Source: Gluconacetobacter asukensis (lineage in GTDB: Bacteria; Pseudomonadota; Alphaproteobacteria; Acetobacterales; Acetobacteraceae). From it: 64,000 bases of DNA. Made by a program: the position numbers and the translations under genes. Shown one piece after another: positions 1 through 64,000 of this stretch. The first letter of the stretch is position 1. Each line of letters starts with the position of its first letter. Below the pieces are notes generated by a model that made no database searches, was not told the origin of the DNA, and worked only from the letters and a program-made list of their open reading frames with translations. The DNA is taken from NCBI RefSeq assembly GCF_014174375.1, contig NZ_JABEQE010000017.1, positions 1-64,000 on the forward strand, given 5' to 3'.

Positions 1-2
1 CC

Positions 3-95
3 AAAGTCGCCATCACCGCCGTCATGCGCAAGCTCGTCATCCTCGCCAACGCACTCCTGCGCGATGATCGAACATGGGCTCCAAAAGCCGCTTGA
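3..95 (+). pseudogene. IS110-family transposase, C-terminal fragment
   Basis: The window opens inside a transposase reading frame. The last 30 residues read through MRKLVILANALLRDDRTW and end at a TGA at 93-95. This is the conserved C-terminus of IS110/IS116/IS902 transposases, which insert through a DEDD/serine-type mechanism. Only this tail is visible because the window starts here, so the element could be complete outside or truncated. A second, diverged copy of the same tail lies at 48582-48755 in the same orientation. Confidence 0.75.
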
Positions 96-109
96 TCACA
101 ACGGATACT
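83..109 (+). repeat. 27-bp direct repeat, IS110 3' end (copy 1)
   Basis: These 27 bases cover the last transposase codons, the stop and the first bases after it. They are identical to 48743-48769 in the same orientation. Beyond this stretch the copies diverge, so this is probably the conserved terminal part of two related IS110 elements flanking about 48.6 kb. Confidence 0.8.
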
Positions 110-309
110 CTCAGAACTGAGGCACGTTGGGGGCAAGGTCACTGTCACATCCAGGAAGCAGGAAACGACAGCTTCCGCTTCGGGAACAGCTCCGCAATAC
201 AGATCGAAATCCAAAGGAAGCTAGAACCCGTTTGACGGGCCACGAAAACCCCGCTCACATCCCCCGAATCCGGGTCACTTCTCAATGGCATTCAAGAATC
301 TGACGCGCC

Positions 310-1122
310 CTAGTTGAGGGGAGCCCAGCGTGTGAGAAGCCGTTCGATGGCGGCCACGACAACAAACAGAACAAGAGCGAGGACTGAACAGGCAAAGACC
401 GCAGCATAAAGAAGAGGTGAACGAAAATTATAGGTCGCTTCGAGGATCATGGAACCCAATCCATAGGACGCGCCGATCCATTCACCAATAACCGCTCCGA
501 TCACACTGGCTGGGGCGGTGACTTTAAGAGCGGAGAATATGAAGGGCAAGGAGGATGGAACCCGGACCTTCACCAGCGTCTCCATATCGCGGGCGTATAA
601 TATTTTCATGAGTTCTATTGTTTGTGGACTGACCGACTTGAGACCCCGCACCGTATTCACCAGCATGGGAAAGAAACAGACCAGGGCAACAATGGCGATT
701 CTGGGTGTGTACCCAGTCCCGAGGATCAAGACCAGAATGGGCGCGACGGCGAGGACCGGAATAGTGTGGACAACGACGGCAAGTGGATACACGCAACGCT
801 CCGCCAGCGGATGATGCGTAAGCCAGACCGCCACGCAGACAGCAAGCCCGTTGCCCAGTAAAAAGCCGGACAGGGCTTCGACGCAGGTTGGCCACAGATT
901 GGCCAGAATCAGATGTTGTTGGGATATCAGCTGCCCCGCAATGACCGATGGATCCGGCGCAATATAAGCTGGAATATGAAAGAAGAGAATCGCGCCCTGC
1001 CACAGGGCGAGAAGGCAGATCGCTGTCATGACAGGGGGAAACAGAAAATACACACCCTGTTTCACTCTCTGCCGCAGACGGGCCACGGATGCGCGTTCGA
1101 TCGCCATCTGCAACATCAGCAT
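310..1122 (-). CDS. ABC transporter permease, sulfonate/nitrate/taurine type (SsuC/TauC-like)
   Basis: This 270-residue inner-membrane permease has about six hydrophobic segments. The cytoplasmic EAA-type loop lies around residues 170-200 (YARDMETLVKVRVPSSLPF), where the ATPase docks. It is the last gene of a four-gene minus-strand operon and its start overlaps the end of the ATPase gene by 7 bp, implying translational coupling. The family imports sulfonates, nitrate, taurine or pyrimidine precursors. The substrate cannot be read from the permease, but the TauD-type dioxygenase leading the operon favours an organosulfur compound. Confidence 0.92.
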   Translation of the reverse strand: MLMLQMAIERASVARLRQRVKQGVYFLFPPVMTAICLLALWQGAILFFHIPAYIAPDPSVIAGQLISQQHLILANLWPTCVEALSGFLLGNGLAVCVAVWLTHHPLAERCVYPLAVVVHTIPVLAVAPILVLILGTGYTPRIAIVALVCFFPMLVNTVRGLKSVSPQTIELMKILYARDMETLVKVRVPSSLPFIFSALKVTAPASVIGAVIGEWIGASYGLGSMILEATYNFRSPLLYAAVFACSVLALVLFVVVAAIERLLTRWAPLN

Positions 1123-1928
1123 GTCTCCAGAAGCCGGCGGAGCATCGATACATACGTCATGAATGTCTGGCTTTCACAATCGTCGGCTGTTGCGCGCCGG
1201 GGAAGATCGATATCGACAATCCGCTCGATTCGTCCGGGGTTCGCCCGCAGGACCAGGACCCTCTCCCCGAGCCGGACAGCCTCGCTGATGCTGTGGGTCA
1301 CGAAGATGATCGTTGCGCCGGTTTCCTGCCAGATCCGCAACACTTCACCGTTCAGCTTGTCGCGCGTGATTTCATCAAGCGCACCGAACGGCTCATCCAT
1401 GAGAATGATATCAGGCTTGCAGACCAGTGCCCGGGCAATGGCCACCCGCTGTCGCATGCCGCCCGAAAGTTCGTGAGGCATGGCGTTCTGCCTGCCCTGC
1501 AAGCCCACGAGTTCGAGGAGTTCTACCGGGCTGTAATGGGCGGTCTTACTGGGAGACGACGTGCGGATTTCGAGCGGAAGGCGTACATTCTCAAGCACCG
1601 ATCGCCATGGCAGCAATGTCGGATCCTGGAAAACGAAGCCAATCTGCCGATTCCGCCTGGCCTCGGCCGGCGTCCCCCCAAGAATACCGACCGTTCCGGC
1701 CTGTGGTTGAAGCAAACCCGCGATCATGCGTAACAGTGTGGACTTTCCAGATCCCGATGGTCCGATGATCGTCGTAAAGCTGGAAGCAGGCAGGGAAAGC
1801 GAGACTTCCTCCAATATGTTGGGACGTGACATATCATCGGACATTCTGGCCGAAACATGCTCCAGCCTGACAGCGGGCCCGCGGACGGCCGTTCCATCAG
1901 ATCGTAAGGATGCGAGAGGATGTGTCAT
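1116..1928 (-). CDS. ABC transporter ATP-binding protein (SsuB/TauB-like)
   Basis: This 270-residue ATPase energises the adjacent importer. Walker A GPSGSGKST is at residues 56-64, followed by the LSGGMRQRVA signature and Walker B with DEPFGALDE, which is typical of the nitrate/sulfonate/taurine subfamily. The ATG at 1928 is chosen because it overlaps the stop of the upstream binding-protein gene as ATGA (1925-1928). The longer in-frame alternative to 2054 would run 126 bp into that gene and has no homologous look. Confidence 0.93.
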   Translation of the reverse strand: MTHPLASLRSDGTAVRGPAVRLEHVSARMSDDMSRPNILEEVSLSLPASSFTTIIGPSGSGKSTLLRMIAGLLQPQAGTVGILGGTPAEARRNRQIGFVFQDPTLLPWRSVLENVRLPLEIRTSSPSKTAHYSPVELLELVGLQGRQNAMPHELSGGMRQRVAIARALVCKPDIILMDEPFGALDEITRDKLNGEVLRIWQETGATIIFVTHSISEAVRLGERVLVLRANPGRIERIVDIDLPRRATADDCESQTFMTYVSMLRRLLETC

Positions 1929-2965
1929 CCGATTTTGGGCCGCTGATCTGCTGTGGCATTCAGTATGGATAACGTCATAACATCGTCGACGGTCGGTACG
2001 TCCTGACCCGAAAATTGTCCGATGGAAGCAAACAAGCGAATTTGATCCGCCCACGTATCCTTCTTCATGGTCCCCCAGCCTTCCATTTTCGTTTGTTCAT
2101 CGAACACGAACGACAGGGCCACACGGAGCGCAAACAACTCACCATTCCGATCTAGCATTGGATAGGATCTTACTAGGATATCAACGGCTTGTTCCGGATT
2201 ACCCCTGGCATATGCCCACCCCCGGGCCGTTCCCCGCATGAATGCCGCGATCACCTCGGGTCTTTCCCGCAACATGGTATCTGTCGTGTAATACGGATTG
2301 GCATAAAGCTGCACGCCAGAATCCCATAGGGAAAGGGCGACTCGATCCGGTCCCAGAGGCTTGAGTTTGGTCGCATCGGTCGCCCAGGCGCTGATGGCAT
2401 CAACCTGACCGTTGAAAAGCGGAGCGATATCTCCTCCCAGGGCAACGATCTGTACCTCATCTTCGGGGATGCCATTTTTTCTCATCACGGCCCGCACCAG
2501 ATTGAAGCCAGGCCGGGCAATGCCGATGCGCTTGCCCCTCATATCCTGCGGGCTGCGAATCGGATTGTCAGGCAGAGAATAAAATGTCAGCGGATGACGC
2601 TGAAAGCCCGCCGCGATGCATTTAAGGGGGATATCGCCCGCGCGCGCCGCCATAAGCGTGGGACTCGACGAGAGAAGGCCCAGCGTGGCATAGCCCGAAG
2701 CGACGCTGGCAACGCCGGTATTGTGAGGACCACCCAAGGCGATACTGAATCGAATCCCTTCATCCTCATAATATCCGAGATTCTGTGCAACCACTTCCCC
2801 CAATATCCGACTATTCGCGATCCAGTCGAACTGTTCCACGACGCTGGTCATCCTCGTGGAAACCGGTGTCGCAGCATCGGCCATACCGGCACCACACGTC
2901 AGAGATGCAGTTCCGATTCCGGCGATCTTCAGAAATACGCGCCTCTGCATCGCAAGATCTTCCAT
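1925..2965 (-). CDS. ABC transporter substrate-binding protein (NMT1/SsuA-like), Tat signal
   Basis: This 346-residue periplasmic solute-binding protein resembles the NMT1/SsuA fold. The N-terminus has a twin-arginine signal (QRRVFLKIAG) followed by a hydrophobic stretch and an Ala-rich cleavage region near residue 32, so it is probably exported folded by Tat. The start could be the ATG at 2965 or the one five codons later, just before QRR. It lies 35 bp after the dioxygenase gene and overlaps the ATPase start by ATGA. The ligand is inferred to be an aliphatic sulfonate or similar anion; the sequence does not settle this. Confidence 0.9.
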   Translation of the reverse strand: MEDLAMQRRVFLKIAGIGTASLTCGAGMADAATPVSTRMTSVVEQFDWIANSRILGEVVAQNLGYYEDEGIRFSIALGGPHNTGVASVASGYATLGLLSSSPTLMAARAGDIPLKCIAAGFQRHPLTFYSLPDNPIRSPQDMRGKRIGIARPGFNLVRAVMRKNGIPEDEVQIVALGGDIAPLFNGQVDAISAWATDATKLKPLGPDRVALSLWDSGVQLYANPYYTTDTMLRERPEVIAAFMRGTARGWAYARGNPEQAVDILVRSYPMLDRNGELFALRVALSFVFDEQTKMEGWGTMKKDTWADQIRLFASIGQFSGQDVPTVDDVMTLSILNATADQRPKIG

Positions 2966-3000
2966 GCGCTCTCCTGTCGGTATGAACAGGGAAGAACTCC

Positions 3001-3939
3001 CTATAGACTCACTGGCGATGGAACGATCGGCATGAAATGACCAATCCGTTGATATCCTGTCCGGCCATCCATGCTGACCGGCGGCTCACCAACCAGAGAA
3101 ATACGATGCATGACCCGACGGTGGTGATAATCGGCGACAGCCAGGTGCTGCGTCGCCTCATTATCCCACACCGCGATGTCACCGGGCGCCCAGCGCCAGC
3201 GAACAGTGTTTTCCGCGACCGTAATATATTGTTGTATGATAGAAAGCATTTCGAATGATGCCGCAGCACCAAGCCCAAGTATATGGCGCAGATGATTACC
3301 CGCTATGATCGTCGGGCGCTTTGTATGGGGGTGAATACGGACCAGGGGATGAATTGCCTCGAAGGGATTGCCCGAAAATCCCGTGCCACCGAAAGGCGAT
3401 TCCTCACTGGTCGGCGGCAGATCACCGTCGATGGTACGAGCGTGCGCATAACCCCATCGGTTGCTATGCACGGCCCAGGCCTTTTCAAGGAAAGCCTTGA
3501 GATGCTCGGGCATATCCATATAAGCCTTTTCGGTATTGGCCCACATGGTATCGCCACCATAAGGCGGCAATGTTATGGCCCTCAATACCGCACCGGCCGG
3601 GATCGTATCCACAAAGGTGGTATCCGTGTGCCATCGATTTGTCTTGGTAATCTTGTCTTCCGAATCCAATGCGGAAATCATTGGATGACCTTCCTTGCCG
3701 CCATGGGTCGGGTGCGCGGCTGCAATAACCTTACCCATACGCGAGGCAAAGATAACCTGGGACTCATCCGTCATATCGTGCTGATCGCGCAGGAAAATGA
3801 CTTTATATTCCCATAATGCCTCTCGAAGCTTCGCGGCGAGTCCATCACTGATAGGCGCCGCCGCATTCACCCCGCGAATGATCGCGCCGATATTGCCAGT
3901 CACCCGCTCCACACGGAATTCATTGTTTGTATCAGGCAT
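3001..3939 (-). CDS. TauD/TfdA-family 2-oxoglutarate- and Fe(II)-dependent dioxygenase
   Basis: This 312-residue enzyme belongs to the TauD/TfdA family, which hydroxylates taurine, alkylsulfonates, alkyl sulfates or aryloxyacetates, releasing succinate and CO2 from 2-oxoglutarate. The facial triad is visible as H104-x-D106 (WHTD) and a distal H265 in TQHLA. R275 and R279 in RRVMHR match the 2-oxoglutarate-binding arginines of TauD. A GAGGA ribosome site lies about 9 bases before the ATG at 3939. It leads the operon with the ABC importer, so the imported compound is probably its substrate. Taurine itself is not proven. Confidence 0.93.
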   Translation of the reverse strand: MPDTNNEFRVERVTGNIGAIIRGVNAAAPISDGLAAKLREALWEYKVIFLRDQHDMTDESQVIFASRMGKVIAAAHPTHGGKEGHPMISALDSEDKITKTNRWHTDTTFVDTIPAGAVLRAITLPPYGGDTMWANTEKAYMDMPEHLKAFLEKAWAVHSNRWGYAHARTIDGDLPPTSEESPFGGTGFSGNPFEAIHPLVRIHPHTKRPTIIAGNHLRHILGLGAAASFEMLSIIQQYITVAENTVRWRWAPGDIAVWDNEATQHLAVADYHHRRVMHRISLVGEPPVSMDGRTGYQRIGHFMPIVPSPVSL

Positions 3940-4331
3940 ATCTTGACATCCTCATACGTAAAAGCACGCGTTTTTTTGTAAAATACATTCAGTTCCAAAT
4001 GCGTCTTAAATTACCAAGAAGAAACGTTCTGAGAAATCCCGTTTCAAATGGATATGTAATTTCAAATCTGCAGCCATGATAGAGGCTTTAAACTTCCTAC
4101 CCTCTACGTATTATACATGAGTTTTTCGCAACGCAAAGGAGGCATGACACAGGCGCATGAAGCTGAGATATCGAATTAACTGACTGAATATTAATGACTT
4201 ATTCGGTACATCCCTACACAGTCAGCATGTTTTTATTACGAAATGATATAGTATATCGAATATGATAATAGAATCCGTCACAGGCACGTTCTGCGCTTGG
4301 GCCGATCGATCGACACTGAAGGCCCATACAC
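3940..4331. other. AT-rich intergenic region
   Basis: These 392 bp are clearly richer in A+T than the flanking genes. They hold the promoter of the dioxygenase/ABC operon and the 3' end of the NIPSNAP transcript. A 13-bp palindrome sits at 4245-4257. I see no open frame with a ribosome site and no clear terminator. Confidence 0.6.
4245..4257. promoter_or_regulatory. 13-bp palindrome, possible operator
   Basis: GATATA-G-TATATC is a perfect palindrome around a central G in the AT-rich gap. It lies about 300 bp upstream of the dioxygenase start, which is far for a repressor site. In such AT-rich DNA it may be chance. Confidence 0.25.
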
Positions 4332-4946
4332 CTATGAAAGTGGCGAAAACGGCAACGGAAGCATCACACAATTCTCCATTTCATCACCGAAGAACCCGGC
4401 CGAGTCTTTCGGTGGCCATATGCCAGCCTTGACGGCTTCGGCCCGGATTTCGGCCCGAGCATCCAGGCTGGCATAGGGCCATATGTGCCTGAAGCGGGGC
4501 ACCCCATCGAGCGCGGACATGCAGACGGTCAGTGCCGAACACTTCAGTCGCTCCGGAAGGGCATTCCTGAAGCGCATCAATGCATTGTCCAGACATCCGG
4601 GACGCACGACATATGTCCGAATCTCATAGATTGGACCGAATGCACCGGGAAGAATCGGCGGCAGATCGGCAAGAGGCCTCCATGCTTCAAACAGCATGGA
4701 TTCGATCCCGCATTCCGGCACCCTGCAACGTTCATCCGACTGAAGAGCATACCGGTCCTCAAACAGGTCGGACAGGCTTGAAAAGCCCCTGAGGATAACG
4801 ACCCGATTCAGACGCCCAATCTCGCATCGCCAACATCCCAGAAGTCTATCGGCCCGTGCTGGATCAAGAAACAGATCGATCAGGGCTTCCTGCATAGCGC
4901 GGAACGCCGCCGGAACCGCGGAAATGGTGATGGTTTCATAGAACAT
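4332..4946 (-). CDS. NIPSNAP-family protein
   Basis: This 204-residue protein contains two dimeric alpha/beta-barrel (NIPSNAP) repeats. The second repeat begins at IYEIRTYVVRPGCLDNALMR, which is the family signature; the first begins at the N-terminus with FYETITIS. The start at 4946 is preferred because it begins directly with this first beta strand. An in-frame ATG at 4997 would add 17 residues overlapping the upstream MFS gene. Bacterial NIPSNAP proteins often accompany oxidoreductases and aromatic or organosulfur catabolic genes, but no reaction is established. It is the last gene of the hydroxyacid dehydrogenase/LLM/MFS operon. Confidence 0.85.
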   Translation of the reverse strand: MFYETITISAVPAAFRAMQEALIDLFLDPARADRLLGCWRCEIGRLNRVVILRGFSSLSDLFEDRYALQSDERCRVPECGIESMLFEAWRPLADLPPILPGAFGPIYEIRTYVVRPGCLDNALMRFRNALPERLKCSALTVCMSALDGVPRFRHIWPYASLDARAEIRAEAVKAGIWPPKDSAGFFGDEMENCVMLPLPFSPLS

Positions 4947-4986
4947 GCATGTCCCCTTCCGCGGCAACGATACCACGACTGACGCT

Positions 4987-6263
4987 TCAAACATCACCCC
5001 GTTGCGTTGCCACGGCCGTCACGGCCATGAACATGACGGCTGCGAGAAAGACAATTATTGCGTCCATCAGCAGACCAATCTGATAATGACCTGACTTTTC
5101 AAGAGTAAAGGAAAAAATAGTCGGTCCGAAAAAATTTCCCAGGTTGCCCACAGAGTTAATCAGGGCAACGCCCCCGGCAACCTTGGTTCCGCGCAAACGA
5201 TCTCCAGGAATGACCCAGAGCAGCCCGAGAACGATAAACAGACAGGCAATCGCGATTGTCATGAACAGGCCCTGCCACATGACATTGCCGCCCCAGGCGG
5301 TCATGAACAGACCCATACAGGATGCAATCATCGCAACAAACAGCGCGGTGCGTGGGTTTCCGGTCCTGTCCGAACGCGCCGCGCAGACAATTAGCGCCAA
5401 GGCACCCAGAATATAGGGCACTGTGACCAGGCGCATGACGGTCTGCCGGCCATAACCGACAGAGGAGACGATCTGGGGAAGCCAGAAATGAATCGTGCCG
5501 TTCACGAACGATATGCAGAAGAAGATCGCGGCCAGCCTCCAGACCGTTCCATCGGCGGCGACAGACGCAAAAACGCGAAACGACTTGCTGGAAGAGCGCA
5601 ATCCGCTCTCTTGGTGTCGCAAGGCAAGATATTCACGCTCGGCCTGCGTCAGCCAGGATGCCTCTTCTATCCTGTTGGGCAGATAGCCGTACAACACGAA
5701 ACCCAGCAGAATCGACGGCAAGCCTTCCAACACGAATAGCCATTGCCATCCATGCAGACCAAGTACCCCATGCAGATGAAATATCAGACCGGACATGAAA
5801 GCGGACAGCGCGCTGGACACCGGGATGACAACAATAAGATAGCTAATGACCCGACCATGCCAGTGCCGGGGAAAAGCCTGCATCAGAAAGAACAGGATGC
5901 CAGGGTAAAAACCTGCTTCTGCCACGCCCAGCACGAAGCGGCCGCAAAGCAATTCCGTACCATTGGTAACGCACGACATACTGGCCGAGATCACGCCCCA
6001 GGCGATCATGCACACCGAAAGCCATAAGCGGGCGCCAATCCGGGTCAGAAGATAATTCCCCGGTATTTCAAAAAGAAAATACCCAAGAAAGAAAATACCT
6101 GCGCCCAATCCATATATCGACGCCGAGATCTGAAGATCCCGGCGCATATCCATGGCCGCGAAGCTTATATTGACCCGATCAACATACGCAAAAAAAAACA
6201 CAACGTAAGAAGAGGAACCAGCCTTATCACAAGCTTCTTCTGTAGGAGCTCATCCTGAATCAT
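4987..6263 (-). CDS. MFS transporter (anion:cation symporter type) with apparent poly-A frameshift
   Basis: This is a 12-TM major facilitator related to ACS-family importers of organic acids (tartrate, phthalate, hexuronate). The frame 4987-6201 gives about 404 residues but begins abruptly at a GTG with FFFAYVDRVNISFAAMDM, which is normally about 25 residues inside the protein. The missing part is encoded one frame away, from the ATG at 6263 (MIQDELLQKKLVIRLVPLLT). The two frames meet at a run of nine A (6190-6198 on the plus strand); one extra base would join them. The gene is therefore interrupted by sequencing error, mutation or phase-variable slippage. It follows the LLM monooxygenase by 31 bp, so it is probably the importer of that enzyme's substrate or a relative. 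Confidence 0.85.
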
Positions 6264-6294
6264 GGCGCCACATCCCTCCCGGTGGAATTCTATG

Positions 6295-7599
6295 TCAAAA
6301 TACGGAAAGACCGAGATTTTCTCTAAGATTCGTTCCTTCATAAGCCGTACGGAACAAACCCCGACGCTGAAGCTCCGGAATCAGATGATCACAGAAATCG
6401 GGAAGGTCGGGTGGCGCGGGCGGCATGATGTTGAAGCCATCCGCGGCATGATTGACAAACCATTCCTCCATCATATCGGCGACCTGCGTGTATGTTCCCA
6501 CCGGCTGCCAGTGTCCGCGTCCGCAAACAGTCTTCTGATAGAGTTCCCTGATCGTCAGATTTTCACGCCGCGCCTGTTGCACGATCACGCTCTGCCGCCC
6601 TTTTCCGCCTTCCGTTTCAGGAATATCAGGCAACGGTCCATCAAGCGGATATGATGAAAGATCGAATCCACCCAGCAACGTGGATAGCAGAGAAATGCCG
6701 ACTGCGGGATGCAGCAATTCATGAAGCTGCTCGTATTTCTCGCGCGCTTCGCTTTCTGTCGCGCCCATGATGGGAGAGATTCCCGGCATGACCAGCAGGC
6801 TGTCTTCCGCACGGCCGAATTTCGGCAATCTGGATTTCAGATCGCTATAAAATTCGATCGCGTTCTCCATTTTCTGCGTCGCGGTAAAGACGACTTCCGC
6901 CGTTCGCGCCGACAGATTCTTTCCTGGCTCCGACGACCCTGCCTGCACGATGATGGGTTCGCTCTGCGCGGAGCGCGGAACATTCAACGGGCCACGAACG
7001 GAGAAAAACTCCCCGACGTGATTGAGAACATGCATTTTCTCGACGTCGATATAAAGCCCGCTTTCCTTGTCGCACAGGAATGCATCGACCTCAAAACTGC
7101 GCCACAGACCGCGGACGACATCGACAAACTCCTCGGCCCGTCGATATCTGTCTGCATGAACCGGATGTGCTCCGCCGGAAAAATTCTTCGCCTCCCCCTC
7201 GAACATCGATGTCACTACATTCCAACCGGCGCGTCCTCCGCTCACATAGTCCAGCGAGGCGAAGCTCCGTGCCAGATGGAACGGCTGCGTATAGGTTGTC
7301 GAGGCCGTCGCGATCAACCCGATCCTAGATGTATGCTGCGACAACAGGGTCAGAATAACAAGCGGATCGATCACGCCCGTCCGATCGACACGGCTGTAAT
7401 ACTCGAGATCTTCCCAGACATTGTTTGTATCAGCGATAAAGAGAAAATCGAAGAGACTCGCTTCCGCCTTACGCGCGATGCGAATGAAGTTCTCGCTGCT
7501 TGTCGCGCCGGCGTGCGCCGCGTCGGGATGCCGCCAGGCCCCGATATGACGGCCGGACGGCTCGAAGAACAGGCCGAGTTTCATTTTTCTTGTGCTCAC
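6295..7599 (-). CDS. LLM-class flavin-dependent monooxygenase (NtaA/SnaA/DszA family)
   Basis: This 434-residue luciferase-like monooxygenase resembles component A of two-component systems acting on nitrilotriacetate, EDTA, dibenzothiophene sulfone or dimethyl sulfide. The N-terminal MKLGLFFEPSGRHIGAWRHP and the later SGGRAGWNVVTS and PIIVQAGSSEPG are characteristic of this group. Such enzymes need FMNH2 from a separate reductase, and no obvious dedicated reductase is adjacent; the nitroreductase at 31057 is distant. It is the second gene of an operon starting at 8738. The substrate is unknown and could contain sulfur, nitrogen or a cyclic amide. Confidence 0.92.
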   Translation of the reverse strand: MSTRKMKLGLFFEPSGRHIGAWRHPDAAHAGATSSENFIRIARKAEASLFDFLFIADTNNVWEDLEYYSRVDRTGVIDPLVILTLLSQHTSRIGLIATASTTYTQPFHLARSFASLDYVSGGRAGWNVVTSMFEGEAKNFSGGAHPVHADRYRRAEEFVDVVRGLWRSFEVDAFLCDKESGLYIDVEKMHVLNHVGEFFSVRGPLNVPRSAQSEPIIVQAGSSEPGKNLSARTAEVVFTATQKMENAIEFYSDLKSRLPKFGRAEDSLLVMPGISPIMGATESEAREKYEQLHELLHPAVGISLLSTLLGGFDLSSYPLDGPLPDIPETEGGKGRQSVIVQQARRENLTIRELYQKTVCGRGHWQPVGTYTQVADMMEEWFVNHAADGFNIMPPAPPDLPDFCDHLIPELQRRGLFRTAYEGTNLRENLGLSVF

Positions 7600-7766
7600 G
7601 ATAGCCCACCATGCTGTTCAATGTTCGATCATATTTTACGCATGCATTATCGATCCCTGCCGCTACCTTCGATCTGCCCCTGTCATCGCAGACTATATGT
7701 TGTCGCCAGGATTGGGCAATCTACCCGGCAGATAGAAGCTGATGGGCCGACGGCAAGGATGATTTC

Positions 7767-8738
7767 TCAGACGATGCGGTTTTTCAGTTCTTTCCCACCT
7801 TCGAGACGCGCGATATTATCCAATAGCAGGCGACCGACATTTCCTGCGTAGAACTGGCTGTCTCCGGCGTCATGGGGCGTCATCAATACGTTCGGCAGAC
7901 CCCAAAGCGAGGACGTTTCCGGCAATGGCTCGACCTCGAACGTATCGAGGGCCGCCCCTCCGATTTGACCCGATCGAAGGGCATCGATCATCGCGTCTTC
8001 CTGGACGACCTTGCCTCGTGCGACATTGATCAGCCAGGCCTTCTCATTCATCGCCGCAAGAAAATCGCGTCCGACAAGCCCTTGTGTCTGCTCAGTCAAC
8101 GGGCAGCTCAAGACCACGAAATCCGCGCGCGGCAGGTTCTCCGGCACCTGGTCGGGAGTGATGATTTCAATATCGGCGTCATCCTGACGCGCCACCTGCC
8201 GTTTCACGGCGGTCACGGTCATGCCCAGGAGACGGCACAAATAGGCAATCTTCTGGCCAATCTGGCCATACCCAATAACGATGACGTGCTTTCCGGACAC
8301 TTCCTGCGGACGATTCACCGTATGGTAGCCAGGGGGATTCCACCGCCGGGCCTTCTGGTCGTCACGGGCTTCGAAGAGCCTGCGCGAGATGTTCAAGATG
8401 CACGCCAGAACATGCTCTGATACCGCGGCCGCGTTCGTGCCGCCGGCGCTGCACAGGGGGATACCCCGCTCCCGCAACTGAGATTGTGGGAAATGGTCCA
8501 CGCCAGCGCTGATAGACTGCACGAATTTGAGGTGCGGTGCCCGTTCCAGCACGCAATTCTGCCACATCATCGAAATACACAGCACATCCACGTCCGGAAG
8601 ATAGGGCAGCAACTCTTCCATTGAGAACGCATGCGCGTGGATCACATCGTGACCTTGCGCCGCCAAGGCGGCACGTATGTCATAAATCGGATGCGCCGAA
8701 ATAATCCGCGGTCTCGTGTTCCGCCACAGTGACGTCAT
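7767..8738 (-). CDS. D-2-hydroxyacid dehydrogenase (NAD(P)-dependent)
   Basis: This 323-residue D-isomer-specific 2-hydroxyacid dehydrogenase interconverts 2-oxoacids and D-2-hydroxyacids. The dinucleotide fold shows GYGQIG at residues 156-161. The catalytic set is R241 (NVARGK), E270 and H289 (TPHDAG). Overall it is closest in feel to GhrA-like or phosphoglycerate-dehydrogenase-like reductases of glyoxylate and hydroxypyruvate. It is the first gene of the minus-strand operon and is read away from the LysR gene at 9125, which probably controls it. A gap of 167 bp without a gene separates it from the LLM monooxygenase. Confidence 0.92.
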   Translation of the reverse strand: MTSLWRNTRPRIISAHPIYDIRAALAAQGHDVIHAHAFSMEELLPYLPDVDVLCISMMWQNCVLERAPHLKFVQSISAGVDHFPQSQLRERGIPLCSAGGTNAAAVSEHVLACILNISRRLFEARDDQKARRWNPPGYHTVNRPQEVSGKHVIVIGYGQIGQKIAYLCRLLGMTVTAVKRQVARQDDADIEIITPDQVPENLPRADFVVLSCPLTEQTQGLVGRDFLAAMNEKAWLINVARGKVVQEDAMIDALRSGQIGGAALDTFEVEPLPETSSLWGLPNVLMTPHDAGDSQFYAGNVGRLLLDNIARLEGGKELKNRIV

Positions 8739-9124
8739 GTTCGATATTCCGTTTTATGTATCCGTTTCTACCGGCGGCAATGACGCATGCCCGATGATCC
8801 ACGCCCGGTCCGTGTCCTGGCGCCGGCCCAGCACCCATCCGTGTTTCCCATCCCTCACAACCGCCGTACCACGAAAGCCAAAAAACCGCTCTCTGACCGG
8901 GCCCCGGCAGCATCCGAGTGCTTTGGCCAGGTCGCTCTGTCACCCTCTCCATTTGCCTGTCATCCTGCGGGTCCGGCAGCCCGGAAAGCCGGCTGGGAGA
9001 GGAAAAGAGGCCGCATTCGACTTTCAAAACATACGATATTTCGAACCGACAGATAGCGGAAATTGAGCTTCATCTATTGATTTCCATATGATAAAATGTC
9101 GTCTTCAATTCATGGTGATTATAG
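8739..9124. other. Divergent promoter region, hydroxyacid dehydrogenase / LysR
   Basis: This 386-bp gap lies between divergently read genes. The half next to the LysR gene (about 9055-9124) is AT-rich and is the likely site of LysR binding and both promoters. The other half is GC-rich, with no coding frame I can support. I could not pick a unique T-N11-A box. Confidence 0.5.
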
Positions 9125-10015
9125 ATGAACCTGCGCCAGCTTGAGATCCTTCGTGCGATCGTACGGTATAATACGACAGTCGCAGCTGGTCAGGCCCTGG
9201 GGCTTTCGCAGCCGGCCGTAAGTAACGCCCTGAAAACAATGGAAGAGCAGGTTGGCTTTGCCCTCTTCCAACGCGTGAACAACCGTATCTATCCCACCGC
9301 CGAGACCAAGATCCTTCTGGCCGACGCGGAATCCATTTTCGAGATCCACAAAAGGCTTGAAAGCCGGATCAAGGATCTGCGCGATAATCGGGCGGGGCAA
9401 TTACGGGTCGTCGCGACCCCGCCTCTGGGATACGGCGTTATTACAAAATCCATTCGCGAGATCCAGATCCGTCGCCCTCGCGTTCGCACGTTTTTCGACG
9501 TACGACGTTACGAGGAAATCATCGAAATCATCGAAACCAACCAGGCGGAGCTCGGCTTCATCATGGGTTTCGCGGAGCATCCCGGCATTCGATCCGAAAT
9601 CATGTTCGAAGGCGAGATGATCTGCGTCATGCAGCCCGATCATCCGTTAACGAATAATACAACGGTTACGCCACATGATCTTCTGAAACATCGATTTATC
9701 GCGCTGGAACATGGCACGAAACTGGGCGTCGCGTTACGGCATGCATTTGACGAAGCCGGCGTCGATCTGAACTTCGCGGTAGAAGTGCGCTATGGCCTGA
9801 CGGCCTGCGTGCTGGCGGATGCCGGCGTCGGTGTGGCGGTGGTGGACCCGCTGACGGCATCATCCGCGGGCCGGTTTTCACTGGTCAGCCGCCCGTTCAC
9901 GCCACGCATTCCCGTTGCGGCGTCGGTCGTGTGGGCCGAAAATCGATCACTGACCAGGCTGGCCCACACATTTCTGAATGAAGTCCGGATTCATCTGCAA
10001 GAGCAGGCCGTGTAA
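9125..10015 (+). CDS. LysR-family transcriptional regulator
   Basis: This 296-residue regulator has an N-terminal winged helix-turn-helix at residues 1-60 (AAGQALGLSQPAVSNALKTM) and a C-terminal periplasmic-binding-like effector domain. It is read divergently from the hydroxyacid dehydrogenase/LLM/MFS/NIPSNAP operon. By the usual LysR pattern it activates that operon when a pathway ligand binds. It converges on the dihydroorotase-like gene, with only 29 bp between the stops. Confidence 0.95.
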   Translation: MNLRQLEILRAIVRYNTTVAAGQALGLSQPAVSNALKTMEEQVGFALFQRVNNRIYPTAETKILLADAESIFEIHKRLESRIKDLRDNRAGQLRVVATPPLGYGVITKSIREIQIRRPRVRTFFDVRRYEEIIEIIETNQAELGFIMGFAEHPGIRSEIMFEGEMICVMQPDHPLTNNTTVTPHDLLKHRFIALEHGTKLGVALRHAFDEAGVDLNFAVEVRYGLTACVLADAGVGVAVVDPLTASSAGRFSLVSRPFTPRIPVAASVVWAENRSLTRLAHTFLNEVRIHLQEQAV

Positions 10016-10044
10016 TCCGGCCCTGCCGTGGAAAACCTGCAGCC

Positions 10045-11382
10045 TCAGACTAACGCCGGATGCGTCATGAACTGCGCCGGCATTCCCTGAGGCATGTCCT
10101 GCGTCGCGCCATCTCGCATGACGGCATGACCGCGAATGATTGTCATGACAGGCCATCCGGTACATTCGTGACCGTCGAATGGCGTCCACCCGCACGGAGA
10201 CGCAATCCAGTCTGCCGTGATGGTCTGCCGCCGCTGCACGTCGACGATCGTAAAATCGGCATCATTTCCGACCGCGATCTGTCCTTTGTGACGCAGACCA
10301 TACACCCGCGCCGGTCCTGAAGCCATCAGCTGCACCATTCGCTCGAGTCCGAGCCGTCCGGCAGACACATGATTCAACATGACGGGCACCAGGGTCTGCA
10401 CACCTGTCAGCCCCGCCGCAGTCCGAGGCCACGGACGCTCCTTGGCCTGACGACTATGCGGTGCGTGATCCGACCCGATACAGTCAACAAGACCGTCGCG
10501 CACCGCACGCCATGCAGCATCATAATGACGGCGATCGCGAATAGGCGGATTCATGATCGCGAAGCCACCATGAGTATCGTAGATATCCGGCGCTACATGC
10601 GTCAGATGATTGACCAGAAGCTCGGTCGTCACCAGATCCCGATAGCCGCGCAGATAGTGCAGTTCCTCCTCCGTCGAGACATGCAGGATATGGATCGGCC
10701 GCCCGGTTCTGCGCGATAGTGCCGCGAGGCGCCTTGTGCCAAGGAGTGCACATTCAACATCATGCCATTCCGCATGCAGACGGTATGGCTGCCCATCGGA
10801 GAAGAGCGCACGCCTCTCGCGCAGCCGGTCTTCATCCTCCGAATGAAAGCAGATCCGCCGACGCCCATGGCGCATGATTCGTTCGACATTCTCGTCATCA
10901 TCGACGAGCAGCTCACCTTGCGCCGAACCGAGAAACAATTTAATGGCGCAGACGTTTTCCTGCCTCTCCAGAGTTTCCAGCTCCAGAAAATTATACTTCG
11001 TGGCACCGATATAAAGGCCGACATCACACCAGATCTTGCCTGACATCGCCGCCAGCTTACCATCGAGTCGCGCTCGATCGATAACAGGTTCCGTCGTATT
11101 GGGCATATCGAACAAGGTCGTTATGCCCCCAAGGACAGCCCCCCGCGTGCCATCGTAAAAATTTTCCACGGCGGGGTCTCCGGGATCGCGGAGATGTACG
11201 TGCGGGTCGATCAATCCCGGAAGAATCATCAGATGCGAACAATCGATACTCTGCCCGGCATCCGCCGCACCGAGGTCGCCAATCGTCACGATCCTGCCGC
11301 CACGACAACCAATATCAGCCTGCTGACGGCCGTGGTCGAAGACAACCGTCCCGTTCCGCAGGATGAGATCAAAATATTCCAT
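10045..11382 (-). CDS. Dihydroorotase/hydantoinase-family cyclic amidohydrolase
   Basis: This 445-residue amidohydrolase opens or closes cyclic amides such as dihydroorotate, allantoin or hydantoins. It shows metal ligands H61 and H63 in GLIDPHVHLRDPG, K148 in AIKLFLGS as the likely carboxylated bridging lysine, a histidine in HILHVST, and SDHAPH near residue 310. The ATG at 11382 is preferred over one 15 bp upstream because it starts the beta strand directly. Class-level similarity is to dihydroorotase. However, it sits with a TonB receptor and a class II aldolase, not with pyrimidine genes, and hydantoin racemase and D-carbamoylase genes lie 10 kb away. A catabolic ureide role is therefore more likely than pyrimidine synthesis. 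Confidence 0.88.
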   Translation of the reverse strand: MEYFDLILRNGTVVFDHGRQQADIGCRGGRIVTIGDLGAADAGQSIDCSHLMILPGLIDPHVHLRDPGDPAVENFYDGTRGAVLGGITTLFDMPNTTEPVIDRARLDGKLAAMSGKIWCDVGLYIGATKYNFLELETLERQENVCAIKLFLGSAQGELLVDDDENVERIMRHGRRRICFHSEDEDRLRERRALFSDGQPYRLHAEWHDVECALLGTRRLAALSRRTGRPIHILHVSTEEELHYLRGYRDLVTTELLVNHLTHVAPDIYDTHGGFAIMNPPIRDRRHYDAAWRAVRDGLVDCIGSDHAPHSRQAKERPWPRTAAGLTGVQTLVPVMLNHVSAGRLGLERMVQLMASGPARVYGLRHKGQIAVGNDADFTIVDVQRRQTITADWIASPCGWTPFDGHECTGWPVMTIIRGHAVMRDGATQDMPQGMPAQFMTHPALV

Positions 11383-11484
11383 CGCGCTTCCAAACATCTA
11401 CAGTACAATAGGCGATTTTTCCCTATTCCACCGTCGTTCGTGACCCTTTCCGGTATTGTCTACCACGCATGATCGATGCGCTAA

Positions 11485-12240
11485 TTAGGAACGATAGTCG
11501 GACCCCTCGTTTTTGATCAGACGCAGACAGGCATTCCATGCCATTTTTTCGATGTGAATCTGCTTGGGTGACACCGCCTGGGTACCCAGTCGCGCCTGAA
11601 TGGCCTCTGGCGGCACCACCAGTTCCGGATTTCCTGCCAGCGCCGCGATCTGGATCTCGCATGCGCGTTCCAAGTTATAGACACGGTTCATGGCCTCCGC
11701 AGCATTTTCGCCGACCACGATCAGTCCGTGATTGCGCAGGATCACTGCTTTATTGTCGGCAACGTCCCGCACGAGGCTGACACGTTCCTCTTTCGACAGC
11801 ACAAAGCCCTCGAACTCATGATAGCCGATCGCTCCATGAAACATCATGGCCTGCTGGCTGATCGGCAACAGGCCATGCCGTTGGGCCGAAACGGCAGCCC
11901 CCGCCTTCGTGTGCGTGTGGATAACAAAGCCGACATGCGGAAGAGCCTCATGGATCGCACTGTGGATATTGCATCCCGCGTCATTGATCTCGGCATCGGC
12001 ATATTGGCTGGTGGGCACGCCGCTTTCATCGATTTCAATCAGGCTCGACGCGGTGACCTCGTCGAACAGCAGATTATAGCGGTTGATCAGCAGCAGGTCT
12101 TCGCGATCCTTTAACCGTGCTGATGCATGCGTATGAATCAGGTCGGTCATCCGGAAATGTGCAAGGATGCGGAAAATCGCCGCCAGCTCCTGACGCGTTG
12201 TCAGATTGGTCTGATCTGTCGGCAAATTGTTCCAAGTCAT
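11485..12240 (-). CDS. Class II aldolase/adducin-family protein
   Basis: This 251-residue member of the zinc-dependent class II aldolase fold (fuculose-phosphate aldolase, ribulose-phosphate epimerase, adducin head) has candidate zinc ligands H108-x-H110 (FVIHTHTKAG) and H171 (LRNHGLIVVG). The family cleaves or epimerises hydroxylated substrates, and some members decarboxylate. It lies 95 bp downstream of the TonB receptor and about 100 bp before the cyclic amidohydrolase on the same strand, so the three are probably one transcript. The substrate is unknown. Confidence 0.9.
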   Translation of the reverse strand: MTWNNLPTDQTNLTTRQELAAIFRILAHFRMTDLIHTHASARLKDREDLLLINRYNLLFDEVTASSLIEIDESGVPTSQYADAEINDAGCNIHSAIHEALPHVGFVIHTHTKAGAAVSAQRHGLLPISQQAMMFHGAIGYHEFEGFVLSKEERVSLVRDVADNKAVILRNHGLIVVGENAAEAMNRVYNLERACEIQIAALAGNPELVVPPEAIQARLGTQAVSPKQIHIEKMAWNACLRLIKNEGSDYRS

Positions 12241-12335
12241 GAAAGAATCCTCCAGCTTTCAAAGCACTCTTTACGCGCGGACGCGATATGCGGCATGTCC
12301 GACGGCAGCGGATTCGGCCATCCGAGCATCTGCCG

Positions 12336-14762
12336 TCACATCTCTGCCGAGACCGAGAACATAGCAGCAAAACCAGAGCCCACAATATAGAGCGGTGTGC
12401 CCCCAGCGACCGAGGTACCATTTAAACCCTGGGTGGTCTTGGCATTGAATTGGGTGCTGTAAATACCAGCCAGATAATGATTATTCGTCAAATTCACAAA
12501 ATTCAGCTGAAGCTTGGGTGCCTTCACGCGGCCCATATCGTGGAAACGATAGCCGAGAGACATATCGACCGTCTTGTAGCCCGGCAGTCTCTCATCGTTC
12601 ATGAAGGTCGAGAATTGGCTGGAAACGTAATGCATCTGGATATTCCCGAACAGACGGCTATCGTCGTACGTCACGCCGATATTACCAGTCCATGTCGGCG
12701 ACCCTGTTGCGGTTTTCCCTTTGGTTGGCAGAACGGTTCCTGTCGTTGGAATGTTGTTGTCGATCGTGGCATGCAGATATTCACCTGATACGAACAGGGA
12801 GAAATGATGGAACGGCGTCGTCCCGACGGACGCATCCGCACCGCGGCTGGTCTGCCCACCGGCATTGACATATTGGGTGACCAGGGCGTTATTCTGGCTG
12901 ACCACCGTTTGAACCTGGCGATTCGTGAAGTTATAGTTGAACAGTGTCAACTGTGCATTCACCAGGCGGCCGGTATAACGATAGCCCAACTCTTCGATGA
13001 TTGATGTCTCGATCTTCTGATCGCGCGAGGCGCGTCCGGTGATCTTGCCAGTCGTCGCACTGACAGAGTCCGCAATCTGGCTTGGATCCGGCACGCGGGA
13101 ATTCACGCCGGCATCGAGGAAGATCTCGTGCTGGTCGTTGAAGTCGTAACGCGCACCCAGGCTCGGCATCGGCGCTGTCTGATTGTTATTGACGTTGTAA
13201 GTCATACCCGGAATTCGGTTGAAATCCTGAGCGCGGTAGAACATATATTTGAAACCGGCCTCCAGCGCGAGACGGTGGTTCAGGTAGGACGCCCGATCAC
13301 CCAGGAAGATCTGGTTCGTCTGGATACGATTGAGGACATCGGACGTCGTATAGAGCCTGCCGTCGGGCAAGTAGACAGCAGAGGAACTCGCACCCCACAG
13401 GCTTTTGGGAGAACCCGACGCGGTCAGGTAGTTAAACTGCCCACGCGATGTCTGCTCGGTATAGGCATACCAGTCACCGAAGATCAGCTTATGATGCTTG
13501 CCCAGACTCCATGCCACGCTGGCATTGATACCTGAACGCATGAACAGTGCGGGCGCATTGGAATAAAGCGTCGCGGAATTGGGTGTAGTTCCATTCCCCG
13601 TGATCAGCGACAGGCCGCTGATCTTCTCCGTTCCGTAATAGGCAGACGATGTGGACAGCACTGACCCACCCGGGCTTGCCGCCCGAGCATAATACAGATA
13701 GGGATCGGCCTCGATAACCAGATTATCCGTTACAACGAATTTCTGGTTCAACGTGGCAAACATGCCCTCATAGACATTCTGGTGCAGCTTATAATAGTTC
13801 GTGTCGCCGTTTGTGAATTTTGACGTATAATTATAATTTTTTCCGAACTGTTCCCAGGATGCCATGCTGGGTGGGCGTTCGAGTTGGAAGTTCAGCTTCG
13901 TCCACTCGACGGCCAATGTGGTCTGGCTGCCGTTATGCCAGTCCTTGATCCACTTCGTATCAATATGCTCACGCCAGTTACGGCCGGGGCCGCGCCAGTC
14001 GTCGCCAAGAAAATTGGAATACGACACGAAACCACGCAGACCGGTGTTGCCGATGTCGCCCGTTTCGAAGCGGCCAAACACCTGCCTCGTATTGTAGGAC
14101 CCGTAGGTGACATTCACATACCCACCCATCTTGTGGGCGGGGTTGTGCAGCGCCATGCGGATCGACCCAGCCGCGCCGTTCGAGCCCGGCAGGTCGAAAT
14201 TACTCGCTCCGGGGCTCAGACGGACCTCCTCAAGGTTCAGGCCGTCCACGACTTCCTGCGGAAAGAAGGTACCATCATTGGTGATAGGCGAGTTTTCGTA
14301 CAGCCAGATGATCTCGTTGTTATTCAGACCCCGCACCGTGATGTTACCGGGCTCCACGCCATACGGGTCCTGGCTGGCCACCACGGCCCCGGGCTGCATT
14401 GCCATCAGCTGCTCCGGATTGGCACTCGCGGGGCGGGTCAGGATGTAGGCCCGCGACGCCGCCACCGACGATTTGACATCCTTGGTCATGGACAGCAGGC
14501 CGCCGCCACTGTTGCGGCGCGTGGATCCCGTCACCGACAGATCCTCCCCCTCCACGACTGGATCGGGTTTCCGGTTTTTGGACGCCGCCGCACCCCCATG
14601 CGCCGACGCACCTCCCTTCGCCTTGGTTCCACCTTTCGCCTTCATTTGCGCCGTGGGTGAAGGCGATGGATCCGCTGCGACGGCAACGGATCCACCAGCC
14701 ATGCCGACCGCCAGCACCGTCGTGGAGAGAAGTAGCATCCGCACAATCAAAAAATGCGACAC
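12336..14762 (-). CDS. TonB-dependent outer-membrane receptor
   Basis: This 808-residue receptor has a signal peptide (residues 1-29, ending VAVAA), then a low-complexity Ala/Gly/Lys linker with short AKGG repeats (about 38-60), the plug domain (about 85-215, with ITVRGLNNNEIIWLYENSPI) and a beta barrel ending in an aromatic/hydrophobic strand. It resembles FecA/CirA-type receptors. It heads an operon with the aldolase and the cyclic amidohydrolase, so it probably imports their substrate or a chelate of it rather than a siderophore. No ferric reductase or siderophore gene is nearby. Confidence 0.93.
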   Translation of the reverse strand: MSHFLIVRMLLLSTTVLAVGMAGGSVAVAADPSPSPTAQMKAKGGTKAKGGASAHGGAAASKNRKPDPVVEGEDLSVTGSTRRNSGGGLLSMTKDVKSSVAASRAYILTRPASANPEQLMAMQPGAVVASQDPYGVEPGNITVRGLNNNEIIWLYENSPITNDGTFFPQEVVDGLNLEEVRLSPGASNFDLPGSNGAAGSIRMALHNPAHKMGGYVNVTYGSYNTRQVFGRFETGDIGNTGLRGFVSYSNFLGDDWRGPGRNWREHIDTKWIKDWHNGSQTTLAVEWTKLNFQLERPPSMASWEQFGKNYNYTSKFTNGDTNYYKLHQNVYEGMFATLNQKFVVTDNLVIEADPYLYYARAASPGGSVLSTSSAYYGTEKISGLSLITGNGTTPNSATLYSNAPALFMRSGINASVAWSLGKHHKLIFGDWYAYTEQTSRGQFNYLTASGSPKSLWGASSSAVYLPDGRLYTTSDVLNRIQTNQIFLGDRASYLNHRLALEAGFKYMFYRAQDFNRIPGMTYNVNNNQTAPMPSLGARYDFNDQHEIFLDAGVNSRVPDPSQIADSVSATTGKITGRASRDQKIETSIIEELGYRYTGRLVNAQLTLFNYNFTNRQVQTVVSQNNALVTQYVNAGGQTSRGADASVGTTPFHHFSLFVSGEYLHATIDNNIPTTGTVLPTKGKTATGSPTWTGNIGVTYDDSRLFGNIQMHYVSSQFSTFMNDERLPGYKTVDMSLGYRFHDMGRVKAPKLQLNFVNLTNNHYLAGIYSTQFNAKTTQGLNGTSVAGGTPLYIVGSGFAAMFSVSAEM

Positions 14763-14797
14763 GGCACCGCGCCCCTTTACTTATTAGATGAATCTCA

Positions 14798-14820
14798 GCC
14801 TGTTCTCATGACGAACAGGC
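14798..14820. promoter_or_regulatory. Inverted repeat in the leader of the TonB-receptor gene
   Basis: GCCTGTTC and GAACAGGC form perfect 8-bp arms around a 7-base spacer, 36 bp upstream of the receptor ATG. It could be a repressor operator or a leader hairpin. No poly-T follows on either strand, so it is not a classical terminator. Confidence 0.45.
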
Positions 14821-14940
14821 GATCGATTCTCTGTTTCAACCAATCATTTTCGCCTAGAATACCGGGAAAAATCGGAATGTATGTTCCGAATCCGAGATGA
14901 TATGTAAGCATGCTCGGATCAGCGCGAGCAATTATATTAA

Positions 14941-14979
14941 CTATCACTATATCGGCCACACTATACTAACGAGTGATAG
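14941..14979. promoter_or_regulatory. Spaced inverted repeat, possible regulator site
   Basis: CTATCACT at 14941-14948 and AGTGATAG at 14972-14979 are perfect 8-bp inverted arms, 31 bp start to start (about three helical turns), in the AT-rich centre of the divergent region. The spacing would suit a looping or tetrameric regulator. No regulator gene is adjacent. Confidence 0.4.
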
Positions 14980-15331
14980 ACCCCGACGCCTTGGATGCCA
15001 TCCGTAAGGAAAAATCCAGTCTTAGTGCATATTTGACCTTGATTTCCCTGGTGAAAACCACGGCTTTCACGGTGCTTTAACTCCGCGATGGAGTTCGATA
15101 GGCTTCTTGTCAGGACGAAGCGTTATGGCCTCTTGCGTGGCCCAGGATATCAGGCACAGACTGGAGACCGACTTCAGGCAGGCAACGTCGCGGGGACTGT
15201 CGTCCGGTGCCACGACGAAACCGTTTCTGAACAAGTCTTTATTCTCGATATTTTGTTCTCTTTCGAACTCCCTGACTGGCCGCATAAGGGCAATCGGCGC
15301 CGCGAACGATTTTTTTTGGATGGATGGAATC

Positions 15332-16864
15332 ATGATACTGATCAGAGGCGGACACATTCTGATTGACGCCACGACAATCGTTTCGGATTCTGCGGTCTGT
15401 GTCTCCGACACGCAGATTCAGGAAATCGGTTCCTGGACAACCATGCGTGCCAAGTATCCCGATGCCGAAGTCATCGGCGGTCCGGAATCCATCGTGATGC
15501 CGGGGCTGATCGATGCCCATTCGCACGGACGGGGCCTGTCGCCGATCCAGAAGGGCGTTCTATACGATTATCTGGAAAACGCTTTCCTGGACTGGTCGTC
15601 TATGGTCTATCTGCCCAATGACCTGTGTGCGGCGCTGTCGGCCGTCCGCCACCTGCGCATGGGCTGTACCAGCATCCACCATACCGGCTGGAACGACGAA
15701 GGCCCCAGGGCGCTCGAAAATGCCCGCCTGGCGATCGAAAGCTACCGGCGATCAGGCATTCGGCTGGCCTATTCGCCCGCCGTCCGGGACCGGAACCGCT
15801 TCTGCATCGACGAGGCCGAGTTCCTGAAAACTCTGCCCTCCGAGCTTCATGCGTTCGTGGCGCCCATGACCCGGTACGATGCCCGGAAGATCGCCGACGA
15901 CTATATGGCCCTGTTCGACACGCTGAAGCAGTCGGAAGACGGTCCTATGAGCCGCGTGCTGCACGGGCCATCCTGGGCCCATGGCACGACGGACGAATTC
16001 TTCACGCGTATTCGTGACAGCGCCAACGCGGGCGGCGGAACGCCTATCCACATTCATACGTTGCAGACCCCCCATCAACGCGCGTGGAGCATCAAGACGT
16101 TCGGCTGCTCGCTTGTCGAACATCTGGACCGGCTTGGGGTGCTCGGCCCGAACACGACGCTGGGTCATGCGGTCTGGCTTTCGGAACGCGACATCGAGAT
16201 TATGGCGGACCGGGGCGCCAGCACGACTCATCATGCATCGTGCAATCTTCATGTCCGCAACGGCATTTCTCCGATCTGGTACATGATGCAGAAGGGTATC
16301 AATGTCGCCCTGGGGCTCGACGACAAGTCGCTGAACGACGATGACGACCCGTTCATGGAACTGCGGATGTCGGCCATGCTCTCACGCGTGCCGGGCTTCG
16401 ACCTGGGTACGATGCCGCCACTGACCTCCGCACAGATCCTGTCGATGGGCACGACCAACGCCGCGCGTACACTGGGCTTCGTTCCGCAGCACGGAACACT
16501 GCATGCCAACGCGCCGGCCGATGTCATCGTGCTCGACTCCGCATCCATGCTGCACGATCCCTGGACATCGGACAGGTTGGCGATTTCCGACCTCCTCCTG
16601 TGGCGTGCCAAGGGACAGGACGTGACGGACGTCGTGGTGGATGGACGTGTGGTGATCTGCAACCGCCAGTTCAAGACGTTGGATGTCGAAGCATTGTACG
16701 CGGAAATCCGGCACTATGTGAAGCATCACGAGGCCAAGGCGGCGACGCCCGAGCGGACGGCGGGTCTCCAGGCCCTTCGGCCCTATTTCCACGCGTGGCA
16801 TCGAAACATGCTCTCTTACCTGGACGTCACCGAACCGTTCTATCGCGTGAATGGACGCATCTGA
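15332..16864 (+). CDS. Amidohydrolase-superfamily deaminase/chlorohydrolase-like enzyme
   Basis: This metal-dependent hydrolase of about 510 residues belongs to the cytosine deaminase/TrzN/AtzB branch. Visible features are H63-S-H65 in MPGLIDAHSHGRG, IHIHTLQT, then HHASCNLHVRNGISPI and ALGLDDKSLNDDDD carrying the catalytic aspartate. Substrates in this branch are N-heterocyclic amines, guanidines or amidines. The ATG at 15332 is chosen because it opens the typical N-terminal strand (MILIRGG); 15320 is an alternative. It is followed 135 bp later by an amino-acid-type ABC importer on the same strand. Confidence 0.88.
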   Translation: MILIRGGHILIDATTIVSDSAVCVSDTQIQEIGSWTTMRAKYPDAEVIGGPESIVMPGLIDAHSHGRGLSPIQKGVLYDYLENAFLDWSSMVYLPNDLCAALSAVRHLRMGCTSIHHTGWNDEGPRALENARLAIESYRRSGIRLAYSPAVRDRNRFCIDEAEFLKTLPSELHAFVAPMTRYDARKIADDYMALFDTLKQSEDGPMSRVLHGPSWAHGTTDEFFTRIRDSANAGGGTPIHIHTLQTPHQRAWSIKTFGCSLVEHLDRLGVLGPNTTLGHAVWLSERDIEIMADRGASTTHHASCNLHVRNGISPIWYMMQKGINVALGLDDKSLNDDDDPFMELRMSAMLSRVPGFDLGTMPPLTSAQILSMGTTNAARTLGFVPQHGTLHANAPADVIVLDSASMLHDPWTSDRLAISDLLLWRAKGQDVTDVVVDGRVVICNRQFKTLDVEALYAEIRHYVKHHEAKAATPERTAGLQALRPYFHAWHRNMLSYLDVTEPFYRVNGRI

Positions 16865-16953
16865 TATCGTGGCGCACAGTGACGCACCAGCCGCGTACGG
16901 ACCGCTGGACGTCCTGCCACAAACCGGGCGTAGTGTGACCCAAGGGACAGCAG

Positions 16954-16971
16954 GCCGGCAGACGCGCCGGC
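16954..16971 (+). other. Small stem-loop between amidohydrolase and binding-protein genes
   Basis: GCCGGC at 16954-16959 and again at 16966-16971 can pair around a 6-base loop, 28 bp before the next ATG. There is no U run. It may modulate relative expression of the two genes or be chance in GC-rich DNA. Confidence 0.25.
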
Positions 16972-16999
16972 GCAGAACTTGCAATCTATCGGAGGATCC

Positions 17000-17773
17000 A
17001 TGATTCGTCGTCGCTCCCTGATGATCGGCACAATGGCCAGCGTGGCCTGCATGCCGTTTCGCGCGGCGCTGGCGGCTGCGCCCACGCTCGATGAGATCCG
17101 CAAGCAGGGGTATATGCGGATCGCGACGACGGGCGCGGATGCTCCCTATAATTTCGTCGGTCCGGATGGCGCTCTTGCCGGGTTCGATATCGACTGGTCG
17201 CGGCTGATCTGTTCGGGCCTGGGGGTGGAAAGTAGGTTTTCGTACCTTTCCTGGAATGGCATCCTGCCCGGCCTGATGGCAGGCCAATACGACGGCGTGA
17301 TGAGCGCGGTGCGCATCACGCCCGAGCGCGCGGCAAACTTTACGTTTTCCATCCCCTATACGTCGGATTCGGTCGCCGTGATGGTCCGTCAGGACAATAC
17401 GGCCATCAAGGAAATCGAAGATCTGCGCGGTCTCGTCGTGGGCACGGCGTCCGGCAGCATCTTGGAGGCAACGGCCGAGACTATGGCCCGTGCCGGAACA
17501 TTGCGGTCCTATCCCGGCTTGCCGAACATCATAATGGATCTGATGGCCGGCAGACTGGACGCGGGCGTGGTGGGCCGGGCCGGGGCACTGTATGCAATCA
17601 AGACGCAACAGCTTCCCCTGAAGGTCGTCGGGCGTTCGATCAACCCGCAGCCGATCGCCATGATCTTGCCGAGAGGCGCAACGGAACTGGCCGAGGCGGT
17701 CTCCCGCCAGATCAAGGCACGGCAGGATGACGGTCAGGCCAAGATTCTGTCTGAACGCTGGTTTGGGAATTGA
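17000..17773 (+). CDS. Amino-acid-type ABC transporter substrate-binding protein (SBP family 3)
   Basis: This 257-residue periplasmic binding protein carries a Tat-like signal (MIRRRSLMIG..., cleavage near RAALA at about residue 23). The SBP_bac_3 fold is clear from YMRIATTGADAPYNFVGPDG and GFDIDWSRLIC. The ATG at 17000 has a GGAGG site 5 bases upstream. The family binds polar amino acids and small zwitterions. With the amidohydrolase before it and the enolase-superfamily enzyme after the ATPase, the ligand may be a modified amino acid. Confidence 0.93.
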   Translation: MIRRRSLMIGTMASVACMPFRAALAAAPTLDEIRKQGYMRIATTGADAPYNFVGPDGALAGFDIDWSRLICSGLGVESRFSYLSWNGILPGLMAGQYDGVMSAVRITPERAANFTFSIPYTSDSVAVMVRQDNTAIKEIEDLRGLVVGTASGSILEATAETMARAGTLRSYPGLPNIIMDLMAGRLDAGVVGRAGALYAIKTQQLPLKVVGRSINPQPIAMILPRGATELAEAVSRQIKARQDDGQAKILSERWFGN

Positions 17774-17783
17774 GCAACAGAGA

Positions 17784-18443
17784 ATGATTGACTGGCACTT
17801 TATCGCGATCATCATGCCTCGCCTGCTGCGTGCATGCGGCCAGACCATGGGAATCAGCCTGTGTTCACTCTCCCTGGCCACCATTCTCGGCCTTAGCGTC
17901 GCATTGCTGCGCCTTTCACCGATTCGGGTGCTGGGCACGGCGGCCTGGACATATGTCTGGCTTGTACGCGGCACGCCGCTTTTGCTACAATTGTTCGCAC
18001 TTTATTATGCCGTGCCGCTCACGGGGCTCAGACTGGATCCGTGGCTGGCTGGCGTGCTCGCACTGGGCTTCAATTCCGCAGCCTATTTTTCCGAAATCTT
18101 TCGCGCCGCGATCCAGTCCATTCCCCCCGGGCAATCAGAGGCCGCGATCGCCATCGGCATGGGACCGGCCACGACTCTATGGAAGATCGTGCTTCCTCAG
18201 GCGCTACGGCCTGCATTACCGCCCTATATTGGCCAGGCTATCACGCTGATCAAGAATTCCTCCCTGGTTTCCGTGATTGCCGTACCGGACCTCATGCAGA
18301 CGGCTCAAAGCATTTATTCCGTGACCTTCAAGGTGGTGGAGGTCATGCTCGCGACGGGCGTGCTGTATCTTTTCATGACCACCCTGCTCCAAATCGCCCA
18401 GACATGGCTGGAACGCCGCCTTAATTACTATACGGTAAAATGA
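17784..18443 (+). CDS. Amino-acid-type ABC transporter permease (HisM/GlnP family)
   Basis: This 219-residue inner-membrane permease has the His/Glu/Gln/Arg family pattern: [17 protein letters not shown] near residue 68 and the EAA loop [20 protein letters not shown] near residue 125. The start at 17784 lies 10 bp after the binding-protein stop. A longer frame from 17727 would run inside that gene. It is one permease of the usual pair; none other is present, so it probably works as a homodimer. Confidence 0.93.
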
Positions 18444-18444
18444 T

Positions 18445-19185
18445 ATGAGCATTGTCACCTTCCGGAATGTCGGCAAGACGTTCGGATCGCGCCCGGTGCT
18501 GCAGGACGTGTCGCTCGACATCGAAGAAGGACAGGTCGCGGCACTTATCGGTCCATCAGGCGCGGGAAAATCGACCCTGTTGCGCTGCGTAAACCAGTTG
18601 GAGCGGCATTCTGCCGGCGAAATCAGCGTCGACGGGCTGGTGATCGGCACGCATACCCGCAGCCGCGATCTGACTGCCTTGCGCCGCCGGGTCGGCATGG
18701 TATTCCAGTCCTTTAACCTCTGGCCGCATCTGTCCGCGTTAGAAAACGTGATGATCGGCCCCACATCGATCTTGAAAACGCCCCTGTCCCAGGCGCGGCG
18801 GCAGGCGGAGCATCTGCTGGACCAGGTCGGCCTCGCCGCGCACATGGCAAAATATCCCGGACAATTGTCGGGCGGCCAGCAACAGCGTGTCGCGATCGCA
18901 CGCGCCCTGGCCATGGAACCGCGCGTGATGCTGTTCGACGAGGCGACCAGCGCCCTGGATCCGGAGATGGTGCAGGAGGTCCTCGGCGTCATGGAACGGC
19001 TGGCGGCCGCCGGCACCACCATGCTGGTCGTTACCCATGAAATGAGCTTCGCCCGCCGCGTCGCGGATCGTATTATTTTTATGGCCGACGGCCAGATTGT
19101 TGAGGACGCGATGCCCGAGGATTTCTTTTCGGCTCCCAGGGAAGCCCGTAGCCGGGCATTCCTCGAACGGGCTCACCTTTCATGA
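18445..19185 (+). CDS. Amino-acid-type ABC transporter ATP-binding protein (GlnQ/HisP family)
   Basis: This 246-residue ATPase has Walker [10 protein letters not shown] at residues 36-44, the signature [19 protein letters not shown] and Walker [13 protein letters not shown]. This pattern is specific to polar amino acid importers. It starts 1 bp after the permease stop, and its own stop overlaps the next gene as ATGA (19182-19185), so the whole set is one operon. Confidence 0.95.
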
Positions 19186-20291
19186 GCCGCATTGAAGCCA
19201 TCGATGGCCTGATGTTTCGACTTCCTTCGTCCCGAACCGGAATGGCGAGGAACGAGGAGTGTTTCCTGCTGCGCATCGTCACCGAAGATGGACGCGAAGG
19301 CTGGGGCGAGGCCCATGGAAGCCCCTACCTGTCTCGTGCCGTCGTCGATGCGCCCCTGACACATGTGACGTGCCAGGGTTTACGCTCCATTCTTCTGGGA
19401 CAAGATACGACGGATATTCCAGCGCTGCGCCGGCGAATGGAAAAAGGGACGCAATGGATCGGCCGGGATGGCGTGGTCATGCAGACCATCGCTGCGGCTG
19501 AACTGGCGCTCTGGGATCTGGCCGGCCAGCGTGCCGACCTGCCTGTCTCCCGCCTGCTGGCCAGGGATGCGCGCGACAGCATGCCCTGTTATGCAAGCGA
19601 TAAAGTCGCGGCGACGCCTGAACTGACCGCACGGCGCATCATGGCCGAACGGAAACTGGGCTTCAGGGCGCACAAGCTGGGCTGGCCCCCTTTCGGCCAA
19701 TCCGAAGCCGGTGACGTAGCCTTCCTCGAAGCCGCCCGTGACGTAGCGCCCGACGCCACGCTGATGGTCGATGCCGCGCAGGCTTTCGACGAACAGACCG
19801 CCCTTTCGCGCGCCCGCGCTTTTGCCCGCTTCGACCTGGGATGGATCGAGGAGCCTCTGGACCGTGACGATCTGCTGGGGCAGGCGCGCCTGAAGGTCGC
19901 CAGCCCTGTGCCCATTGCGTCGGGCGAAGGCGAATGCGGCCTGCCCGGCCTGATGCGCATCGCTCCCCTGGTCGACATTCTGCAGGCCGATATTACCCGC
20001 TGCGGCATTCTAGCCGCCCGGGACGCTGCATGCCACGTTCCACGCGTCTGCAGCCACTCCTTTACCACCCCCCTGAACGTCGTGATGCACACGCACTGGC
20101 TGGCAGCGACTCCGAACAGTTGGTTCGTGGAATGGCCCGTCTCCAAATTTGCGATCTGGGAGGCCTATTTCACCGATGTGACGGCACATCGCCATGGCGT
20201 CGTCACCCTTCCCGACATCCCTGGCTGGGGGATCCGGCCCGACCTCACGGCGCTGTCGGAATTCCTGATACCATATCAGAACGGATTATGA
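19182..20291 (+). CDS. Enolase-superfamily enzyme (mandelate racemase/muconate lactonizing type)
   Basis: This 369-residue protein has the capping domain plus a (beta/alpha)7-beta barrel. Candidate Mg ligands are D197 (MVDAAQAF), E223 (WIEEPL) and E249 or E251 (ASGEGE). K165 and H292 (SHSFTTPL) are placed like the mandelate-racemase base pair. The superfamily abstracts a proton next to a carboxylate, giving racemisation, epimerisation, dehydration or cycloisomerisation. Coupling to an amino acid importer suggests an amino acid or acid-sugar substrate, but none can be named. Confidence 0.9.
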
Positions 20292-20298
20292 CCGGATG

Positions 20299-20321
20299 GC
20301 GCCGCTCTCCGAGAGCGGTGC
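20299..20321. terminator. Hairpin between converging genes, probable bidirectional terminator
   Basis: A 10-bp stem (core CCGCTCT / AGAGCGG, one G-T pair) with a CCG loop lies 8 bp after the enolase-family stop and about 60 bp beyond the stop of the converging racemase gene. The T-rich tract after it is weak, so efficiency is uncertain. Confidence 0.55.
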
Positions 20322-20378
20322 GCACAGGATTTGTTACTTCCGGGTCGGATTCTTCCGGGCGGATGATGGCGGCGGCGA

Positions 20379-21086
20379 TCAGCTTGATCGAACGTACTGC
20401 AGACAGGCCTTGGCCAGGGCATCGGTGGAATCGATATAAGAGATGAGTTCACCGATCACGTCGCGGATCAGTGGCAGTTCCGTGCATCCCAGGATAACCA
20501 CTCCCGCCCCGCGCGCCTTCAGATCGCGCACGACCGTAAGAACCTGCACCCTGGCTGCCGCGATCTCCCCGGCCTTGATCAGCCTGATCACCTCATTAAC
20601 CACCGCCTGTTCTTCATCGGTCGGAACCATCAACCGATAGCCCGCCCGCGCCAGGCGTTCTTCGTAGAAGCGTGAGCGAAGCGTTCCCGCGGTTGCCATG
20701 ATCGCGACATCGCGCTCGGACAGACCAGGGAAACAATCCAGTTCCTGACAGACAGCATCGACAATATGCAGAACCGGAATCGTCACGCTGCCCGCGATCT
20801 GTTCATAGAAATGATGGGCGGTATTGCAGGGAATAACCAGGGCCGTCGCCCCGGCTTCTTCAAGCCGGGCCGCGTGATCGCACAACATCCGCACCGGAGA
20901 GGGCGCCATCGCATCAATGATTGCCCGGCTGCGATCAGGAATCGTGGGATCCGAAAAGATCAGCAACGGCACGTGATCCTGATCGCAGGAGGCCGTCGTG
21001 GAACAGATCACCTGCTGCATGAAATCGACGGTGGCCGCCGGCCCCATCCCGCCGAGAACGCCAACCAGCTTAGGAGGCAGATGCAC
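20379..21086 (-). CDS. Aspartate/glutamate-type amino acid racemase
   Basis: This 235-residue cofactor-independent racemase has the two-cysteine mechanism: C87 in VIPCNTAH and C201 in ILGCTELPL. The N-terminal LVGVLGGMGPAATVDF is typical of the YgeA/RacX-like aspartate racemase branch. It overlaps the end of the hydantoin-racemase-like gene by 17 bp, so translation is coupled. It is the last gene of the minus-strand unit with the D-carbamoylase. It may convert the D-amino acid made there into the L form. Confidence 0.92.
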   Translation of the reverse strand: MHLPPKLVGVLGGMGPAATVDFMQQVICSTTASCDQDHVPLLIFSDPTIPDRSRAIIDAMAPSPVRMLCDHAARLEEAGATALVIPCNTAHHFYEQIAGSVTIPVLHIVDAVCQELDCFPGLSERDVAIMATAGTLRSRFYEERLARAGYRLMVPTDEEQAVVNEVIRLIKAGEIAAARVQVLTVVRDLKARGAGVVILGCTELPLIRDVIGELISYIDSTDALAKACLQYVRSS

Positions 21087-21750
21087 GACCGTGTCTTCTT
21101 TTCAGAATGCATCGACCAATCGCCGCAGACACCGCCGACCCCACCGGATCGATAACGGGAATGGATAGCCTGTCCTCCAGCGGTTCGCGAAAGTGCGACA
21201 TGCTCGCACAACCTGTCACGACGATGTCGGCCCCAAGATCCACCAATTCCCGTCCTGCGCGAACCATACGGTCCAGCAATTCGGGCGACGTGGCCTCTAC
21301 CGCATTGGAATCGATGCCGCGACTGCCGACATACCGGCCCGCAACCCCCATCATCCTGACTTTCCGACGCTGCCGTCGGGTCGAGAATATCGACAGCGAG
21401 ATGATCCCGAACTGATCCCCGTCTGTCATGGCTTGGAAGATAGCGTTTTCGCCGCATCCGATGACGATCGCATCATCGAATTTCTCCCGCGCACCAAGCA
21501 GGCCGGGGTCACTGAAACATGCGATGATATAGGCGCTGGCTTTCTCGCGCGCCATGGTCGCCTGGACCATCGGGCCGATGACATCGGCATCCGTCTGGTA
21601 GGACACCCCGGGCGGCGCCCCCGGCGTGCCGCAGACATCGATCGTAAAATCGCCATAGCGGCGAAACGGCTCGACCTCCCGGTCGATCGCCTCCGTCACG
21701 CAATCGGACGAGTTCGGATTGATGACCAATATTCTATCGCGATCGGACAT
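21070..21750 (-). CDS. Asp/Glu/hydantoin racemase family protein (hydantoin racemase-like)
   Basis: This 226-residue protein carries paired catalytic cysteines C78 (ACFSDPGL) and C181 (TGCASM), and the N-terminal ILVINPNSSDCVT typical of HyuA-type hydantoin racemases and allantoin racemases. The ATG at 21750 is chosen over 21780 because it places the conserved strand directly at the N-terminus. The D-carbamoylase gene lies just upstream on the same strand, which supports racemisation of 5-substituted hydantoins or a related ureide. Confidence 0.9.
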   Translation of the reverse strand: MSDRDRILVINPNSSDCVTEAIDREVEPFRRYGDFTIDVCGTPGAPPGVSYQTDADVIGPMVQATMAREKASAYIIACFSDPGLLGAREKFDDAIVIGCGENAIFQAMTDGDQFGIISLSIFSTRRQRRKVRMMGVAGRYVGSRGIDSNAVEATSPELLDRMVRAGRELVDLGADIVVTGCASMSHFREPLEDRLSIPVIDPVGSAVSAAIGRCILKRRHGRASAS

Positions 21751-21811
21751 GACACTCTCCTTCACAGCTTGCAGCCACACTGTACGGAACGGCCAAAACC
21801 GGCCGCCGGTG

Positions 21812-22753
21812 TCATTTCCTTATAACAACGCCCGTCTGTTCCGTTATCAGCGAATACCACTGCGGGCGGCGATGGGCCTCGAAATTGAACATCTTGGACT
21901 TGCCTTGCTGGCACAAATCCAGATCGCAGTCAGCGACAATCACTTCGTCTTCCAGAGTCTTGGTCTCGACGACGATGCAACCGTTGGGATCGACAATACA
22001 GGACCCGCCGATCAGGCCCGAACCATCTTCACTGCCCGCTTTCGCCACCGCAACCGCCCAGCACGCGTTCATATACGCGTTGGCCTGCACGACGAGCTGG
22101 GCATGGAATGTCCTGAGCTCGGCGCTTTCGGTATCGCCGCCATTCGGATCGTAGGCGGCTGAATTATATCCGACGCACAACAATTCCATTCCCTGCATCG
22201 CCAGGCATCGCCAGGCTTCCGGCCAGCGCCTATCATTGCAGATCAGCATGCCGATAATCGCTTCGTCCAAAGACGGCCCGGCATGTGTGACAGGAAAGCC
22301 CATGTCCCCGTACTCGAAATAGCGCTTTTCCAGCTGCTGGTAGAGGGCGCCTTCACGCGGCTCCACCGATCCTGGCAGGTGAACCTTGCGATATTTTCCT
22401 ATAATTTCACCCTCTGGGCTGACCAGAATCGATGAATTGAAGCGTTGCCCTTCAGGAGACATTTCGGCGTAGCCGATATAAAATCCGATCCCAAGCTCCT
22501 TCGCCCTGTCGAAAAGGGGCTGGACATTGGGATTGGGCATAGAATACTCAAAATAACTGTCCAGGATGTCCCCGTCCATCAACCAGCGGGGAAAGAACGT
22601 CGTCAGCGCAAGCTCGGGAAACACCGCCAGCTTCGCACCGCGTTCAGCAGCTTTCTCCAGCAGCGCAATCAATCGACACAGGGTTTCTGCCCTGGCTTCC
22701 CGCTTTGGAATGGGCCCCATCTGGGCCGCAGCGATTCGGATAACGCGGCTCAT
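21812..22753 (-). CDS. N-carbamoyl-D-amino-acid hydrolase (carbon-nitrogen hydrolase family)
   Basis: This nitrilase-superfamily enzyme of 313 residues hydrolyses N-carbamoyl-D-amino acids to D-amino acid, CO2 and ammonia. The catalytic triad is Glu47 (VFPELALTTFFPRW), Lys123 (GKYRKVHLPG) and Cys172 (ICNDRRWPEAWR), counted from the ATG at 22753. With this start Glu47 and Cys172 coincide with the numbering I recall for the Agrobacterium enzyme; an ATG 12 bp upstream is possible. FFPRW and CNDRRWPEAWR are specific to D-carbamoylases. It leads the two racemase genes. Confidence 0.93.
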   Translation of the reverse strand: MSRVIRIAAAQMGPIPKREARAETLCRLIALLEKAAERGAKLAVFPELALTTFFPRWLMDGDILDSYFEYSMPNPNVQPLFDRAKELGIGFYIGYAEMSPEGQRFNSSILVSPEGEIIGKYRKVHLPGSVEPREGALYQQLEKRYFEYGDMGFPVTHAGPSLDEAIIGMLICNDRRWPEAWRCLAMQGMELLCVGYNSAAYDPNGGDTESAELRTFHAQLVVQANAYMNACWAVAVAKAGSEDGSGLIGGSCIVDPNGCIVVETKTLEDEVIVADCDLDLCQQGKSKMFNFEAHRRPQWYSLITEQTGVVIRK

Positions 22754-22822
22754 TCTCTTTTGCATCCATATTCATGGTGGAAACAATATTCTTATGTTTT
22801 CAAGAATTTGTTCTATTATTTA

Positions 22823-22858
22823 ATAAGATACGCGCGCTTTCTCAATCACGTATCTTAT
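22823..22858. promoter_or_regulatory. Inverted repeat upstream of the D-carbamoylase gene
   Basis: ATAAGATACG (22823-22832) and CGTATCTTAT (22849-22858) are perfect 10-bp inverted arms around 16 bases. They lie in the AT-rich 138-bp gap between the ABC ATPase stop and the carbamoylase start. It is 70 bp from the start codon, suiting an operator or an intercistronic hairpin. The half-site TATAAGATAT recurs near 30888. Confidence 0.45.
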
Positions 22859-22903
22859 AAAGAAATCTCAAACCCTATTTGTAATGGTTATAAGATTGTC
22901 GCC

Positions 22904-24511
22904 TCAGGCCCCATTTCCGGTCGGCCGGAAATGCGGAATCGCGGAAAGAAGATCAATCGTGTAAGCATCCCTGGGCTGTCGGAATATCTCTTCGCAACTC
23001 CCACTTTCCACGACTTTTCCGTGACGTAGAATGAGCATTCGCGAACACAGCATGCGCACGACATGCAGGTCATGACTGACGAAGAGATAGGACATGCCTT
23101 TTTCGCGCCGCAGCCGTTCCAGCAGAGCCAGCACTTCCGCCTGAACCAGAACATCCAGAGCCGCCGTCGGCTCATCAAGAATCAGCAATTGCGGGTCGAC
23201 CGCGATCGCCCGCGCGATGCCGACCCGCGCGCATTGTCCACCGGACATCTGATGCGGATAACGATTCAGCAAGCCCTCGGGTAACCCGACAGAACGAGCG
23301 CATGCGATCACGCGTTCCCCCAGTTCAGACGTCTCGCCCTGCTGAAGACGGCGTATCGGGTCAGCAATCGCATCGAAGGCGGTAAAACGTGGATTGAGGC
23401 TGCCGGCCGCATCCTGGAAAACGAACTGGATCTGGCGGCGCAACGGCGTACGATAGAAATGATCGGCCGGCATCTGGCCGATCGGTTGCCCGCCAAACAG
23501 GATTTGTCCCCCATCCGGATTGATCAGCCGGCTGACAAGACGTGAAATCGTGCTTTTACCAGACCCCGATTCACCAATCAGGCCGAGGCTTTCCCCGCGT
23601 CCGATCGTGAAGGAAACATCGTCCACGGCACGAAAATCCCGACCGTATGTCTTGACCAGGTTCCGAACGTCCAGAAGAGGCGCCGCGGAAGCCGGTGGCA
23701 CCGATACGGATTGCGGGCCCAGTCTGGACTGTTCCGTCGGACAGGCATTGACAAGACGCCTGGTATAGGCATCGCCCGGATCGAGAAACAGCGCGTGCGG
23801 GTCTCTTCCGCTCTCGACAATGTAGCCTTTGTTCATGACGGCGACGTCATCGCAATACTGCGCCGCCATCCCCAGATCATGCGTCACCAGGATCATGGAC
23901 ATCCCGCGGGCACGCGTCAGATCCAGTAGCAGGTCCATGATGGCTTTCTGGGTCAGCACGTCCAGGCCCGTGGTCGGTTCATCCGCGATAATCAGATCCG
24001 GCGAACACGCAATGGCCATGGCGATCACGATCCGCTGGCACAGCCCCCCGGACAGTTCATGCGGATAGGCCGCCAGGCACCGGGCCTTGTCGGCTATGCT
24101 GACCTGCTCCATCAACTCGGCCAACCGCCGATGCAATTCCGCCGCTGTGGGCTTTTCATGCGCCAGGATGACATCCGCCAACTGGTTCCGAATCCGCCGT
24201 GTCGGGTTCAGGGCCGCACGCGGGTTCTGAAAAACCATGGCCATACCCGCGCCCCGCAATTCGCGCGGCACCCGGTGCGTAATCTCCCGACCATCAAAGC
24301 GGATACATCCGCGCGTGATGGATGCCTGCCGAGGCAACAACCCCATGACCGACAGGCCAGTCACGGACTTTCCCGAGCCACTCTCGCCCACCAACGCCAG
24401 AATCTGGCCCCGTTGCAGCGAGAGGGAAATACCGTGCAGGACTTCGGATACCCCGCGTGGCGACGTAAAGCTGACACGAAGGTCTTCGACTTCGAGGATT
24501 GGCGGCGTCAT
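22904..24511 (-). CDS. Dipeptide/oligopeptide ABC transporter, fused double ATPase (DppD-DppF type)
   Basis: This 535-residue protein carries two complete ATPase domains. The first has GESGSGKSV near residue 38 and Walker B with ADEPTTGLDV. The second begins about residue 275, with GESGSGKST and LDEPTAALDV. The fusion replaces the separate DppD and DppF subunits. The start overlaps the preceding permease stop as ATGA. It powers the DppB/C-like permeases encoded upstream. Since carbamoylase and racemases follow, cargo could be peptides or N-substituted amino acids. Confidence 0.94.
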   Translation of the reverse strand: MTPPILEVEDLRVSFTSPRGVSEVLHGISLSLQRGQILALVGESGSGKSVTGLSVMGLLPRQASITRGCIRFDGREITHRVPRELRGAGMAMVFQNPRAALNPTRRIRNQLADVILAHEKPTAAELHRRLAELMEQVSIADKARCLAAYPHELSGGLCQRIVIAMAIACSPDLIIADEPTTGLDVLTQKAIMDLLLDLTRARGMSMILVTHDLGMAAQYCDDVAVMNKGYIVESGRDPHALFLDPGDAYTRRLVNACPTEQSRLGPQSVSVPPASAAPLLDVRNLVKTYGRDFRAVDDVSFTIGRGESLGLIGESGSGKSTISRLVSRLINPDGGQILFGGQPIGQMPADHFYRTPLRRQIQFVFQDAAGSLNPRFTAFDAIADPIRRLQQGETSELGERVIACARSVGLPEGLLNRYPHQMSGGQCARVGIARAIAVDPQLLILDEPTAALDVLVQAEVLALLERLRREKGMSYLFVSHDLHVVRMLCSRMLILRHGKVVESGSCEEIFRQPRDAYTIDLLSAIPHFRPTGNGA

Positions 24512-25380
24512 GCCCGTGTCCTCGGATCCAGAAGGTCGCGAAGACCGTCACCCATAAGATTGAAACACAGGATGGTTGCCATCAGGGCGCAACCCGGAAA
24601 GACAACCAGCCACCAACGACCCGATGACATAAAATGCGCGCCATTAGCCACCATGATGCCCCACTCCGGAGTCGGAACCGTAATCCCGAGCCCCAGGAAC
24701 GATAAGCCGGCGGCATTAAGGATTGCCCAGCCCAGATTCAGGGAAGCCTGTACGGCGATCGTCGGCATGATGTTAGGCAGCAGAAACATCAGGACAATGC
24801 GCGACGGCCCGTTGCCCGAGACGTGGGCAGCCTCTACCCAGCCAAGCTGACGGCGCGCGGCGACCTCGGCACGTGCAATACGGATATAGAACGGAAAGTT
24901 GATGATCGCCGTCGAATAAACAAGATTTTCGACCGAGTTGCCCAGGACAGCCACCAGGGCCATCGCCATGACAAACAACGGAAAGGCGGTCAGAACATCC
25001 ACGATCCGTCCGGTGATCCGGTCCAGCCAGCCACCATGATATCCGCTGAAACATCCGACGGTCACACCGACGGCCATCGACAGCCCCACAGCTGAGACGG
25101 CGATCGCGAGGTCAAGACGTGCCGCTGCGAGGACCCGGCTGAACACGTCACGCCCCAGTTCATCCGTGCCGAACCAGTGCATGCCGTCTGGAGGACGCAG
25201 CGCATGCGGTACGTCCGACGCCAAAGGGTCGTAACGGGTGATCACGGGTCCCAGAAGCGCCAGAATGACGATCAGGGTGAGTCCCGACATCGCGAAGAGC
25301 GTGACTGGGTTTTCCCGCGCGAACCGTAATGCGGTCGAAAGGCCTGCACGTTCCTGCCGGCCGGTGGACTGTGTCGTCAT
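24508..25380 (-). CDS. ABC transporter permease (DppC/OppC family)
   Basis: This 290-residue permease has an N-terminal TM anchor, the DPLASDVPHALRPPDGMHWFGTDELGRDVFSR stretch in its periplasmic loop (GTDELGRDVFSR is the family hallmark) and five C-terminal TM segments with an EAA loop. It overlaps neighbours at both ends by ATGA (25377-25380 and 24508-24511), so the permeases and ATPase are translated as a coupled set. Confidence 0.94.
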   Translation of the reverse strand: MTTQSTGRQERAGLSTALRFARENPVTLFAMSGLTLIVILALLGPVITRYDPLASDVPHALRPPDGMHWFGTDELGRDVFSRVLAAARLDLAIAVSAVGLSMAVGVTVGCFSGYHGGWLDRITGRIVDVLTAFPLFVMAMALVAVLGNSVENLVYSTAIINFPFYIRIARAEVAARRQLGWVEAAHVSGNGPSRIVLMFLLPNIMPTIAVQASLNLGWAILNAAGLSFLGLGITVPTPEWGIMVANGAHFMSSGRWWLVVFPGCALMATILCFNLMGDGLRDLLDPRTRA

Positions 25381-26405
25381 TCTACCGTCACCCGGGGATC
25401 GAGGACGCTCAATAACAGATCGATTACCAGATTCACCATGACGAACAGAAAAGCCATCAGCAGAATGAAGCCCTGTACCGCCGCGTAGTCAGATGCAACC
25501 AGCGCATCCAGCGCGTAGGACGCAACACCGGGCCAGGAAAAGATCTTCTCCACCAGCACATTGGCGCCCATCATCGTGGAAAAGACGATGCCAATCGTCG
25601 TTAGCACCGGCATCAGCGCGTTTCGCAGCGAATAGACGATGACGATGCGCCAGGTCGGCAACCCCATAGCGCGCGCCGTACGAATAAAGTCGGAATTGAC
25701 GACGGACAGCATCGCCGCCCGTGTCATGCGGGTCAGCGGCGCTATCACGAACAAGGCCATTGTGGTTGCCGGCAGAATCAATTGCTCCGCCGCCTGTCGC
25801 CATCCCGCCCAATCTCCGGCCAGTGCGAAATCAATCAGCAACATGCCGGTCACGCGGTGGGGAAGCGGCGTGAAAATATTGATGCGGCCGGTTGGGTCCG
25901 GCGCCAGACCGAACATGTAATAGAATAGATACACCAGCAGGATACCAGATACGAAGGGCGGCACGCAAAAACACAGCGAGCAGAACGCACGCACCCACTG
26001 GTCCCACATCGACCCGGCCCACCACGCCGCCAGCACGCCCAACGGGAGGGAGATCACCAGACTGAACATCAAGGCCGTCAATGTCAGCTCCAGTGAAGCG
26101 GGCAGGCGCTCCCGCATATCCTGCGTAACCGTCTGTCCGGTCACCAGCGAATTTCCCAGGTCGCCTCTCACCAGTCCTTCCAGATAATGCAGAAACTGGA
26201 GCGGCATTGACTGGTCCAAACCCATTTTGTGCCGCAATGCATCGATTTCAGCCTGCCCGGCATTTGGGCCGGAAGCAAAATATACCGCGGGATCACCGGG
26301 CAGAACCCGCATCATGATAAACGCGAACAGAATCACACCCAGCAGCGCGGGAACCGCCGCCACGATGCGTAGACCGATGCGGGTCGCTCCCGCCCTGCTG
26401 ATCAT
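25377..26405 (-). CDS. ABC transporter permease (DppB/OppB family)
   Basis: This 342-residue inner-membrane permease has VLPGDPAVYFASG near residue 35 and the EAA loop in ARAMGLPTWRIVIVYSLRNAL, both typical of DppB-like subunits. It is separated by only 25 bp from the binding-protein stop and is coupled to the DppC-like gene by ATGA. Confidence 0.94.
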   Translation of the reverse strand: MISRAGATRIGLRIVAAVPALLGVILFAFIMMRVLPGDPAVYFASGPNAGQAEIDALRHKMGLDQSMPLQFLHYLEGLVRGDLGNSLVTGQTVTQDMRERLPASLELTLTALMFSLVISLPLGVLAAWWAGSMWDQWVRAFCSLCFCVPPFVSGILLVYLFYYMFGLAPDPTGRINIFTPLPHRVTGMLLIDFALAGDWAGWRQAAEQLILPATTMALFVIAPLTRMTRAAMLSVVNSDFIRTARAMGLPTWRIVIVYSLRNALMPVLTTIGIVFSTMMGANVLVEKIFSWPGVASYALDALVASDYAAVQGFILLMAFLFVMVNLVIDLLLSVLDPRVTVE

Positions 26406-26430
26406 CGCGCGATTCCCCGAGCGTACGTCA

Positions 26431-28062
26431 TCATGCCCTGCTCAAGGTACGAAAATCGACCTGCCTATAATATTGATAGGTAAATCCCTCCATATCCGAA
26501 CTGGAAACGGCATCCATCTTCGGCTGCCAGAGCATGACAAGGGGAACCTGATCGATCAGAAGGGAAATCATGTCACGGCAGTCCTGTTCATAGGCGGCTT
26601 CATCGATTTCGAACCGCGCCTTTTCGATCAGGGAGACCATGCGCATGTTGCGCCAGTTGGAGAAATTCCACCTCTGATCCCGCGTAAAATACAGATAGAA
26701 AAAATAATAGGTCCGTTCGATCCAACCCGCGCCGGTATCGGTATAGAATGGCAACTCACGCTTTGCCTGCATCGTATTGAAGGTCGCATCCGGCAATTTG
26801 TCGATCCGAACCTTTATCCCGATCTTGCCGAGAGCTTCCTGCACCAGCGCCGCCATTGGTTCGGCCGTTGTCGTCTGGCTGGTCGTGTACGAAAATGTGG
26901 TCTCGAACCCCTGCGGGTAGCCGGCTTCGGCCATCAAGGCACGCGCGCGTGGCAGGTCGGTGGCAAGCGGCAATGATTGTGGAAACGAGATGTCCGGTGC
27001 GACATCATGCCATCGCGCGCCATAGAGCGGTTGACCACGCCCGAACAGGCAGGCCGCAAACATATCGTCATACGGCAGCGCCGCCGCGATCGCGCGCCGG
27101 ACAAGAACGTTATCGAATGGCGCGCGCTGCGTATCGAAAGCCAGGTGAGTAAAGCAATTGCTCTGGACGATTGAGGAGATTTTGACGCGCTTGCGCATCG
27201 CCATGGCAATGATATCGTAAGCCTGAAGGTCGATGGCGATATCCGCATCCCCGCGCTCGACCAGACTCGCCCGCGCCGTTGCTTCAGGCACTGTCTGGCT
27301 GATCACATGCTCGAAGAATGGGCGCGAACCATCGGCGGTCGACTTCCAGGCATCGTTACGAGTCAACGAGACATTGATGCCCGGGCGGAAACTGTCCACG
27401 CGATAGGCCCCGCCGGCGGCTGTGTTATGTTGCAGCCATTGTTGGGCCCATGGATCGTCGTGCGTTGCATAACGGCGGGCAAGGCGGCTGTTGATCATGA
27501 TGGCATAAGGCATCGCCAGATTCGCAACCGCCAGCCGATCGGGCTTCGGCAACGTGATCTGGATCATATGCTCGCCGACAATTCGGAACTGGTCCGGCGA
27601 CGTCATGGACCCACTCGTGAATTGCGGAACCGCAAGCGAATGTCCCTGCACACACCGATCCAAGGACCATTTGATATCCTCGGCCGTAACAGGCGTCCCA
27701 TCATGCCAGACGGCATCGGGCCGCAAATGCAAGGTGATCGTGCATTGGTCGTCGCTGACTTCGCATCGCTCCGCCAGTTCACCGCGCAACGTCTCCGGGT
27801 CGAACGTCCACATGCCGTCCGCGAGGGGCTTGCGCCCGAACGTCATGAGCCGATCGTAAACGCTCATGCTCAAGCCGAAAGACTCACGTGTAGAACCCAG
27901 CATCGTGGGGTCCAGCGTGTTGATGGATCCGCCAGTCACATGCCGCATCGTCGTGCGTCCGACCCGCGCGCGCGCGGCCGAAGCCGCCAGCGTCACCGGA
28001 CCACCCGCAGCAAGCAGGGACAGGGCAGCCAGAACGCTCCGTCGATCTATGACCTGGGTCAT
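26431..28062 (-). CDS. ABC transporter substrate-binding protein (SBP family 5, DppA/OppA-like)
   Basis: This 543-residue periplasmic protein has a Tat-type signal (DRRSVLAALSLLAAGG) ending near residue 30. The SBP_bac_5 fold is recognised from GSINTLDPTMLGSTRESF and DAVWHDGTPVTAEDIKWSLDR. An ATG 42 bp upstream is possible, but the chosen start puts the twin-arginine motif near the N-terminus. Family members bind peptides, nickel, opines or glycosides. Here the neighbouring amino-acid-forming enzymes suggest a peptide-like or N-carbamoyl ligand. Confidence 0.92.
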   Translation of the reverse strand: MTQVIDRRSVLAALSLLAAGGPVTLAASAARARVGRTTMRHVTGGSINTLDPTMLGSTRESFGLSMSVYDRLMTFGRKPLADGMWTFDPETLRGELAERCEVSDDQCTITLHLRPDAVWHDGTPVTAEDIKWSLDRCVQGHSLAVPQFTSGSMTSPDQFRIVGEHMIQITLPKPDRLAVANLAMPYAIMINSRLARRYATHDDPWAQQWLQHNTAAGGAYRVDSFRPGINVSLTRNDAWKSTADGSRPFFEHVISQTVPEATARASLVERGDADIAIDLQAYDIIAMAMRKRVKISSIVQSNCFTHLAFDTQRAPFDNVLVRRAIAAALPYDDMFAACLFGRGQPLYGARWHDVAPDISFPQSLPLATDLPRARALMAEAGYPQGFETTFSYTTSQTTTAEPMAALVQEALGKIGIKVRIDKLPDATFNTMQAKRELPFYTDTGAGWIERTYYFFYLYFTRDQRWNFSNWRNMRMVSLIEKARFEIDEAAYEQDCRDMISLLIDQVPLVMLWQPKMDAVSSSDMEGFTYQYYRQVDFRTLSRA

Positions 28063-28203
28063 CGCGTTCCCCTTTCCAGGCGCCGAAACACCTCGCCGAT
28101 TCATGATCTTCTCACCCGCCAGATGTCACGCTGCAACGTCATTCTGGAACGGGCAGATCCTCCCAGACTGATAAAACACGCCAGATCCGGCCTCGGGAAA
28201 GCC

Positions 28204-29646
28204 CTAGTCCGGATGTCCTGCCGGCCAACGCATTTCGGCCTGGGGGATATCGTAATCACACAGTGACTGCCAGTATTGTTCGATATCGTCAGCGAAGAGC
28301 CGCCCCGTTATCCCCGCCACAAGTTTCGGAATGGCGAATTTCATCGCATTGATGGACGATCCGGACGGACCGAAGCTCATGGTCGAGGCAATCGAGAAAA
28401 GATGAATGTGACGCAGCCATGACGTCCGCCCGATCTCTTTTGGCTGCAATGCGTAATCATTGCCAAGATAGGGAAAACGCGCCAGCCGGTCGTTTTTTTC
28501 TTCTTCCGGCGGAGAAAAGCGATCGCCCCACGTCGCGATATTGTCAGCGCAACGCGCCAGTTCCGGGCGACAGGCTGGATTGACTTCTATACCAGTGGCG
28601 CAGATCGCGAAGTCGGCATGAAAGACACCCTGTGGAACATCCAGATCCACACCCTCACCCGCGACGCGCGCTCCGTGCCACGATGCACCGGTATGGAGTT
28701 TGAAATTGGCGTGGCGTGCGCATCGGTCCCATGTCGGTTGCGGAAACCCTTCACGAAGGCCCAGAATATAATTCATGAACCGCCATTTCCACGTGTCGTC
28801 CAGATCGGAAAAATGACGCAGAAATCCGGTAAAGGTCAACCACAGATAAGGCTGCACAAGCTGAGGCGCCGCCCGGCGGCAGAACAGGTGGACCTCCGCG
28901 GCACCAGCCTCCAGCGCCATCGCCGCGTTGTCGAACGCCGACGCCCCGGCCCCGAGCACGGCGACGCACTTGCCGCGCAAGGCAGAAAAATCGATGGCAT
29001 CGGCGGCGTGCGCCCTGAGATGCTCCGGCAGGTCCCGCAGGAAATCCGGCATGGACCAACGACCGAGGCTTTCCTGTCCGGTTGCAAGAACAACCTTGCG
29101 TGTATAGCGCGTCTGAATCCGACCATTCGCCTGCTGCAGCGTGACGGCCAGACTATCGTTATAAGGCTGGATATCGACCACACATGTCTCATTCCACACG
29201 GGAACCCCAACCGTGTCACGCAACCAGAGAAGATATTCGGCCCAATCCCGACGGGGAATCAGGTGCAGGGTCCCCCAATGATCCGGTCCGAATTTTTCCT
29301 CGTGCCAGCTCTGATATGTCAGTGCCGGAATATCGAGATCAGGACCCGTGAAATCTTTCGGACTGCGCAATGTATGCATGCGGGCGTAAGTCAGCCATGG
29401 CCCCTCCATGCCGCGAGGCGCCTGATCGACGACGAGAATATTGGTCACATGCTCCCGGATCAGGCCAAACGCGGCAGCAATGCCGCTCTGGCCGCCCCCG
29501 ACGATGAGGACATCGAGCATGATGGCCTCATCAGGCCCCCTCAGCGGCAGAACCCACGACCGTTTCGGATGAGAGATACGGGCCAGGTCGTCGCGGGCAC
29601 GACGGGTCAACGCTTCCAGCCGTTTTCCCGCCTCAGAATCAAGCAT
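28204..29646 (-). CDS. FAD/NAD(P)-binding flavin monooxygenase-like oxidoreductase
   Basis: This protein of about 480 residues has two Rossmann folds: GGGQSGIAAAFGL near residue 48 binds FAD, and VLGAGASAFDNA near residue 230 binds NAD(P)H. It resembles class B flavoprotein monooxygenases and lysine/ornithine N-hydroxylase-like proteins. The start is uncertain: ATG at 29646 is used, a TTG three codons earlier has a better-spaced GGGAGG, and an open frame runs to 29748. It precedes the Dpp-type binding protein by 141 bp on the same strand, so it may be the first gene of that long unit. The substrate is unknown. Confidence 0.85.
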   Translation of the reverse strand: MLDSEAGKRLEALTRRARDDLARISHPKRSWVLPLRGPDEAIMLDVLIVGGGQSGIAAAFGLIREHVTNILVVDQAPRGMEGPWLTYARMHTLRSPKDFTGPDLDIPALTYQSWHEEKFGPDHWGTLHLIPRRDWAEYLLWLRDTVGVPVWNETCVVDIQPYNDSLAVTLQQANGRIQTRYTRKVVLATGQESLGRWSMPDFLRDLPEHLRAHAADAIDFSALRGKCVAVLGAGASAFDNAAMALEAGAAEVHLFCRRAAPQLVQPYLWLTFTGFLRHFSDLDDTWKWRFMNYILGLREGFPQPTWDRCARHANFKLHTGASWHGARVAGEGVDLDVPQGVFHADFAICATGIEVNPACRPELARCADNIATWGDRFSPPEEEKNDRLARFPYLGNDYALQPKEIGRTSWLRHIHLFSIASTMSFGPSGSSINAMKFAIPKLVAGITGRLFADDIEQYWQSLCDYDIPQAEMRWPAGHPD

Positions 29647-29890
29647 ATCGCCCAATAAGGCCTCCCGTCGCACCGTAATAACACCGTTACGACAGGAAGA
29701 AGAAGGGTAGAATGTTTTGCAAGTGGAATTGGCGGATTCCTCTATCAAAAATGGCCTGCGAGCATTTTAAAAATCAATTGCCACAAGTCATCTTGCAAGC
29801 GGCATCGCCATTGACAGATGGCAAAGAATACTTCGATATGATTCATAAGAAATCCAGATAATTTGGTCGCAACATTGCCGGAGGCCGGAC

Positions 29891-30676
29891 ATGGATCTCA
29901 ATCTTCACGGGAAGAAAGCTGTCGTGCTGGGTGCGAGTCGCGGCCTGGGGCGCGCCATCGCCTTGTCGTTTCTGGCCGAGGGGGTCCATGTCTACGCAAC
30001 CTCGCGCCAGCCGGATGATATCATCAGTTGGCGTGATAGGCTTCCCGCGGAACAGCAGGAACGCGTAACCCCTTTGCCGCTCGACCTTTCCGAACCGGCA
30101 TCCATCGCCGCCGCTGTGGAGCAGATCACCGTCACGGGTGGGACCGATATTCTGGTCAATAATAGCGGCGGACCGCCGCCGAGCCCGATCAGAGCCATAA
30201 CGCCGGAAATATGGGCTGCGCAGTTCGACATGATGGCGACCCGGATTTTCCAGATCACGAGCCTCCTGCTGCCGCCCATGCGCGCCCGGCGATGGGGACG
30301 GATCCTGACGGTGGCGTCATCCGGCATCATCCAGCCCATTCCCAACCTCGGCCTGTCGAACAGCATCCGTTCGGCAATCGGTGGATGGTCGAAGACATTG
30401 AGCAATGAGGTCGCGAGTGAGGGCGTTACGGTCAATATGGTCATTCCCGGCCGCATTCATACCGATCGCGTCGACCAACTCGACGCACTCGCCGCACAGC
30501 GTCAGAACATTTCGGTAGAAGAGGCCGCCGCATTGTCATGCAGGACGATTCCGGCCGCTCGTTATGGCCGACCGGAGGAATTCGCTGCCGTGGTGACGTT
30601 CCTCGCCAGCGAGCAGGCAGGCTACATTACCGGCTCACAGATCCGCGTTGATGGTGGCATGATCAGAAGTATCTAA
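29891..30676 (+). CDS. SDR-family protein lacking the canonical Tyr/Lys
   Basis: This 261-residue short-chain dehydrogenase/reductase is read divergently from the flavin monooxygenase. The cofactor motif GASRGLG (residues 15-21) and NNSGG are intact. Where classical members have YxxxK, this protein reads LSNSIRSAIGGWSKTL, so the catalytic tyrosine and lysine are absent. This matches a known subgroup of FabG-like SDRs with a degenerate tetrad. It may use other residues or act non-catalytically. GGAGG lies 7 bases before the ATG. Confidence 0.9.
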   Translation: MDLNLHGKKAVVLGASRGLGRAIALSFLAEGVHVYATSRQPDDIISWRDRLPAEQQERVTPLPLDLSEPASIAAAVEQITVTGGTDILVNNSGGPPPSPIRAITPEIWAAQFDMMATRIFQITSLLLPPMRARRWGRILTVASSGIIQPIPNLGLSNSIRSAIGGWSKTLSNEVASEGVTVNMVIPGRIHTDRVDQLDALAAQRQNISVEEAAALSCRTIPAARYGRPEEFAAVVTFLASEQAGYITGSQIRVDGGMIRSI

Positions 30677-31056
30677 TCATCGACATGGCATGAATGCGTG
30701 ACCGAATGTCCTGCAGACCCCTTAATAGAATCCTCAATTATTCTTTGCGGTTTCCGATGAAAATTTCCTTGCATCCTTTATATCCCACCACCCTCTCATT
30801 CCTATAATAAGATTATATAGTCAGGCGAATATCGTAATCAGAGCCGTCCTTTTCTTTCCACGGCCCACGCCTTATCCTTGTATAAGATATGTCATGAAGT
30901 GGCGTGAGCGGCTGGCAAAACGGAAGAAGGGCAGCACGCATACGCAGTGCAATCTATCCATGACGGCGCTAGCCTATCCGACGGGCATCCTCCCGCAACC
31001 GTTCTGATAAACTCATGTAATAGTAAATATTTTTCAACATCAGGATATGTATCATC
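30677..31056. other. Intergenic region, SDR to nitroreductase
   Basis: These 380 bp are AT-rich around 30720-30830 and 31000-31050. They probably contain the nitroreductase promoter; AGGA stands about 13 bases before its ATG. TATAAGATAT near 30888 resembles the half-site of the inverted repeat at 22823. A 38-codon frame starting at 30894 has no ribosome site and is not called. Confidence 0.45.
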
Positions 31057-31683
31057 ATGGTCCACACTGATCGTCGCCTTGCGAGCCCCTCAATCATGCG
31101 TTTGATCGTCGAGCGCTGGTCGCCACGGTCTTTTACAGATGCTTTGATTTCCGATGAAGAATTGCGCGCAATTCTCGAAGCTGCGCGCTGGGCGCCATCA
31201 CAGTACAATTCGCAGCCCTGGCGTTTTATGTATGCGCGACGCGGTACGGAGAACTGGGATCTTTTTCTCTCCTGGCTGAAGCCCGTCAATCAGCGCTGGG
31301 CCAAATCGGCATCCGCGCTGGTTTATGTTGCTTCGTGCAAGACGATGATTCCGCGCATGACACCCGATCCCGTCTTTTCGAGAACGCATTCCTATGATGC
31401 TGGAGCAGCTGCCATGCTGATACTCCTGCAGGCGACCTATGCAGGATGGGCCGCCCATACCATGAGTGGTGTCAGCAATATCGAAGAAACTCATGCCGGT
31501 TTGAAACTCCCGGACTCTTTTGCACTGGAAACCGCAATCGCGATTGGCAAGCAAGGTGCCCTCAGTATGCTGCCCGACGACCTCGCCGTCCGAGAAAAGC
31601 CATCCATGCGCGTTGCGTTGGATGAGATAATATACGACGGTACATTTGCAGGACAAGAAAATCCTTATCGAAAGGCTCAATAA
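31057..31683 (+). CDS. Nitroreductase-family FMN oxidoreductase
   Basis: This 208-residue flavoprotein shows the nitroreductase fold: RWSPRSFTDALIS near residue 22, then EAARWAPSQYNSQPWRF, which lines the FMN site. The family reduces nitro groups, quinones, enals or free flavin with NAD(P)H. It stands alone between the SDR and the IS remnants. It could supply reduced flavin to the LLM monooxygenase, but that is only a possibility because the genes are 23 kb apart. Confidence 0.92.
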   Translation: MVHTDRRLASPSIMRLIVERWSPRSFTDALISDEELRAILEAARWAPSQYNSQPWRFMYARRGTENWDLFLSWLKPVNQRWAKSASALVYVASCKTMIPRMTPDPVFSRTHSYDAGAAAMLILLQATYAGWAAHTMSGVSNIEETHAGLKLPDSFALETAIAIGKQGALSMLPDDLAVREKPSMRVALDEIIYDGTFAGQENPYRKAQ

Positions 31684-31688
31684 GCGAT

Positions 31689-31890
31689 TATACCAACGTT
31701 ATAGGCACTGACCTGTGTGAGCCCGCTTTCTGAGTCCGATGGATCGGATGGTATCAGACGCAGCGGCAAGATTGTTCCAAGCGAAACAGGCGGCGTCGAT
31801 GATGTGATCGATGCTGTCGAAGACGGTATTGGACAGCCAGTTGGCGCGCAGTGAGGTGCCTCCCCCCTTCAGGGTGGTCCATTGGGTAAG
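31689..31890 (-). mobile_element. IS630-family element, 3' fragment
   Basis: Read on the minus strand, the segment encodes about 50 residues ending at 31699, containing RANWLSNTVFDSIDHIID and IRSIGLRKRAH. This is the C-terminus of IS630-type transposases (usually WLSNRVF... and SIGLRDWAH). A TA followed by TACCAACGTTATAGG at 31686-31701 looks like the element terminus. The rest of the element is missing, cut by the adjacent IS3 remnant. Confidence 0.7.
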
Positions 31891-31897
31891 ATGGAAT

Positions 31898-32194
31898 TCA
31901 CTGCTGTGAAACGCTTGGCGACGGTGGTCCGGATCGAGAGTTAGTCTCCAGCTTTGCTGGCCCCATGGGGGCCAGCAAGATTTTTGCCCTGGCAGCATAT
32001 TCTGCCGGTGGCGTGTGGTCGAGAGCCGAGTGAGGACGGCTCTCATTATAGTCCCGGCACCAGGCCTCGATCTGGCGCTGGGCCTCAGCGATCGAGCCGA
32101 ACCAGTGCAGGTTCAGGCACTCATCCCTGAGCTTACCGTTGAACGTCTCGATATAGGCATTGTCGGTCGGCTTGCCGGGACGAGAAAAATCCAT
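31898..32194 (-). pseudogene. IS3-family transposase OrfB (integrase core), C-terminal fragment
   Basis: About 98 residues remain of the DDE integrase core, including the glutamate-bearing AYIETFNGKLRDE and the typical ESRPHSALDHTPPAEYA. The first two catalytic aspartate regions are lost in the internal deletion, so the protein is inactive. Confidence 0.8.
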
Positions 32195-32321
32195 GCGAAC
32201 GCCGTGATGGTAAGCCCATAATCTGCTCCAGGCTGAACCGCTTCGTCTTCATCCCGTGAACTCCCCTTCATGAGGAAAGTTCGCCAAAAAGACTGACACT
32301 CAAACCGGACCAGTTTCACAG
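31904..32321 (-). mobile_element. Internally deleted IS3-family element
   Basis: On the minus strand the first codons of an IS3 OrfA (MKTKRFSLEQI, from 32252) are joined directly, out of frame, to the end of OrfB (LWAYHHGVRMDFSRPGK..., with DNAYIETFNGKLRDECLNLHWF), so about 1 kb is missing. Terminal inverted repeats survive: 31925-31947 matches the complement of 32290-32312 at 19 of 23 positions, and CTGTGAAAC / GTTTCACAG mark the outer ends. It cannot move by itself but keeps both ends and could be mobilised in trans. Confidence 0.78.
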
Positions 32322-32452
32322 AGGCAGATCAGTCAGGGAAGCACCCGCGCCGAAGAACGTGGAGTCCGGCAAGGGCTCGACGCCTCACCGTTCATCGCGA
32401 TACGCGACGATTCAGCTAGTGCGCTCCGGCACGGTGCCACATCGGAGCACCA

Positions 32453-32482
32453 GAAACGCGCGGCGGACGCGCCGCCGGCGCG
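32453..32482 (-). terminator. Possible terminator after the GlcG-like gene
   Basis: A GC-rich stem (CGCGCGGCGG against CCGCCGGCGCG, one bulge) with a 5-base loop is followed on the minus strand by GTTTCTGG. It lies about 20 bp beyond the stop at 32501. The U tract is short, so this is tentative. Confidence 0.4.
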
Positions 32483-32500
32483 CATTTCCGGTCAGGCTAC

Positions 32501-32986
32501 TTACGGCCGGAAACTGGTCGCGCTATCGGTCGCCACGGCATCGTCGAGATCATCGGTGGCGCCACTGACGCCGACCGCGCCGATGAGATATTTTCCGTTC
32601 ATGACAGGGTGAGAACCCGGCACCGCCGTAATGCCGGGAAGCGTCATCAGGAAGGCCTGGTTCTGCTTGATGCGCTGGGAGAACTCCTTGCCGGGCGAGG
32701 AATACAGGGCAGCCGTCCGCGCCTTCTTGATGGCGGTCTCGTCCGTTCCCGTCTGGGAATCGTCCATGCGGGTAAAGGCCAGCAGGCGGCCCGATCCATC
32801 GACGATCGCGATGCTGACCCGCATGCCGCGCTGTTTCGCGTCGGCCTCCGCGGCATTCAGCAGACTTTTCGCACCCTCGCTGCTGAGAATCGCCCGTGTG
32901 AGCAATTTGCCTTCATCGGCATGGGCCGCCGCGAAGGCGGGGAACAGCGCCAGAACGGCCAGGGGGCCGAGATGTCTGATTTTCAT
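32501..32986 (-). CDS. GlcG/HbpS-family heme-binding-type protein, secreted (copy 1)
   Basis: This protein of 161 residues has a cleavable signal peptide (residues 1-24, ending AAAHA). The mature part is a GlcG/HbpS domain (formerly DUF336): GMRVSIAIVDGSGRLLAFTRMD, then KARTAA and IGAVGVSGATDDLDD. Members bind heme or cobalamin-like ligands or act as accessory proteins of glycolate, propanediol or sugar catabolism. A second paralogue lies just upstream on the same strand, which suggests a pair acting together in the periplasm. Confidence 0.88.
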   Translation of the reverse strand: MKIRHLGPLAVLALFPAFAAAHADEGKLLTRAILSSEGAKSLLNAAEADAKQRGMRVSIAIVDGSGRLLAFTRMDDSQTGTDETAIKKARTAALYSSPGKEFSQRIKQNQAFLMTLPGITAVPGSHPVMNGKYLIGAVGVSGATDDLDDAVATDSATSFRP

Positions 32987-33025
32987 GTGCACTCCGGATA
33001 CAGGAATGGTGGGAACTATGTCGCG

Positions 33026-33499
33026 TCAGTGAAAATGCTTGGCCGCGTCGATGACGAGAGCCTGCTCATTCTCATTGGTGTCGCCACTGGTGCCGATGCT
33101 ACCCACGACCACATCGCCCTGCTTGAAGACTGCGCCGCCTGCCGAAGGCAGGATGCCGGGGACAAAACCGATGGGCAGATTCTGCGCTCGCGCGGCATCG
33201 AAGAATTCGATCGTGTTCCGTGCGAACCGCGCCGCCGATTTCGCCTTGGCGATCGAGGCCTCGACGCAGCCCGCATACGCGCCCTGCATCCGGGTAAAGG
33301 CGACGAGATTTCCGTCGGTATCCTCGATCGCTATGCAAAGCTTGAGATGCCGGCTCTCGGCAAGCCCGACCGCGTAATGGGCCATGTTCAGCGCCGCCTC
33401 GGTGGTGATGTTGAGCTGCGGGGCCGTCGATGACGATTGAGCGAGCGCCGGGGCGCTGAAGGACGCCAGCGCGGCGAGAACTGTAAACATCCACTTCAT
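33026..33499 (-). CDS. GlcG/HbpS-family heme-binding-type protein, secreted (copy 2)
   Basis: This protein of 157 residues begins with a signal peptide (MKWMFTVLAALASFSAPALAQ). The GlcG/HbpS domain follows with KLCIAIEDTDGNLVAFTRMQGA, KAKSAARFAR and GSIGTSGDTNENEQ. The ATG at 33499 is chosen because it starts the signal peptide; the open frame runs to 33601. It differs clearly from copy 1, so this is an old duplication or two recruitments rather than a recent tandem copy. Confidence 0.87.
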   Translation of the reverse strand: MKWMFTVLAALASFSAPALAQSSSTAPQLNITTEAALNMAHYAVGLAESRHLKLCIAIEDTDGNLVAFTRMQGAYAGCVEASIAKAKSAARFARNTIEFFDAARAQNLPIGFVPGILPSAGGAVFKQGDVVVGSIGTSGDTNENEQALVIDAAKHFH

Positions 33500-33717
33500 G
33501 TCACGGGTTACCTTATTCTGATTGTTATTCGTGAACCCTGATGACGTTTCGATCGCAGCGCGAACACACAGGCGCCGAAAATAAAAACGTCCGCCAGTCA
33601 AAAGACTTTTACCTAGTTTACTTGATAGTCTTTACTATACTTCCCGAAGATATCAAACCACCCAGAGAGGGAACAACGAAACCTCTCATGCATGTGATAA
33701 GACATCATCACCTGTTT

Positions 33718-34593
33718 TCACGAATCCTGCCGCGCATGATCCGGCGCGGCCGGCACGCAGAGCGGCTGCAGGAAGCGCGGCATCCAGCCACGCGCGATCA
33801 GCCAGCCGTCGATCGAGAGTCTTCCCGCACCGGCCATCGAAAAACTCGCGAACAGCACGATCATGAGCATGGGATATTCCCAGCCCCCGACCGGCGCATT
33901 GTTCCAGGTGAAGCCATCCCCAAAATGACGGCCATATTGATTGGCGATCAGATAATAGACCGCCCCGCCCACGCCGGCCGCGCGGGTCAGCACCCCCATC
34001 CCCACGCCGATCGCGATCGCGAGTTCGCATAATCCGGCCGCGATCACGGCCAGCCCCCCCGACGGCAGGCCAAAGCCGATGAAAAGCTGCGCCATGTGAT
34101 GGAAGGAATGAAATCCTGCAAACAGTTTTTCCGCGAAATGCCCCACCATGTCGAATCCGAAATATATGCGGATCGTCGCGACCTGCCATTGCATGAGGCT
34201 GCCCGATCCGGACACGCGAGAGGCCGCCCAGTCATGAACGGCGCAATCGACGTACAGCACGAAAAAAACCAGGAATGCGATCGTGGAACTGGCCATGCCC
34301 GGCACCGACCCATGGATGGCCGCCACCCGCCAGCTGATCACGAAGGGCAGCATCGAGCCCAGAAAGCCGACGATGAAATGTCTCGGCATCACCAGAATCG
34401 CGACAAGCAGCGCCAGCCCGTCGAGCCCGATCGTGGAGAGGCGCGCGAAATCCGGAATCACCGGATCGACGAACGAGGAATAGACCATCGCGCCGCCGCA
34501 TGCCGCCAGCGCCGGCCACAGCAGCCAGCAGGGCACGAAGCGCGGACGGAGCGCCACGAATGACGAAGGCGGGATATGCGTTTTCAGCGACAT
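33718..34593 (-). CDS. DoxX-like integral membrane protein
   Basis: This 291-residue protein has about seven or eight hydrophobic helices. The C-terminal half (GFDMVGHFAEKLFAGFHSFHHMAQLFIGFGLP onward, with WNNAPVGGWEYPMLMIVLF) matches the DoxX family, members of which form part of thiosulfate:quinone oxidoreductase or accompany redox stress proteins. The N-terminal half is an extra membrane domain. It sits between the porin and the GlcG-like genes on one strand and may form a periplasmic redox unit with them. The function is not established. Confidence 0.8.
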   Translation of the reverse strand: MSLKTHIPPSSFVALRPRFVPCWLLWPALAACGGAMVYSSFVDPVIPDFARLSTIGLDGLALLVAILVMPRHFIVGFLGSMLPFVISWRVAAIHGSVPGMASSTIAFLVFFVLYVDCAVHDWAASRVSGSGSLMQWQVATIRIYFGFDMVGHFAEKLFAGFHSFHHMAQLFIGFGLPSGGLAVIAAGLCELAIAIGVGMGVLTRAAGVGGAVYYLIANQYGRHFGDGFTWNNAPVGGWEYPMLMIVLFASFSMAGAGRLSIDGWLIARGWMPRFLQPLCVPAAPDHARQDS

Positions 34594-34611
34594 TGTCTTT
34601 TCTCTTGAACG

Positions 34612-36033
34612 TCACAGGATGGCGTGGAAGTTGACGCCGAGGATCGCTGCATTGGGAACGCGGCCCGAGCCGCCCGGTCGCCAGAAATACTGAAAATCCG
34701 GCGCGATATCGACGCCGTCCCTGAGGTGGAAATTGTAGGTGGCATCGAAGATCGCCTCGTGGCTGGCAAGCAGCGGCAGGTCGGGCACAAGCGGATCGGG
34801 CGTGAAGCTGGTCGCGGTCGGCTGCCAGATCGACTTGACGTTGGGGCCATAGCGAAGGGTGGACCAGGTCAGCCCCAGCGCGTCACGCGGCCGGCCGGGA
34901 AACTGCCCGACATCCAGCAGGCCGACATAGGCCTGGTCCGACACCACGGAGATCGCGGATGTGACATGAGTATAACCGCCCTGGACGATGACGCCGCTGT
35001 CGGAATAGTGGCCGTTGCGCAGCACCATCTGGTCGAACGCGATATAGCTGATCATCTGGCCGTGCCGCCAGCGGGTTACGCCGTCAGCCGCCGGCACGTT
35101 GTAGGCGTGGGGGGAGGAATCCCACAACATGCCGGCCTTGTAATGCCCGTTGAGGCGATGCGGGCCGAAGACTGGCTCGTAACCGCCGCCGAAGGCCAGG
35201 GTCACGCCCGTCATGTGGTCGCCGCCCCAGTCGGTGCCGGCGGTGCCGCCCTTGATCGGGCTGGTTTCATAGGCGCCGAAGGTGATGTAGGTCGGCACTG
35301 TCGGGCGCACGCGCAGCATCGCGGACCATGCGGTGCCCGGCCAGGAGGAATAGCCGTCCGTGAGGGTCGTCGCCCGAGGCTGGCTGCATGTCGCTTGGCC
35401 CATGACCAGGCATTGCAGCGGGCTCGAATCGAAATCCGGTCCGGGCGCGTAGCGGCCCATCGTCAGGATCACCCGTCCATGCATCCATTTCTTCTGGGCG
35501 TAGAAATAGACCAGATGGATCACGACATTGCCACCGCCACCATAGATCTGCTCGGGGTTGACGATGCCGTCCTGCAACGCATCGGTCGACAGGCGCCTTC
35601 CATGGCGTTGAACGGCGGTGATGGTGGTGGTGAAATCGGGAATATGCAGGATCCTGTCCCAATCCAGATCGACTTCGACCGCGACCTGGCCCGCGAAATC
35701 CTGCGCCTTGCGGGTGCCGCCCGAGAGATTGCCGGCGAATTCGGACCAGTCGTCGATCAGCAGGTTGACCCCCTTGTTGGCAAGGGAATCATGCCAGCGC
35801 GCCGCCTCGCCCTGCAAAAGATGGGTGACGGGCGGAGGCGGCGGATAATTGGATTCCGGCGGAATCGCATTGAGGATTTCCGGCAGGGCGCCGGGGCCGG
35901 TATTCGTCGATTGGGCCCATGATCGCACGGCCGGCATTATCATGGCCGCGACGAGAAGGACGAACGCGGGAAAAAAGCGCGTCGCCCGCCTTGCATGCAG
36001 GATGTGCCCGACCGTATCAGCACGGCTGACCAT
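34612..36033 (-). CDS. Carbohydrate porin (OprB family)
   Basis: This 473-residue outer-membrane porin has a signal region around residues 17-41 (FFPAFVLLVAAMIMPAVRSWA). The OprB hallmarks are visible: LANKGVNLLIDDWSEFAGNLSGG, GVIVQGGYTHV and a final aromatic strand. It should allow diffusion of mono- or oligosaccharides. It lies 18 bp upstream of the DoxX-like gene. Together with the aldonate-degrading genes upstream it supports a sugar-acid role for the region. Confidence 0.92.
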   Translation of the reverse strand: MVSRADTVGHILHARRATRFFPAFVLLVAAMIMPAVRSWAQSTNTGPGALPEILNAIPPESNYPPPPPVTHLLQGEAARWHDSLANKGVNLLIDDWSEFAGNLSGGTRKAQDFAGQVAVEVDLDWDRILHIPDFTTTITAVQRHGRRLSTDALQDGIVNPEQIYGGGGNVVIHLVYFYAQKKWMHGRVILTMGRYAPGPDFDSSPLQCLVMGQATCSQPRATTLTDGYSSWPGTAWSAMLRVRPTVPTYITFGAYETSPIKGGTAGTDWGGDHMTGVTLAFGGGYEPVFGPHRLNGHYKAGMLWDSSPHAYNVPAADGVTRWRHGQMISYIAFDQMVLRNGHYSDSGVIVQGGYTHVTSAISVVSDQAYVGLLDVGQFPGRPRDALGLTWSTLRYGPNVKSIWQPTATSFTPDPLVPDLPLLASHEAIFDATYNFHLRDGVDIAPDFQYFWRPGGSGRVPNAAILGVNFHAIL

Positions 36034-36171
36034 GAAGAAACCTCGTATTTTTATTATTTTTTCAGATTTCTTGATAAGTGCGTGTCGTCTTCATGCCATG
36101 CGGATGATTTCCGTTATGGGCGGGAGGATTCCAGCCCGTGTCTGCCAGGCCGCGCTGATCCGGTGCCCCCC

Positions 36172-37671
36172 TTACCCGTGCGTGGGCATGGCGAATTCCG
36201 CGCCGCTGCGGATGCCCGTGGGCCAGCGCTGGGTCACTGCCTTCATGCGCGTGAAGAAGCGTACACCCTCAGGCCCGTGCATGTGATGATCGCCGAACAG
36301 CGAATCCTTCCAGCCGCCGAAGGAATGGAAGGCCATCGGCACCGGGATCGGCACGTTGATGCCGACCATCCCGGCCGTGACCCCGTGGGTGAAGGCACGA
36401 GCGCTGTCGCCATCGCGGGTGAAGATCGCCGTGCCGTTGCCATAGGGGCTGCCATTGACCAGCTTCAGCGCCGTCTCGAAATCGGGCGCGCGCATCACGC
36501 ACAGGACCGGGCCGAAGATCTCCTCGCGGTAGATCTCCATCTCCGTCGTCACATGGTCGAACAGTGAGCCGCCGATGAAGAAGCCGCCTGCATGATCCTT
36601 CACCACCAGGTCACGCCCGTCGACGACCAGCGTCGCCCCCTGCTCGACGCCGGAATCGACCAGCGCGCGGATCTTCGCGCGATGCTGGGCGGTCACGACC
36701 GGCCCCATCTCGCTGGCCTCGTCGGTGCTGGGGCCAACGCGCAATGTCCGCGCCCGCTCGGCGATCATCGCCACCAGCGGGTCGGCAACCGGGCCGACGG
36801 CGACCGCGACCGAGATCGCCATGCACCGCTCGCCGGCCGAGCCGTAGGCCGCGCCGATCAGCGCGTCCACGGTCTTCTCCAGGTCGCAATCCGGCATGAC
36901 GATGGCATGGTTCTTGGCACCGCCCAGCGCCTGCACCCGCTTGCCGGCCGCCGTCCCGGTCGCATACACGTGCTTCGCGATCGGCGTCGAGCCGACGAAG
37001 CTGACGGCGGCGATGGCCGAGTGTTCGAGGATGCCGTTGACCATGTCCTTGTCGCCATGGACGACCTGGAACACGCCGTCGGGCAGCCCGGCCTCCTTGA
37101 AGATATCGGCAAGCAGAACCGAGGCGGAGGGATCGCGTTCGGAGGGTTTGAGGATGAAGCAATTGCCCGTGGCGATCGCCATCGGCGCCATCCACAGCGG
37201 CACCATCACCGGAAAATTGAACGGCGTGATACCGGCGGCGATCCCCAGCGGCTGGCGCATGGTCCAGGCATCGATGCCGCGGCTGACCTGCTCGGTATAT
37301 TCGCCCTTCAGGATCTCCGGCGCGGCGGTAGCAAATTCCACGACCTCGAGCCCACGCATGATCTCGCCCTTCGCGTCCGACAGCACCTTGCCGTGCTCGG
37401 CGGTGATGATCGCGGCGAGATCATTGCTGCGTGCCTCGATCAGGCCGCGGGCGCGGAAGAGGATCCGCGCCCGGGTAAGCGGCGGGGTTTCGGCCCAGGC
37501 CGGAAAAGCCTGCCGGGCAGCGGCAATCGCGGCCTCCAGGTCCTCGGCGTCCCCGAGAGCGACCTGGCATGCGACTTCGCCGGTCGCGGGATTGAAGACG
37601 TCGGATCGGCGGGTGCCGTGGCCTTCTGTATGCCGGCCGCCGATGACGTGGGGAATGGTATGGGTACTCAT
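36172..37671 (-). CDS. mmsA: CoA-acylating methylmalonate-semialdehyde dehydrogenase
   Basis: This 499-residue aldehyde dehydrogenase has catalytic C283 in GSAGERCMAIS and N152 in PFNFP. ALGGAKNH replaces the usual ELGGK, losing the general-base glutamate, which is characteristic of MmsA/IolA enzymes that transfer the acyl group to CoA. The usual substrates are methylmalonate or malonate semialdehyde. Here it follows the HpaI aldolase and IlvD/Edd dehydratase, so the aldehyde released by the aldolase may be its substrate. The ATG at 37671 begins the conserved N-terminus; an ATG 21 bp upstream is less likely. Confidence 0.93.
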   Translation of the reverse strand: MSTHTIPHVIGGRHTEGHGTRRSDVFNPATGEVACQVALGDAEDLEAAIAAARQAFPAWAETPPLTRARILFRARGLIEARSNDLAAIITAEHGKVLSDAKGEIMRGLEVVEFATAAPEILKGEYTEQVSRGIDAWTMRQPLGIAAGITPFNFPVMVPLWMAPMAIATGNCFILKPSERDPSASVLLADIFKEAGLPDGVFQVVHGDKDMVNGILEHSAIAAVSFVGSTPIAKHVYATGTAAGKRVQALGGAKNHAIVMPDCDLEKTVDALIGAAYGSAGERCMAISVAVAVGPVADPLVAMIAERARTLRVGPSTDEASEMGPVVTAQHRAKIRALVDSGVEQGATLVVDGRDLVVKDHAGGFFIGGSLFDHVTTEMEIYREEIFGPVLCVMRAPDFETALKLVNGSPYGNGTAIFTRDGDSARAFTHGVTAGMVGINVPIPVPMAFHSFGGWKDSLFGDHHMHGPEGVRFFTRMKAVTQRWPTGIRSGAEFAMPTHG

Positions 37672-37720
37672 CTCTCTGCTCCTGAACTGCATGGGTGGGG
37701 GGCGGATTCACGCGGCCCGA

Positions 37721-38539
37721 TCAATAGGAGGCCGAACCCGTGGCGGGCGCGCCAGCGTCGCCCGACTTGACGAACCGGCGGACCTCCGCGACGGAATCCT
37801 GCGCCGCCTGCACGAGCAGGCGGACATCATTGGAGACCGTGACCAGATCACATCCCCAGCCGATCGCGCGGGCCGCATAGGCGGCCGAGCCGTTATGCAG
37901 CCCCATGCGGATACCGGCCGCGCGGGCGGCGGCAATGATGCGCTGGATGACCTCCAGCATCTCGGACTCCTCGCGGTCGAAGCCGGTGCGGTAGCGCCGC
38001 CCGGTCAAGCCGAGCGTCAGGTCGGCTGGGCCGACATAGACGCCGTCGAGCCCCGGCGTGCGGACGATTTCGTCGAGATTGGCCATCGCCTCCGCCGTTT
38101 CGATCATTGCGAAGCACAGCACCTCGTCATCGGCGACGGCCCCGTAATCGCTGCCCAGCGCGAAATTCGCCCGCGTCGGCCCGAAACTTCGGCAGCCGCC
38201 GGGCGGATAGCGCACGTATGAGACCAGCCGCTCGGCATCGGCGCGGCTGTTGACCATCGGGCAGATCACGCCCCAGGCGCCGGCATCCAGCGCCTTCATG
38301 ATCGAGGCCGGGTCGAGCCAGGTCGACCGCACCATCGGCGCCACGCCCGACGCCCGCATCGCCTGGAGCATGGCGAGCATGCCTTCGTAGCCGATGGCGC
38401 CGTGCTGGGTGTCGATGGTCACCGAATCATAGCCGGCGGAAGCCATGATTTCGGCCGAGAACGGGTTGGCAATCGACAGCCAGCCGTTGATCACGGCCCC
38501 GCCCTCTGCCCAGATGCGCCGAATCGGGTTCCTGTTCAT
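37721..38539 (-). CDS. HpcH/HpaI-family class II aldolase (2-keto-3-deoxy acid aldolase type)
   Basis: This 272-residue metal-dependent aldolase cleaves 2-keto-3-deoxy or 4-hydroxy-2-oxo acids to pyruvate and an aldehyde. Conserved elements are SVTIDTQHGAIGYE (catalytic Asp/His), MVRSTW (pyruvate-binding Arg), CFAMIETAEAM (metal-binding Glu) and GVYVGPADL. The ATG at 38539 is taken because INGWLSI follows at normal distance. It stands 30 bp after the dehydratase and 49 bp before mmsA, giving a three-step pathway. Which sugar acid is used cannot be read. Confidence 0.92.
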   Translation of the reverse strand: MNRNPIRRIWAEGGAVINGWLSIANPFSAEIMASAGYDSVTIDTQHGAIGYEGMLAMLQAMRASGVAPMVRSTWLDPASIMKALDAGAWGVICPMVNSRADAERLVSYVRYPPGGCRSFGPTRANFALGSDYGAVADDEVLCFAMIETAEAMANLDEIVRTPGLDGVYVGPADLTLGLTGRRYRTGFDREESEMLEVIQRIIAAARAAGIRMGLHNGSAAYAARAIGWGCDLVTVSNDVRLLVQAAQDSVAEVRRFVKSGDAGAPATGSASY

Positions 38540-38568
38540 GATTTCTGTCCTGACCTGTCGGAGCGGCG

Positions 38569-40350
38569 CTAGTAAATGACCGGCTCGGGCACCGGGGCCC
38601 CGAAATCGGTCTGGAGGAAATCGAAATCGCACCCCTCGTTCGCCTGGCGCATATGGTGTGCTGCCATCCAGCCATAGCCGCGCCCGTAGCGCGGCGGCGG
38701 CGAGGTCCAGGCGGCGCGGCGGCGGGCAAACTCCTCCTCGGGCACCTCCATCGAAATCGACCGCGCCTCGACATCGATCGAGACGATGTCGCCGGTTTTC
38801 AGCAAGGCCAACGGCCCGCCGACATAGCCCTCAGGGGCCACATGCAGCACGCAGGCGCCGTAGCTGGTGCCGCTCATCCGGGCGTCCGACAGGCGGAGCA
38901 TGTCGCGATGCCCCTCCTTGATCAGGCGCTTGGGCATCGGCAGCATGCCCCATTCCGGCATGCCCGGCCCGCCCAGCGGCCCGGCATTGCGCAGCACGAG
39001 GACATGGTCGGGGGTAACATCCAGCGTCTCGTCCTCGATCGCCTTCTTCATGCTCGGATAATCGTCGAAGACCAGCGCCGGGCCGCTATGCTTGTGAAAT
39101 TTCGGGTCGCAGCAGGCCGGTTTCATCACGCAGCCATCGGGTGCCAGGTTGCCGCGCAGGACGGTGAGCGCCCCGCCCGCCTGGCCGGTGAACATCGGCC
39201 GGTCGAGCGGCCGGATGACATCGTTGTTCCACACCTGCGCGTCCTTGATGTTCTCACCCACGCTACGGCCGGTCACGGTCAGGCAGGTGAGGTCGAGGAA
39301 GGACGAAATCCGGTTCATCAGCGCCGCGATGCCGCCGGCATAATAGAAATCCTCCATCAGATAGGTCGTGCCGGTCGGCCGGACATTCGCGATCACCGGC
39401 ACCTCGCGGCTGGCACGGTCGAAATCATCGAGACCGATCGGAATGCCGGCGCGGCGCGCCATGGCGATCACATGGATGATGGCATTGGTCGAGCAACCCA
39501 TCGCCATCGCCACCGCGATCGCGTTGAGGAAGGCGGCGTGGGTCTGGATTCTCGAAGGTTTCAGATCCTCGCGGACCATGTCCACGATCCGCCGCCCCGA
39601 ACTCTTGGCCATGCGGATATGGTTGGAATCGACCGCTGGAATCGAGCTGGCCCCCGGCAGCGACAGGCCGATCGCCTCGGCAATGGCGGTCATGGTGCTC
39701 GCCGTGCCCATCGTCATGCAGGTGCCGGCACTGCGGGCGATGCCGGCCTCCACGCCCTGCCAGTCCGCCTGCGTGATCTTGCCGGCCCGCAATTCATCCC
39801 AGTATTTCCAGGAATCCGCGCCCGAGCCCAGTGTCTTGCCCTGCCAGTTGCCGCTCAGCATCGGCCCGGCGGGCACGTAGATCGCCGGAATATCCATGCT
39901 GGTTGCACCCAGCAGCAGGCCGGGCGTGGTCTTGTCGCAGCCGCCCATCAGCACTGCGCCATCCACCGGATAGGAGCGCAGCAATTCCTCCGCTTCCATC
40001 GCCAGCATGTTGCGATAGAGCATGGTGGTGGGCTTCATGAAATTCTCGGAGAGCGAGATCGCCGGAAGCTCGAGCGGGAAGCCGCCGGCTTCCAGCACGC
40101 CGCGCTTCACATCCTCGACCCGCTGCCTGAAATGCATGTGGCAGGGGTTGATGTCCGACCAGGTGTTGAGGATCGCGATAACCGGCTTTCCCTCCCAGTC
40201 CTGCGAATCATACCCCATCTGCATCGCGCGCGAGCGGTGCCCGAAGCTGCGCAGATCGGCCGGCCCGAACCACCGCTCGCTGCGCAGTTTGCGCCTCTTG
40301 GCGGCGCCCGCTTCCAGGTCGGGCGTCCGGGCTCCGGCATCTTCTGTCAT
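38569..40350 (-). CDS. IlvD/Edd-family sugar-acid dehydratase (arabonate/xylonate dehydratase-like)
   Basis: This 593-residue iron-sulfur dehydratase is of the IlvD/Edd family. Cluster ligands are C70 (NTWSDINPC), C138 (MGGCDKTTPG) and C211 (AGTCMTMGTASTM), the three-cysteine set of [2Fe-2S] members. It is not the biosynthetic dihydroxyacid dehydratase by context, since it is grouped with an aldolase, a semialdehyde dehydrogenase and a divergent LysR gene. The expected reaction is aldonate to 2-keto-3-deoxyaldonate; L-arabonate, D-xylonate or L-fuconate are candidates. The ATG at 40350 has GGAGAAG upstream. Confidence 0.92.
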   Translation of the reverse strand: MTEDAGARTPDLEAGAAKRRKLRSERWFGPADLRSFGHRSRAMQMGYDSQDWEGKPVIAILNTWSDINPCHMHFRQRVEDVKRGVLEAGGFPLELPAISLSENFMKPTTMLYRNMLAMEAEELLRSYPVDGAVLMGGCDKTTPGLLLGATSMDIPAIYVPAGPMLSGNWQGKTLGSGADSWKYWDELRAGKITQADWQGVEAGIARSAGTCMTMGTASTMTAIAEAIGLSLPGASSIPAVDSNHIRMAKSSGRRIVDMVREDLKPSRIQTHAAFLNAIAVAMAMGCSTNAIIHVIAMARRAGIPIGLDDFDRASREVPVIANVRPTGTTYLMEDFYYAGGIAALMNRISSFLDLTCLTVTGRSVGENIKDAQVWNNDVIRPLDRPMFTGQAGGALTVLRGNLAPDGCVMKPACCDPKFHKHSGPALVFDDYPSMKKAIEDETLDVTPDHVLVLRNAGPLGGPGMPEWGMLPMPKRLIKEGHRDMLRLSDARMSGTSYGACVLHVAPEGYVGGPLALLKTGDIVSIDVEARSISMEVPEEEFARRRAAWTSPPPRYGRGYGWMAAHHMRQANEGCDFDFLQTDFGAPVPEPVIY

Positions 40351-40483
40351 GCGTTCTTCTCCTTGCCCGATCACGGCCGTCTGCCGCGGCGGGATGGCGG
40401 GTGCTCTCGGCTGCAAGTTAGGGCGCGACAGATCTATGGTGTCCAGATTAGATACGGCATGGATTGAGACAGGATTGGTATCG

Positions 40484-41401
40484 ATGCTTCAGCTCACCCA
40501 GGTCCGATGCTTCGTCGCGGTCGCGGAGGAGCGTCATTTCGGGCGGGCGGCCGCGCGGCTGAACATGACGCAGCCGCCGCTGAGCCGGCAGGTCCAGCTT
40601 CTGGAACACGAGCTCGGCGTCGAACTGCTGGAACGCACCAGCCGCAGCGTCCGGCTCACCCAGGCGGGCACGGTGTTCCTGCCCGAGGCGCGGCGCCTGC
40701 TGCGCAGCACGGAGGATGCGATGCTCGCCGCCCGCCGGGCCGGACGCGGCGCGCTGGGGCAGATCGCGATCGGCTTTACCCCCTCGAACAGCTACGATTT
40801 CCTGCCCCGGCTGATTTCCGCCCTGCGCGCGGACTATCCCGATGTGGAACTCATGCTGGAGGAAATGATCACCCGCGACCAGCTCGCGGCACTGGCCTCG
40901 CACCGCATCGACCTCGCCTTCGTGCGGCCGCCCTTCGATGCCGCCGAGATCCGGTCCCGACGGGTACTGGCCGAACGCATGGTCGCCGCGCTTCCCGCCG
41001 ATCATCCGCTCGCGGCGCGCAGCGCGCTGACGCCGGCGGACCTGGAGGGCCAGGAGCTGATCATGTACTCGATCCTCGGCAGCGGCTATTTTCACGACCT
41101 CGTGCGCCGCCTGCTGGTCAGCGCGAACATCCGGCCCCGACTTGTTCATCACCTGACGCAGATCCATGCCGTACTCTCGATGGTGAAGACCGGCGTCGGC
41201 ATGGCGCTGATCCCGGAATCGGCATCCCGGCTCGGTATCGGAAATGTTATCTGCCGCCCGCTGGCCTTTGGGGAGGAGATCGAAGTCGAGCTGTTCATGG
41301 CGCATCGTGCGGGGGATGCAAGCCTGGTCCTTGAAAATGTCATGGCTGTTGCGGAGAAAATCGCCAAAGCGGGTCGGCTGCCCACTGCATCCATCCCCTG
41401 A
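40484..41401 (+). CDS. LysR-family transcriptional regulator
   Basis: This 305-residue regulator has a helix-turn-helix at residues 18-38 (FGRAAARLNMTQPPLSRQVQ) and an effector domain of the BenM/CatR-like group. It is divergent from the dehydratase operon, with 133 bp between start codons, and precedes the MFS transporter gene. It probably controls both directions in response to the sugar acid or its 2-keto-3-deoxy product. The chosen ATG has AGGA about 10 bases upstream. Confidence 0.95.
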   Translation: MLQLTQVRCFVAVAEERHFGRAAARLNMTQPPLSRQVQLLEHELGVELLERTSRSVRLTQAGTVFLPEARRLLRSTEDAMLAARRAGRGALGQIAIGFTPSNSYDFLPRLISALRADYPDVELMLEEMITRDQLAALASHRIDLAFVRPPFDAAEIRSRRVLAERMVAALPADHPLAARSALTPADLEGQELIMYSILGSGYFHDLVRRLLVSANIRPRLVHHLTQIHAVLSMVKTGVGMALIPESASRLGIGNVICRPLAFGEEIEVELFMAHRAGDASLVLENVMAVAEKIAKAGRLPTASIP

Positions 41402-41594
41402 CCGGCGGGAGGCCCGAGCGGCCGATCCTGCCCGAACGATGCGTTCCCTGTATCGATCCATACGAAGTTTGGCTTTGACGCAGCCCGGCGCCACGCGTTC
41501 CCTATGCCGCAGGACCGCGTGACGTCGCGGTGCGGCGGCCCATCCATCATCTCCTGCTCCGCTGCCCGGCCCACGCACTGAGGGAGAAACGAGG

Positions 41595-42971
41595 GTGACT
41601 ACAACAAGAGGGCCAACAATATGCCCCCCGGTCACGCATCCATCGGCGACCAACGAGGCGGCCTGGGCCGGGCAGCGCACGGTCGTGCGCTACGCCGTCC
41701 TCGCGTTCCTGTTCGTCATCACCGCAATCAATTACGGCGACCGCGCGACGCTTGGTATCGCGGGCTCCAGCATCGCGCATGATCTCGGCCTGACGCCGGT
41801 GGCGATGGGCTACGTCTTCTCGGCCTTCGCCTGGGCGTATGTGCTGAGCCAGGTGCCGGGCGGCTGGCTGCTGGATCGCTACGGTTCCATCCGCGTCTAC
41901 GGCGTCAGCCTGTTCGCCTGGTCGGTCTGCACGCTGGCGATCTCCGGCATCGGCCGAATCCCGCATGACATTGCGTTTCCCGCGCTGTTCGTGCTGTGGG
42001 CCGGGCTGGGGCTGGTGGAGGCACCAACCTTCCCCGCCAACAGCCGCATCGTCTCGAGCTGGTTTCCGACCTCCGAGCGCGGTCTCGCCACCTCCATCTT
42101 CAACTCGGCGCAATATGTCGCCGTGGCGTTCTTCGCGCCGGTGATGGGCTGGGTCACTCAACGATTCGGCTGGGAATACATCTTCGCCGCCATGGGCATC
42201 GCGGGCATGGGGCTCGCGATCTTCTGGCTCGCCCGGATGCAGCCACCGGCCACCCATTCCGCCGTCAGCGCCGCCGAGCTTGCCTTCATGCGCTCCGGCG
42301 GCGCGCTGGTCGATATCGACGACCGCACCCGGCGGGTCAGGACCACACTCACGGAGCGGCAGATCCGCTTCATGCTGACCGACCGGACCCTGCTCGGCGT
42401 CTATGGCGGCCAATACTGCATCACCGCGATCCTGTATTTCTTCCTCACTTGGTTCCCGCTCTACCTGCACCAGTCCCGGGGGCTCTCGATGACCCAAACC
42501 GGTCTGGCGGCCAGCGTACCGGCGCTGTGCGGACTGGCCGGCGCGATCATCGGCGGCGCCCTGTCCGACATGCTGCTGCGCTCAGGACGATCGGAAACCC
42601 TGGCCCGCAAGGCGCCCTACGTCATCGGAATGGCCGTCGCCTCGACCATCTGCCTGTGCAATTTCGTCCATTCCGCGTGGCTGATCGTGGCGATCATGTC
42701 CTTCGCCTTCTTCGGCAAGGGCGTCGCCGCGATCGGCTGGGCGGTCATCTCCGACATCGCGCCCAAGGAGGCACCCGGACTGGCCGCCGGGATCTTCAAC
42801 GGGATCGGCAATATCGCGGGCATCGTGACGCCGATCGTGATCGGGTACATCGTCGCCTGGACGAAATCCTATGACGGGGCGCTGCTTTTCGTCGCAGCGC
42901 ACTGCATCGTCGCGATCCTTCTCTATCTCTTCGTGGTGGGCAAGATAAGGCGCCTTTCCCTGCCCACCTGA
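41595..42971 (+). CDS. MFS transporter, sugar-acid/organic anion importer (ACS family)
   Basis: This 458-residue transporter has 12 predicted TM segments. The family signature NYGDRATLGIAGSSIAHDLGLT follows TM1. GGWLLDRYGSIRVYG is the loop 2-3 motif, as in glucarate/galactonate/hexuronate transporters. It starts with GTG at 41595, with GAAACGAGG just upstream. It is the first gene of a plus-strand run with the royal-jelly-type protein and the periplasmic dehydrogenase, and is divergent from the aldonate-cleaving operon. Import of the periplasmically made aldonate is the likely role. Confidence 0.92.
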   Translation: MTTTRGPTICPPVTHPSATNEAAWAGQRTVVRYAVLAFLFVITAINYGDRATLGIAGSSIAHDLGLTPVAMGYVFSAFAWAYVLSQVPGGWLLDRYGSIRVYGVSLFAWSVCTLAISGIGRIPHDIAFPALFVLWAGLGLVEAPTFPANSRIVSSWFPTSERGLATSIFNSAQYVAVAFFAPVMGWVTQRFGWEYIFAAMGIAGMGLAIFWLARMQPPATHSAVSAAELAFMRSGGALVDIDDRTRRVRTTLTERQIRFMLTDRTLLGVYGGQYCITAILYFFLTWFPLYLHQSRGLSMTQTGLAASVPALCGLAGAIIGGALSDMLLRSGRSETLARKAPYVIGMAVASTICLCNFVHSAWLIVAIMSFAFFGKGVAAIGWAVISDIAPKEAPGLAAGIFNGIGNIAGIVTPIVIGYIVAWTKSYDGALLFVAAHCIVAILLYLFVVGKIRRLSLPT

Positions 42972-43049
42972 AACCGGCTCGCATTGTCGCGGGGGCGGCA
43001 GGACCGGCAACGATCAAAGACAACAATAATAATAAAAAGAGAACATTCC

Positions 43050-44249
43050 ATGTCTCATCTCATCGACGCTTCCGGCCGAAAGCTCTCCCGGCGCGCCGCG
43101 CTGTCGGGGCTGGCCAGCGGCCTGGCGCTGGCCGGGTTTGAGGCCGCCGGTGTCCAGCTGGCCGCGGCGGCATTCCGGCCGCCACATCTCCAGGCGACCG
43201 TGATCGCGTCCTCCCCGCGTTATCTATGCAACGCGGTCGCCGCGACACGGGACGGCACCCTGTTCCTAGGCGCGCCACGCTGGGAACTGATGGAGGACAC
43301 GCCCTGCGTGTTCCGCGCCGCGCCGGACGGCGCGCTCCAGCCGTTCCCTGGCGGAAGCTGGAACCAATGGAAGCCAGGCGCCGATCCGACCAATGCGTTC
43401 CTGATGGTCAACGGCCTGCATATCTTCAGCGACGATACGCTGTGGGTCGTGGACCAGGGCGTCGACCCGACGACCGGGGCCACGGTGCCCGGCGGGCAGA
43501 AGCTGGTGCAGTTCGACACAAGGACCGGCAAGGTGCTCCAGGTGCTGCGCTGGGGGCCCGACATCCTGCCGCCGGGCGCGGCGATGAACGATCTGCGCAT
43601 CGCCGGTGACCTGATGTTCGTGACCGATTCCGGGCTCGGCGGGATTATCATCCATCACATGGGCAGCGGCGAGACGGTGCGCCGGCTGTCGGAGCATCCG
43701 CTGCTACGGGCGACCTATGCCAAGCCTATGCGCGGGCGCGACGGGCATATCTTCATGGACAAAAACGGCAAGCGGCCGCTGGTCCACTCGGACATGCTCG
43801 AAATCACCGCCGACAGGAAATGGTTCTATTTCTCCGCCCCCATCGGTCCGCTGCGCCGCCTCCCGACCAGCGCCCTGCTCGACATGGGGCTGACCGACGC
43901 CCAGCTCGCCGCGAAGATCGAGACGGTGCTGGAGATGCCGACGATGATGGGAACGGCCATCGACACGCTGGACAATTTCTATTTCGCCGATGCCGAGCGC
44001 GGGCGGATCGTGGTGCTGACGCCGGAGCGAAAGCAGTTGACGCTGTTTGAGGACGCGCGGCTGGTCGACGGCGATGCCCTGTTCATCACCGCCGATCGCC
44101 ACATGCTGGTTCCGATTGCGCAGACCGAGCTGCTGCCGGGAAACAACGCGGGCCTGAATGCCCTGAAGCCACCCTTCATCAGCCTCGGCTTCCCACTTCC
44201 GGAGACGCTGTACGGCCATCGGCTGGGCAATGTCGTGAGCAGCCTCTGA
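43050..44249 (+). CDS. Major royal jelly/yellow-family secreted beta-propeller protein
   Basis: This 399-residue protein begins with a Tat signal (KLSRRAALSGLASGLALAG, cleavage after about residue 37). The remainder matches the MRJP/yellow fold, a six-bladed propeller: GGQKLVQFDTRTGKVLQVLR, MNDLRI, FVTDSGLGGIIIHHM and a blade with NFYFADAERGRIVV. The bacterial role is not settled; related propellers include lactonases. Its position between a sugar-acid importer and a periplasmic sugar dehydrogenase suggests it could open the aldonolactone product or bind it. Confidence 0.85.
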   Translation: MSHLIDASGRKLSRRAALSGLASGLALAGFEAAGVQLAAAAFRPPHLQATVIASSPRYLCNAVAATRDGTLFLGAPRWELMEDTPCVFRAAPDGALQPFPGGSWNQWKPGADPTNAFLMVNGLHIFSDDTLWVVDQGVDPTTGATVPGGQKLVQFDTRTGKVLQVLRWGPDILPPGAAMNDLRIAGDLMFVTDSGLGGIIIHHMGSGETVRRLSEHPLLRATYAKPMRGRDGHIFMDKNGKRPLVHSDMLEITADRKWFYFSAPIGPLRRLPTSALLDMGLTDAQLAAKIETVLEMPTMMGTAIDTLDNFYFADAERGRIVVLTPERKQLTLFEDARLVDGDALFITADRHMLVPIAQTELLPGNNAGLNALKPPFISLGFPLPETLYGHRLGNVVSSL

Positions 44250-44438
44250 TGTCTAGATTTCGAAATTCCAAGTAAAATAAAATGACAAGATAATAATCGT
44301 CCGTACCCGGCCATCACGACGAGAGCGGATTCCCCTGGCTTCATGGCCAGAGAACCGGCTTTCAGGGTCAGGACCGATCTCTCCCGTGACCGCACGGTGC
44401 CGATCTCGGGAACGCATGAAGTCTATCAGGAGAAAGCA

Positions 44439-45164
44439 ATGAAGCGACGCGACGTCATAAAAGGGGGTCTGGTGCTGATGGCGACCACCACGCTGGCCTC
44501 CATCTACAAACCCGCCTATTCCAAGACCTTTGTCGGCGGCAGCGGCCTGTGGAAAGCCGATCCGCCCCCGCCGCTGACGGTGGTCGACTCCAGCCGGCTG
44601 GTCTATCTGACCCAGGCCGAGGCAAAGCTGGTCGGCGCGGTGTTCGATATCCTCATTCCCCCTGACGAACTCGGGATCGGCGCGACCGAGGCTGGCTGCG
44701 TGACCTTCCTCGATCACCAGTTGGCCGGGCCCTATGGCGCGGCGGCGAAGGATTACAGGCTCGGGCCGGTAGTCGAGGGGTTGCCGCAACAGGGGCCGCA
44801 AAGCATCGCGACCCCGGCGGAGCTCTACCGCAAAGGTCTGGTCGAACTCGACCACGCCGCACAGGCGAAGTTCGGCAAACCGTTCATCGATCTGGCGGAA
44901 GACCAGAAGATCGATTTCATGAAAGGAATCGAAACCGGGACGATCGCCTTCGAAACGCTGAAATCGAACGAATTCTTCTCCATGCTGCTTCAGAACGTCC
45001 GCGAAGGCTATCTGGCCGATCCGATGTATGGCGGCAACCGCGGCATGGTCGGATGGAAACTGGTCGGATTCCCCGGGGCAATCTACGATTATCGCGACTG
45101 GATGGTGTCGAAACGGGGACAGAAGATCGACGTAGAACCCGTCAGCCTGCTCAGCCGCGCCTGA
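44439..45164 (+). CDS. Gluconate 2-dehydrogenase subunit 3-family protein (small Tat subunit)
   Basis: This 241-residue protein has a twin-arginine signal (MKRRDVIKGGLVLMATTTLAS). The body contains LVYLTQAEAKLVGAVFDILIPPDELGIGATEAG, typical of the gamma subunit of FAD-dependent gluconate, 2-ketogluconate or sorbitol dehydrogenases. It chaperones and co-exports the flavoprotein, which has no signal peptide of its own. CAGGAG lies 7 bases before the ATG. The GMC flavoprotein and cytochrome c genes follow in order. Confidence 0.92.
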   Translation: MKRRDVIKGGLVLMATTTLASIYKPAYSKTFVGGSGLWKADPPPPLTVVDSSRLVYLTQAEAKLVGAVFDILIPPDELGIGATEAGCVTFLDHQLAGPYGAAAKDYRLGPVVEGLPQQGPQSIATPAELYRKGLVELDHAAQAKFGKPFIDLAEDQKIDFMKGIETGTIAFETLKSNEFFSMLLQNVREGYLADPMYGGNRGMVGWKLVGFPGAIYDYRDWMVSKRGQKIDVEPVSLLSRA

Positions 45165-45242
45165 TACCGGGGCGCCCGGCGGGACGTTTCGGGCAGCTTT
45201 GTCTTGATCGAGCTACAATAAAAAGAAAAAAGGTACGTCTTA

Positions 45243-47018
45243 ATGAATTACAAAAGGCCAAAGGCCGATGTGGTCATCATTGGGCTCGGCTGGTCCGGCT
45301 CCACGATGGCCGAGGAGCTGACCCGCGCGGGGCTGAATGTCGTCGCGATCGAGCGCGGTGCGTGGCGCGATACCACCACCAACTTTCCCACGACGCGCGA
45401 TCCCGATGAACTCAGCGGATCGGTACGCAAGGACATTCTCCAGGCGCCGGTCACCGAAACCTATACGGTGCGCAACAAGGCCGACCAGACCGCCCTGCCC
45501 CTGCGCAAATACAACAATCTGACGCTGGGCAACAATGTCGGTGGCGCGGGAACGCACTGGGCCGGCGCAAGCTGGCGCTGGCAGGCGTTCGACCACCAGC
45601 CCTATAGCCGCGTCATGGAACGGTATGGCGCCAAGCAACTGGTCGATGGGCTCATCCTCCAGGATTGGGGCATCACCTATGACGATCTCGAACCCTTCTA
45701 CGACCGTTTCGAGAAGATCGCGGGAACCTCCGGCACGGCGGGCGTAATCAACGGCGTCAAGCAACCAGGCGGCAATCCGTTCGAGGGATCGCGCACCAGC
45801 CCCTATCCCACACCCGCCCTGGAACGCACACGCGCCAACCTGCTGTTCGCGGAAGCCGCGACCCGACTGGGCTACCATCCGTTCCCCGTCCCTTCGGCGA
45901 TGATCGGCGCCCCCTATACCAACGCGCTGGGCCTCAATCTGGCGCCTTGCACCTATTGCGGCTACTGCCAGCTCTACGGATGTGGCAACTGGTCGAAATC
46001 CAGCCCCAATATCTGCATCCTGCCAGTCCTGATGCAGCGCCCGAACTTCACGGTCGTCACGGAATCGGAAGTGATCCGCATCAACACCACACCCGACAAG
46101 AAGATGGCGACCGGCGTAACCTTCGTCGATTCGAACGGCAATATCGGCGAGCAGCCGGCCGATATCGTCATCACCGCCACGTTCACGCTCGACAATACCC
46201 GCCTGCTCCTGCTGTCGGGCATCAGCACGCCCTATGATTTCGCGTCGGGCCAGGGCGTCGTCGGGCGCGCCTTCACCTTCCAGACCCTGTCGTGGGGCTT
46301 CATGTTCTTCGAGAACGAGTATCTGAACCCGTTCATGAACACCGGCGCCCTGGCGACACAGATCGACGATTTCAACGGCGATAATTTCGACCATACGGGT
46401 CTGGGCTTCATCGGCGGCGCCGGCATCCAGTCGCTATGCAACCAGGGCCTGCCGATCGGCATGGCCGGGCTGGTACCCGAAGGCAGCCCGCAATGGGGAA
46501 AGGGATGGAAGCAGGCCTTCCAGAAAGGCTACCAGAATTACGCGCAGATCCAGGGCCAGGGCACGAACTTCGCCCACCGCGAGCAGTTCATGGATCTCGA
46601 CCCGACCTACAAGGACCGTTTCGGCCAGCCACTGCTGCGCATCACCTTCGATTATAACGAGAACGATCGCCGCTCCGGCCGTTTCGTCCGCGACAAGTGC
46701 ATCGAGATCGCCAAGGAGATGGGCGCCAAGCAGGTCTGGGGCGATTCCTTCCCCGATCAACCCTACTCCGGCTACAGGCCGTGGGATTCGTCGCATGTCC
46801 AGGGCGGCGTCGTCATGGGCGAGGACCCGAAAACCAGCGTCCAGAACCGCTATCAGCAGAACTGGGATATTCCCAACCTGTTCGTGATCGGGGCGTCCTC
46901 CTTCCCGAACAATGCCGGATACAACCCGACGATCGCGGTAGGTGCGACCACCTTGTGGACCGCAAAGGCAATCAAGGATCTGTACCTCAAGAACCCCGGC
47001 CCGCTGGTGAGGTTGTGA
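45243..47018 (+). CDS. GMC-family FAD-dependent dehydrogenase, large subunit of a periplasmic sugar/polyol dehydrogenase
   Basis: This 591-residue flavoprotein binds FAD with GLGWSG (residues 14-19). It carries GGAGTHWAGASWRWQ and a cysteine-rich PCTYCGYCQLYGCG segment near residue 240, suggestive of an electron-transfer cluster as described for related dehydrogenases. The C-terminal GYNPTIAVGATTLWTA holds the substrate-side region. It has no signal peptide, consistent with export alongside the small Tat subunit. Electrons should pass to the three-heme cytochrome encoded 3 bp downstream, then to ubiquinone. Substrates in the family are gluconate, 2-ketogluconate, sorbitol, glucose or fructose; the specific one is not readable. 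Confidence 0.93.
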   Translation: MNYKRPKADVVIIGLGWSGSTMAEELTRAGLNVVAIERGAWRDTTTNFPTTRDPDELSGSVRKDILQAPVTETYTVRNKADQTALPLRKYNNLTLGNNVGGAGTHWAGASWRWQAFDHQPYSRVMERYGAKQLVDGLILQDWGITYDDLEPFYDRFEKIAGTSGTAGVINGVKQPGGNPFEGSRTSPYPTPALERTRANLLFAEAATRLGYHPFPVPSAMIGAPYTNALGLNLAPCTYCGYCQLYGCGNWSKSSPNICILPVLMQRPNFTVVTESEVIRINTTPDKKMATGVTFVDSNGNIGEQPADIVITATFTLDNTRLLLLSGISTPYDFASGQGVVGRAFTFQTLSWGFMFFENEYLNPFMNTGALATQIDDFNGDNFDHTGLGFIGGAGIQSLCNQGLPIGMAGLVPEGSPQWGKGWKQAFQKGYQNYAQIQGQGTNFAHREQFMDLDPTYKDRFGQPLLRITFDYNENDRRSGRFVRDKCIEIAKEMGAKQVWGDSFPDQPYSGYRPWDSSHVQGGVVMGEDPKTSVQNRYQQNWDIPNLFVIGASSFPNNAGYNPTIAVGATTLWTAKAIKDLYLKNPGPLVRL

Positions 47019-47020
47019 TC

Positions 47021-48289
47021 ATGGCGAGATATTTGCTCCGCAGCACGCTGCGTTCCTGTATCCGCGGTGGCGTTGCGCTGTCCGTGGCAGCCCTGTTCGC
47101 ACACGGCGCACAGGCGCAGGACGCGCCCGCCGATACGCGGATCGACCATGGCCGCTATCTCGCGATCGCCGGCGATTGCGTCGCCTGCCATACGGCCCCC
47201 GGCGGCAAGCCGTTCGCCGGCGGGCTGGACCTGAACACGCCCTTCGGCACCATCACGGCGAGCAACATCACCTCGGACACGGCGTCGGGCATAGGGTCGT
47301 GGAGCTTGCAGCAATTCGATGCCGCGGTCCGGCACGGCAAGGGCCCGAACGGGCACCTCTATCCCGCCATGCCCTATACTGCCTACGCCAAGATGACCGA
47401 CGCCGACCTGGCGGATCTCTGGGCGTATATCCGGACCATTCCGCCGGTCAGCCAGAAGGTGGTCGAGAACAAGCTCCCGTTCCCCTACAATATCCGCTCA
47501 GCCATGATCGTCTGGAACGCCCTGTTCTTCGACAGCACGCCCTTCAGGCCGGATTCCGCGAAGAGCGACGCCGTCAATCGCGGTGCCTACCTGGTCGAGG
47601 CGCTGGCCCATTGCGGCATCTGCCATACGCCCAAGAACGCGCTCGGCGGTGATAGTGCGGCGACCTATCAGGGGACATCCCTGCAAGGCTGGCACGCGCC
47701 CGACCTGACCAACAACGACCATACCGGCCTGGGCAAATGGAGCGCGGAGGACATCGTCACCTACCTGCGGAGCGGCACCAACCGCTATACGGCCTCCTCG
47801 GGGTCGATGACCGAAGTGATCGTGAATTCCACCCAGCATCTCACCGACGCCGACCTGCACGCCATCGCCGCCTATTTCAAGGCCCTGCCGGCACGGACGG
47901 TCGAGGCTCCCCCGCCGCTTCCCGCCAACAACGCGCAGGTGGAGGCCGGCCGGCGCGAATTTGTCGTGCAGTGCAGCGCCTGCCACACCAGCAGCGGCCA
48001 GGGCGTGACGAACATGATTCCGTCGCTTCAGAGCAATCCGGCGATCAACGCGCGAAGCCCGGATAGTCTGCTGAATATCCTGCTCGCAGGCACCACTGGC
48101 CCCGCGACCGCCGCGAACCCCACGGGCGCCGCAATGCCCGGCTTCGCCTGGAAATTGCAGGATGATCAAATCGCCGATGTTCTGACTTACATCCGCAACA
48201 GCCAGGGCAATGCCGCGGCGGCCGTCTCGGCCGCCGATGTGGCAAAGGCCCGCAAGGCGCTCGGCGCCCAGCAGGTCGTCTGGCACTGA
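47021..48289 (+). CDS. Three-heme cytochrome c subunit of the membrane dehydrogenase
   Basis: This 422-residue protein has a Sec signal (cleavage near HGAQAQ, residue 33). It has three CxxCH heme sites at residues 53-57 (CVACH), 198-202 (CGICH) and 318-322 (CSACH), with Met/Pro-rich axial loops between. This layout is that of the cytochrome subunits of alcohol, gluconate and sorbitol dehydrogenases in acetic acid bacteria. It begins 2 bp after the flavoprotein stop and ends just before a strong hairpin, so it closes the operon. Confidence 0.94.
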   Translation: MARYLLRSTLRSCIRGGVALSVAALFAHGAQAQDAPADTRIDHGRYLAIAGDCVACHTAPGGKPFAGGLDLNTPFGTITASNITSDTASGIGSWSLQQFDAAVRHGKGPNGHLYPAMPYTAYAKMTDADLADLWAYIRTIPPVSQKVVENKLPFPYNIRSAMIVWNALFFDSTPFRPDSAKSDAVNRGAYLVEALAHCGICHTPKNALGGDSAATYQGTSLQGWHAPDLTNNDHTGLGKWSAEDIVTYLRSGTNRYTASSGSMTEVIVNSTQHLTDADLHAIAAYFKALPARTVEAPPPLPANNAQVEAGRREFVVQCSACHTSSGQGVTNMIPSLQSNPAINARSPDSLLNILLAGTTGPATAANPTGAAMPGFAWKLQDDQIADVLTYIRNSQGNAAAAVSAADVAKARKALGAQQVVWH

Positions 48290-48581
48290 CGATTGTTCCG
48301 GCCGCTGCTCCCGAAGAGTCAGGGGCAGCGGCCGTCGTCGGCTTGTCCCCCTGACAGGATCATGAAAACATGTTCTCGAAGATGATTTCCTGTTTGGGCA
48401 TGGTTCCGCCGGTAGAATGCCGCGATTGATGAAAAGTTCGAACGGCTGGGCCACGGTCGCGGCCATGTTGCCCATCCACCCCGCCGCCACAGGGTGGCCT
48501 CGGCCGAGCGTTCGTCCCACAACTGGCGCCGCGCCTGTTCCAGCGCCAGCGTCTTGACGGTACGGATGCCCGACCGGCCGC
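48290..48581. other. Spacer between cytochrome gene and IS110 remnant
   Basis: These 292 bp hold the terminator at 48299-48334 and then sequence of uncertain origin. Its last part may be a decayed upstream portion of the IS110 element. I see no supportable gene. Confidence 0.4.
48299..48334 (+). terminator. Strong hairpin ending the dehydrogenase operon
   Basis: CGGCCGCTGC at 48299-48308 pairs perfectly with 48325-48334. Three further inner pairs (one G-T) extend the stem to 13 bp, around a 10-base loop. It starts 10 bp after the cytochrome stop. The following bases are only moderately T-rich (GTCGTCGGCTTGTC), so it may be aided by Rho. Confidence 0.65.
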
Positions 48582-48755
48582 ATGAAGCCGAACACCACCA
48601 TGCGCTTCAACCCTGATCTCAAATCCCGCTACGATGCCCTCGTCATACGCGCAAAACACGCCAAGATCGCCATCACCGCTATCATGCGCAGGCTCGTCGT
48701 CATCGCAAACGCGCTCCTCCGCGACAACCGAATCTGGGCACAAAAAGCCGCTTGA
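48582..48755 (+). pseudogene. IS110-family transposase, C-terminal remnant
   Basis: The frame from 48582 encodes about 57 residues: MKPNTTMRFNPDLKSRYDAL, then a stretch ending with NALLRDNRIW, and stops at 48753-48755. It is homologous to the fragment at 3-95 but differs at many bases, so the two derive from related, not identical, elements. The DEDD catalytic part is absent upstream, so this is a decayed or truncated copy. The prolyl oligopeptidase stop lies 30 bp beyond. Confidence 0.75.
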
Positions 48756-48769
48756 TCACAACGGATACT
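48743..48769 (+). repeat. 27-bp direct repeat, IS110 3' end (copy 2)
   Basis: Identical to 83-109 in the same orientation. It spans the end of the transposase gene and its downstream flank, and marks the boundary between the sugar-acid region and the peptidase/arabinosidase region. Confidence 0.8.
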
Positions 48770-48783
48770 TGTCTTGGCGGGCG

Positions 48784-51141
48784 CTATTCTTCATGACGGT
48801 TTGTCCGGTCGGTCTCGGAGAGGCGATTCCAGTCCGGCTCCCGGCCATCCTGCAAGGTCCGGACGAAGAATCCGAACTCCCGGCGCTCCGCATAGCCGAT
48901 CGGCCCCTCCGAGCGCCCCGTCGCATGGCCGCCGCCGGGGACGACCAGAAGCTCGAAGTTCTTGTTCGCGCGAATGAGCGCGCTGGCGACCTGGAACGTC
49001 GAGGACGGATCGACATTGGCATCCTGCTCGCCGACGATCATCAGCAGGCGCCCCTGAAGGCGGCCTGCATTCTCGACGCCCGAGGCACGGACGTAGCTTT
49101 CGTCCACCGGCCATCCGAGCCACTGCTCGTTCCAGTCGATCTTGTCCATACGATTGTCGTAGCAGCCGGCGAATGCGACCGCCGCTTTGTAGAACTCGGG
49201 ATGGAACAGCAGGGCATTCAAGGCGCTCTGCCCACCGGCAGAACCTCCGTAGATGCCCACGCGCGTGATGTCGTAGGACGGATCGCGCGCGGCCATGGCA
49301 CGGTGCCAGAGGATCCGGTCCGGGAAGCCGGAGTCTGCGAGATTCTTCCAGGCCACGTCATGGAAGGCCCGCGACCGGTTCGCCGTTCCCATGCCGTCGA
49401 TCTGCACGACGATGAAGCCGAGATCGGCGAGCGCCTGCATGCCGATGACCTTGTCGCCGCCGGAATGGTAGCCGAACGGCCAGAAATCCTTGGGGACAAA
49501 GCTGTCATGGGGGCCGGCATAGATGTTCTCGACCACGGGATATTTCCGGGCTGGATCGTAATCGCGGGGCCGGACGACGAGCCCCCAGATATCGGTCGTC
49601 CCGTCCCGGCCCTTGGCATGGAAGACCTCCGGCGGCCGGAACCCGGTGGCGCGCAGTCCGGTATCGTCGCCGGTCTCCACGGAGCCAACGACATGACCGT
49701 CCTCGGCGCTCCGCAGCATGCTCCGCGAAGCGAGATCGACCCGCGAATAGGTATCGGCCAGAAGGGCGCCGTCGGGCGAGATCGCCGCGTGGTGATTGGC
49801 CGTCTCGGGTGTCAACGCCGTCAGGTGGGAACCGTCGAAGCCGATCCTGTAGTAGTGGACGAAGTAGGGATCCTCGCCCGGCGTCATGCCGCTGGCGCCG
49901 AACCAGATCTCCCTCTTCCGGTCGTCGACCCGCAGGACCTCACGGACCACCCATGGACCTTTCGTGATCTGGCGCTCGATATGCCCGGTCGTCATGTCGA
50001 ACAGGTAGAGATGGCGCCATCCGTCGCGTTCGGACACCCAGATGAGTTCCCTGCCCTCGTTGCCGACCACATGTTCATATAGCCGCCCGGCATCGACGAA
50101 CGTTCGCGCGCGTTCATCCGCCGCGAGGTGGGCACGCCCTGTTTCCACCTCGACGGAGATGAAGCCAGCGCGCTGATAGCCGCGCTGGACAAACGGGAAC
50201 ATCAGGAACTTCCCGTCCCGGCTCCATCCCACGTCTCCGTTCCGAAGAGGATAGGCGTCAGCGAAGTCGTCGGTGCGAATATCGCGGCCCCGACCCGACG
50301 CGACGTCGAAGAGAACGGGCTGCTCGGAATCGATGATGTCGCCGGGTTTCGGGTAGAGCTGCGTATGGATACGTGGCTGCCCCCCGTCGCGGGGAGCGGC
50401 CTCGACGCGCGTGACATAGCGGGCAAAGCCCGGGCGGACACGAAGGACGGCGAGATGGCGCGAATCCGGCGACCAGACGATGGATTCCGGATCGTAGAAA
50501 TCGCTCGCGGTACCGTCGAGGCTGAGGCGCGTCTCCGCTCCGCCGGCCTTCGCACGGACCACGACGTTATCGGCGCGGACGAACGCTTCCCAGGTTCCGT
50601 CGGGAGACGGAACGGGCGTGTTCCTCGCCGGCACGCGCAGATCCCGCACGGCATCGAAACCGCGCGGCCGCAGGCCGGTCTGTACGGGCCCGCAGGCATC
50701 GTCCTGCAACCCGCACGACCAGTCCTCGTCGTGGATCATGAACTCCAGATGCCGTGGATTGCCGCGGATCGTGAAGCTATCGAACGGGAGGTCCCGGCCC
50801 GTCACCCGCTCGCCCGTCGCGCGGCCCAGCGCGGCGGCGATGCGCTTCGCATCGAAAGCCGGGGCCTTGCGGAGCGTCGCGCGGTCCATCGCGACGAAGG
50901 CAAAGCCTTCCTGGACCGTCTTGCGGTAATAGAGCGTCTTCCCGTCGTCGCTCCACCGCGCCGGAAAGGGAACGTCGCGCGTCAGGTGGCTCCAGTCCCC
51001 GCGCAGGGCAAGAGAACGCTGGTAATCGGCCGCGACGGGCGGAGCCGCGACCCCCCGGGAAGGCATCGCCCCCGCGACGATGCCGGGAAGCAGGCTGACC
51101 AGAATCGCGCCGATCCGTCGCTTTATGACAGGCACCCTCAT
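48784..51141 (-). CDS. S9 prolyl oligopeptidase / dipeptidyl peptidase IV-like, secreted
   Basis: This 785-residue serine peptidase has a signal peptide (about residues 1-32, ending RGVAA). The N-terminal beta-propeller of the DPP IV type covers about 60-530 (SPDGTWEAFVRADN, WSPDSRHLAVLRV). The C-terminal alpha/beta hydrolase carries S634 (GIYGGSAGG), D707 (GEQDANVD) and H739 (GGGHATG). The family cleaves after proline or alanine near the N-terminus of peptides. It is the last gene of a four-gene operon with two M24 peptidases and a GH127 arabinosidase, 24 bp after the second M24 gene, implying proline-rich glycopeptides as substrate. Confidence 0.93.
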   Translation of the reverse strand: MRVPVIKRRIGAILVSLLPGIVAGAMPSRGVAAPPVAADYQRSLALRGDWSHLTRDVPFPARWSDDGKTLYYRKTVQEGFAFVAMDRATLRKAPAFDAKRIAAALGRATGERVTGRDLPFDSFTIRGNPRHLEFMIHDEDWSCGLQDDACGPVQTGLRPRGFDAVRDLRVPARNTPVPSPDGTWEAFVRADNVVVRAKAGGAETRLSLDGTASDFYDPESIVWSPDSRHLAVLRVRPGFARYVTRVEAAPRDGGQPRIHTQLYPKPGDIIDSEQPVLFDVASGRGRDIRTDDFADAYPLRNGDVGWSRDGKFLMFPFVQRGYQRAGFISVEVETGRAHLAADERARTFVDAGRLYEHVVGNEGRELIWVSERDGWRHLYLFDMTTGHIERQITKGPWVVREVLRVDDRKREIWFGASGMTPGEDPYFVHYYRIGFDGSHLTALTPETANHHAAISPDGALLADTYSRVDLASRSMLRSAEDGHVVGSVETGDDTGLRATGFRPPEVFHAKGRDGTTDIWGLVVRPRDYDPARKYPVVENIYAGPHDSFVPKDFWPFGYHSGGDKVIGMQALADLGFIVVQIDGMGTANRSRAFHDVAWKNLADSGFPDRILWHRAMAARDPSYDITRVGIYGGSAGGQSALNALLFHPEFYKAAVAFAGCYDNRMDKIDWNEQWLGWPVDESYVRASGVENAGRLQGRLLMIVGEQDANVDPSSTFQVASALIRANKNFELLVVPGGGHATGRSEGPIGYAERREFGFFVRTLQDGREPDWNRLSETDRTNRHEE

Positions 51142-51165
51142 TCTCCGCAGGCAGGAAGGAACAGC

Positions 51166-52923
51166 TCAGATCGGGCGGCACGCCGCCCCAAGCCAGGCGG
51201 CATCGTCCGGCGGCAGAAGTGGACCGATCTCGTCGAGGACGCAGGCATGATAGGCATCCAGCCAGCGTCGCTCCCCCTCGTCCAGAAGTCCGACCCGCAG
51301 GGCGGAGCGGTCGATGGGCGCGCGGGTCAGCGTATCGAAGCGGCAGAACGCGCCGTCCCCGCCGCCGACGGCCAAGAGGGTCTCCATGGCATTCTCAAGC
51401 CGCATGCCGTGCGATCCCGGCGCGTAGTAGCCGGGCTCGTTGGTCAAGACCATGCCCGCTTCGATGGAGTCGAGGACCGGCCGCCGGGTGAAACCGAGCG
51501 GCCATTCATGGACACTGAGATAGCTGCCGAGGCCGTGCCCCGCGCCATGGTCGAAATCCAGCCCAACCTCCCAGAGCGCCTCGCGCGCAAGCGGATCGAG
51601 CCGATATCCGGGCGTCCCGGCGGGGAACACGGCGCGACTGAGCCGGATCAGCCCCTTCAGCACGCGCGTATACTGGTCCCGCCATGCCTCCGGCGGCGGC
51701 GCCGCGCCGACCCAGACCGTCCGCGTCACGTCCGTCGTGCCACAGCGATACTGGCCGCCGCTGTCGACAAGAAGGAACGAGCCCGCCTCGATCCGCCGGT
51801 CGGCGCGCCCGTCCGGCAGATAATGCATGATCGCGGCATTCGGACCGGAGGCGACGATGGAGGGGAAGCTCGCACCCGCGCATTCCGGCGACGCGCGTCG
51901 CAGCGCAAGGAGATGGGCGGCGGCCGCGCTTTCCGTCTCCCCGATCCCGTGCCGGTCGAGCCATGCGAGGAAACGACAGAGCGCCACGCCGTCGAGGCGA
52001 TGCGCCTGCCGCATCCCAATGCGTTCAGCCTGCGTCTTGATCGCGCGGGGACGTAGACACGGGTCCGTCCCTTCCCGAAGCGTCGCGCCGGACGCGCTCA
52101 GGATTTCGGCGAACCAGACCGGGACGCGCTGCGGATCGAGCCGGACCACGAGGCCGCCGCACGCGCGAAGGACGCCCTCCATCGCGCCCGGCGGCACGAC
52201 GGTCACGGACGCCCCCAGATGCGCGCGGACCTCGTCGCTCACCCGGTCCGGCGCGACGAACAGGATCACCTGCCCATCCGCCCGCAGCAGAGCCTGAGCC
52301 CGGATGATGGGCAGGCACGGAAGATCGGTTCCGCGCAGATTCAACAGCCAGGCGACGCTCGTGGGGTCCCCCAGAACGACCGCGTCCTGACCCTCCGCGC
52401 GCAGACATGCCGCGATCTCGGCGATCTTGCTTGCCGTCGAGCGACCGGACAGCCGCTCGGGCTGGGTTTCCGCGACGCCCGCCGGTTCGTCCGGACGCTC
52501 CCGCCAGATCGCATCCACGGGGTTTCGGGGCAGCGGCACCATCGTCACGCCGGCTGCACGGAACATCGCCAGGTCCTGCCCGGCGGTCACGCGCGGATCG
52601 TATCCCACCCGCCGGTCCCCCGCGTGGCGGGCAAGCCATGCGCCGGGCGGTGTCTCGTATTGATGGCCGATGCGCCAGATCGCAGGGTCGATCTGCCCGC
52701 GCATCTGCTCCTGATAACGCCCGTCGGAAAAGACGATCGCTTCGTCCGGAAGGACGAGGGCGAAGCCGGCGCTTCCGCTGAAGCCCGTCAAAAAGGCGAG
52801 GCGTTCGGCGCTGGCGGGCACGTATTCGCCGAGATACTCGTCCCCGCGCGGGAGGAAGAATCCGTCCACGCCGAGACGCGCCAGTTCGCCGCGAAAGGCT
52901 TCGAGCCGCTGTGCCGGGGTCAT
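51166..52923 (-). CDS. Xaa-Pro aminopeptidase (M24B family, long form)
   Basis: This 585-residue metallopeptidase has N-terminal creatinase-like domains and a C-terminal pita-bread domain. The dinuclear metal ligands are D387, D398, H463, E496 and E510 (LLVDSGG, TTDVTRTVW, GHGLGSYLSVHE, TNEPGYY, MRLENAME). It removes an N-terminal residue preceding proline. No signal peptide is seen, so it acts in the cytosol. The ATG at 52923 overlaps the GH127 stop as ATGA. A longer open frame upstream lies inside GH127 and is not coding. Confidence 0.93.
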   Translation of the reverse strand: MTPAQRLEAFRGELARLGVDGFFLPRGDEYLGEYVPASAERLAFLTGFSGSAGFALVLPDEAIVFSDGRYQEQMRGQIDPAIWRIGHQYETPPGAWLARHAGDRRVGYDPRVTAGQDLAMFRAAGVTMVPLPRNPVDAIWRERPDEPAGVAETQPERLSGRSTASKIAEIAACLRAEGQDAVVLGDPTSVAWLLNLRGTDLPCLPIIRAQALLRADGQVILFVAPDRVSDEVRAHLGASVTVVPPGAMEGVLRACGGLVVRLDPQRVPVWFAEILSASGATLREGTDPCLRPRAIKTQAERIGMRQAHRLDGVALCRFLAWLDRHGIGETESAAAAHLLALRRASPECAGASFPSIVASGPNAAIMHYLPDGRADRRIEAGSFLLVDSGGQYRCGTTDVTRTVWVGAAPPPEAWRDQYTRVLKGLIRLSRAVFPAGTPGYRLDPLAREALWEVGLDFDHGAGHGLGSYLSVHEWPLGFTRRPVLDSIEAGMVLTNEPGYYAPGSHGMRLENAMETLLAVGGGDGAFCRFDTLTRAPIDRSALRVGLLDEGERRWLDAYHACVLDEIGPLLPPDDAAWLGAACRPI

Positions 52924-55334
52924 GGCCAGGCTTCCTCGTCGCTGGGATCGCCCAAGGGCGGCAGCCCGTCCGCCGCCAGCATGGCGACACCGAAGACGGG
53001 CCCGGCCGAATGGTCCGGATCGGGGCGGAACGTGATGGCGACCGGCCGGCCCGCCGCGGTCAGCGCCGCCGGCAGTGGATAGCGGACGCTGAAAAAGCGG
53101 TCGGGATGCCCGGCCTCCAGCATCTGGCGGGCGAGGACGGCACCATTGGCGAGGATGGCGAAGCGGCGGTCGCGCTCCCCGCCCCAATAGGTGACCTGCA
53201 ACACGGCCGGGCCGGGCCGCGTGCGCATCGTGAACGTGAAATGCCCGCCGGACCGCGCATCCCGCCCGTTGCGGCCGCGATAGACGACCGGGAAGGACAG
53301 CGCGCTGCTCAACGCATGGTCCCGTTCGGCCTGCATCTCGCCGGGGTGGAAGACGTCCGCCGCATGGGTATCCAGAACGCGGCGACGTTGCTCGGCCGCC
53401 CGGAAACGCGCCTGCTCGCGCGTCCATTCCTCGGCCGTGAACACGGGGAGGTAGGGTGCCGCCCGCCGGTCGTGCTGGGCATGGAACGCGCTCAGCAGCA
53501 GGTCGCCAGGCCGCCCGGCGCCTTTCGTCCGCCACGTTCCCGGCGCCTCACCGGGAACCAGCGACCCGAGGGCTGCCTCGCTCACCAGGGCGGGGGCCGG
53601 GCCGTCGAACGGCGCATCGACCGAGCCGAGATCGGCGGCGAGCACGGTCGGGCCGTGCAGGAAGGCGATCATGCGGGGATCGTCGTTCGCCGCCTCGGCC
53701 CGCAGCGGCAGGTCGAGGATGAGCTCGATCACGTCGCCGGCCCTCCAGACGCGCCGGAGGACGACGTAGCCATCCTGGCGCCCGCCCGTCTCCGCCACGC
53801 CGTTCACGGCCAGCGTCACGCCCGGACACCAGGCGGGAACGCGCAGGCCGAGCGTGCGCTCCCCCTCGCCCGCGCCGCCTTCCACGGCAAGGCGGACCGT
53901 TCCGCTGTCGGGATAGGCCGTCTCGAGCCTGAGGCGCATCCCGCCTTCCTCCCACCGCACGCGCGATGGGATGAAGAGATTGACCAGGAGCGTCGTGCGA
54001 CCGACCTGCCAGTAGATCGAATCGCCATGTTTCGCATGGCTCTCCATGCCCGTCCCGACGCAGCACCAGAAATCGTCGAACGACGTGGAATACTGGCGCG
54101 CCGCGCCCGCCATCATGGGCGTCATGTAGCAGAACATGCCGGTGCGCGGGTTCTGCGCGGCGCGGATATGGTTGAGATGCGTGCGCTCGTAATAATCGAA
54201 GAAGCGGCTGTCGCCCGACTGGCCGTAGAGCTGGCGGGTCAGCTTCAGCATGTTGTAGCTGCTGCACGTCTCGCAGGTCTGCTCGGTGAGATGACGGGAG
54301 ATCGTGTCGGGCAGCGGGAAATATTCGCGGTCGCCATTGCCGCCGATGACATAGCTGTAGTGCCGCGTCACGCTTTCCCAGAAGGTGCGCGCGGCCGTCA
54401 GGGCCCTGGCATCGCCCGCTACTTCGTGGAGACGGGCCAACCCGACGAGTTTGGGAATCTGCGTGTTGGAATGCAGGTTGGCGAGATCGTCCCGCCCTTC
54501 CTGAAGCGGATCGAGCACCCTGCCGTCATGGATGAGGCGCGCGAGGCGAAGCCAGCGGGCCTCGCCGGTCCGGGCGTAAAGCTCGGCGAAGCTCTCGTTC
54601 AGACCGCCATATTCGCACGACAGCACGGCCTGAAGCTGCTCGTCGTGCAGCGGGGCGAGGATGCCCTCGATATAGCCGCCCAGCCGAATCATGATCCCCT
54701 GGGCGTGGAGATCGCCACAATGGGCCTGCGCGTCGAGAAGCCCCGCGAAGAGCTTGTGCCAGTTATAGAGCGGCGACCAGGCGCCATTCAGGTCGAAACC
54801 GGTCGAATGGATGCGGCCGAGGCGGATCTGCTCGAAGGCCACCTTGCCGGGCAGCGTGCGACCGTTCTGTATGCAGGTGAATCCCGCGACATATCCCACG
54901 GGGTCGCGCGACTGGCAGGCGACGAGTTCCGCCGTGATGTAATGGACGCGGCGCCTTGCCTCCACGTTGCCCGTCTGCGCGTGGCAGAGGCTCAGCGCGC
55001 TGAGGTAGTGGCCGAGCGTATGGCCGGCGATCGTCTCGCCTTCCCAGCCGCCATAGGCCGCGCCTTTCGGCTGCAAACCCGCCTGCTCGCGATAATTATG
55101 CAGCAGACGGTCCGGGTCCAGGCGCAGGAGATAGGCCGTGTTGACATCCTGCGCCACCAGCCAGGGCGACGGATCGAGCCGCACGTCGCGCATCGGGACG
55201 GCAGTCGCGACGCCCTCGCGCGCCGGGTCGGCCGCCTTCGCCTCCCCCCGCCGGGAGTCTGGAAAGGGAAGCCCGGAAACAGGAAGAACGGCGCCCGCGC
55301 TCAGAAGCGCCCTGCGGGACAGCGAGCCCTTCAT
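52920..55334 (-). CDS. Glycoside hydrolase family 127 (beta-L-arabinofuranosidase-like), secreted
   Basis: This protein of 804 residues starts with a Tat-type signal (SLSRRALLSAGAVLPVSG). The GH127 zinc site of HypBA1 is recognisable: E355-T-C357 (TCETCSSYNML) and C424-C425 (DFWCCVGTGME), the first of this pair aligning with the catalytic cysteine. GGNGDREYF probably carries the acid/base glutamate. The family removes beta-L-arabinofuranose, classically from arabinosylated hydroxyproline of extensins. It is coupled by ATGA to M24 peptidase genes on both sides (55331-55334 and 52920-52923), which is unusual and informative. Confidence 0.92.
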   Translation of the reverse strand: MKGSLSRRALLSAGAVLPVSGLPFPDSRRGEAKAADPAREGVATAVPMRDVRLDPSPWLVAQDVNTAYLLRLDPDRLLHNYREQAGLQPKGAAYGGWEGETIAGHTLGHYLSALSLCHAQTGNVEARRRVHYITAELVACQSRDPVGYVAGFTCIQNGRTLPGKVAFEQIRLGRIHSTGFDLNGAWSPLYNWHKLFAGLLDAQAHCGDLHAQGIMIRLGGYIEGILAPLHDEQLQAVLSCEYGGLNESFAELYARTGEARWLRLARLIHDGRVLDPLQEGRDDLANLHSNTQIPKLVGLARLHEVAGDARALTAARTFWESVTRHYSYVIGGNGDREYFPLPDTISRHLTEQTCETCSSYNMLKLTRQLYGQSGDSRFFDYYERTHLNHIRAAQNPRTGMFCYMTPMMAGAARQYSTSFDDFWCCVGTGMESHAKHGDSIYWQVGRTTLLVNLFIPSRVRWEEGGMRLRLETAYPDSGTVRLAVEGGAGEGERTLGLRVPAWCPGVTLAVNGVAETGGRQDGYVVLRRVWRAGDVIELILDLPLRAEAANDDPRMIAFLHGPTVLAADLGSVDAPFDGPAPALVSEAALGSLVPGEAPGTWRTKGAGRPGDLLLSAFHAQHDRRAAPYLPVFTAEEWTREQARFRAAEQRRRVLDTHAADVFHPGEMQAERDHALSSALSFPVVYRGRNGRDARSGGHFTFTMRTRPGPAVLQVTYWGGERDRRFAILANGAVLARQMLEAGHPDRFFSVRYPLPAALTAAGRPVAITFRPDPDHSAGPVFGVAMLAADGLPPLGDPSDEEAWP

Positions 55335-56485
55335 CCGAAGGGCTGCTCGAAGCGCACGGCCGGTTCCGTGAACCAGCGCGGGCCGTCTTCCGTGACGTAA
55401 AAATGATCTTCCAGCCGGATTCCGAACCGGTCGGGCACCACGATCATCGGCTCGATCGACGCGCAATGGCCTAGCCGCAGGGCCGTCTCATTGCCGCGCA
55501 CCAGATACGGCGTCTCGTGAATCGAGAGGCCGACGCCGTGCCCAGTCCGATGCGGCAGGCCGGGCAGCCGGTAGCCGGGGCCAAGGCCATGGCGCACCAG
55601 CACGGCGCGGGCGGCGTCATCGACCGCATGGCACGGCGCCCCCGGCCGAGCGGCGGCGAAGGCGGCGCATTGCGCCTCCCTCTCGATCGCCCAGATGCGC
55701 GCCTGTTCCGGCTCCGGGACTCCGAACGCGTACGTGCGGGTGATGTCGGCGTGATATCCGTCGATCCGGCACCCCATGTCCACAAGCACGAGGTCGTTCT
55801 CGCCGAGGACCTGGTCCCCTTGGATACCATGCGGGAACGCCGTGGCCTGACCGAACTGGACGGCGCAGAAGGTCGTGCCGTCGCGCGCCCCGAGATCGCG
55901 ATGCGCCTGATCGGCGAACCGACGCACCTCGCTCGCCCGCATGCCGGGGCGCAGGGACGCAAAGACGGCCTTGTGCACGGCGAGCGTCAGGCCCATCGCG
56001 TAACGGATCAGGGCGATCTCGGCCGGTTCCTTGACCGTGCGCAACGTGTCGATGACCGGCACGTCGTCGAGAAAGACAAGATCGGGCCGCGCGGCACGCA
56101 AGAGGGTAGCGAAACGCAGCGACATGTCCGGATCCAGGACGACGCGCTGCCCGGCTTCCAGCGAGGCCAGCATGATCGCCGCGGCGGACTCGTCCTCCTC
56201 CCACGTCAGGACAGGAAGCGGCAGGCGCAGACAGTCGGCAAGCGAGCCGGTCTCGAACCGGGGGCACAGGATCCAGGGGTCGCCCGAGACAGGGATCGCC
56301 AGGGCCACCAGCCGCTCCGTCGCGCTCCACGGTACGCCGCAGAAATAGCGCAGGCTGTCCCCGGCGTTGACGATGAGCGCGTCCGCCCCCCGCGCGCGCA
56401 ACAGGGAGCGCGCGGCCTCGATCCGTCCTGCGAACTGGTCCGGCCCGATGGGGGGTGGGGCCTCGGCATTGCTTCCCATGGTCAC
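55331..56485 (-). CDS. M24-family Xaa-Pro peptidase (prolidase/aminopeptidase P-like, short form)
   Basis: This 384-residue metallopeptidase has a creatinase N-domain (about 15-150) and a pita-bread catalytic domain. Metal ligands are D236, D247, H316, E345 and E359 (LVLVDMGCRIDG, HADITRTY, GHGVGLSIHE, SIEPMIV, RLEDHFYV). It lacks a signal peptide and is cytosolic. It probably cleaves Xaa-Pro dipeptides or short peptides. An ATG two codons in (56479) is equally possible. It is the first gene of the operon, with a good promoter and palindrome just upstream. Confidence 0.92.
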   Translation of the reverse strand: MTMGSNAEAPPPIGPDQFAGRIEAARSLLRARGADALIVNAGDSLRYFCGVPWSATERLVALAIPVSGDPWILCPRFETGSLADCLRLPLPVLTWEEDESAAAIMLASLEAGQRVVLDPDMSLRFATLLRAARPDLVFLDDVPVIDTLRTVKEPAEIALIRYAMGLTLAVHKAVFASLRPGMRASEVRRFADQAHRDLGARDGTTFCAVQFGQATAFPHGIQGDQVLGENDLVLVDMGCRIDGYHADITRTYAFGVPEPEQARIWAIEREAQCAAFAAARPGAPCHAVDDAARAVLVRHGLGPGYRLPGLPHRTGHGVGLSIHETPYLVRGNETALRLGHCASIEPMIVVPDRFGIRLEDHFYVTEDGPRWFTEPAVRFEQPFG

Positions 56486-56519
56486 TTGCTCGCTGACGTT
56501 AACTCTATTTCTTTAAAAT

Positions 56520-56547
56520 AGTATACGATAGACGGATTTTCCGTCAA
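56520..56547 (-). promoter_or_regulatory. Sigma70-type promoter of the peptidase/GH127 operon
   Basis: On the minus strand TTGACG (56547-56542) and TATACT (56525-56520) are separated by 16 bp and lie about 35 bp upstream of the M24 start. This is the best promoter match I found in the window. The -10 is part of CGTATACT, which also occurs upstream of the TonB receptor at 61066. Confidence 0.65.
56531..56545. promoter_or_regulatory. 15-bp palindrome overlapping the promoter, probable operator
   Basis: GACGGA-TTT-TCCGTC is a perfect inverted repeat with 6-bp arms, lying between the -10 and -35 hexamers and overlapping the -35. That position suits a repressor. It could alternatively be a weak hairpin after the POT transporter gene (stop at 56563), but no U run follows. 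Confidence 0.5.
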
Positions 56548-56562
56548 TTCGAGGCACGCGTG

Positions 56563-58053
56563 TCATGAGGCATCCATATGCGGAAACCTGTCTCGCGCGA
56601 ACTGCTTTTCCCAATGTCCCAGCACAGGCAGCAGGGCGACGGCACCCGTGAAGGCGGCGGCGATGAGCAGGGCGAGGTCACGCAGCAGCGGTACGTAGGC
56701 GGCGGCGCCGACCATTGCCCCCGGCTGCCCGCCGATCGCGGACAGGACGCTACCCGCATAGAAAGCAAGCGCCCACAATAGATAAAGCGACCCCATCATG
56801 AAGCCGGACAAACGCGCCGGAACGTAGCGCGCGATGATGGCGAGCCCCAGCCCCATGGTCAGGAGCTCGGCGACCGAGGCGAAGCCATAGGCCACCACCA
56901 TGACCCAGCCCGACACGCGGGCCTGCGCCTGCGCGGCGCAAAGCCACCAGATCATGAACGCCACCATGCCCAGCCCCAGGCCGACCACGATCTTCCAGGC
57001 GAGGGAAAGATCGCGTCCCCTGCCGGCAAGCACCCTGTAAATCCAGGCCAGGAAAGGGCTCGCAGCGAAGATCCAGAGCGGATCTAACGCCTGGAACTGG
57101 CCGGCGCTCAGATGGAAGAGGACTCGCCCGCCGAGATGGAAATCGCCGTCCACCGCACGCAGCGCGAAAAGCGTGAGCGACGTGGCCTGCTGCTGGTAGA
57201 AAAGGGCATATAGCATGGTTTCGGCGCACAACAGATAGGCGATCCGCAGCCCCGCCCGCTCGCCTCGTTCCACCCGGCGATAGAGCCAGATCCAGGCGAG
57301 GACGATCAGTCCCCCGGCAGCCCATACGCCATCGAGCGCCAACCTCCCGTCGCCGAGCACGGCCACGGACGAGATAAGACACAGCACCGTGCCAGCCGCC
57401 ACGATCGCCGCTGCACGCCGGTCGGCCGGCGCCCCGTCGAGCGGGCCGTCCCGTCGGGCGAGCCAGTCCGAGCGCAGCATGTAATAGCCGAGCCCGACAC
57501 CCAGCCCGGCGGCGCAGACGAAGAAGGCGACGGATGGGCCGAAGCGATCCTGAAGCCACGGGCACAGGAGCATGGCCACGGACGATCCGATATTCACGAA
57601 CATGTAGTAGATCGTGAAGGCCGCATCGAGTTCGGCGTCGTCGCCTTCGTAGATCTGGCGCACGATATTGCCGGCATTCGGCTTGAAAAGGCCGTTCCCG
57701 GTTGAGATCAGCGCCATCGCCAGGATGAGCAGCGTGTGGTCGCGATCCACGAAACCGAGGCACAGATATCCCAGCGCAAGAAGTGCCGCGCCCGCCACCA
57801 TGCAGCGCCGGGCACCGATCAGGCGGTCGCCCGCAAGGCCGCCAAGGACCGGTAGCATATAGGTAAGCGCGGAAAAGGCACCGATCAGAAGCATCGCGTC
57901 CGCATCGGAAAGGCGCAGACGCTGGACCATATAGAGCAGCAAGATGGCCTGCGTGCCATAGAACCCGAAACGCTCCCAGAGCTCGATCGCCAGGATGACA
58001 CCGAACGACCGTCCCCGGGATGGCATGTCGGGGGCACGGGAAACGACGGGCAT
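56563..58053 (-). CDS. POT/PTR-family proton-coupled di- and tripeptide transporter
   Basis: This 496-residue transporter has 12 or more TM segments. The ExxER proton-coupling motif is at residues 24-28 (ELWERFGFYG). GGLAGDRLIGARR and FKPNAGNIVRQIY match the DtpT/PepT signature. It imports di- and tripeptides with protons. Placed between the TonB receptor and the intracellular M24 peptidases, it would carry proline-rich peptides made by periplasmic cleavage. A terminator at 58075-58106 separates it from the receptor gene, so it has its own promoter. Confidence 0.94.
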   Translation of the reverse strand: MPVVSRAPDMPSRGRSFGVILAIELWERFGFYGTQAILLLYMVQRLRLSDADAMLLIGAFSALTYMLPVLGGLAGDRLIGARRCMVAGAALLALGYLCLGFVDRDHTLLILAMALISTGNGLFKPNAGNIVRQIYEGDDAELDAAFTIYYMFVNIGSSVAMLLCPWLQDRFGPSVAFFVCAAGLGVGLGYYMLRSDWLARRDGPLDGAPADRRAAAIVAAGTVLCLISSVAVLGDGRLALDGVWAAGGLIVLAWIWLYRRVERGERAGLRIAYLLCAETMLYALFYQQQATSLTLFALRAVDGDFHLGGRVLFHLSAGQFQALDPLWIFAASPFLAWIYRVLAGRGRDLSLAWKIVVGLGLGMVAFMIWWLCAAQAQARVSGWVMVVAYGFASVAELLTMGLGLAIIARYVPARLSGFMMGSLYLLWALAFYAGSVLSAIGGQPGAMVGAAAYVPLLRDLALLIAAAFTGAVALLPVLGHWEKQFARDRFPHMDAS

Positions 58054-58074
58054 GGCGGTATCCGTAAGCTATGG

Positions 58075-58106
58075 AAAAACGCCTCCGGACCCGATGTCCG
58101 GAGGCG
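58075..58106 (-). terminator. Rho-independent terminator of the TonB-receptor gene
   Basis: On the minus strand an 11-bp perfect GC-rich stem (58106-58096 with 58090-58080) and a 5-base loop are followed by TTTTT. It lies 30 bp after the receptor stop and 22 bp before the POT start codon. Confidence 0.9.
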
Positions 58107-58135
58107 GTGTCAAGCAAGGGGGCAGAAGTCGGCGA

Positions 58136-61066
58136 TCAGAATATCCGGCCGACCTGCATGAACACATAGCGGCCGATGATCTCCTCCGGATACATCGAAA
58201 GCGCGGTGTTGGACGCGCCGTCCGGAACGAAGGGCGGCTTCTTGTCCAGGATGTTGTTGACGCCGAGCTCGATCTGCCAGTCGGGCAGGTTGTAGCTGAT
58301 CGTCACGTCATGGGAGAAGACCCCCGGCACCTTGCAGTATGCATAGACCTTGCAGGAAAGATCGTTCGACCCGTCGTTGAACTTCATCCCGCCGGTATAG
58401 CTCATCATGTAGGTCAGGCTGAACCGGTCATGCGACCAGGTGGCGGTGGCGTAATCGCGGACGCGCGGGAAGCCGTAGCCATTCTGGTAGAGCAGGCGAC
58501 CAGCGTAATTGTACCAGGTGCCCCCCGGCTCGTTCTGCTGCAGGTACCCCACGATCTGCTGGAAGTTGTTGTTCAGCATGAGCGAGTCGTGCTTCGTCAG
58601 CCGGAACCGGTAGCTGAGGTCGAAATCGATCCCGTTCGTCCGCAGGCCGCCCGCATTCTCATACGTATCGTTTACCTGCGTCAGTTGCCCGGCCGAACTA
58701 CGCTGAGAGACCAGGTTGCAATAGGACGGGCCGACACCAGTGTAACACTCGTCCACGATGAACTGGACCGGAACCTGAAGGATCGTATTCTTGACCGTGT
58801 AATGCCAATATTCGACGGAGGCCGTGAGGTTCGGGATCCAGCGCGGCGTGATCACGGTACCGAACGTGTAGGTCCGTCCTTCTTCAGGCTTCAGCGCAGA
58901 ATTGCCGCCGCCGAGAGTCGGAATCTGGCTGGAATTGGCGTTGACGAAGGTTGCGGTGTTGATGCCCTGAGAGGCGCACTTGGCAACTACCGCCGCCGAA
59001 TAAGACCCGTAGCTCGACGCCTGTGCGCATGGATCATTGCCGGAATTGTAGCCGATCTGATGACCCGAATAGAGTTCCGTCAAGGTCGGTGCGCGGAATG
59101 ACGTGCCAAGGGTCGCGCGAAAGCGGATATCGCTGATCGGGGCATAGTTGATGCTCGCCTTCCAGTTATAGGCGTCGCCGAACGTATTGTAATGCGACCA
59201 GCGCCCCTGACCGTCGATCGTCAAGTCATGCGCGAACGGCACGTTGCGGAGCAGCAGGAGATTGCTTTCGATATAGGCTTCCGTGACGTCGTATCCGCCG
59301 CCGGTATAGGTCGCGCCGCCGCCGAGATCGCCGTTCACCGCCAGGGGATCGGGCTTGTAGCTGGCCTGCTCGCTCCGATGCTCCAGCCCCATCGCGACGC
59401 CTAAATGGCCGCCACCCTGCCAGGGAAGCTTGGCGAGACGGTTGTTGTGCACGCGCGCGTTGAAATCGCGCATGTAATAGGCGCTATGGTCGACCTGCGT
59501 GTAGCGCAGGTAATTGGCTGCCTGGCCGCTATAGGCCTGGAACGGGTTGACGAGGACGCAGCCGGCCGACGACTTGCAGATGGAAGGATTATAGACGACC
59601 GCACTGTTGGGATCGGCCGGATCGACCTGCTGCGAGCCCAGCTCGTCGAGATAATGAGCGTAGTTCTCCATGTTCTCGGTCGAGAGCTTGGCAAGACTCT
59701 CGCCGTAGGTCATGGAGACGTCGTAATGCCAGTCACCGACGATCCGCCCCTTGGCGCCGCCGATATATTGCCACGTATCGAACGCCTCTTCGTACTTGCG
59801 TGGTCCGATATCGGAGAAACGCTTGTAGAGATCGACGTCCTGACCCCAGATATTGTAAGGGTTTCCCGCCGGCAGCACCACCGAGGTTTCCAGCGTGGAG
59901 GGGTACGACGCGCCAGTCATCGGGTTCCCGGCGAGCGTATTCATCGCGTCCTTGTGCGTGTAGCGTACGGACGAGTAGAAATCGACGTGTTCGTTCAGTT
60001 CGTAATGCGCATCGCCAGCCAGAACACCCTGCTGGAGGGAGTTCGTCAGCATCTGCTCCGAAGCGAAGTTATAGCGGTCGCTCGTCGAGAAATTGTGGAA
60101 CCCGTTGGCACCGCCGCCGGTGCCGTTGCTGACGAGATCGAAATTGCCGCTGGGATCGATAACGCGCGTATTCATCGGGATCGAGCTGCCGACCGCCGCA
60201 TTCTCGCCTATTGCCGGATCAGAATTCCATGGCGTGGCCGACCAGTCGCGGTTCTTCTGCCGGATGCCGGACTGGGTCATGTAGGACCCGAACACTGTGA
60301 TGTTGCCGCGTCCGTGATCGAAGTCGAACCCCTTGTAGCCGGAGAGCAGCCCCATCTGGCCGTCGCCCTTGTCGGTGATCCCGCCGCGGATCGTGATATT
60401 CCCCTTCGTCGTATTGTGCCGCAGCTTGATGTTGATGACGCCGGCCACCGCGTCGGCACCATAGAGTTCCGATCCGCCATCCTTGAGGATTTCCACGGAT
60501 TCGACCATGTCCATGGGGATCGAGTTCATGTCGACGCACTGGCTGCCGTTGCCGAAGGTCGGCACCTGGCGCTTCCCGTCCACCAGGACCAGGACACGGT
60601 TCTGGCCGAGATTGCGAATGTCCGAGCACGACATGCCCAGTCCACCGTTCGTATTCGTATTATTCGTGCCGGAAGCACTGATGGACGGAAGACGCAACAG
60701 ATAGTCGCCCAATGTCGTGGCCGATGTCGACTGGATGTCCTTGGCGGTGATGGTCTGCACCGGATTCGCGTTGGAATCGGCGCGCTGAGAAAGCGCCGAT
60801 CCCGTGACGAGAATCGATTCATCGCGCGGCGCAACGAAGGCCGACGCTGCGCCGGATGACAGAGCGGCGGCGCGAACGGCAGGCTTGGACACGACGGTTG
60901 CCGCCGGTGCGGCAGAAGGGGCGGACACTGGAGCCGTATGCTTCACACGATGGCGGGTGTGGGTCTGGGTTTGCGCCGTCGTTGCGGCAGAAGCCCCGGA
61001 TGCGCAGACGACCGCGACACCCAACGACGTCGAAAGAGCAAGCACCTTTTTCAGATTGATTGTCAT
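58136..61066 (-). CDS. TonB-dependent outer-membrane receptor (large, catabolic type)
   Basis: This receptor of 976 residues has a signal peptide (MTINLKKVLALSTSLGVAVVCASGASA), a Thr/Ala/Pro-rich linker to about residue 85, a plug (ILVTGSALSQRADSNANPVQTITAKDI, then VESVEILKDGGSELYGADAVAGVINIKL) and a long barrel ending with YVFMQVGRIF. The QTITAKDI/YGADAVAGVINI type is that of receptors for oligosaccharides and peptides, not siderophores. Its neighbours point to glycopeptides or arabino-oligosaccharides. An ATG three codons upstream (61075) is possible. Confidence 0.93.
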   Translation of the reverse strand: MTINLKKVLALSTSLGVAVVCASGASAATTAQTQTHTRHRVKHTAPVSAPSAAPAATVVSKPAVRAAALSSGAASAFVAPRDESILVTGSALSQRADSNANPVQTITAKDIQSTSATTLGDYLLRLPSISASGTNNTNTNGGLGMSCSDIRNLGQNRVLVLVDGKRQVPTFGNGSQCVDMNSIPMDMVESVEILKDGGSELYGADAVAGVINIKLRHNTTKGNITIRGGITDKGDGQMGLLSGYKGFDFDHGRGNITVFGSYMTQSGIRQKNRDWSATPWNSDPAIGENAAVGSSIPMNTRVIDPSGNFDLVSNGTGGGANGFHNFSTSDRYNFASEQMLTNSLQQGVLAGDAHYELNEHVDFYSSVRYTHKDAMNTLAGNPMTGASYPSTLETSVVLPAGNPYNIWGQDVDLYKRFSDIGPRKYEEAFDTWQYIGGAKGRIVGDWHYDVSMTYGESLAKLSTENMENYAHYLDELGSQQVDPADPNSAVVYNPSICKSSAGCVLVNPFQAYSGQAANYLRYTQVDHSAYYMRDFNARVHNNRLAKLPWQGGGHLGVAMGLEHRSEQASYKPDPLAVNGDLGGGATYTGGGYDVTEAYIESNLLLLRNVPFAHDLTIDGQGRWSHYNTFGDAYNWKASINYAPISDIRFRATLGTSFRAPTLTELYSGHQIGYNSGNDPCAQASSYGSYSAAVVAKCASQGINTATFVNANSSQIPTLGGGNSALKPEEGRTYTFGTVITPRWIPNLTASVEYWHYTVKNTILQVPVQFIVDECYTGVGPSYCNLVSQRSSAGQLTQVNDTYENAGGLRTNGIDFDLSYRFRLTKHDSLMLNNNFQQIVGYLQQNEPGGTWYNYAGRLLYQNGYGFPRVRDYATATWSHDRFSLTYMMSYTGGMKFNDGSNDLSCKVYAYCKVPGVFSHDVTISYNLPDWQIELGVNNILDKKPPFVPDGASNTALSMYPEEIIGRYVFMQVGRIF

Positions 61067-61099
61067 ATGGGACACTCTCGATCAGCAAGTTTTGGATAA

Positions 61100-61127
61100 A
61101 GTATACGTTTCTCGATCGACATAAAAG
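61100..61127 (-). promoter_or_regulatory. Possible promoter of the TonB-receptor gene
   Basis: TATACT (61105-61100) lies 33 bp upstream of the ATG at 61066, in CGTATACT shared with the promoter at 56520. The -35 match (CTTTTA, 16-bp spacing) is poor, so an activator would be needed if this is used. Confidence 0.4.
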
Positions 61128-61157
61128 ATTTTTTGAAGCCCCCGTGCCCTGAGCCTG

Positions 61158-63449
61158 CTAGATCCGAGCTACCGGAATGCTAAATTTCCGCTGCCCGCCT
61201 GCCGTTCCGTCGATCCGCACGCCAAACGCCGCGAAGGCAGTGCCGCTGCTTCCGTGCTCCACCGGCGCTCCGTGGCGATAGGAGGACGGAAGCCGCACAT
61301 AGAGCCGGGTCTCTCGCGGCGCTGCGGAAGGCAGCGTCAGATCGACATCGATCCGTCGTGTCGCCTCGTCGTAACGCAGGATATAGGAGACCCGGCCCCA
61401 GCACGTCGGAATGCCGGCCACCTGCACGCCTTCCGGCGAGAGGAACCAGTCGCGCGGCAGGGCCTTGGCGAGATGAAGCGTTTCGGCACGGTCATCCTCG
61501 TAGAGCAGGGCCCAGCGCAGCAGGATCGGCACGGTCATCTGCGCTGGCAGGCAGAACAGCGCCAGTTCCCCGCGCAGGCCCGCGACCTCGGCCGCCGTCC
61601 AGCTTCCGCGCGTGTGGGCGTGATAACGATGACCGTAGAGAAAGAGCAGATATTCCTCGACCCGATCGTTGCGAAGAAGGGCTTGGGCATAACCGTAAGA
61701 AATAAAGCCGAGAATATCGCGTTGCGCATGACTGGGCGGTGTTAGGTTGCCGACCAGACCCATGACGGTCGCGCCATGGGCCCGCATCGAGTCGATCGTC
61801 GCCGCCTCAAGGTCCGGGGGCAATATTCCGGATTGAAGCATTTCGCAATAGACACGATGCGCCCATTGCTGCTCGCTGTAGCGATGCCGCGCGAGCGATT
61901 CCCTGAAACGCTCACGCACGCCGGGCAGGATCGGCACGTAGGGCGGGGCGCCGTCATGCTGGATCGAGGCACGCAGTGCGCCTTCGGTGCGCGCGGCCAG
62001 CGCCCCCGCCCGCCGCGCCCAATCGTCCGCGCGCGCGCCGTCTTCCGGCGCGATCCGGTGCCAGACCCGCGCGAGATCGCGAAACCCCCGGGCGGCGAAC
62101 GCGCTGTTGCCGAAATAGGGCTTCCACCATACCGAGGGGTCCGGGAAGAGACAGGCGTCGCTCTCGCTCCATCCATGCAGAAGGCCGTGACCCGGATCGT
62201 CCGCCGGCAGGGCGAGCGCCTGGTCATGCAGCGCAGTCAGCACGCCCGCCATGGCCGCGACGCGCGCCTTGTGCCGCCGCACGGTCGCATCGTCGCCAGT
62301 CAGCTCCAGATAACGCGCGACCAGCGCCAGCGTAAGGCCCGTCTGGCCGACCTCCGGCCCGCGCATGGCGACGAGACCGTCATCTCCCACAAAATCGTCG
62401 AACTGATTGTCAAGGACGGCTTTCGCCTGATCGAACCGCCCCCATTCGAGGTTGGCGAGCAGCGACGCCGTGAAGATATCCTGGAACCCGTCATATTCGG
62501 GGCCTTCATAGTCACGGTCCACGACGCCGTATCGCGGCCAGACCCCGCCCCGCCTCACCATCGCCTCCTTGACGAAGGCATGGCGGGCGAAATCCGCCCA
62601 GTCGGGTTCCGGCAGGACCGGCGTCAGCGTGCCGGCCAACACCCCGTGCCAACGGTCCACGCACCGCAGAAGCGCCCCGTTGAAGGCCGCCTCGTCCGGC
62701 GCGGCGCGGAACGGGCCGAACGGGACGTAGCTGCCGCCATAGACGACGCGGGTCGCACGGCCCTGTTCCACCAGCATCATGCGCTGCCACGTCGGCACAA
62801 GACGCGCATGCTCCGGCGAGACCTCGGCAAAGACGATCACTTCCCAATAACAGCCGGGCCCAAGCGGAAACTGCTTGACCACGATCGGCAGGGCACCGCC
62901 GAGCAGCCCTTCCCGCCGCGCCGCCACGACCGCCGACCCGCGCGCCAGTTCCGGCACAACGCGTTCCACGTGCCAGTTGCGGGTGTTGCCGGCGGGCGTC
63001 AGCGGCATGACGGCGTCGCCGTCAGGCGGTCCGACGAACGCCGTCCAAAGGATTCGACCGGGCTCCTCGGACGCGAGGCGCGTATCGATGGGCGGCGCCG
63101 CGTCGCGCACAGCCGCCGGGTCGGGTTCGCCGCCCGCCAGCAGGCGTTCGGCCAGCAGGTCGCGCTCGGCATAGGCGAGTTCGCCGAACGCCAGGCCGCA
63201 ATAGGGCGCCCGCCCCACCGGCCGGGCGCACCCTTCCATGAAGCGTCCCAATGTCAGGACCCGCCCGCCCGGCCCCCTGAAGACCAGGGCGCCGTCCGGG
63301 GTCGAGCAGTCCTCCAGGACCTCCCACACACCGTCGGGCCGATGCACCGGAGCGAGGGATCGCAGCCCGGACTCCGCGCGCGCCCCACGGACGCCGGCCC
63401 GCGCGCCAATGGCGGCCAGCCCGCCCAGAAGAAGACCACGCCGCTTCAT
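61158..63449 (-). CDS. Secreted protein of unknown family, possibly an alpha/alpha-toroid glycosidase
   Basis: This protein of 763 residues has a Tat-type signal (MKRRGLLLGGLAAIGARAG). I do not recognise a named family. The centre (about 300-600) has helix pairs rich in Trp, Asp and Glu, for example YDGFQDIFTASLLANLEWG, WSESDACLFPD and WWKPYFGNSAFAARGFRDLARVW, which look like the inner helices of six-hairpin glycosidases. The last 120 residues are beta-rich. The ATG at 63449 overlaps the DUF885 stop; a GTG at 63452 is also possible. It lies between DUF885 and the TonB receptor, so a surface or periplasmic glycan-processing role is inferred. Confidence 0.7.
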   Translation of the reverse strand: MKRRGLLLGGLAAIGARAGVRGARAESGLRSLAPVHRPDGVWEVLEDCSTPDGALVFRGPGGRVLTLGRFMEGCARPVGRAPYCGLAFGELAYAERDLLAERLLAGGEPDPAAVRDAAPPIDTRLASEEPGRILWTAFVGPPDGDAVMPLTPAGNTRNWHVERVVPELARGSAVVAARREGLLGGALPIVVKQFPLGPGCYWEVIVFAEVSPEHARLVPTWQRMMLVEQGRATRVVYGGSYVPFGPFRAAPDEAAFNGALLRCVDRWHGVLAGTLTPVLPEPDWADFARHAFVKEAMVRRGGVWPRYGVVDRDYEGPEYDGFQDIFTASLLANLEWGRFDQAKAVLDNQFDDFVGDDGLVAMRGPEVGQTGLTLALVARYLELTGDDATVRRHKARVAAMAGVLTALHDQALALPADDPGHGLLHGWSESDACLFPDPSVWWKPYFGNSAFAARGFRDLARVWHRIAPEDGARADDWARRAGALAARTEGALRASIQHDGAPPYVPILPGVRERFRESLARHRYSEQQWAHRVYCEMLQSGILPPDLEAATIDSMRAHGATVMGLVGNLTPPSHAQRDILGFISYGYAQALLRNDRVEEYLLFLYGHRYHAHTRGSWTAAEVAGLRGELALFCLPAQMTVPILLRWALLYEDDRAETLHLAKALPRDWFLSPEGVQVAGIPTCWGRVSYILRYDEATRRIDVDLTLPSAAPRETRLYVRLPSSYRHGAPVEHGSSGTAFAAFGVRIDGTAGGQRKFSIPVARI

Positions 63450-64000
63450 CACGATGTCTTCTTCTTCTCCGCCTCGATCCAGGCCGCGACGCGCGCCTTG
63501 AGCAGGTCCATCGGCATGGCGCCCTCGTCGAGCACGACATCATGGAAGCGGCGCTCGTCGAATCGGTTGCCAAGCGCGGCCTCCGCCTGATGACGGAGCG
63601 ACGCGATCGTCAGCTCGCCGATCTTGTAGCCCAGCGCCTGTCCTGGCCAGGCGATATAACGGTCCACCTCGTTCTGGATGTTCTTCTCGGCCACGGCCGT
63701 GTTGTCACGCAGACAGGCGACGGCCTGGTCGCGCGTCCATCCCTTCCAGTGCAGCCCGACATCCATGACCAGCCGGCACGCCCGCCACATCTCCATGGAT
63801 AGCTGGCCGAACCGCTCGTAGGGCGTGGGGTAGAAGCCGAATTCCGTGACGAGCTGCTCCGAATACAGGGCCCATCCCTCCACGAACGCCGTCGTGGCAT
63901 AGTCGCGCCGGAAACCCGGAAGATCGGCCATCTCCTGACCGAGCGCGATCTGGATGTGATGGCCCGGCGCGCCCTCGTGCGCGACGAGCGACGGCAGCTC
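63449..64000 (-). CDS. DUF885-family metallopeptidase-like protein, 5' part outside the window
   Basis: Only the C-terminal 183 residues are present; the gene runs off the right edge. The visible part begins near the zinc motif HEGAPGHHIQIALGQ, followed by AFVEGWALYSEQLVTEFGFY, which supplies the third ligand region. GQALGYKIGELTI is also typical of DUF885. The family is thought to contain zinc-dependent carboxypeptidase-like enzymes, but its substrates are poorly defined. It overlaps the next gene by a few bases, so both belong to one operon. It would add another peptidase to the proline-peptide locus. Confidence 0.88.
   Translation of the reverse strand, partial: ELPSLVAHEGAPGHHIQIALGQEMADLPGFRRDYATTAFVEGWALYSEQLVTEFGFYPTPYERFGQLSMEMWRACRLVMDVGLHWKGWTRDQAVACLRDNTAVAEKNIQNEVDRYIAWPGQALGYKIGELTIASLRHQAEAALGNRFDERRFHDVVLDEGAMPMDLLKARVAAWIEAEKKKTS

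Follow-up and report, generated by a model that had tools for sequence, protein, structure and literature searches.

A Putative HypR-Controlled Locus for the Use of Hydroxyproline-Rich Glycoproteins in Gluconacetobacter asukensis

Gene Content and Extent of the Locus

The window is a stretch of 64,000 nucleotides from one contig of Gluconacetobacter asukensis, and its right-hand part carries genes that a first-pass annotation had described as a glycosidase, two M24 peptidases, an S9 peptidase, a POT importer, a TonB-dependent receptor, an unrecognized secreted protein, and a DUF885 protein, all on one strand. Open reading frame and domain scans confirmed each of them, on the minus strand. They are, by position, the S9 peptidase (48784–51141; DPPIV_N and Peptidase_S9), a long M24 protein of the aminopeptidase P type (51166–52923; Creatinase_N, Creatinase_N_2, M24, and M24_C), a GH146-like, predicted β-L-arabinofuranosidase (52920–55334), a short, prolidase-like M24 protein (55331–56485), the POT di/tripeptide transporter (56563–58053; PTR2), the TonB-dependent receptor (58136–61075), a secreted protein of 764 aa (61158–63452), and the secreted DUF885 protein, whose gene spans 63449 to contig base 65254, beyond the end of the window. 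ATGA overlaps join the glycosidase gene at both ends to the two M24 genes (the ATG of the long M24 gene overlaps the glycosidase stop codon), and the gap between the long M24 and S9 genes is 24 bp, both as first described.

The locus does not stop at position 64000 but extends on the same contig, whose numbering continues that of the window, and spans 48784 to about 74063. Beyond the window, the minus strand encodes a secreted GH35-type enzyme (65336–66943), a 4-hydroxyproline epimerase (66943–67950), and a DHDPS-family protein that is the putative Pyr4H2C deaminase (67968–68855). A DAO-family oxidase (68986–70197), an aldehyde dehydrogenase (70217–71800), and an APC (amino-acid) permease (71797–73347) follow on the plus strand, and a GntR/FCD regulator (73359–74063) lies on the minus strand. 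To the left of the locus, no match to PF07944, M24, or proline racemase was found among the 20 large window open reading frames scanned.

The S9 peptidase has a Sec-type signal, judged by eye, and its nearest solved structures are the DPP IV-type entries 2d5l and 2z3w, which we take to be prolyl tripeptidyl peptidase of P. gingivalis. The nearest solved structure of the short M24 protein is the proline dipeptidase 5cik (434 bits). Further PTR2 matches occur elsewhere in the genome, on contigs C3 and C4.

The 764-aa protein, which carries a Tat-type signal (by eye), matched no sequence family in Pfam or NCBIfam and none among PDB sequences, in agreement with its initial description as unrecognized. 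Foldseek searches with its two low-confidence structure models (pLDDT 57 and 63) returned GH78 rhamnosidases and ExoMA2 as best matches, then GH127, GH121, and others, at a query TM of ~0.2–0.4; GH121 HypBA2 was seen only as such a weak structural match. Judged by these models, the protein may be an unclassified (α/α)6 glycosidase, with a six-hairpin toroid fold. Its invariant acidic residues, which are candidate catalysts, include E319, D321, D325, E430, and D432.

The Glycosidase Is GH146-Like

The glycosidase combines a PF07944 catalytic domain (399 bits in Pfam) with PF20736 and an additional C-terminal DUF6805 domain, and it is the sole PF07944 match of the genome. Among solved characterized enzymes, it is closest to GH146 (433 bits to 5opj/BT0349 and 180 bits to 8k7x), with only 92 bits to the GH127 entry 4qjy and 54 bits to HypBA1 (3wkw). 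These scores rule out the HypBA1-type GH127 identity that had been assigned to it, and by sequence comparison it is a GH146-like, predicted β-L-arabinofuranosidase. Its N-terminus bears a twin-arginine signal (MKGSLSRRALL, by eye), and the motifs for the acid/base Glu, the Zn-binding Glu-x-Cys, and the Cys-Cys pair with the nucleophile are retained as REYF, ETC, and WCC. In an alignment read by eye, these match the segments of Bll3HypBA1 containing E694, E723/C725, and C804/C805.

The characterized GH146 enzymes Bll4HypBA1 and XeHypBA1 cleave Araf-β1-Hyp (PMC10850190). Because other members act on arabinan and arabinogalactan, and one on AGP (same source), the substrate of a GH146 protein cannot be read from its sequence. 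The genome has no GH43 match over the cut-off, with a single match below it. L-arabinose isomerase (AraA) was not found there, so the main role of the glycosidase may be to lay the peptide bare.

Hydroxyproline Catabolic Genes and Candidate Operators

About 12 kb from the glycosidase gene and in the same cluster, the epimerase scores 500 bits against NCBIfam model NF010578, whose cut-off is 376, which places it at equivalog level; it is the only over-cutoff member of the proline-racemase/Hyp-epimerase family in the genome. The GH35-type enzyme shares the hydroxyproline (Hyp) operon with it. The DAO oxidase, DHDPS, and aldehyde dehydrogenase genes are adjacent and match their Pfam families, although none of them passes an equivalog cut-off. 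By sequence, the gene set for conversion of Hyp to 2-oxoglutarate is apparently complete, although for three of the four steps the assignment goes no further than the family.

The GntR/FCD regulator is accompanied by palindromic candidate sites of the form GT-2nt-AC upstream of locus genes, and this is the spacing given for HypR sites (PMC4494728). A search of the whole 4.39-Mb genome that allowed at most one mismatch located the pattern ATMGTATACGAT four times, three of them in intergenic regions of the locus; the pattern was derived from the locus itself, so that perfect matches there arise by construction, and a reversed control pattern gave three matches in the genome search. In the window alone, three sites were found with at most two mismatches against 1.77 expected, which is not above chance. 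The three palindromes of the locus precede the Hyp operon (68914–68925), the DUF885 gene (65284–65295), and the operon of prolidase, GH146, aminopeptidase P, and S9 genes, where the sequence is ATAGTATACGAT (56518–56529). A GTATAC core (61101–61106) also precedes the TonB receptor gene, at a distance of ~30 bp.

Across other genomes, GTATAC is present within 200 bp upstream of the GH146 gene in 31 of 60 named loci, compared with at most 6 for each of 23 control palindromes of equal composition, and it was present 20–86 bp upstream in all five plasmid loci examined afterwards, including one of Granulicella (Acidobacteriota). The motif separates loci with and without Hyp genes imperfectly because 11 of the 30 loci without them retain it. 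We regard the GTATAC sites as candidate HypR-type operators, to which the regulator would bind.

Distribution of the Locus in Other Genomes

Hyp genes, defined as an epimerase of at least 60% identity or a deaminase of at least 55% within flanks of up to 10 kb, lie beside the glycosidase gene in 30 of the 60 named GH146 loci; the flanks of the other 30, some on short contigs, have none. Epimerase, deaminase, oxidase, short M24, DUF885, and regulator genes recur in the named loci, and epimerase and deaminase adjoin each other in many linked ones. In contrast, POT, S9, and long M24 genes are sporadic, and long-M24 matches at 25–31% in these loci are cross-hits to the short M24 protein. The unit first proposed, of glycosidase, two M24, S9, and POT genes, is thus rejected as the conserved core; Hyp catabolic, short M24, and DUF885 genes recur instead.

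Among 299 genomes sampled from the family (epimerase E values up to 1e-110 and glycosidase E values up to 1e-150), the epimerase is present in seven of the eight GH146 genomes, our own included, and in 50 of the 291 others (Fisher p 4.6e-5, without correction for relatedness). Both genes share one locus in five of the eight. However, 50 of the 57 epimerase-bearing genomes lack a GH146 match, which counts against a link between glycosidase and Hyp genes; where the epimerase is at least 70% identical (16 genomes), seven have GH146. A class-wide sample, with GH146 in 3 of 385 genomes including our own, was too sparse for co-occurrence analysis.

A quick tree of 71 rows rules out a single Hyp-linked GH146 clade: linkage is scattered, with 15 changes compared with 24.1 for shuffled labels. 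All ten Oxalobacteraceae rows are unlinked, and linkage with altered gene order occurs on distant branches. Asaia siamensis encodes, in succession on one strand, a prolidase, GH146, aminopeptidase P, oxidase, aldehyde dehydrogenase, and permease. The Granulicella plasmid locus holds two genes annotated as GH127/β-L-arabinofuranosidase, DUF885, a member of the 764-aa family, aminopeptidase P, and a GntR gene, together with a set of proline racemase, DHDPS, FAD oxidase, and ALDH genes. Among the five plasmid loci, two (L085 and L086) have no Hyp catabolic gene, and one (L084) has the deaminase only. Related loci also occur in Parvularcula, Altericroceibacterium, and Asticcacaulis, among other genera, and in another phylum. 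This type of locus is not peculiar to the acetic acid bacteria, for which it had been proposed.

Comparison with Known Systems

The closest precedents share portions of the locus. The proteobacterial HypR regulon (S. meliloti hyp genes) comprises a GntR regulator, epimerase, oxidase, deaminase, and dehydrogenase, and in some lineages has proline peptidases, a di/tripeptide permease, a TonB transporter, and collagenases as an upstream branch (PMC5343134). The likeness lies in the regulator, predicted Hyp catabolic genes, proline peptidases, permease, and TonB component, but the accessible text names no glycosidase; where those lineages have collagenases, the present locus has a glycosidase and proline peptidases, a difference that suggests glycoproteins of plants or algae.

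Xanthomonas euvesicatoria carries XeHypBA1 (GH146), XeHypBA2 (GH121), and XeHypAA (GH43) genes. The points in common are a GH146 gene, whose product there is active on the Hyp-linked arabinosides of Hyp-rich glycoproteins, and an adjacent gene for a prolyl oligopeptidase that, its authors suggest, may degrade these proteins (PMC6085000). That peptidase is a pseudogene, however, and the accessible text does not mention Hyp catabolism, an epimerase, or TonB. The present locus differs in having no over-cutoff GH43 and in adding the (α/α)6-like protein, the GH35-type enzyme, and Hyp catabolism. HypBA1/HypBA2/HypAA and Bll4HypBA1 of Bifidobacterium longum likewise include β-L-arabinofuranosidases that clear arabinose from Hyp (PMC10850190); there, L-arabinose is supplied as a carbon source (PMC6085000), whereas here the gain appears to lie in peptide and Hyp, and AraA was not found. 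A proposal for Latescibacteria linked a GH127-labeled enzyme to extensin use in silico, but as a genome-wide gene list, with neither a locus nor a Hyp catabolic pathway in the accessible text (PMC4454575). Among the papers listed by our literature searches, which combined Hyp with glycosidases or with enzymes for Ara-Hyp, none was recognized as describing a locus like the present one, most having been judged by their entries alone.

Interpretation and Alternative Explanations

On the sequence evidence, we consider it likely that the locus is one HypR-controlled system that uses O-glycosylated Hyp-rich proteins as carbon and nitrogen. The initial inference, that Hyp-rich glycopeptides are deglycosylated and their Pro/Hyp backbone then digested, has more support than the window could show, since the locus continues beyond the window's end: Hyp genes adjoin, the palindrome is common to both parts, and linkage recurs elsewhere, although the many epimerase genomes without the glycosidase weigh against it. 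The same machinery could have a main food other than extensin, namely AGPs, arabinosylated signaling peptides or lectins, or algal Hyp-rich glycoproteins, and we regard this as quite possible while falling short of probable. The GH35-type enzyme within the Hyp operon, the lack of an over-cutoff GH43 for the terminal α-Araf of Ara4-Hyp, the loci in Parvularcula, Altericroceibacterium, and Asticcacaulis, and the GH146 enzyme that acts on AGP speak for such a food, but no galactanase was recognized among the locus proteins scanned, two characterized GH146 enzymes act on Ara-Hyp, and Sphingomonas relatives from tomato rhizosphere and cabbage fit land-plant walls. Extensin, the substrate first proposed, is one candidate among possible Hyp glycoproteins.

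It is unlikely that the locus is a regulon for scavenging Hyp/Pro peptides in which GH146 is a mere neighbor serving unrelated pectic arabinan. GH146 overlaps proline-peptidase genes at both ends, has an operator-like palindrome in common with the Hyp operon both in this genome and in others, and is linked to Hyp genes in changed order on distant branches. In favor of this alternative, proline peptidases and a di/tripeptide permease are known from HypR regulons (PMC5343134), half of the named loci are unlinked, and one relative has an S9-GH146-DUF885 block beside rhamnogalacturonan genes with no Hyp gene in the stretch. Least probable, and in our view very improbable, is that the locus mainly serves the use of L-arabinose, whose oxidative breakdown would employ the DHDPS protein and the aldehyde dehydrogenase. 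The oxidative route also ends in 2-oxoglutarate semialdehyde with enzyme families common to the Hyp route, and, as AraA was not found, any arabinose use would need another route; yet the DHDPS gene adjoins an equivalog-level Hyp epimerase, an arrangement repeated in many linked loci, and is divergent from the DAO-family oxidase and amino-acid permease genes.

In the preferred reading, a glycoprotein-using system, the TonB receptor would import glycopeptides into the periplasm, where Tat-secreted GH146 would remove β-L-arabinofuranose from Hyp, assisted by the GH35-type enzyme and the (α/α)6-like protein, which may replace the GH121/GH43 steps of known systems. By family-level assignment, the bared chain would be cut by DUF885 and the S9 prolyl di/tripeptidyl peptidase, short peptides and Hyp/Pro would enter through POT and the APC permease, and cytoplasmic prolidase and aminopeptidase P would split Xaa-Pro/Hyp bonds. 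Hyp would then pass to 2-oxoglutarate through the epimerase (equivalog level) and the oxidase, deaminase, and aldehyde dehydrogenase (family and synteny), while the GntR/FCD regulator, presumably relieved by Hyp, would control the locus through the candidate GTATAC operators.

More tentatively, these genes may exemplify a widespread class of loci in which a Hyp-responsive regulator commands glycosidases for amino-acid catabolism, and in which the 764-aa Tat protein founds a new Hyp-glycan-specific GH family that replaces GH121/GH43; we regard this broader proposal as possible but somewhat doubtful. Plant and algal walls are armored by Hyp-rich glycoproteins, and bacterial consumption of the whole molecule is poorly known. 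The locus offers a testable list of parts that leads from the outer membrane to 2-oxoglutarate. In loci of two phyla, it connects a family of glycosidases with an amino-acid pathway and the operator-like signature of that pathway, and it draws attention to a glycosidase-like family without a classification. The GTATAC signature could help to find similar loci in plant-associated bacteria.

Gene Content of the Locus

Pfam searches bore out the genes that the first-pass annotation had named, their order and their minus-strand orientation (a glycosidase, two M24 peptidases, an S9 peptidase, a POT importer, a TonB receptor and a DUF885 peptidase), and a check of the sequence found its two ATGA overlaps and its 24-bp gap to be real. 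The window is bases 1–64000 of a contig of 75,185 bases in a genome of 4.39 Mb, and the locus (~48784–74063) runs on into the contig stretch L002 (contig coordinate = L002 + 59999), where DUF885 is followed on the same strand by genes for a secreted GH35-type protein, a 4-hydroxyproline epimerase and a DHDPS-family protein. Divergent from the epimerase side are a DAO-family oxidase, an aldehyde dehydrogenase and an APC permease, followed by a GntR/FCD regulator on the minus strand. Of the four candidate enzymes of the hydroxyproline (Hyp) pathway, the epimerase alone scores above a curated equivalog cut-off (NCBIfam NF010578, 500 bits vs. 376), and no other member of its Pfam family exceeds the cut-off anywhere in the genome; for the oxidase, the DHDPS-family deaminase and the aldehyde dehydrogenase, the assignment rests on family, gene order and conservation. 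The GH35-type protein, which carries DUF5597, clears the Pfam cut-offs; its 421 bits fall short of the NCBIfam GH35_fam cut-off of 500.

The S9 peptidase is closest in PDB sequence comparison to the DPP IV-type entries 2d5l/2z3w, which we take to be P. gingivalis proteins with prolyl tripeptidyl activity, and the short M24 peptidase is closely related to a solved proline dipeptidase (434 bits). By eye, the glycosidase has a twin-arginine signal, S9, DUF885 and GH35 have Sec-type signals, and neither M24 has a signal peptide.

Adjoining the locus on the plus strand (42984–48289) are genes for an MRJP-like protein, gluconate 2-dehydrogenase subunit 3, a GMC oxidoreductase and cytochrome c (three matched stretches), a group that resembles a periplasmic sugar-acid dehydrogenase. 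A strong aldehyde dehydrogenase family match (473 bits; 36172–37692, minus strand) lies ~11 kb from the locus, and an oligopeptide-type ABC importer (solute-binding protein, permease, double ATPase; 22904–28104) adjoins an FAD oxidoreductase. Directly beyond the regulator, where the contig ends, lies a transposase, IS3-like by eye (contig 74238–75056, L002 14239–15057). Because a GH146 match was found in only one of 13 same-genus relatives (47% identity), the locus may have been acquired.

Glycosidase and the 764-aa Protein

The glycosidase (52920–55334, minus strand), which alone matches PF07944 genome-wide, had been assigned to GH127; its best match among solved enzymes is instead the GH146 enzyme BT0349 (433 bits), followed by Bll3HypBA1 (GH146, 180), 4qjy (GH127, 92) and HypBA1 (GH127, 54). 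An alignment to Bll3HypBA1, read by eye, shows that the stretches with the acid/base Glu, Glu-x-Cys and Cys-Cys pair are kept, residues that the consulted part of PMC10850190 describes as needed by that enzyme. According to the same part, the GH146 enzymes Bll4HypBA1 and XeHypBA1 split Araf-beta1-Hyp, and further GH146 enzymes are active on arabinan or AGP. Because the family covers all three, activity of the glycosidase on Hyp-arabinosides is plausible without following from its family membership. The substrate of the locus, previously proposed to be extensin-type glycoprotein, is one that we infer.

The 764-aa secreted protein (61158–63452, minus strand) had no match in Pfam, NCBIfam or PDB sequences. 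Relatives were found in four of 299 family genomes (G. asukensis included), all inside loci of this kind, and in three of 398 phylum genomes, of which two recur from the family count; in the third, G871, the 36 kb covered contain a weak S9 match and a nearby GTATAC, but neither GH146 nor a Hyp gene. Two models built with AlphaFold, both of modest confidence (pLDDT 57 and 63), show a beta-sandwich, a helical toroid and a beta-sandwich, for which Foldseek ranked GH78 rhamnosidases and the exo-arabinanase ExoMA2 at the top and HypBA1 and GH121 HypBA2 lower. A set of invariant residues was identified in the family, and on the models the protein is probably an unclassified glycosidase.

A Candidate Operator in the Locus

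The Hyp operon has the palindrome ATCGTATACGAT in its divergent promoter. One-mismatch copies precede DUF885 and occupy the short intergenic gap ahead of the prolidase–glycosidase–aminopeptidase–S9 operon, and the TonB gene has a GTATAC core ~30 bp upstream. Allowing up to two mismatches, L002 has two matches vs. 0.24 expected (5 of 200 shuffles reach two); the window alone has three vs. 1.77 expected (25 of 100 shuffles), which is no excess. The genome has four sites that match ATMGTATACGAT with at most one mismatch, and three of these fall in the locus (three matches for the reversed control); the pattern was derived from locus sites, so that its perfect fit there is by construction, but its rarity elsewhere in the genome is not. 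Its GT-2nt-AC spacing agrees with that reported for sites of HypR, the GntR-type regulator of Hyp use, in the portion of PMC4494728 consulted. We infer both the binding of the regulator to these candidate operators and its inducer.

Conservation of the Glycosidase with Hyp Genes

The 60 named GH146 loci that were fetched were all scanned with 15 locus proteins (flanks up to ~10 kb per side, shorter at contig ends). Half of them (30/60) have an epimerase (at least 60% identity) or deaminase (at least 55%) in the flanks; the other half have no such gene there, and the ten Oxalobacteraceae rows of the tree all belong to this unlinked group. GTATAC occurs within 200 bp upstream of the glycosidase gene in 31 loci (20/30 linked, 11/30 unlinked), and the best of 23 control palindromes of equal composition in six of 60. 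Of 28 Hyp-linked loci chosen by hand (G. asukensis, four from the family, 23 named), 25 have the core no more than 150 bp upstream of a Hyp-catabolic gene (control mean 1.9) and 18 have it within that distance upstream of the glycosidase gene (control mean 0.9).

Among the 299 family genomes, eight encode the glycosidase (E up to 1e-150), 57 the epimerase (E up to 1e-110) and seven both (Fisher p 4.6e-5, own genome counted, relatedness uncorrected), leaving 50 of the 57 epimerase genomes without the glycosidase. An identity of 70% or more to the G. asukensis epimerase is reached by 16 of the 57, and seven of those 16 genomes encode the glycosidase. The two genes share a locus in five of the eight glycosidase genomes (own included), lie on separate contigs in G608 and 43 kb apart in G668, and G574 has no epimerase match. 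Asaia siamensis encodes prolidase, glycosidase, aminopeptidase P, oxidase, aldehyde dehydrogenase and permease in succession on one strand.

Five plasmid loci, drawn from 204 matching plasmid records (list top plus the match of the 764-aa protein, 1 of 72,556 plasmids), were examined after the motif was fixed, and all five have GTATAC 20–86 bp upstream of the glycosidase gene. The ~34-kb locus of Granulicella tundricola (Acidobacteriota), which holds the 764-aa relative, encodes two GH127/beta-L-arabinofuranosidase-annotated proteins (36% and 26% identical to the G. asukensis glycosidase), two DUF885 proteins, an aminopeptidase P-type protein, two M1 peptidases, a peptidylprolyl isomerase, a GntR protein and proteins of the proline-racemase family (34%) and of DHDPS (43%), FAD oxidoreductase and aldehyde dehydrogenase type. 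The two arabinofuranosidase-annotated genes (6345–9185 and 9565–11967 of L083) are adjacent and divergent, with GTATAC between them. The Novosphingobium locus has epimerase and deaminase and Sphingomonas L084 deaminase alone; L085 (tomato rhizosphere, adjoining rhamnogalacturonan genes) and L086 have no Hyp-catabolic gene in the stretch covered. In the Sphingomonas loci L084, L085 and L086 a DUF5695 gene lies close to GH146 on the other strand, and GH146 and DUF885 have a gene for an Ldh-family oxidoreductase between them.

Relation to Known Systems

The consulted part of PMC5343134 describes HypR regulons to which proline peptidases, a di/tripeptide permease, TonB receptors and collagenases belong; unlike the locus here, they have no glycosidase in that description. 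Partial texts also describe Xanthomonas glycosidases for Hyp-linked arabinose with a broken prolyl oligopeptidase adjoining (PMC6085000) and extensin use proposed from gene lists (PMC4454575). Our search of open-licence PMC literature found no paper uniting the HypR/Hyp regulon half with the glycosidase half, so that, judged from gene content, two systems known separately would here form a combination new in the literature searched. The G. asukensis genome search found no L-arabinose isomerase and no GH43 above cut-off, which fits a system gaining peptide and Hyp, and oxidative use of arabinose is possible.
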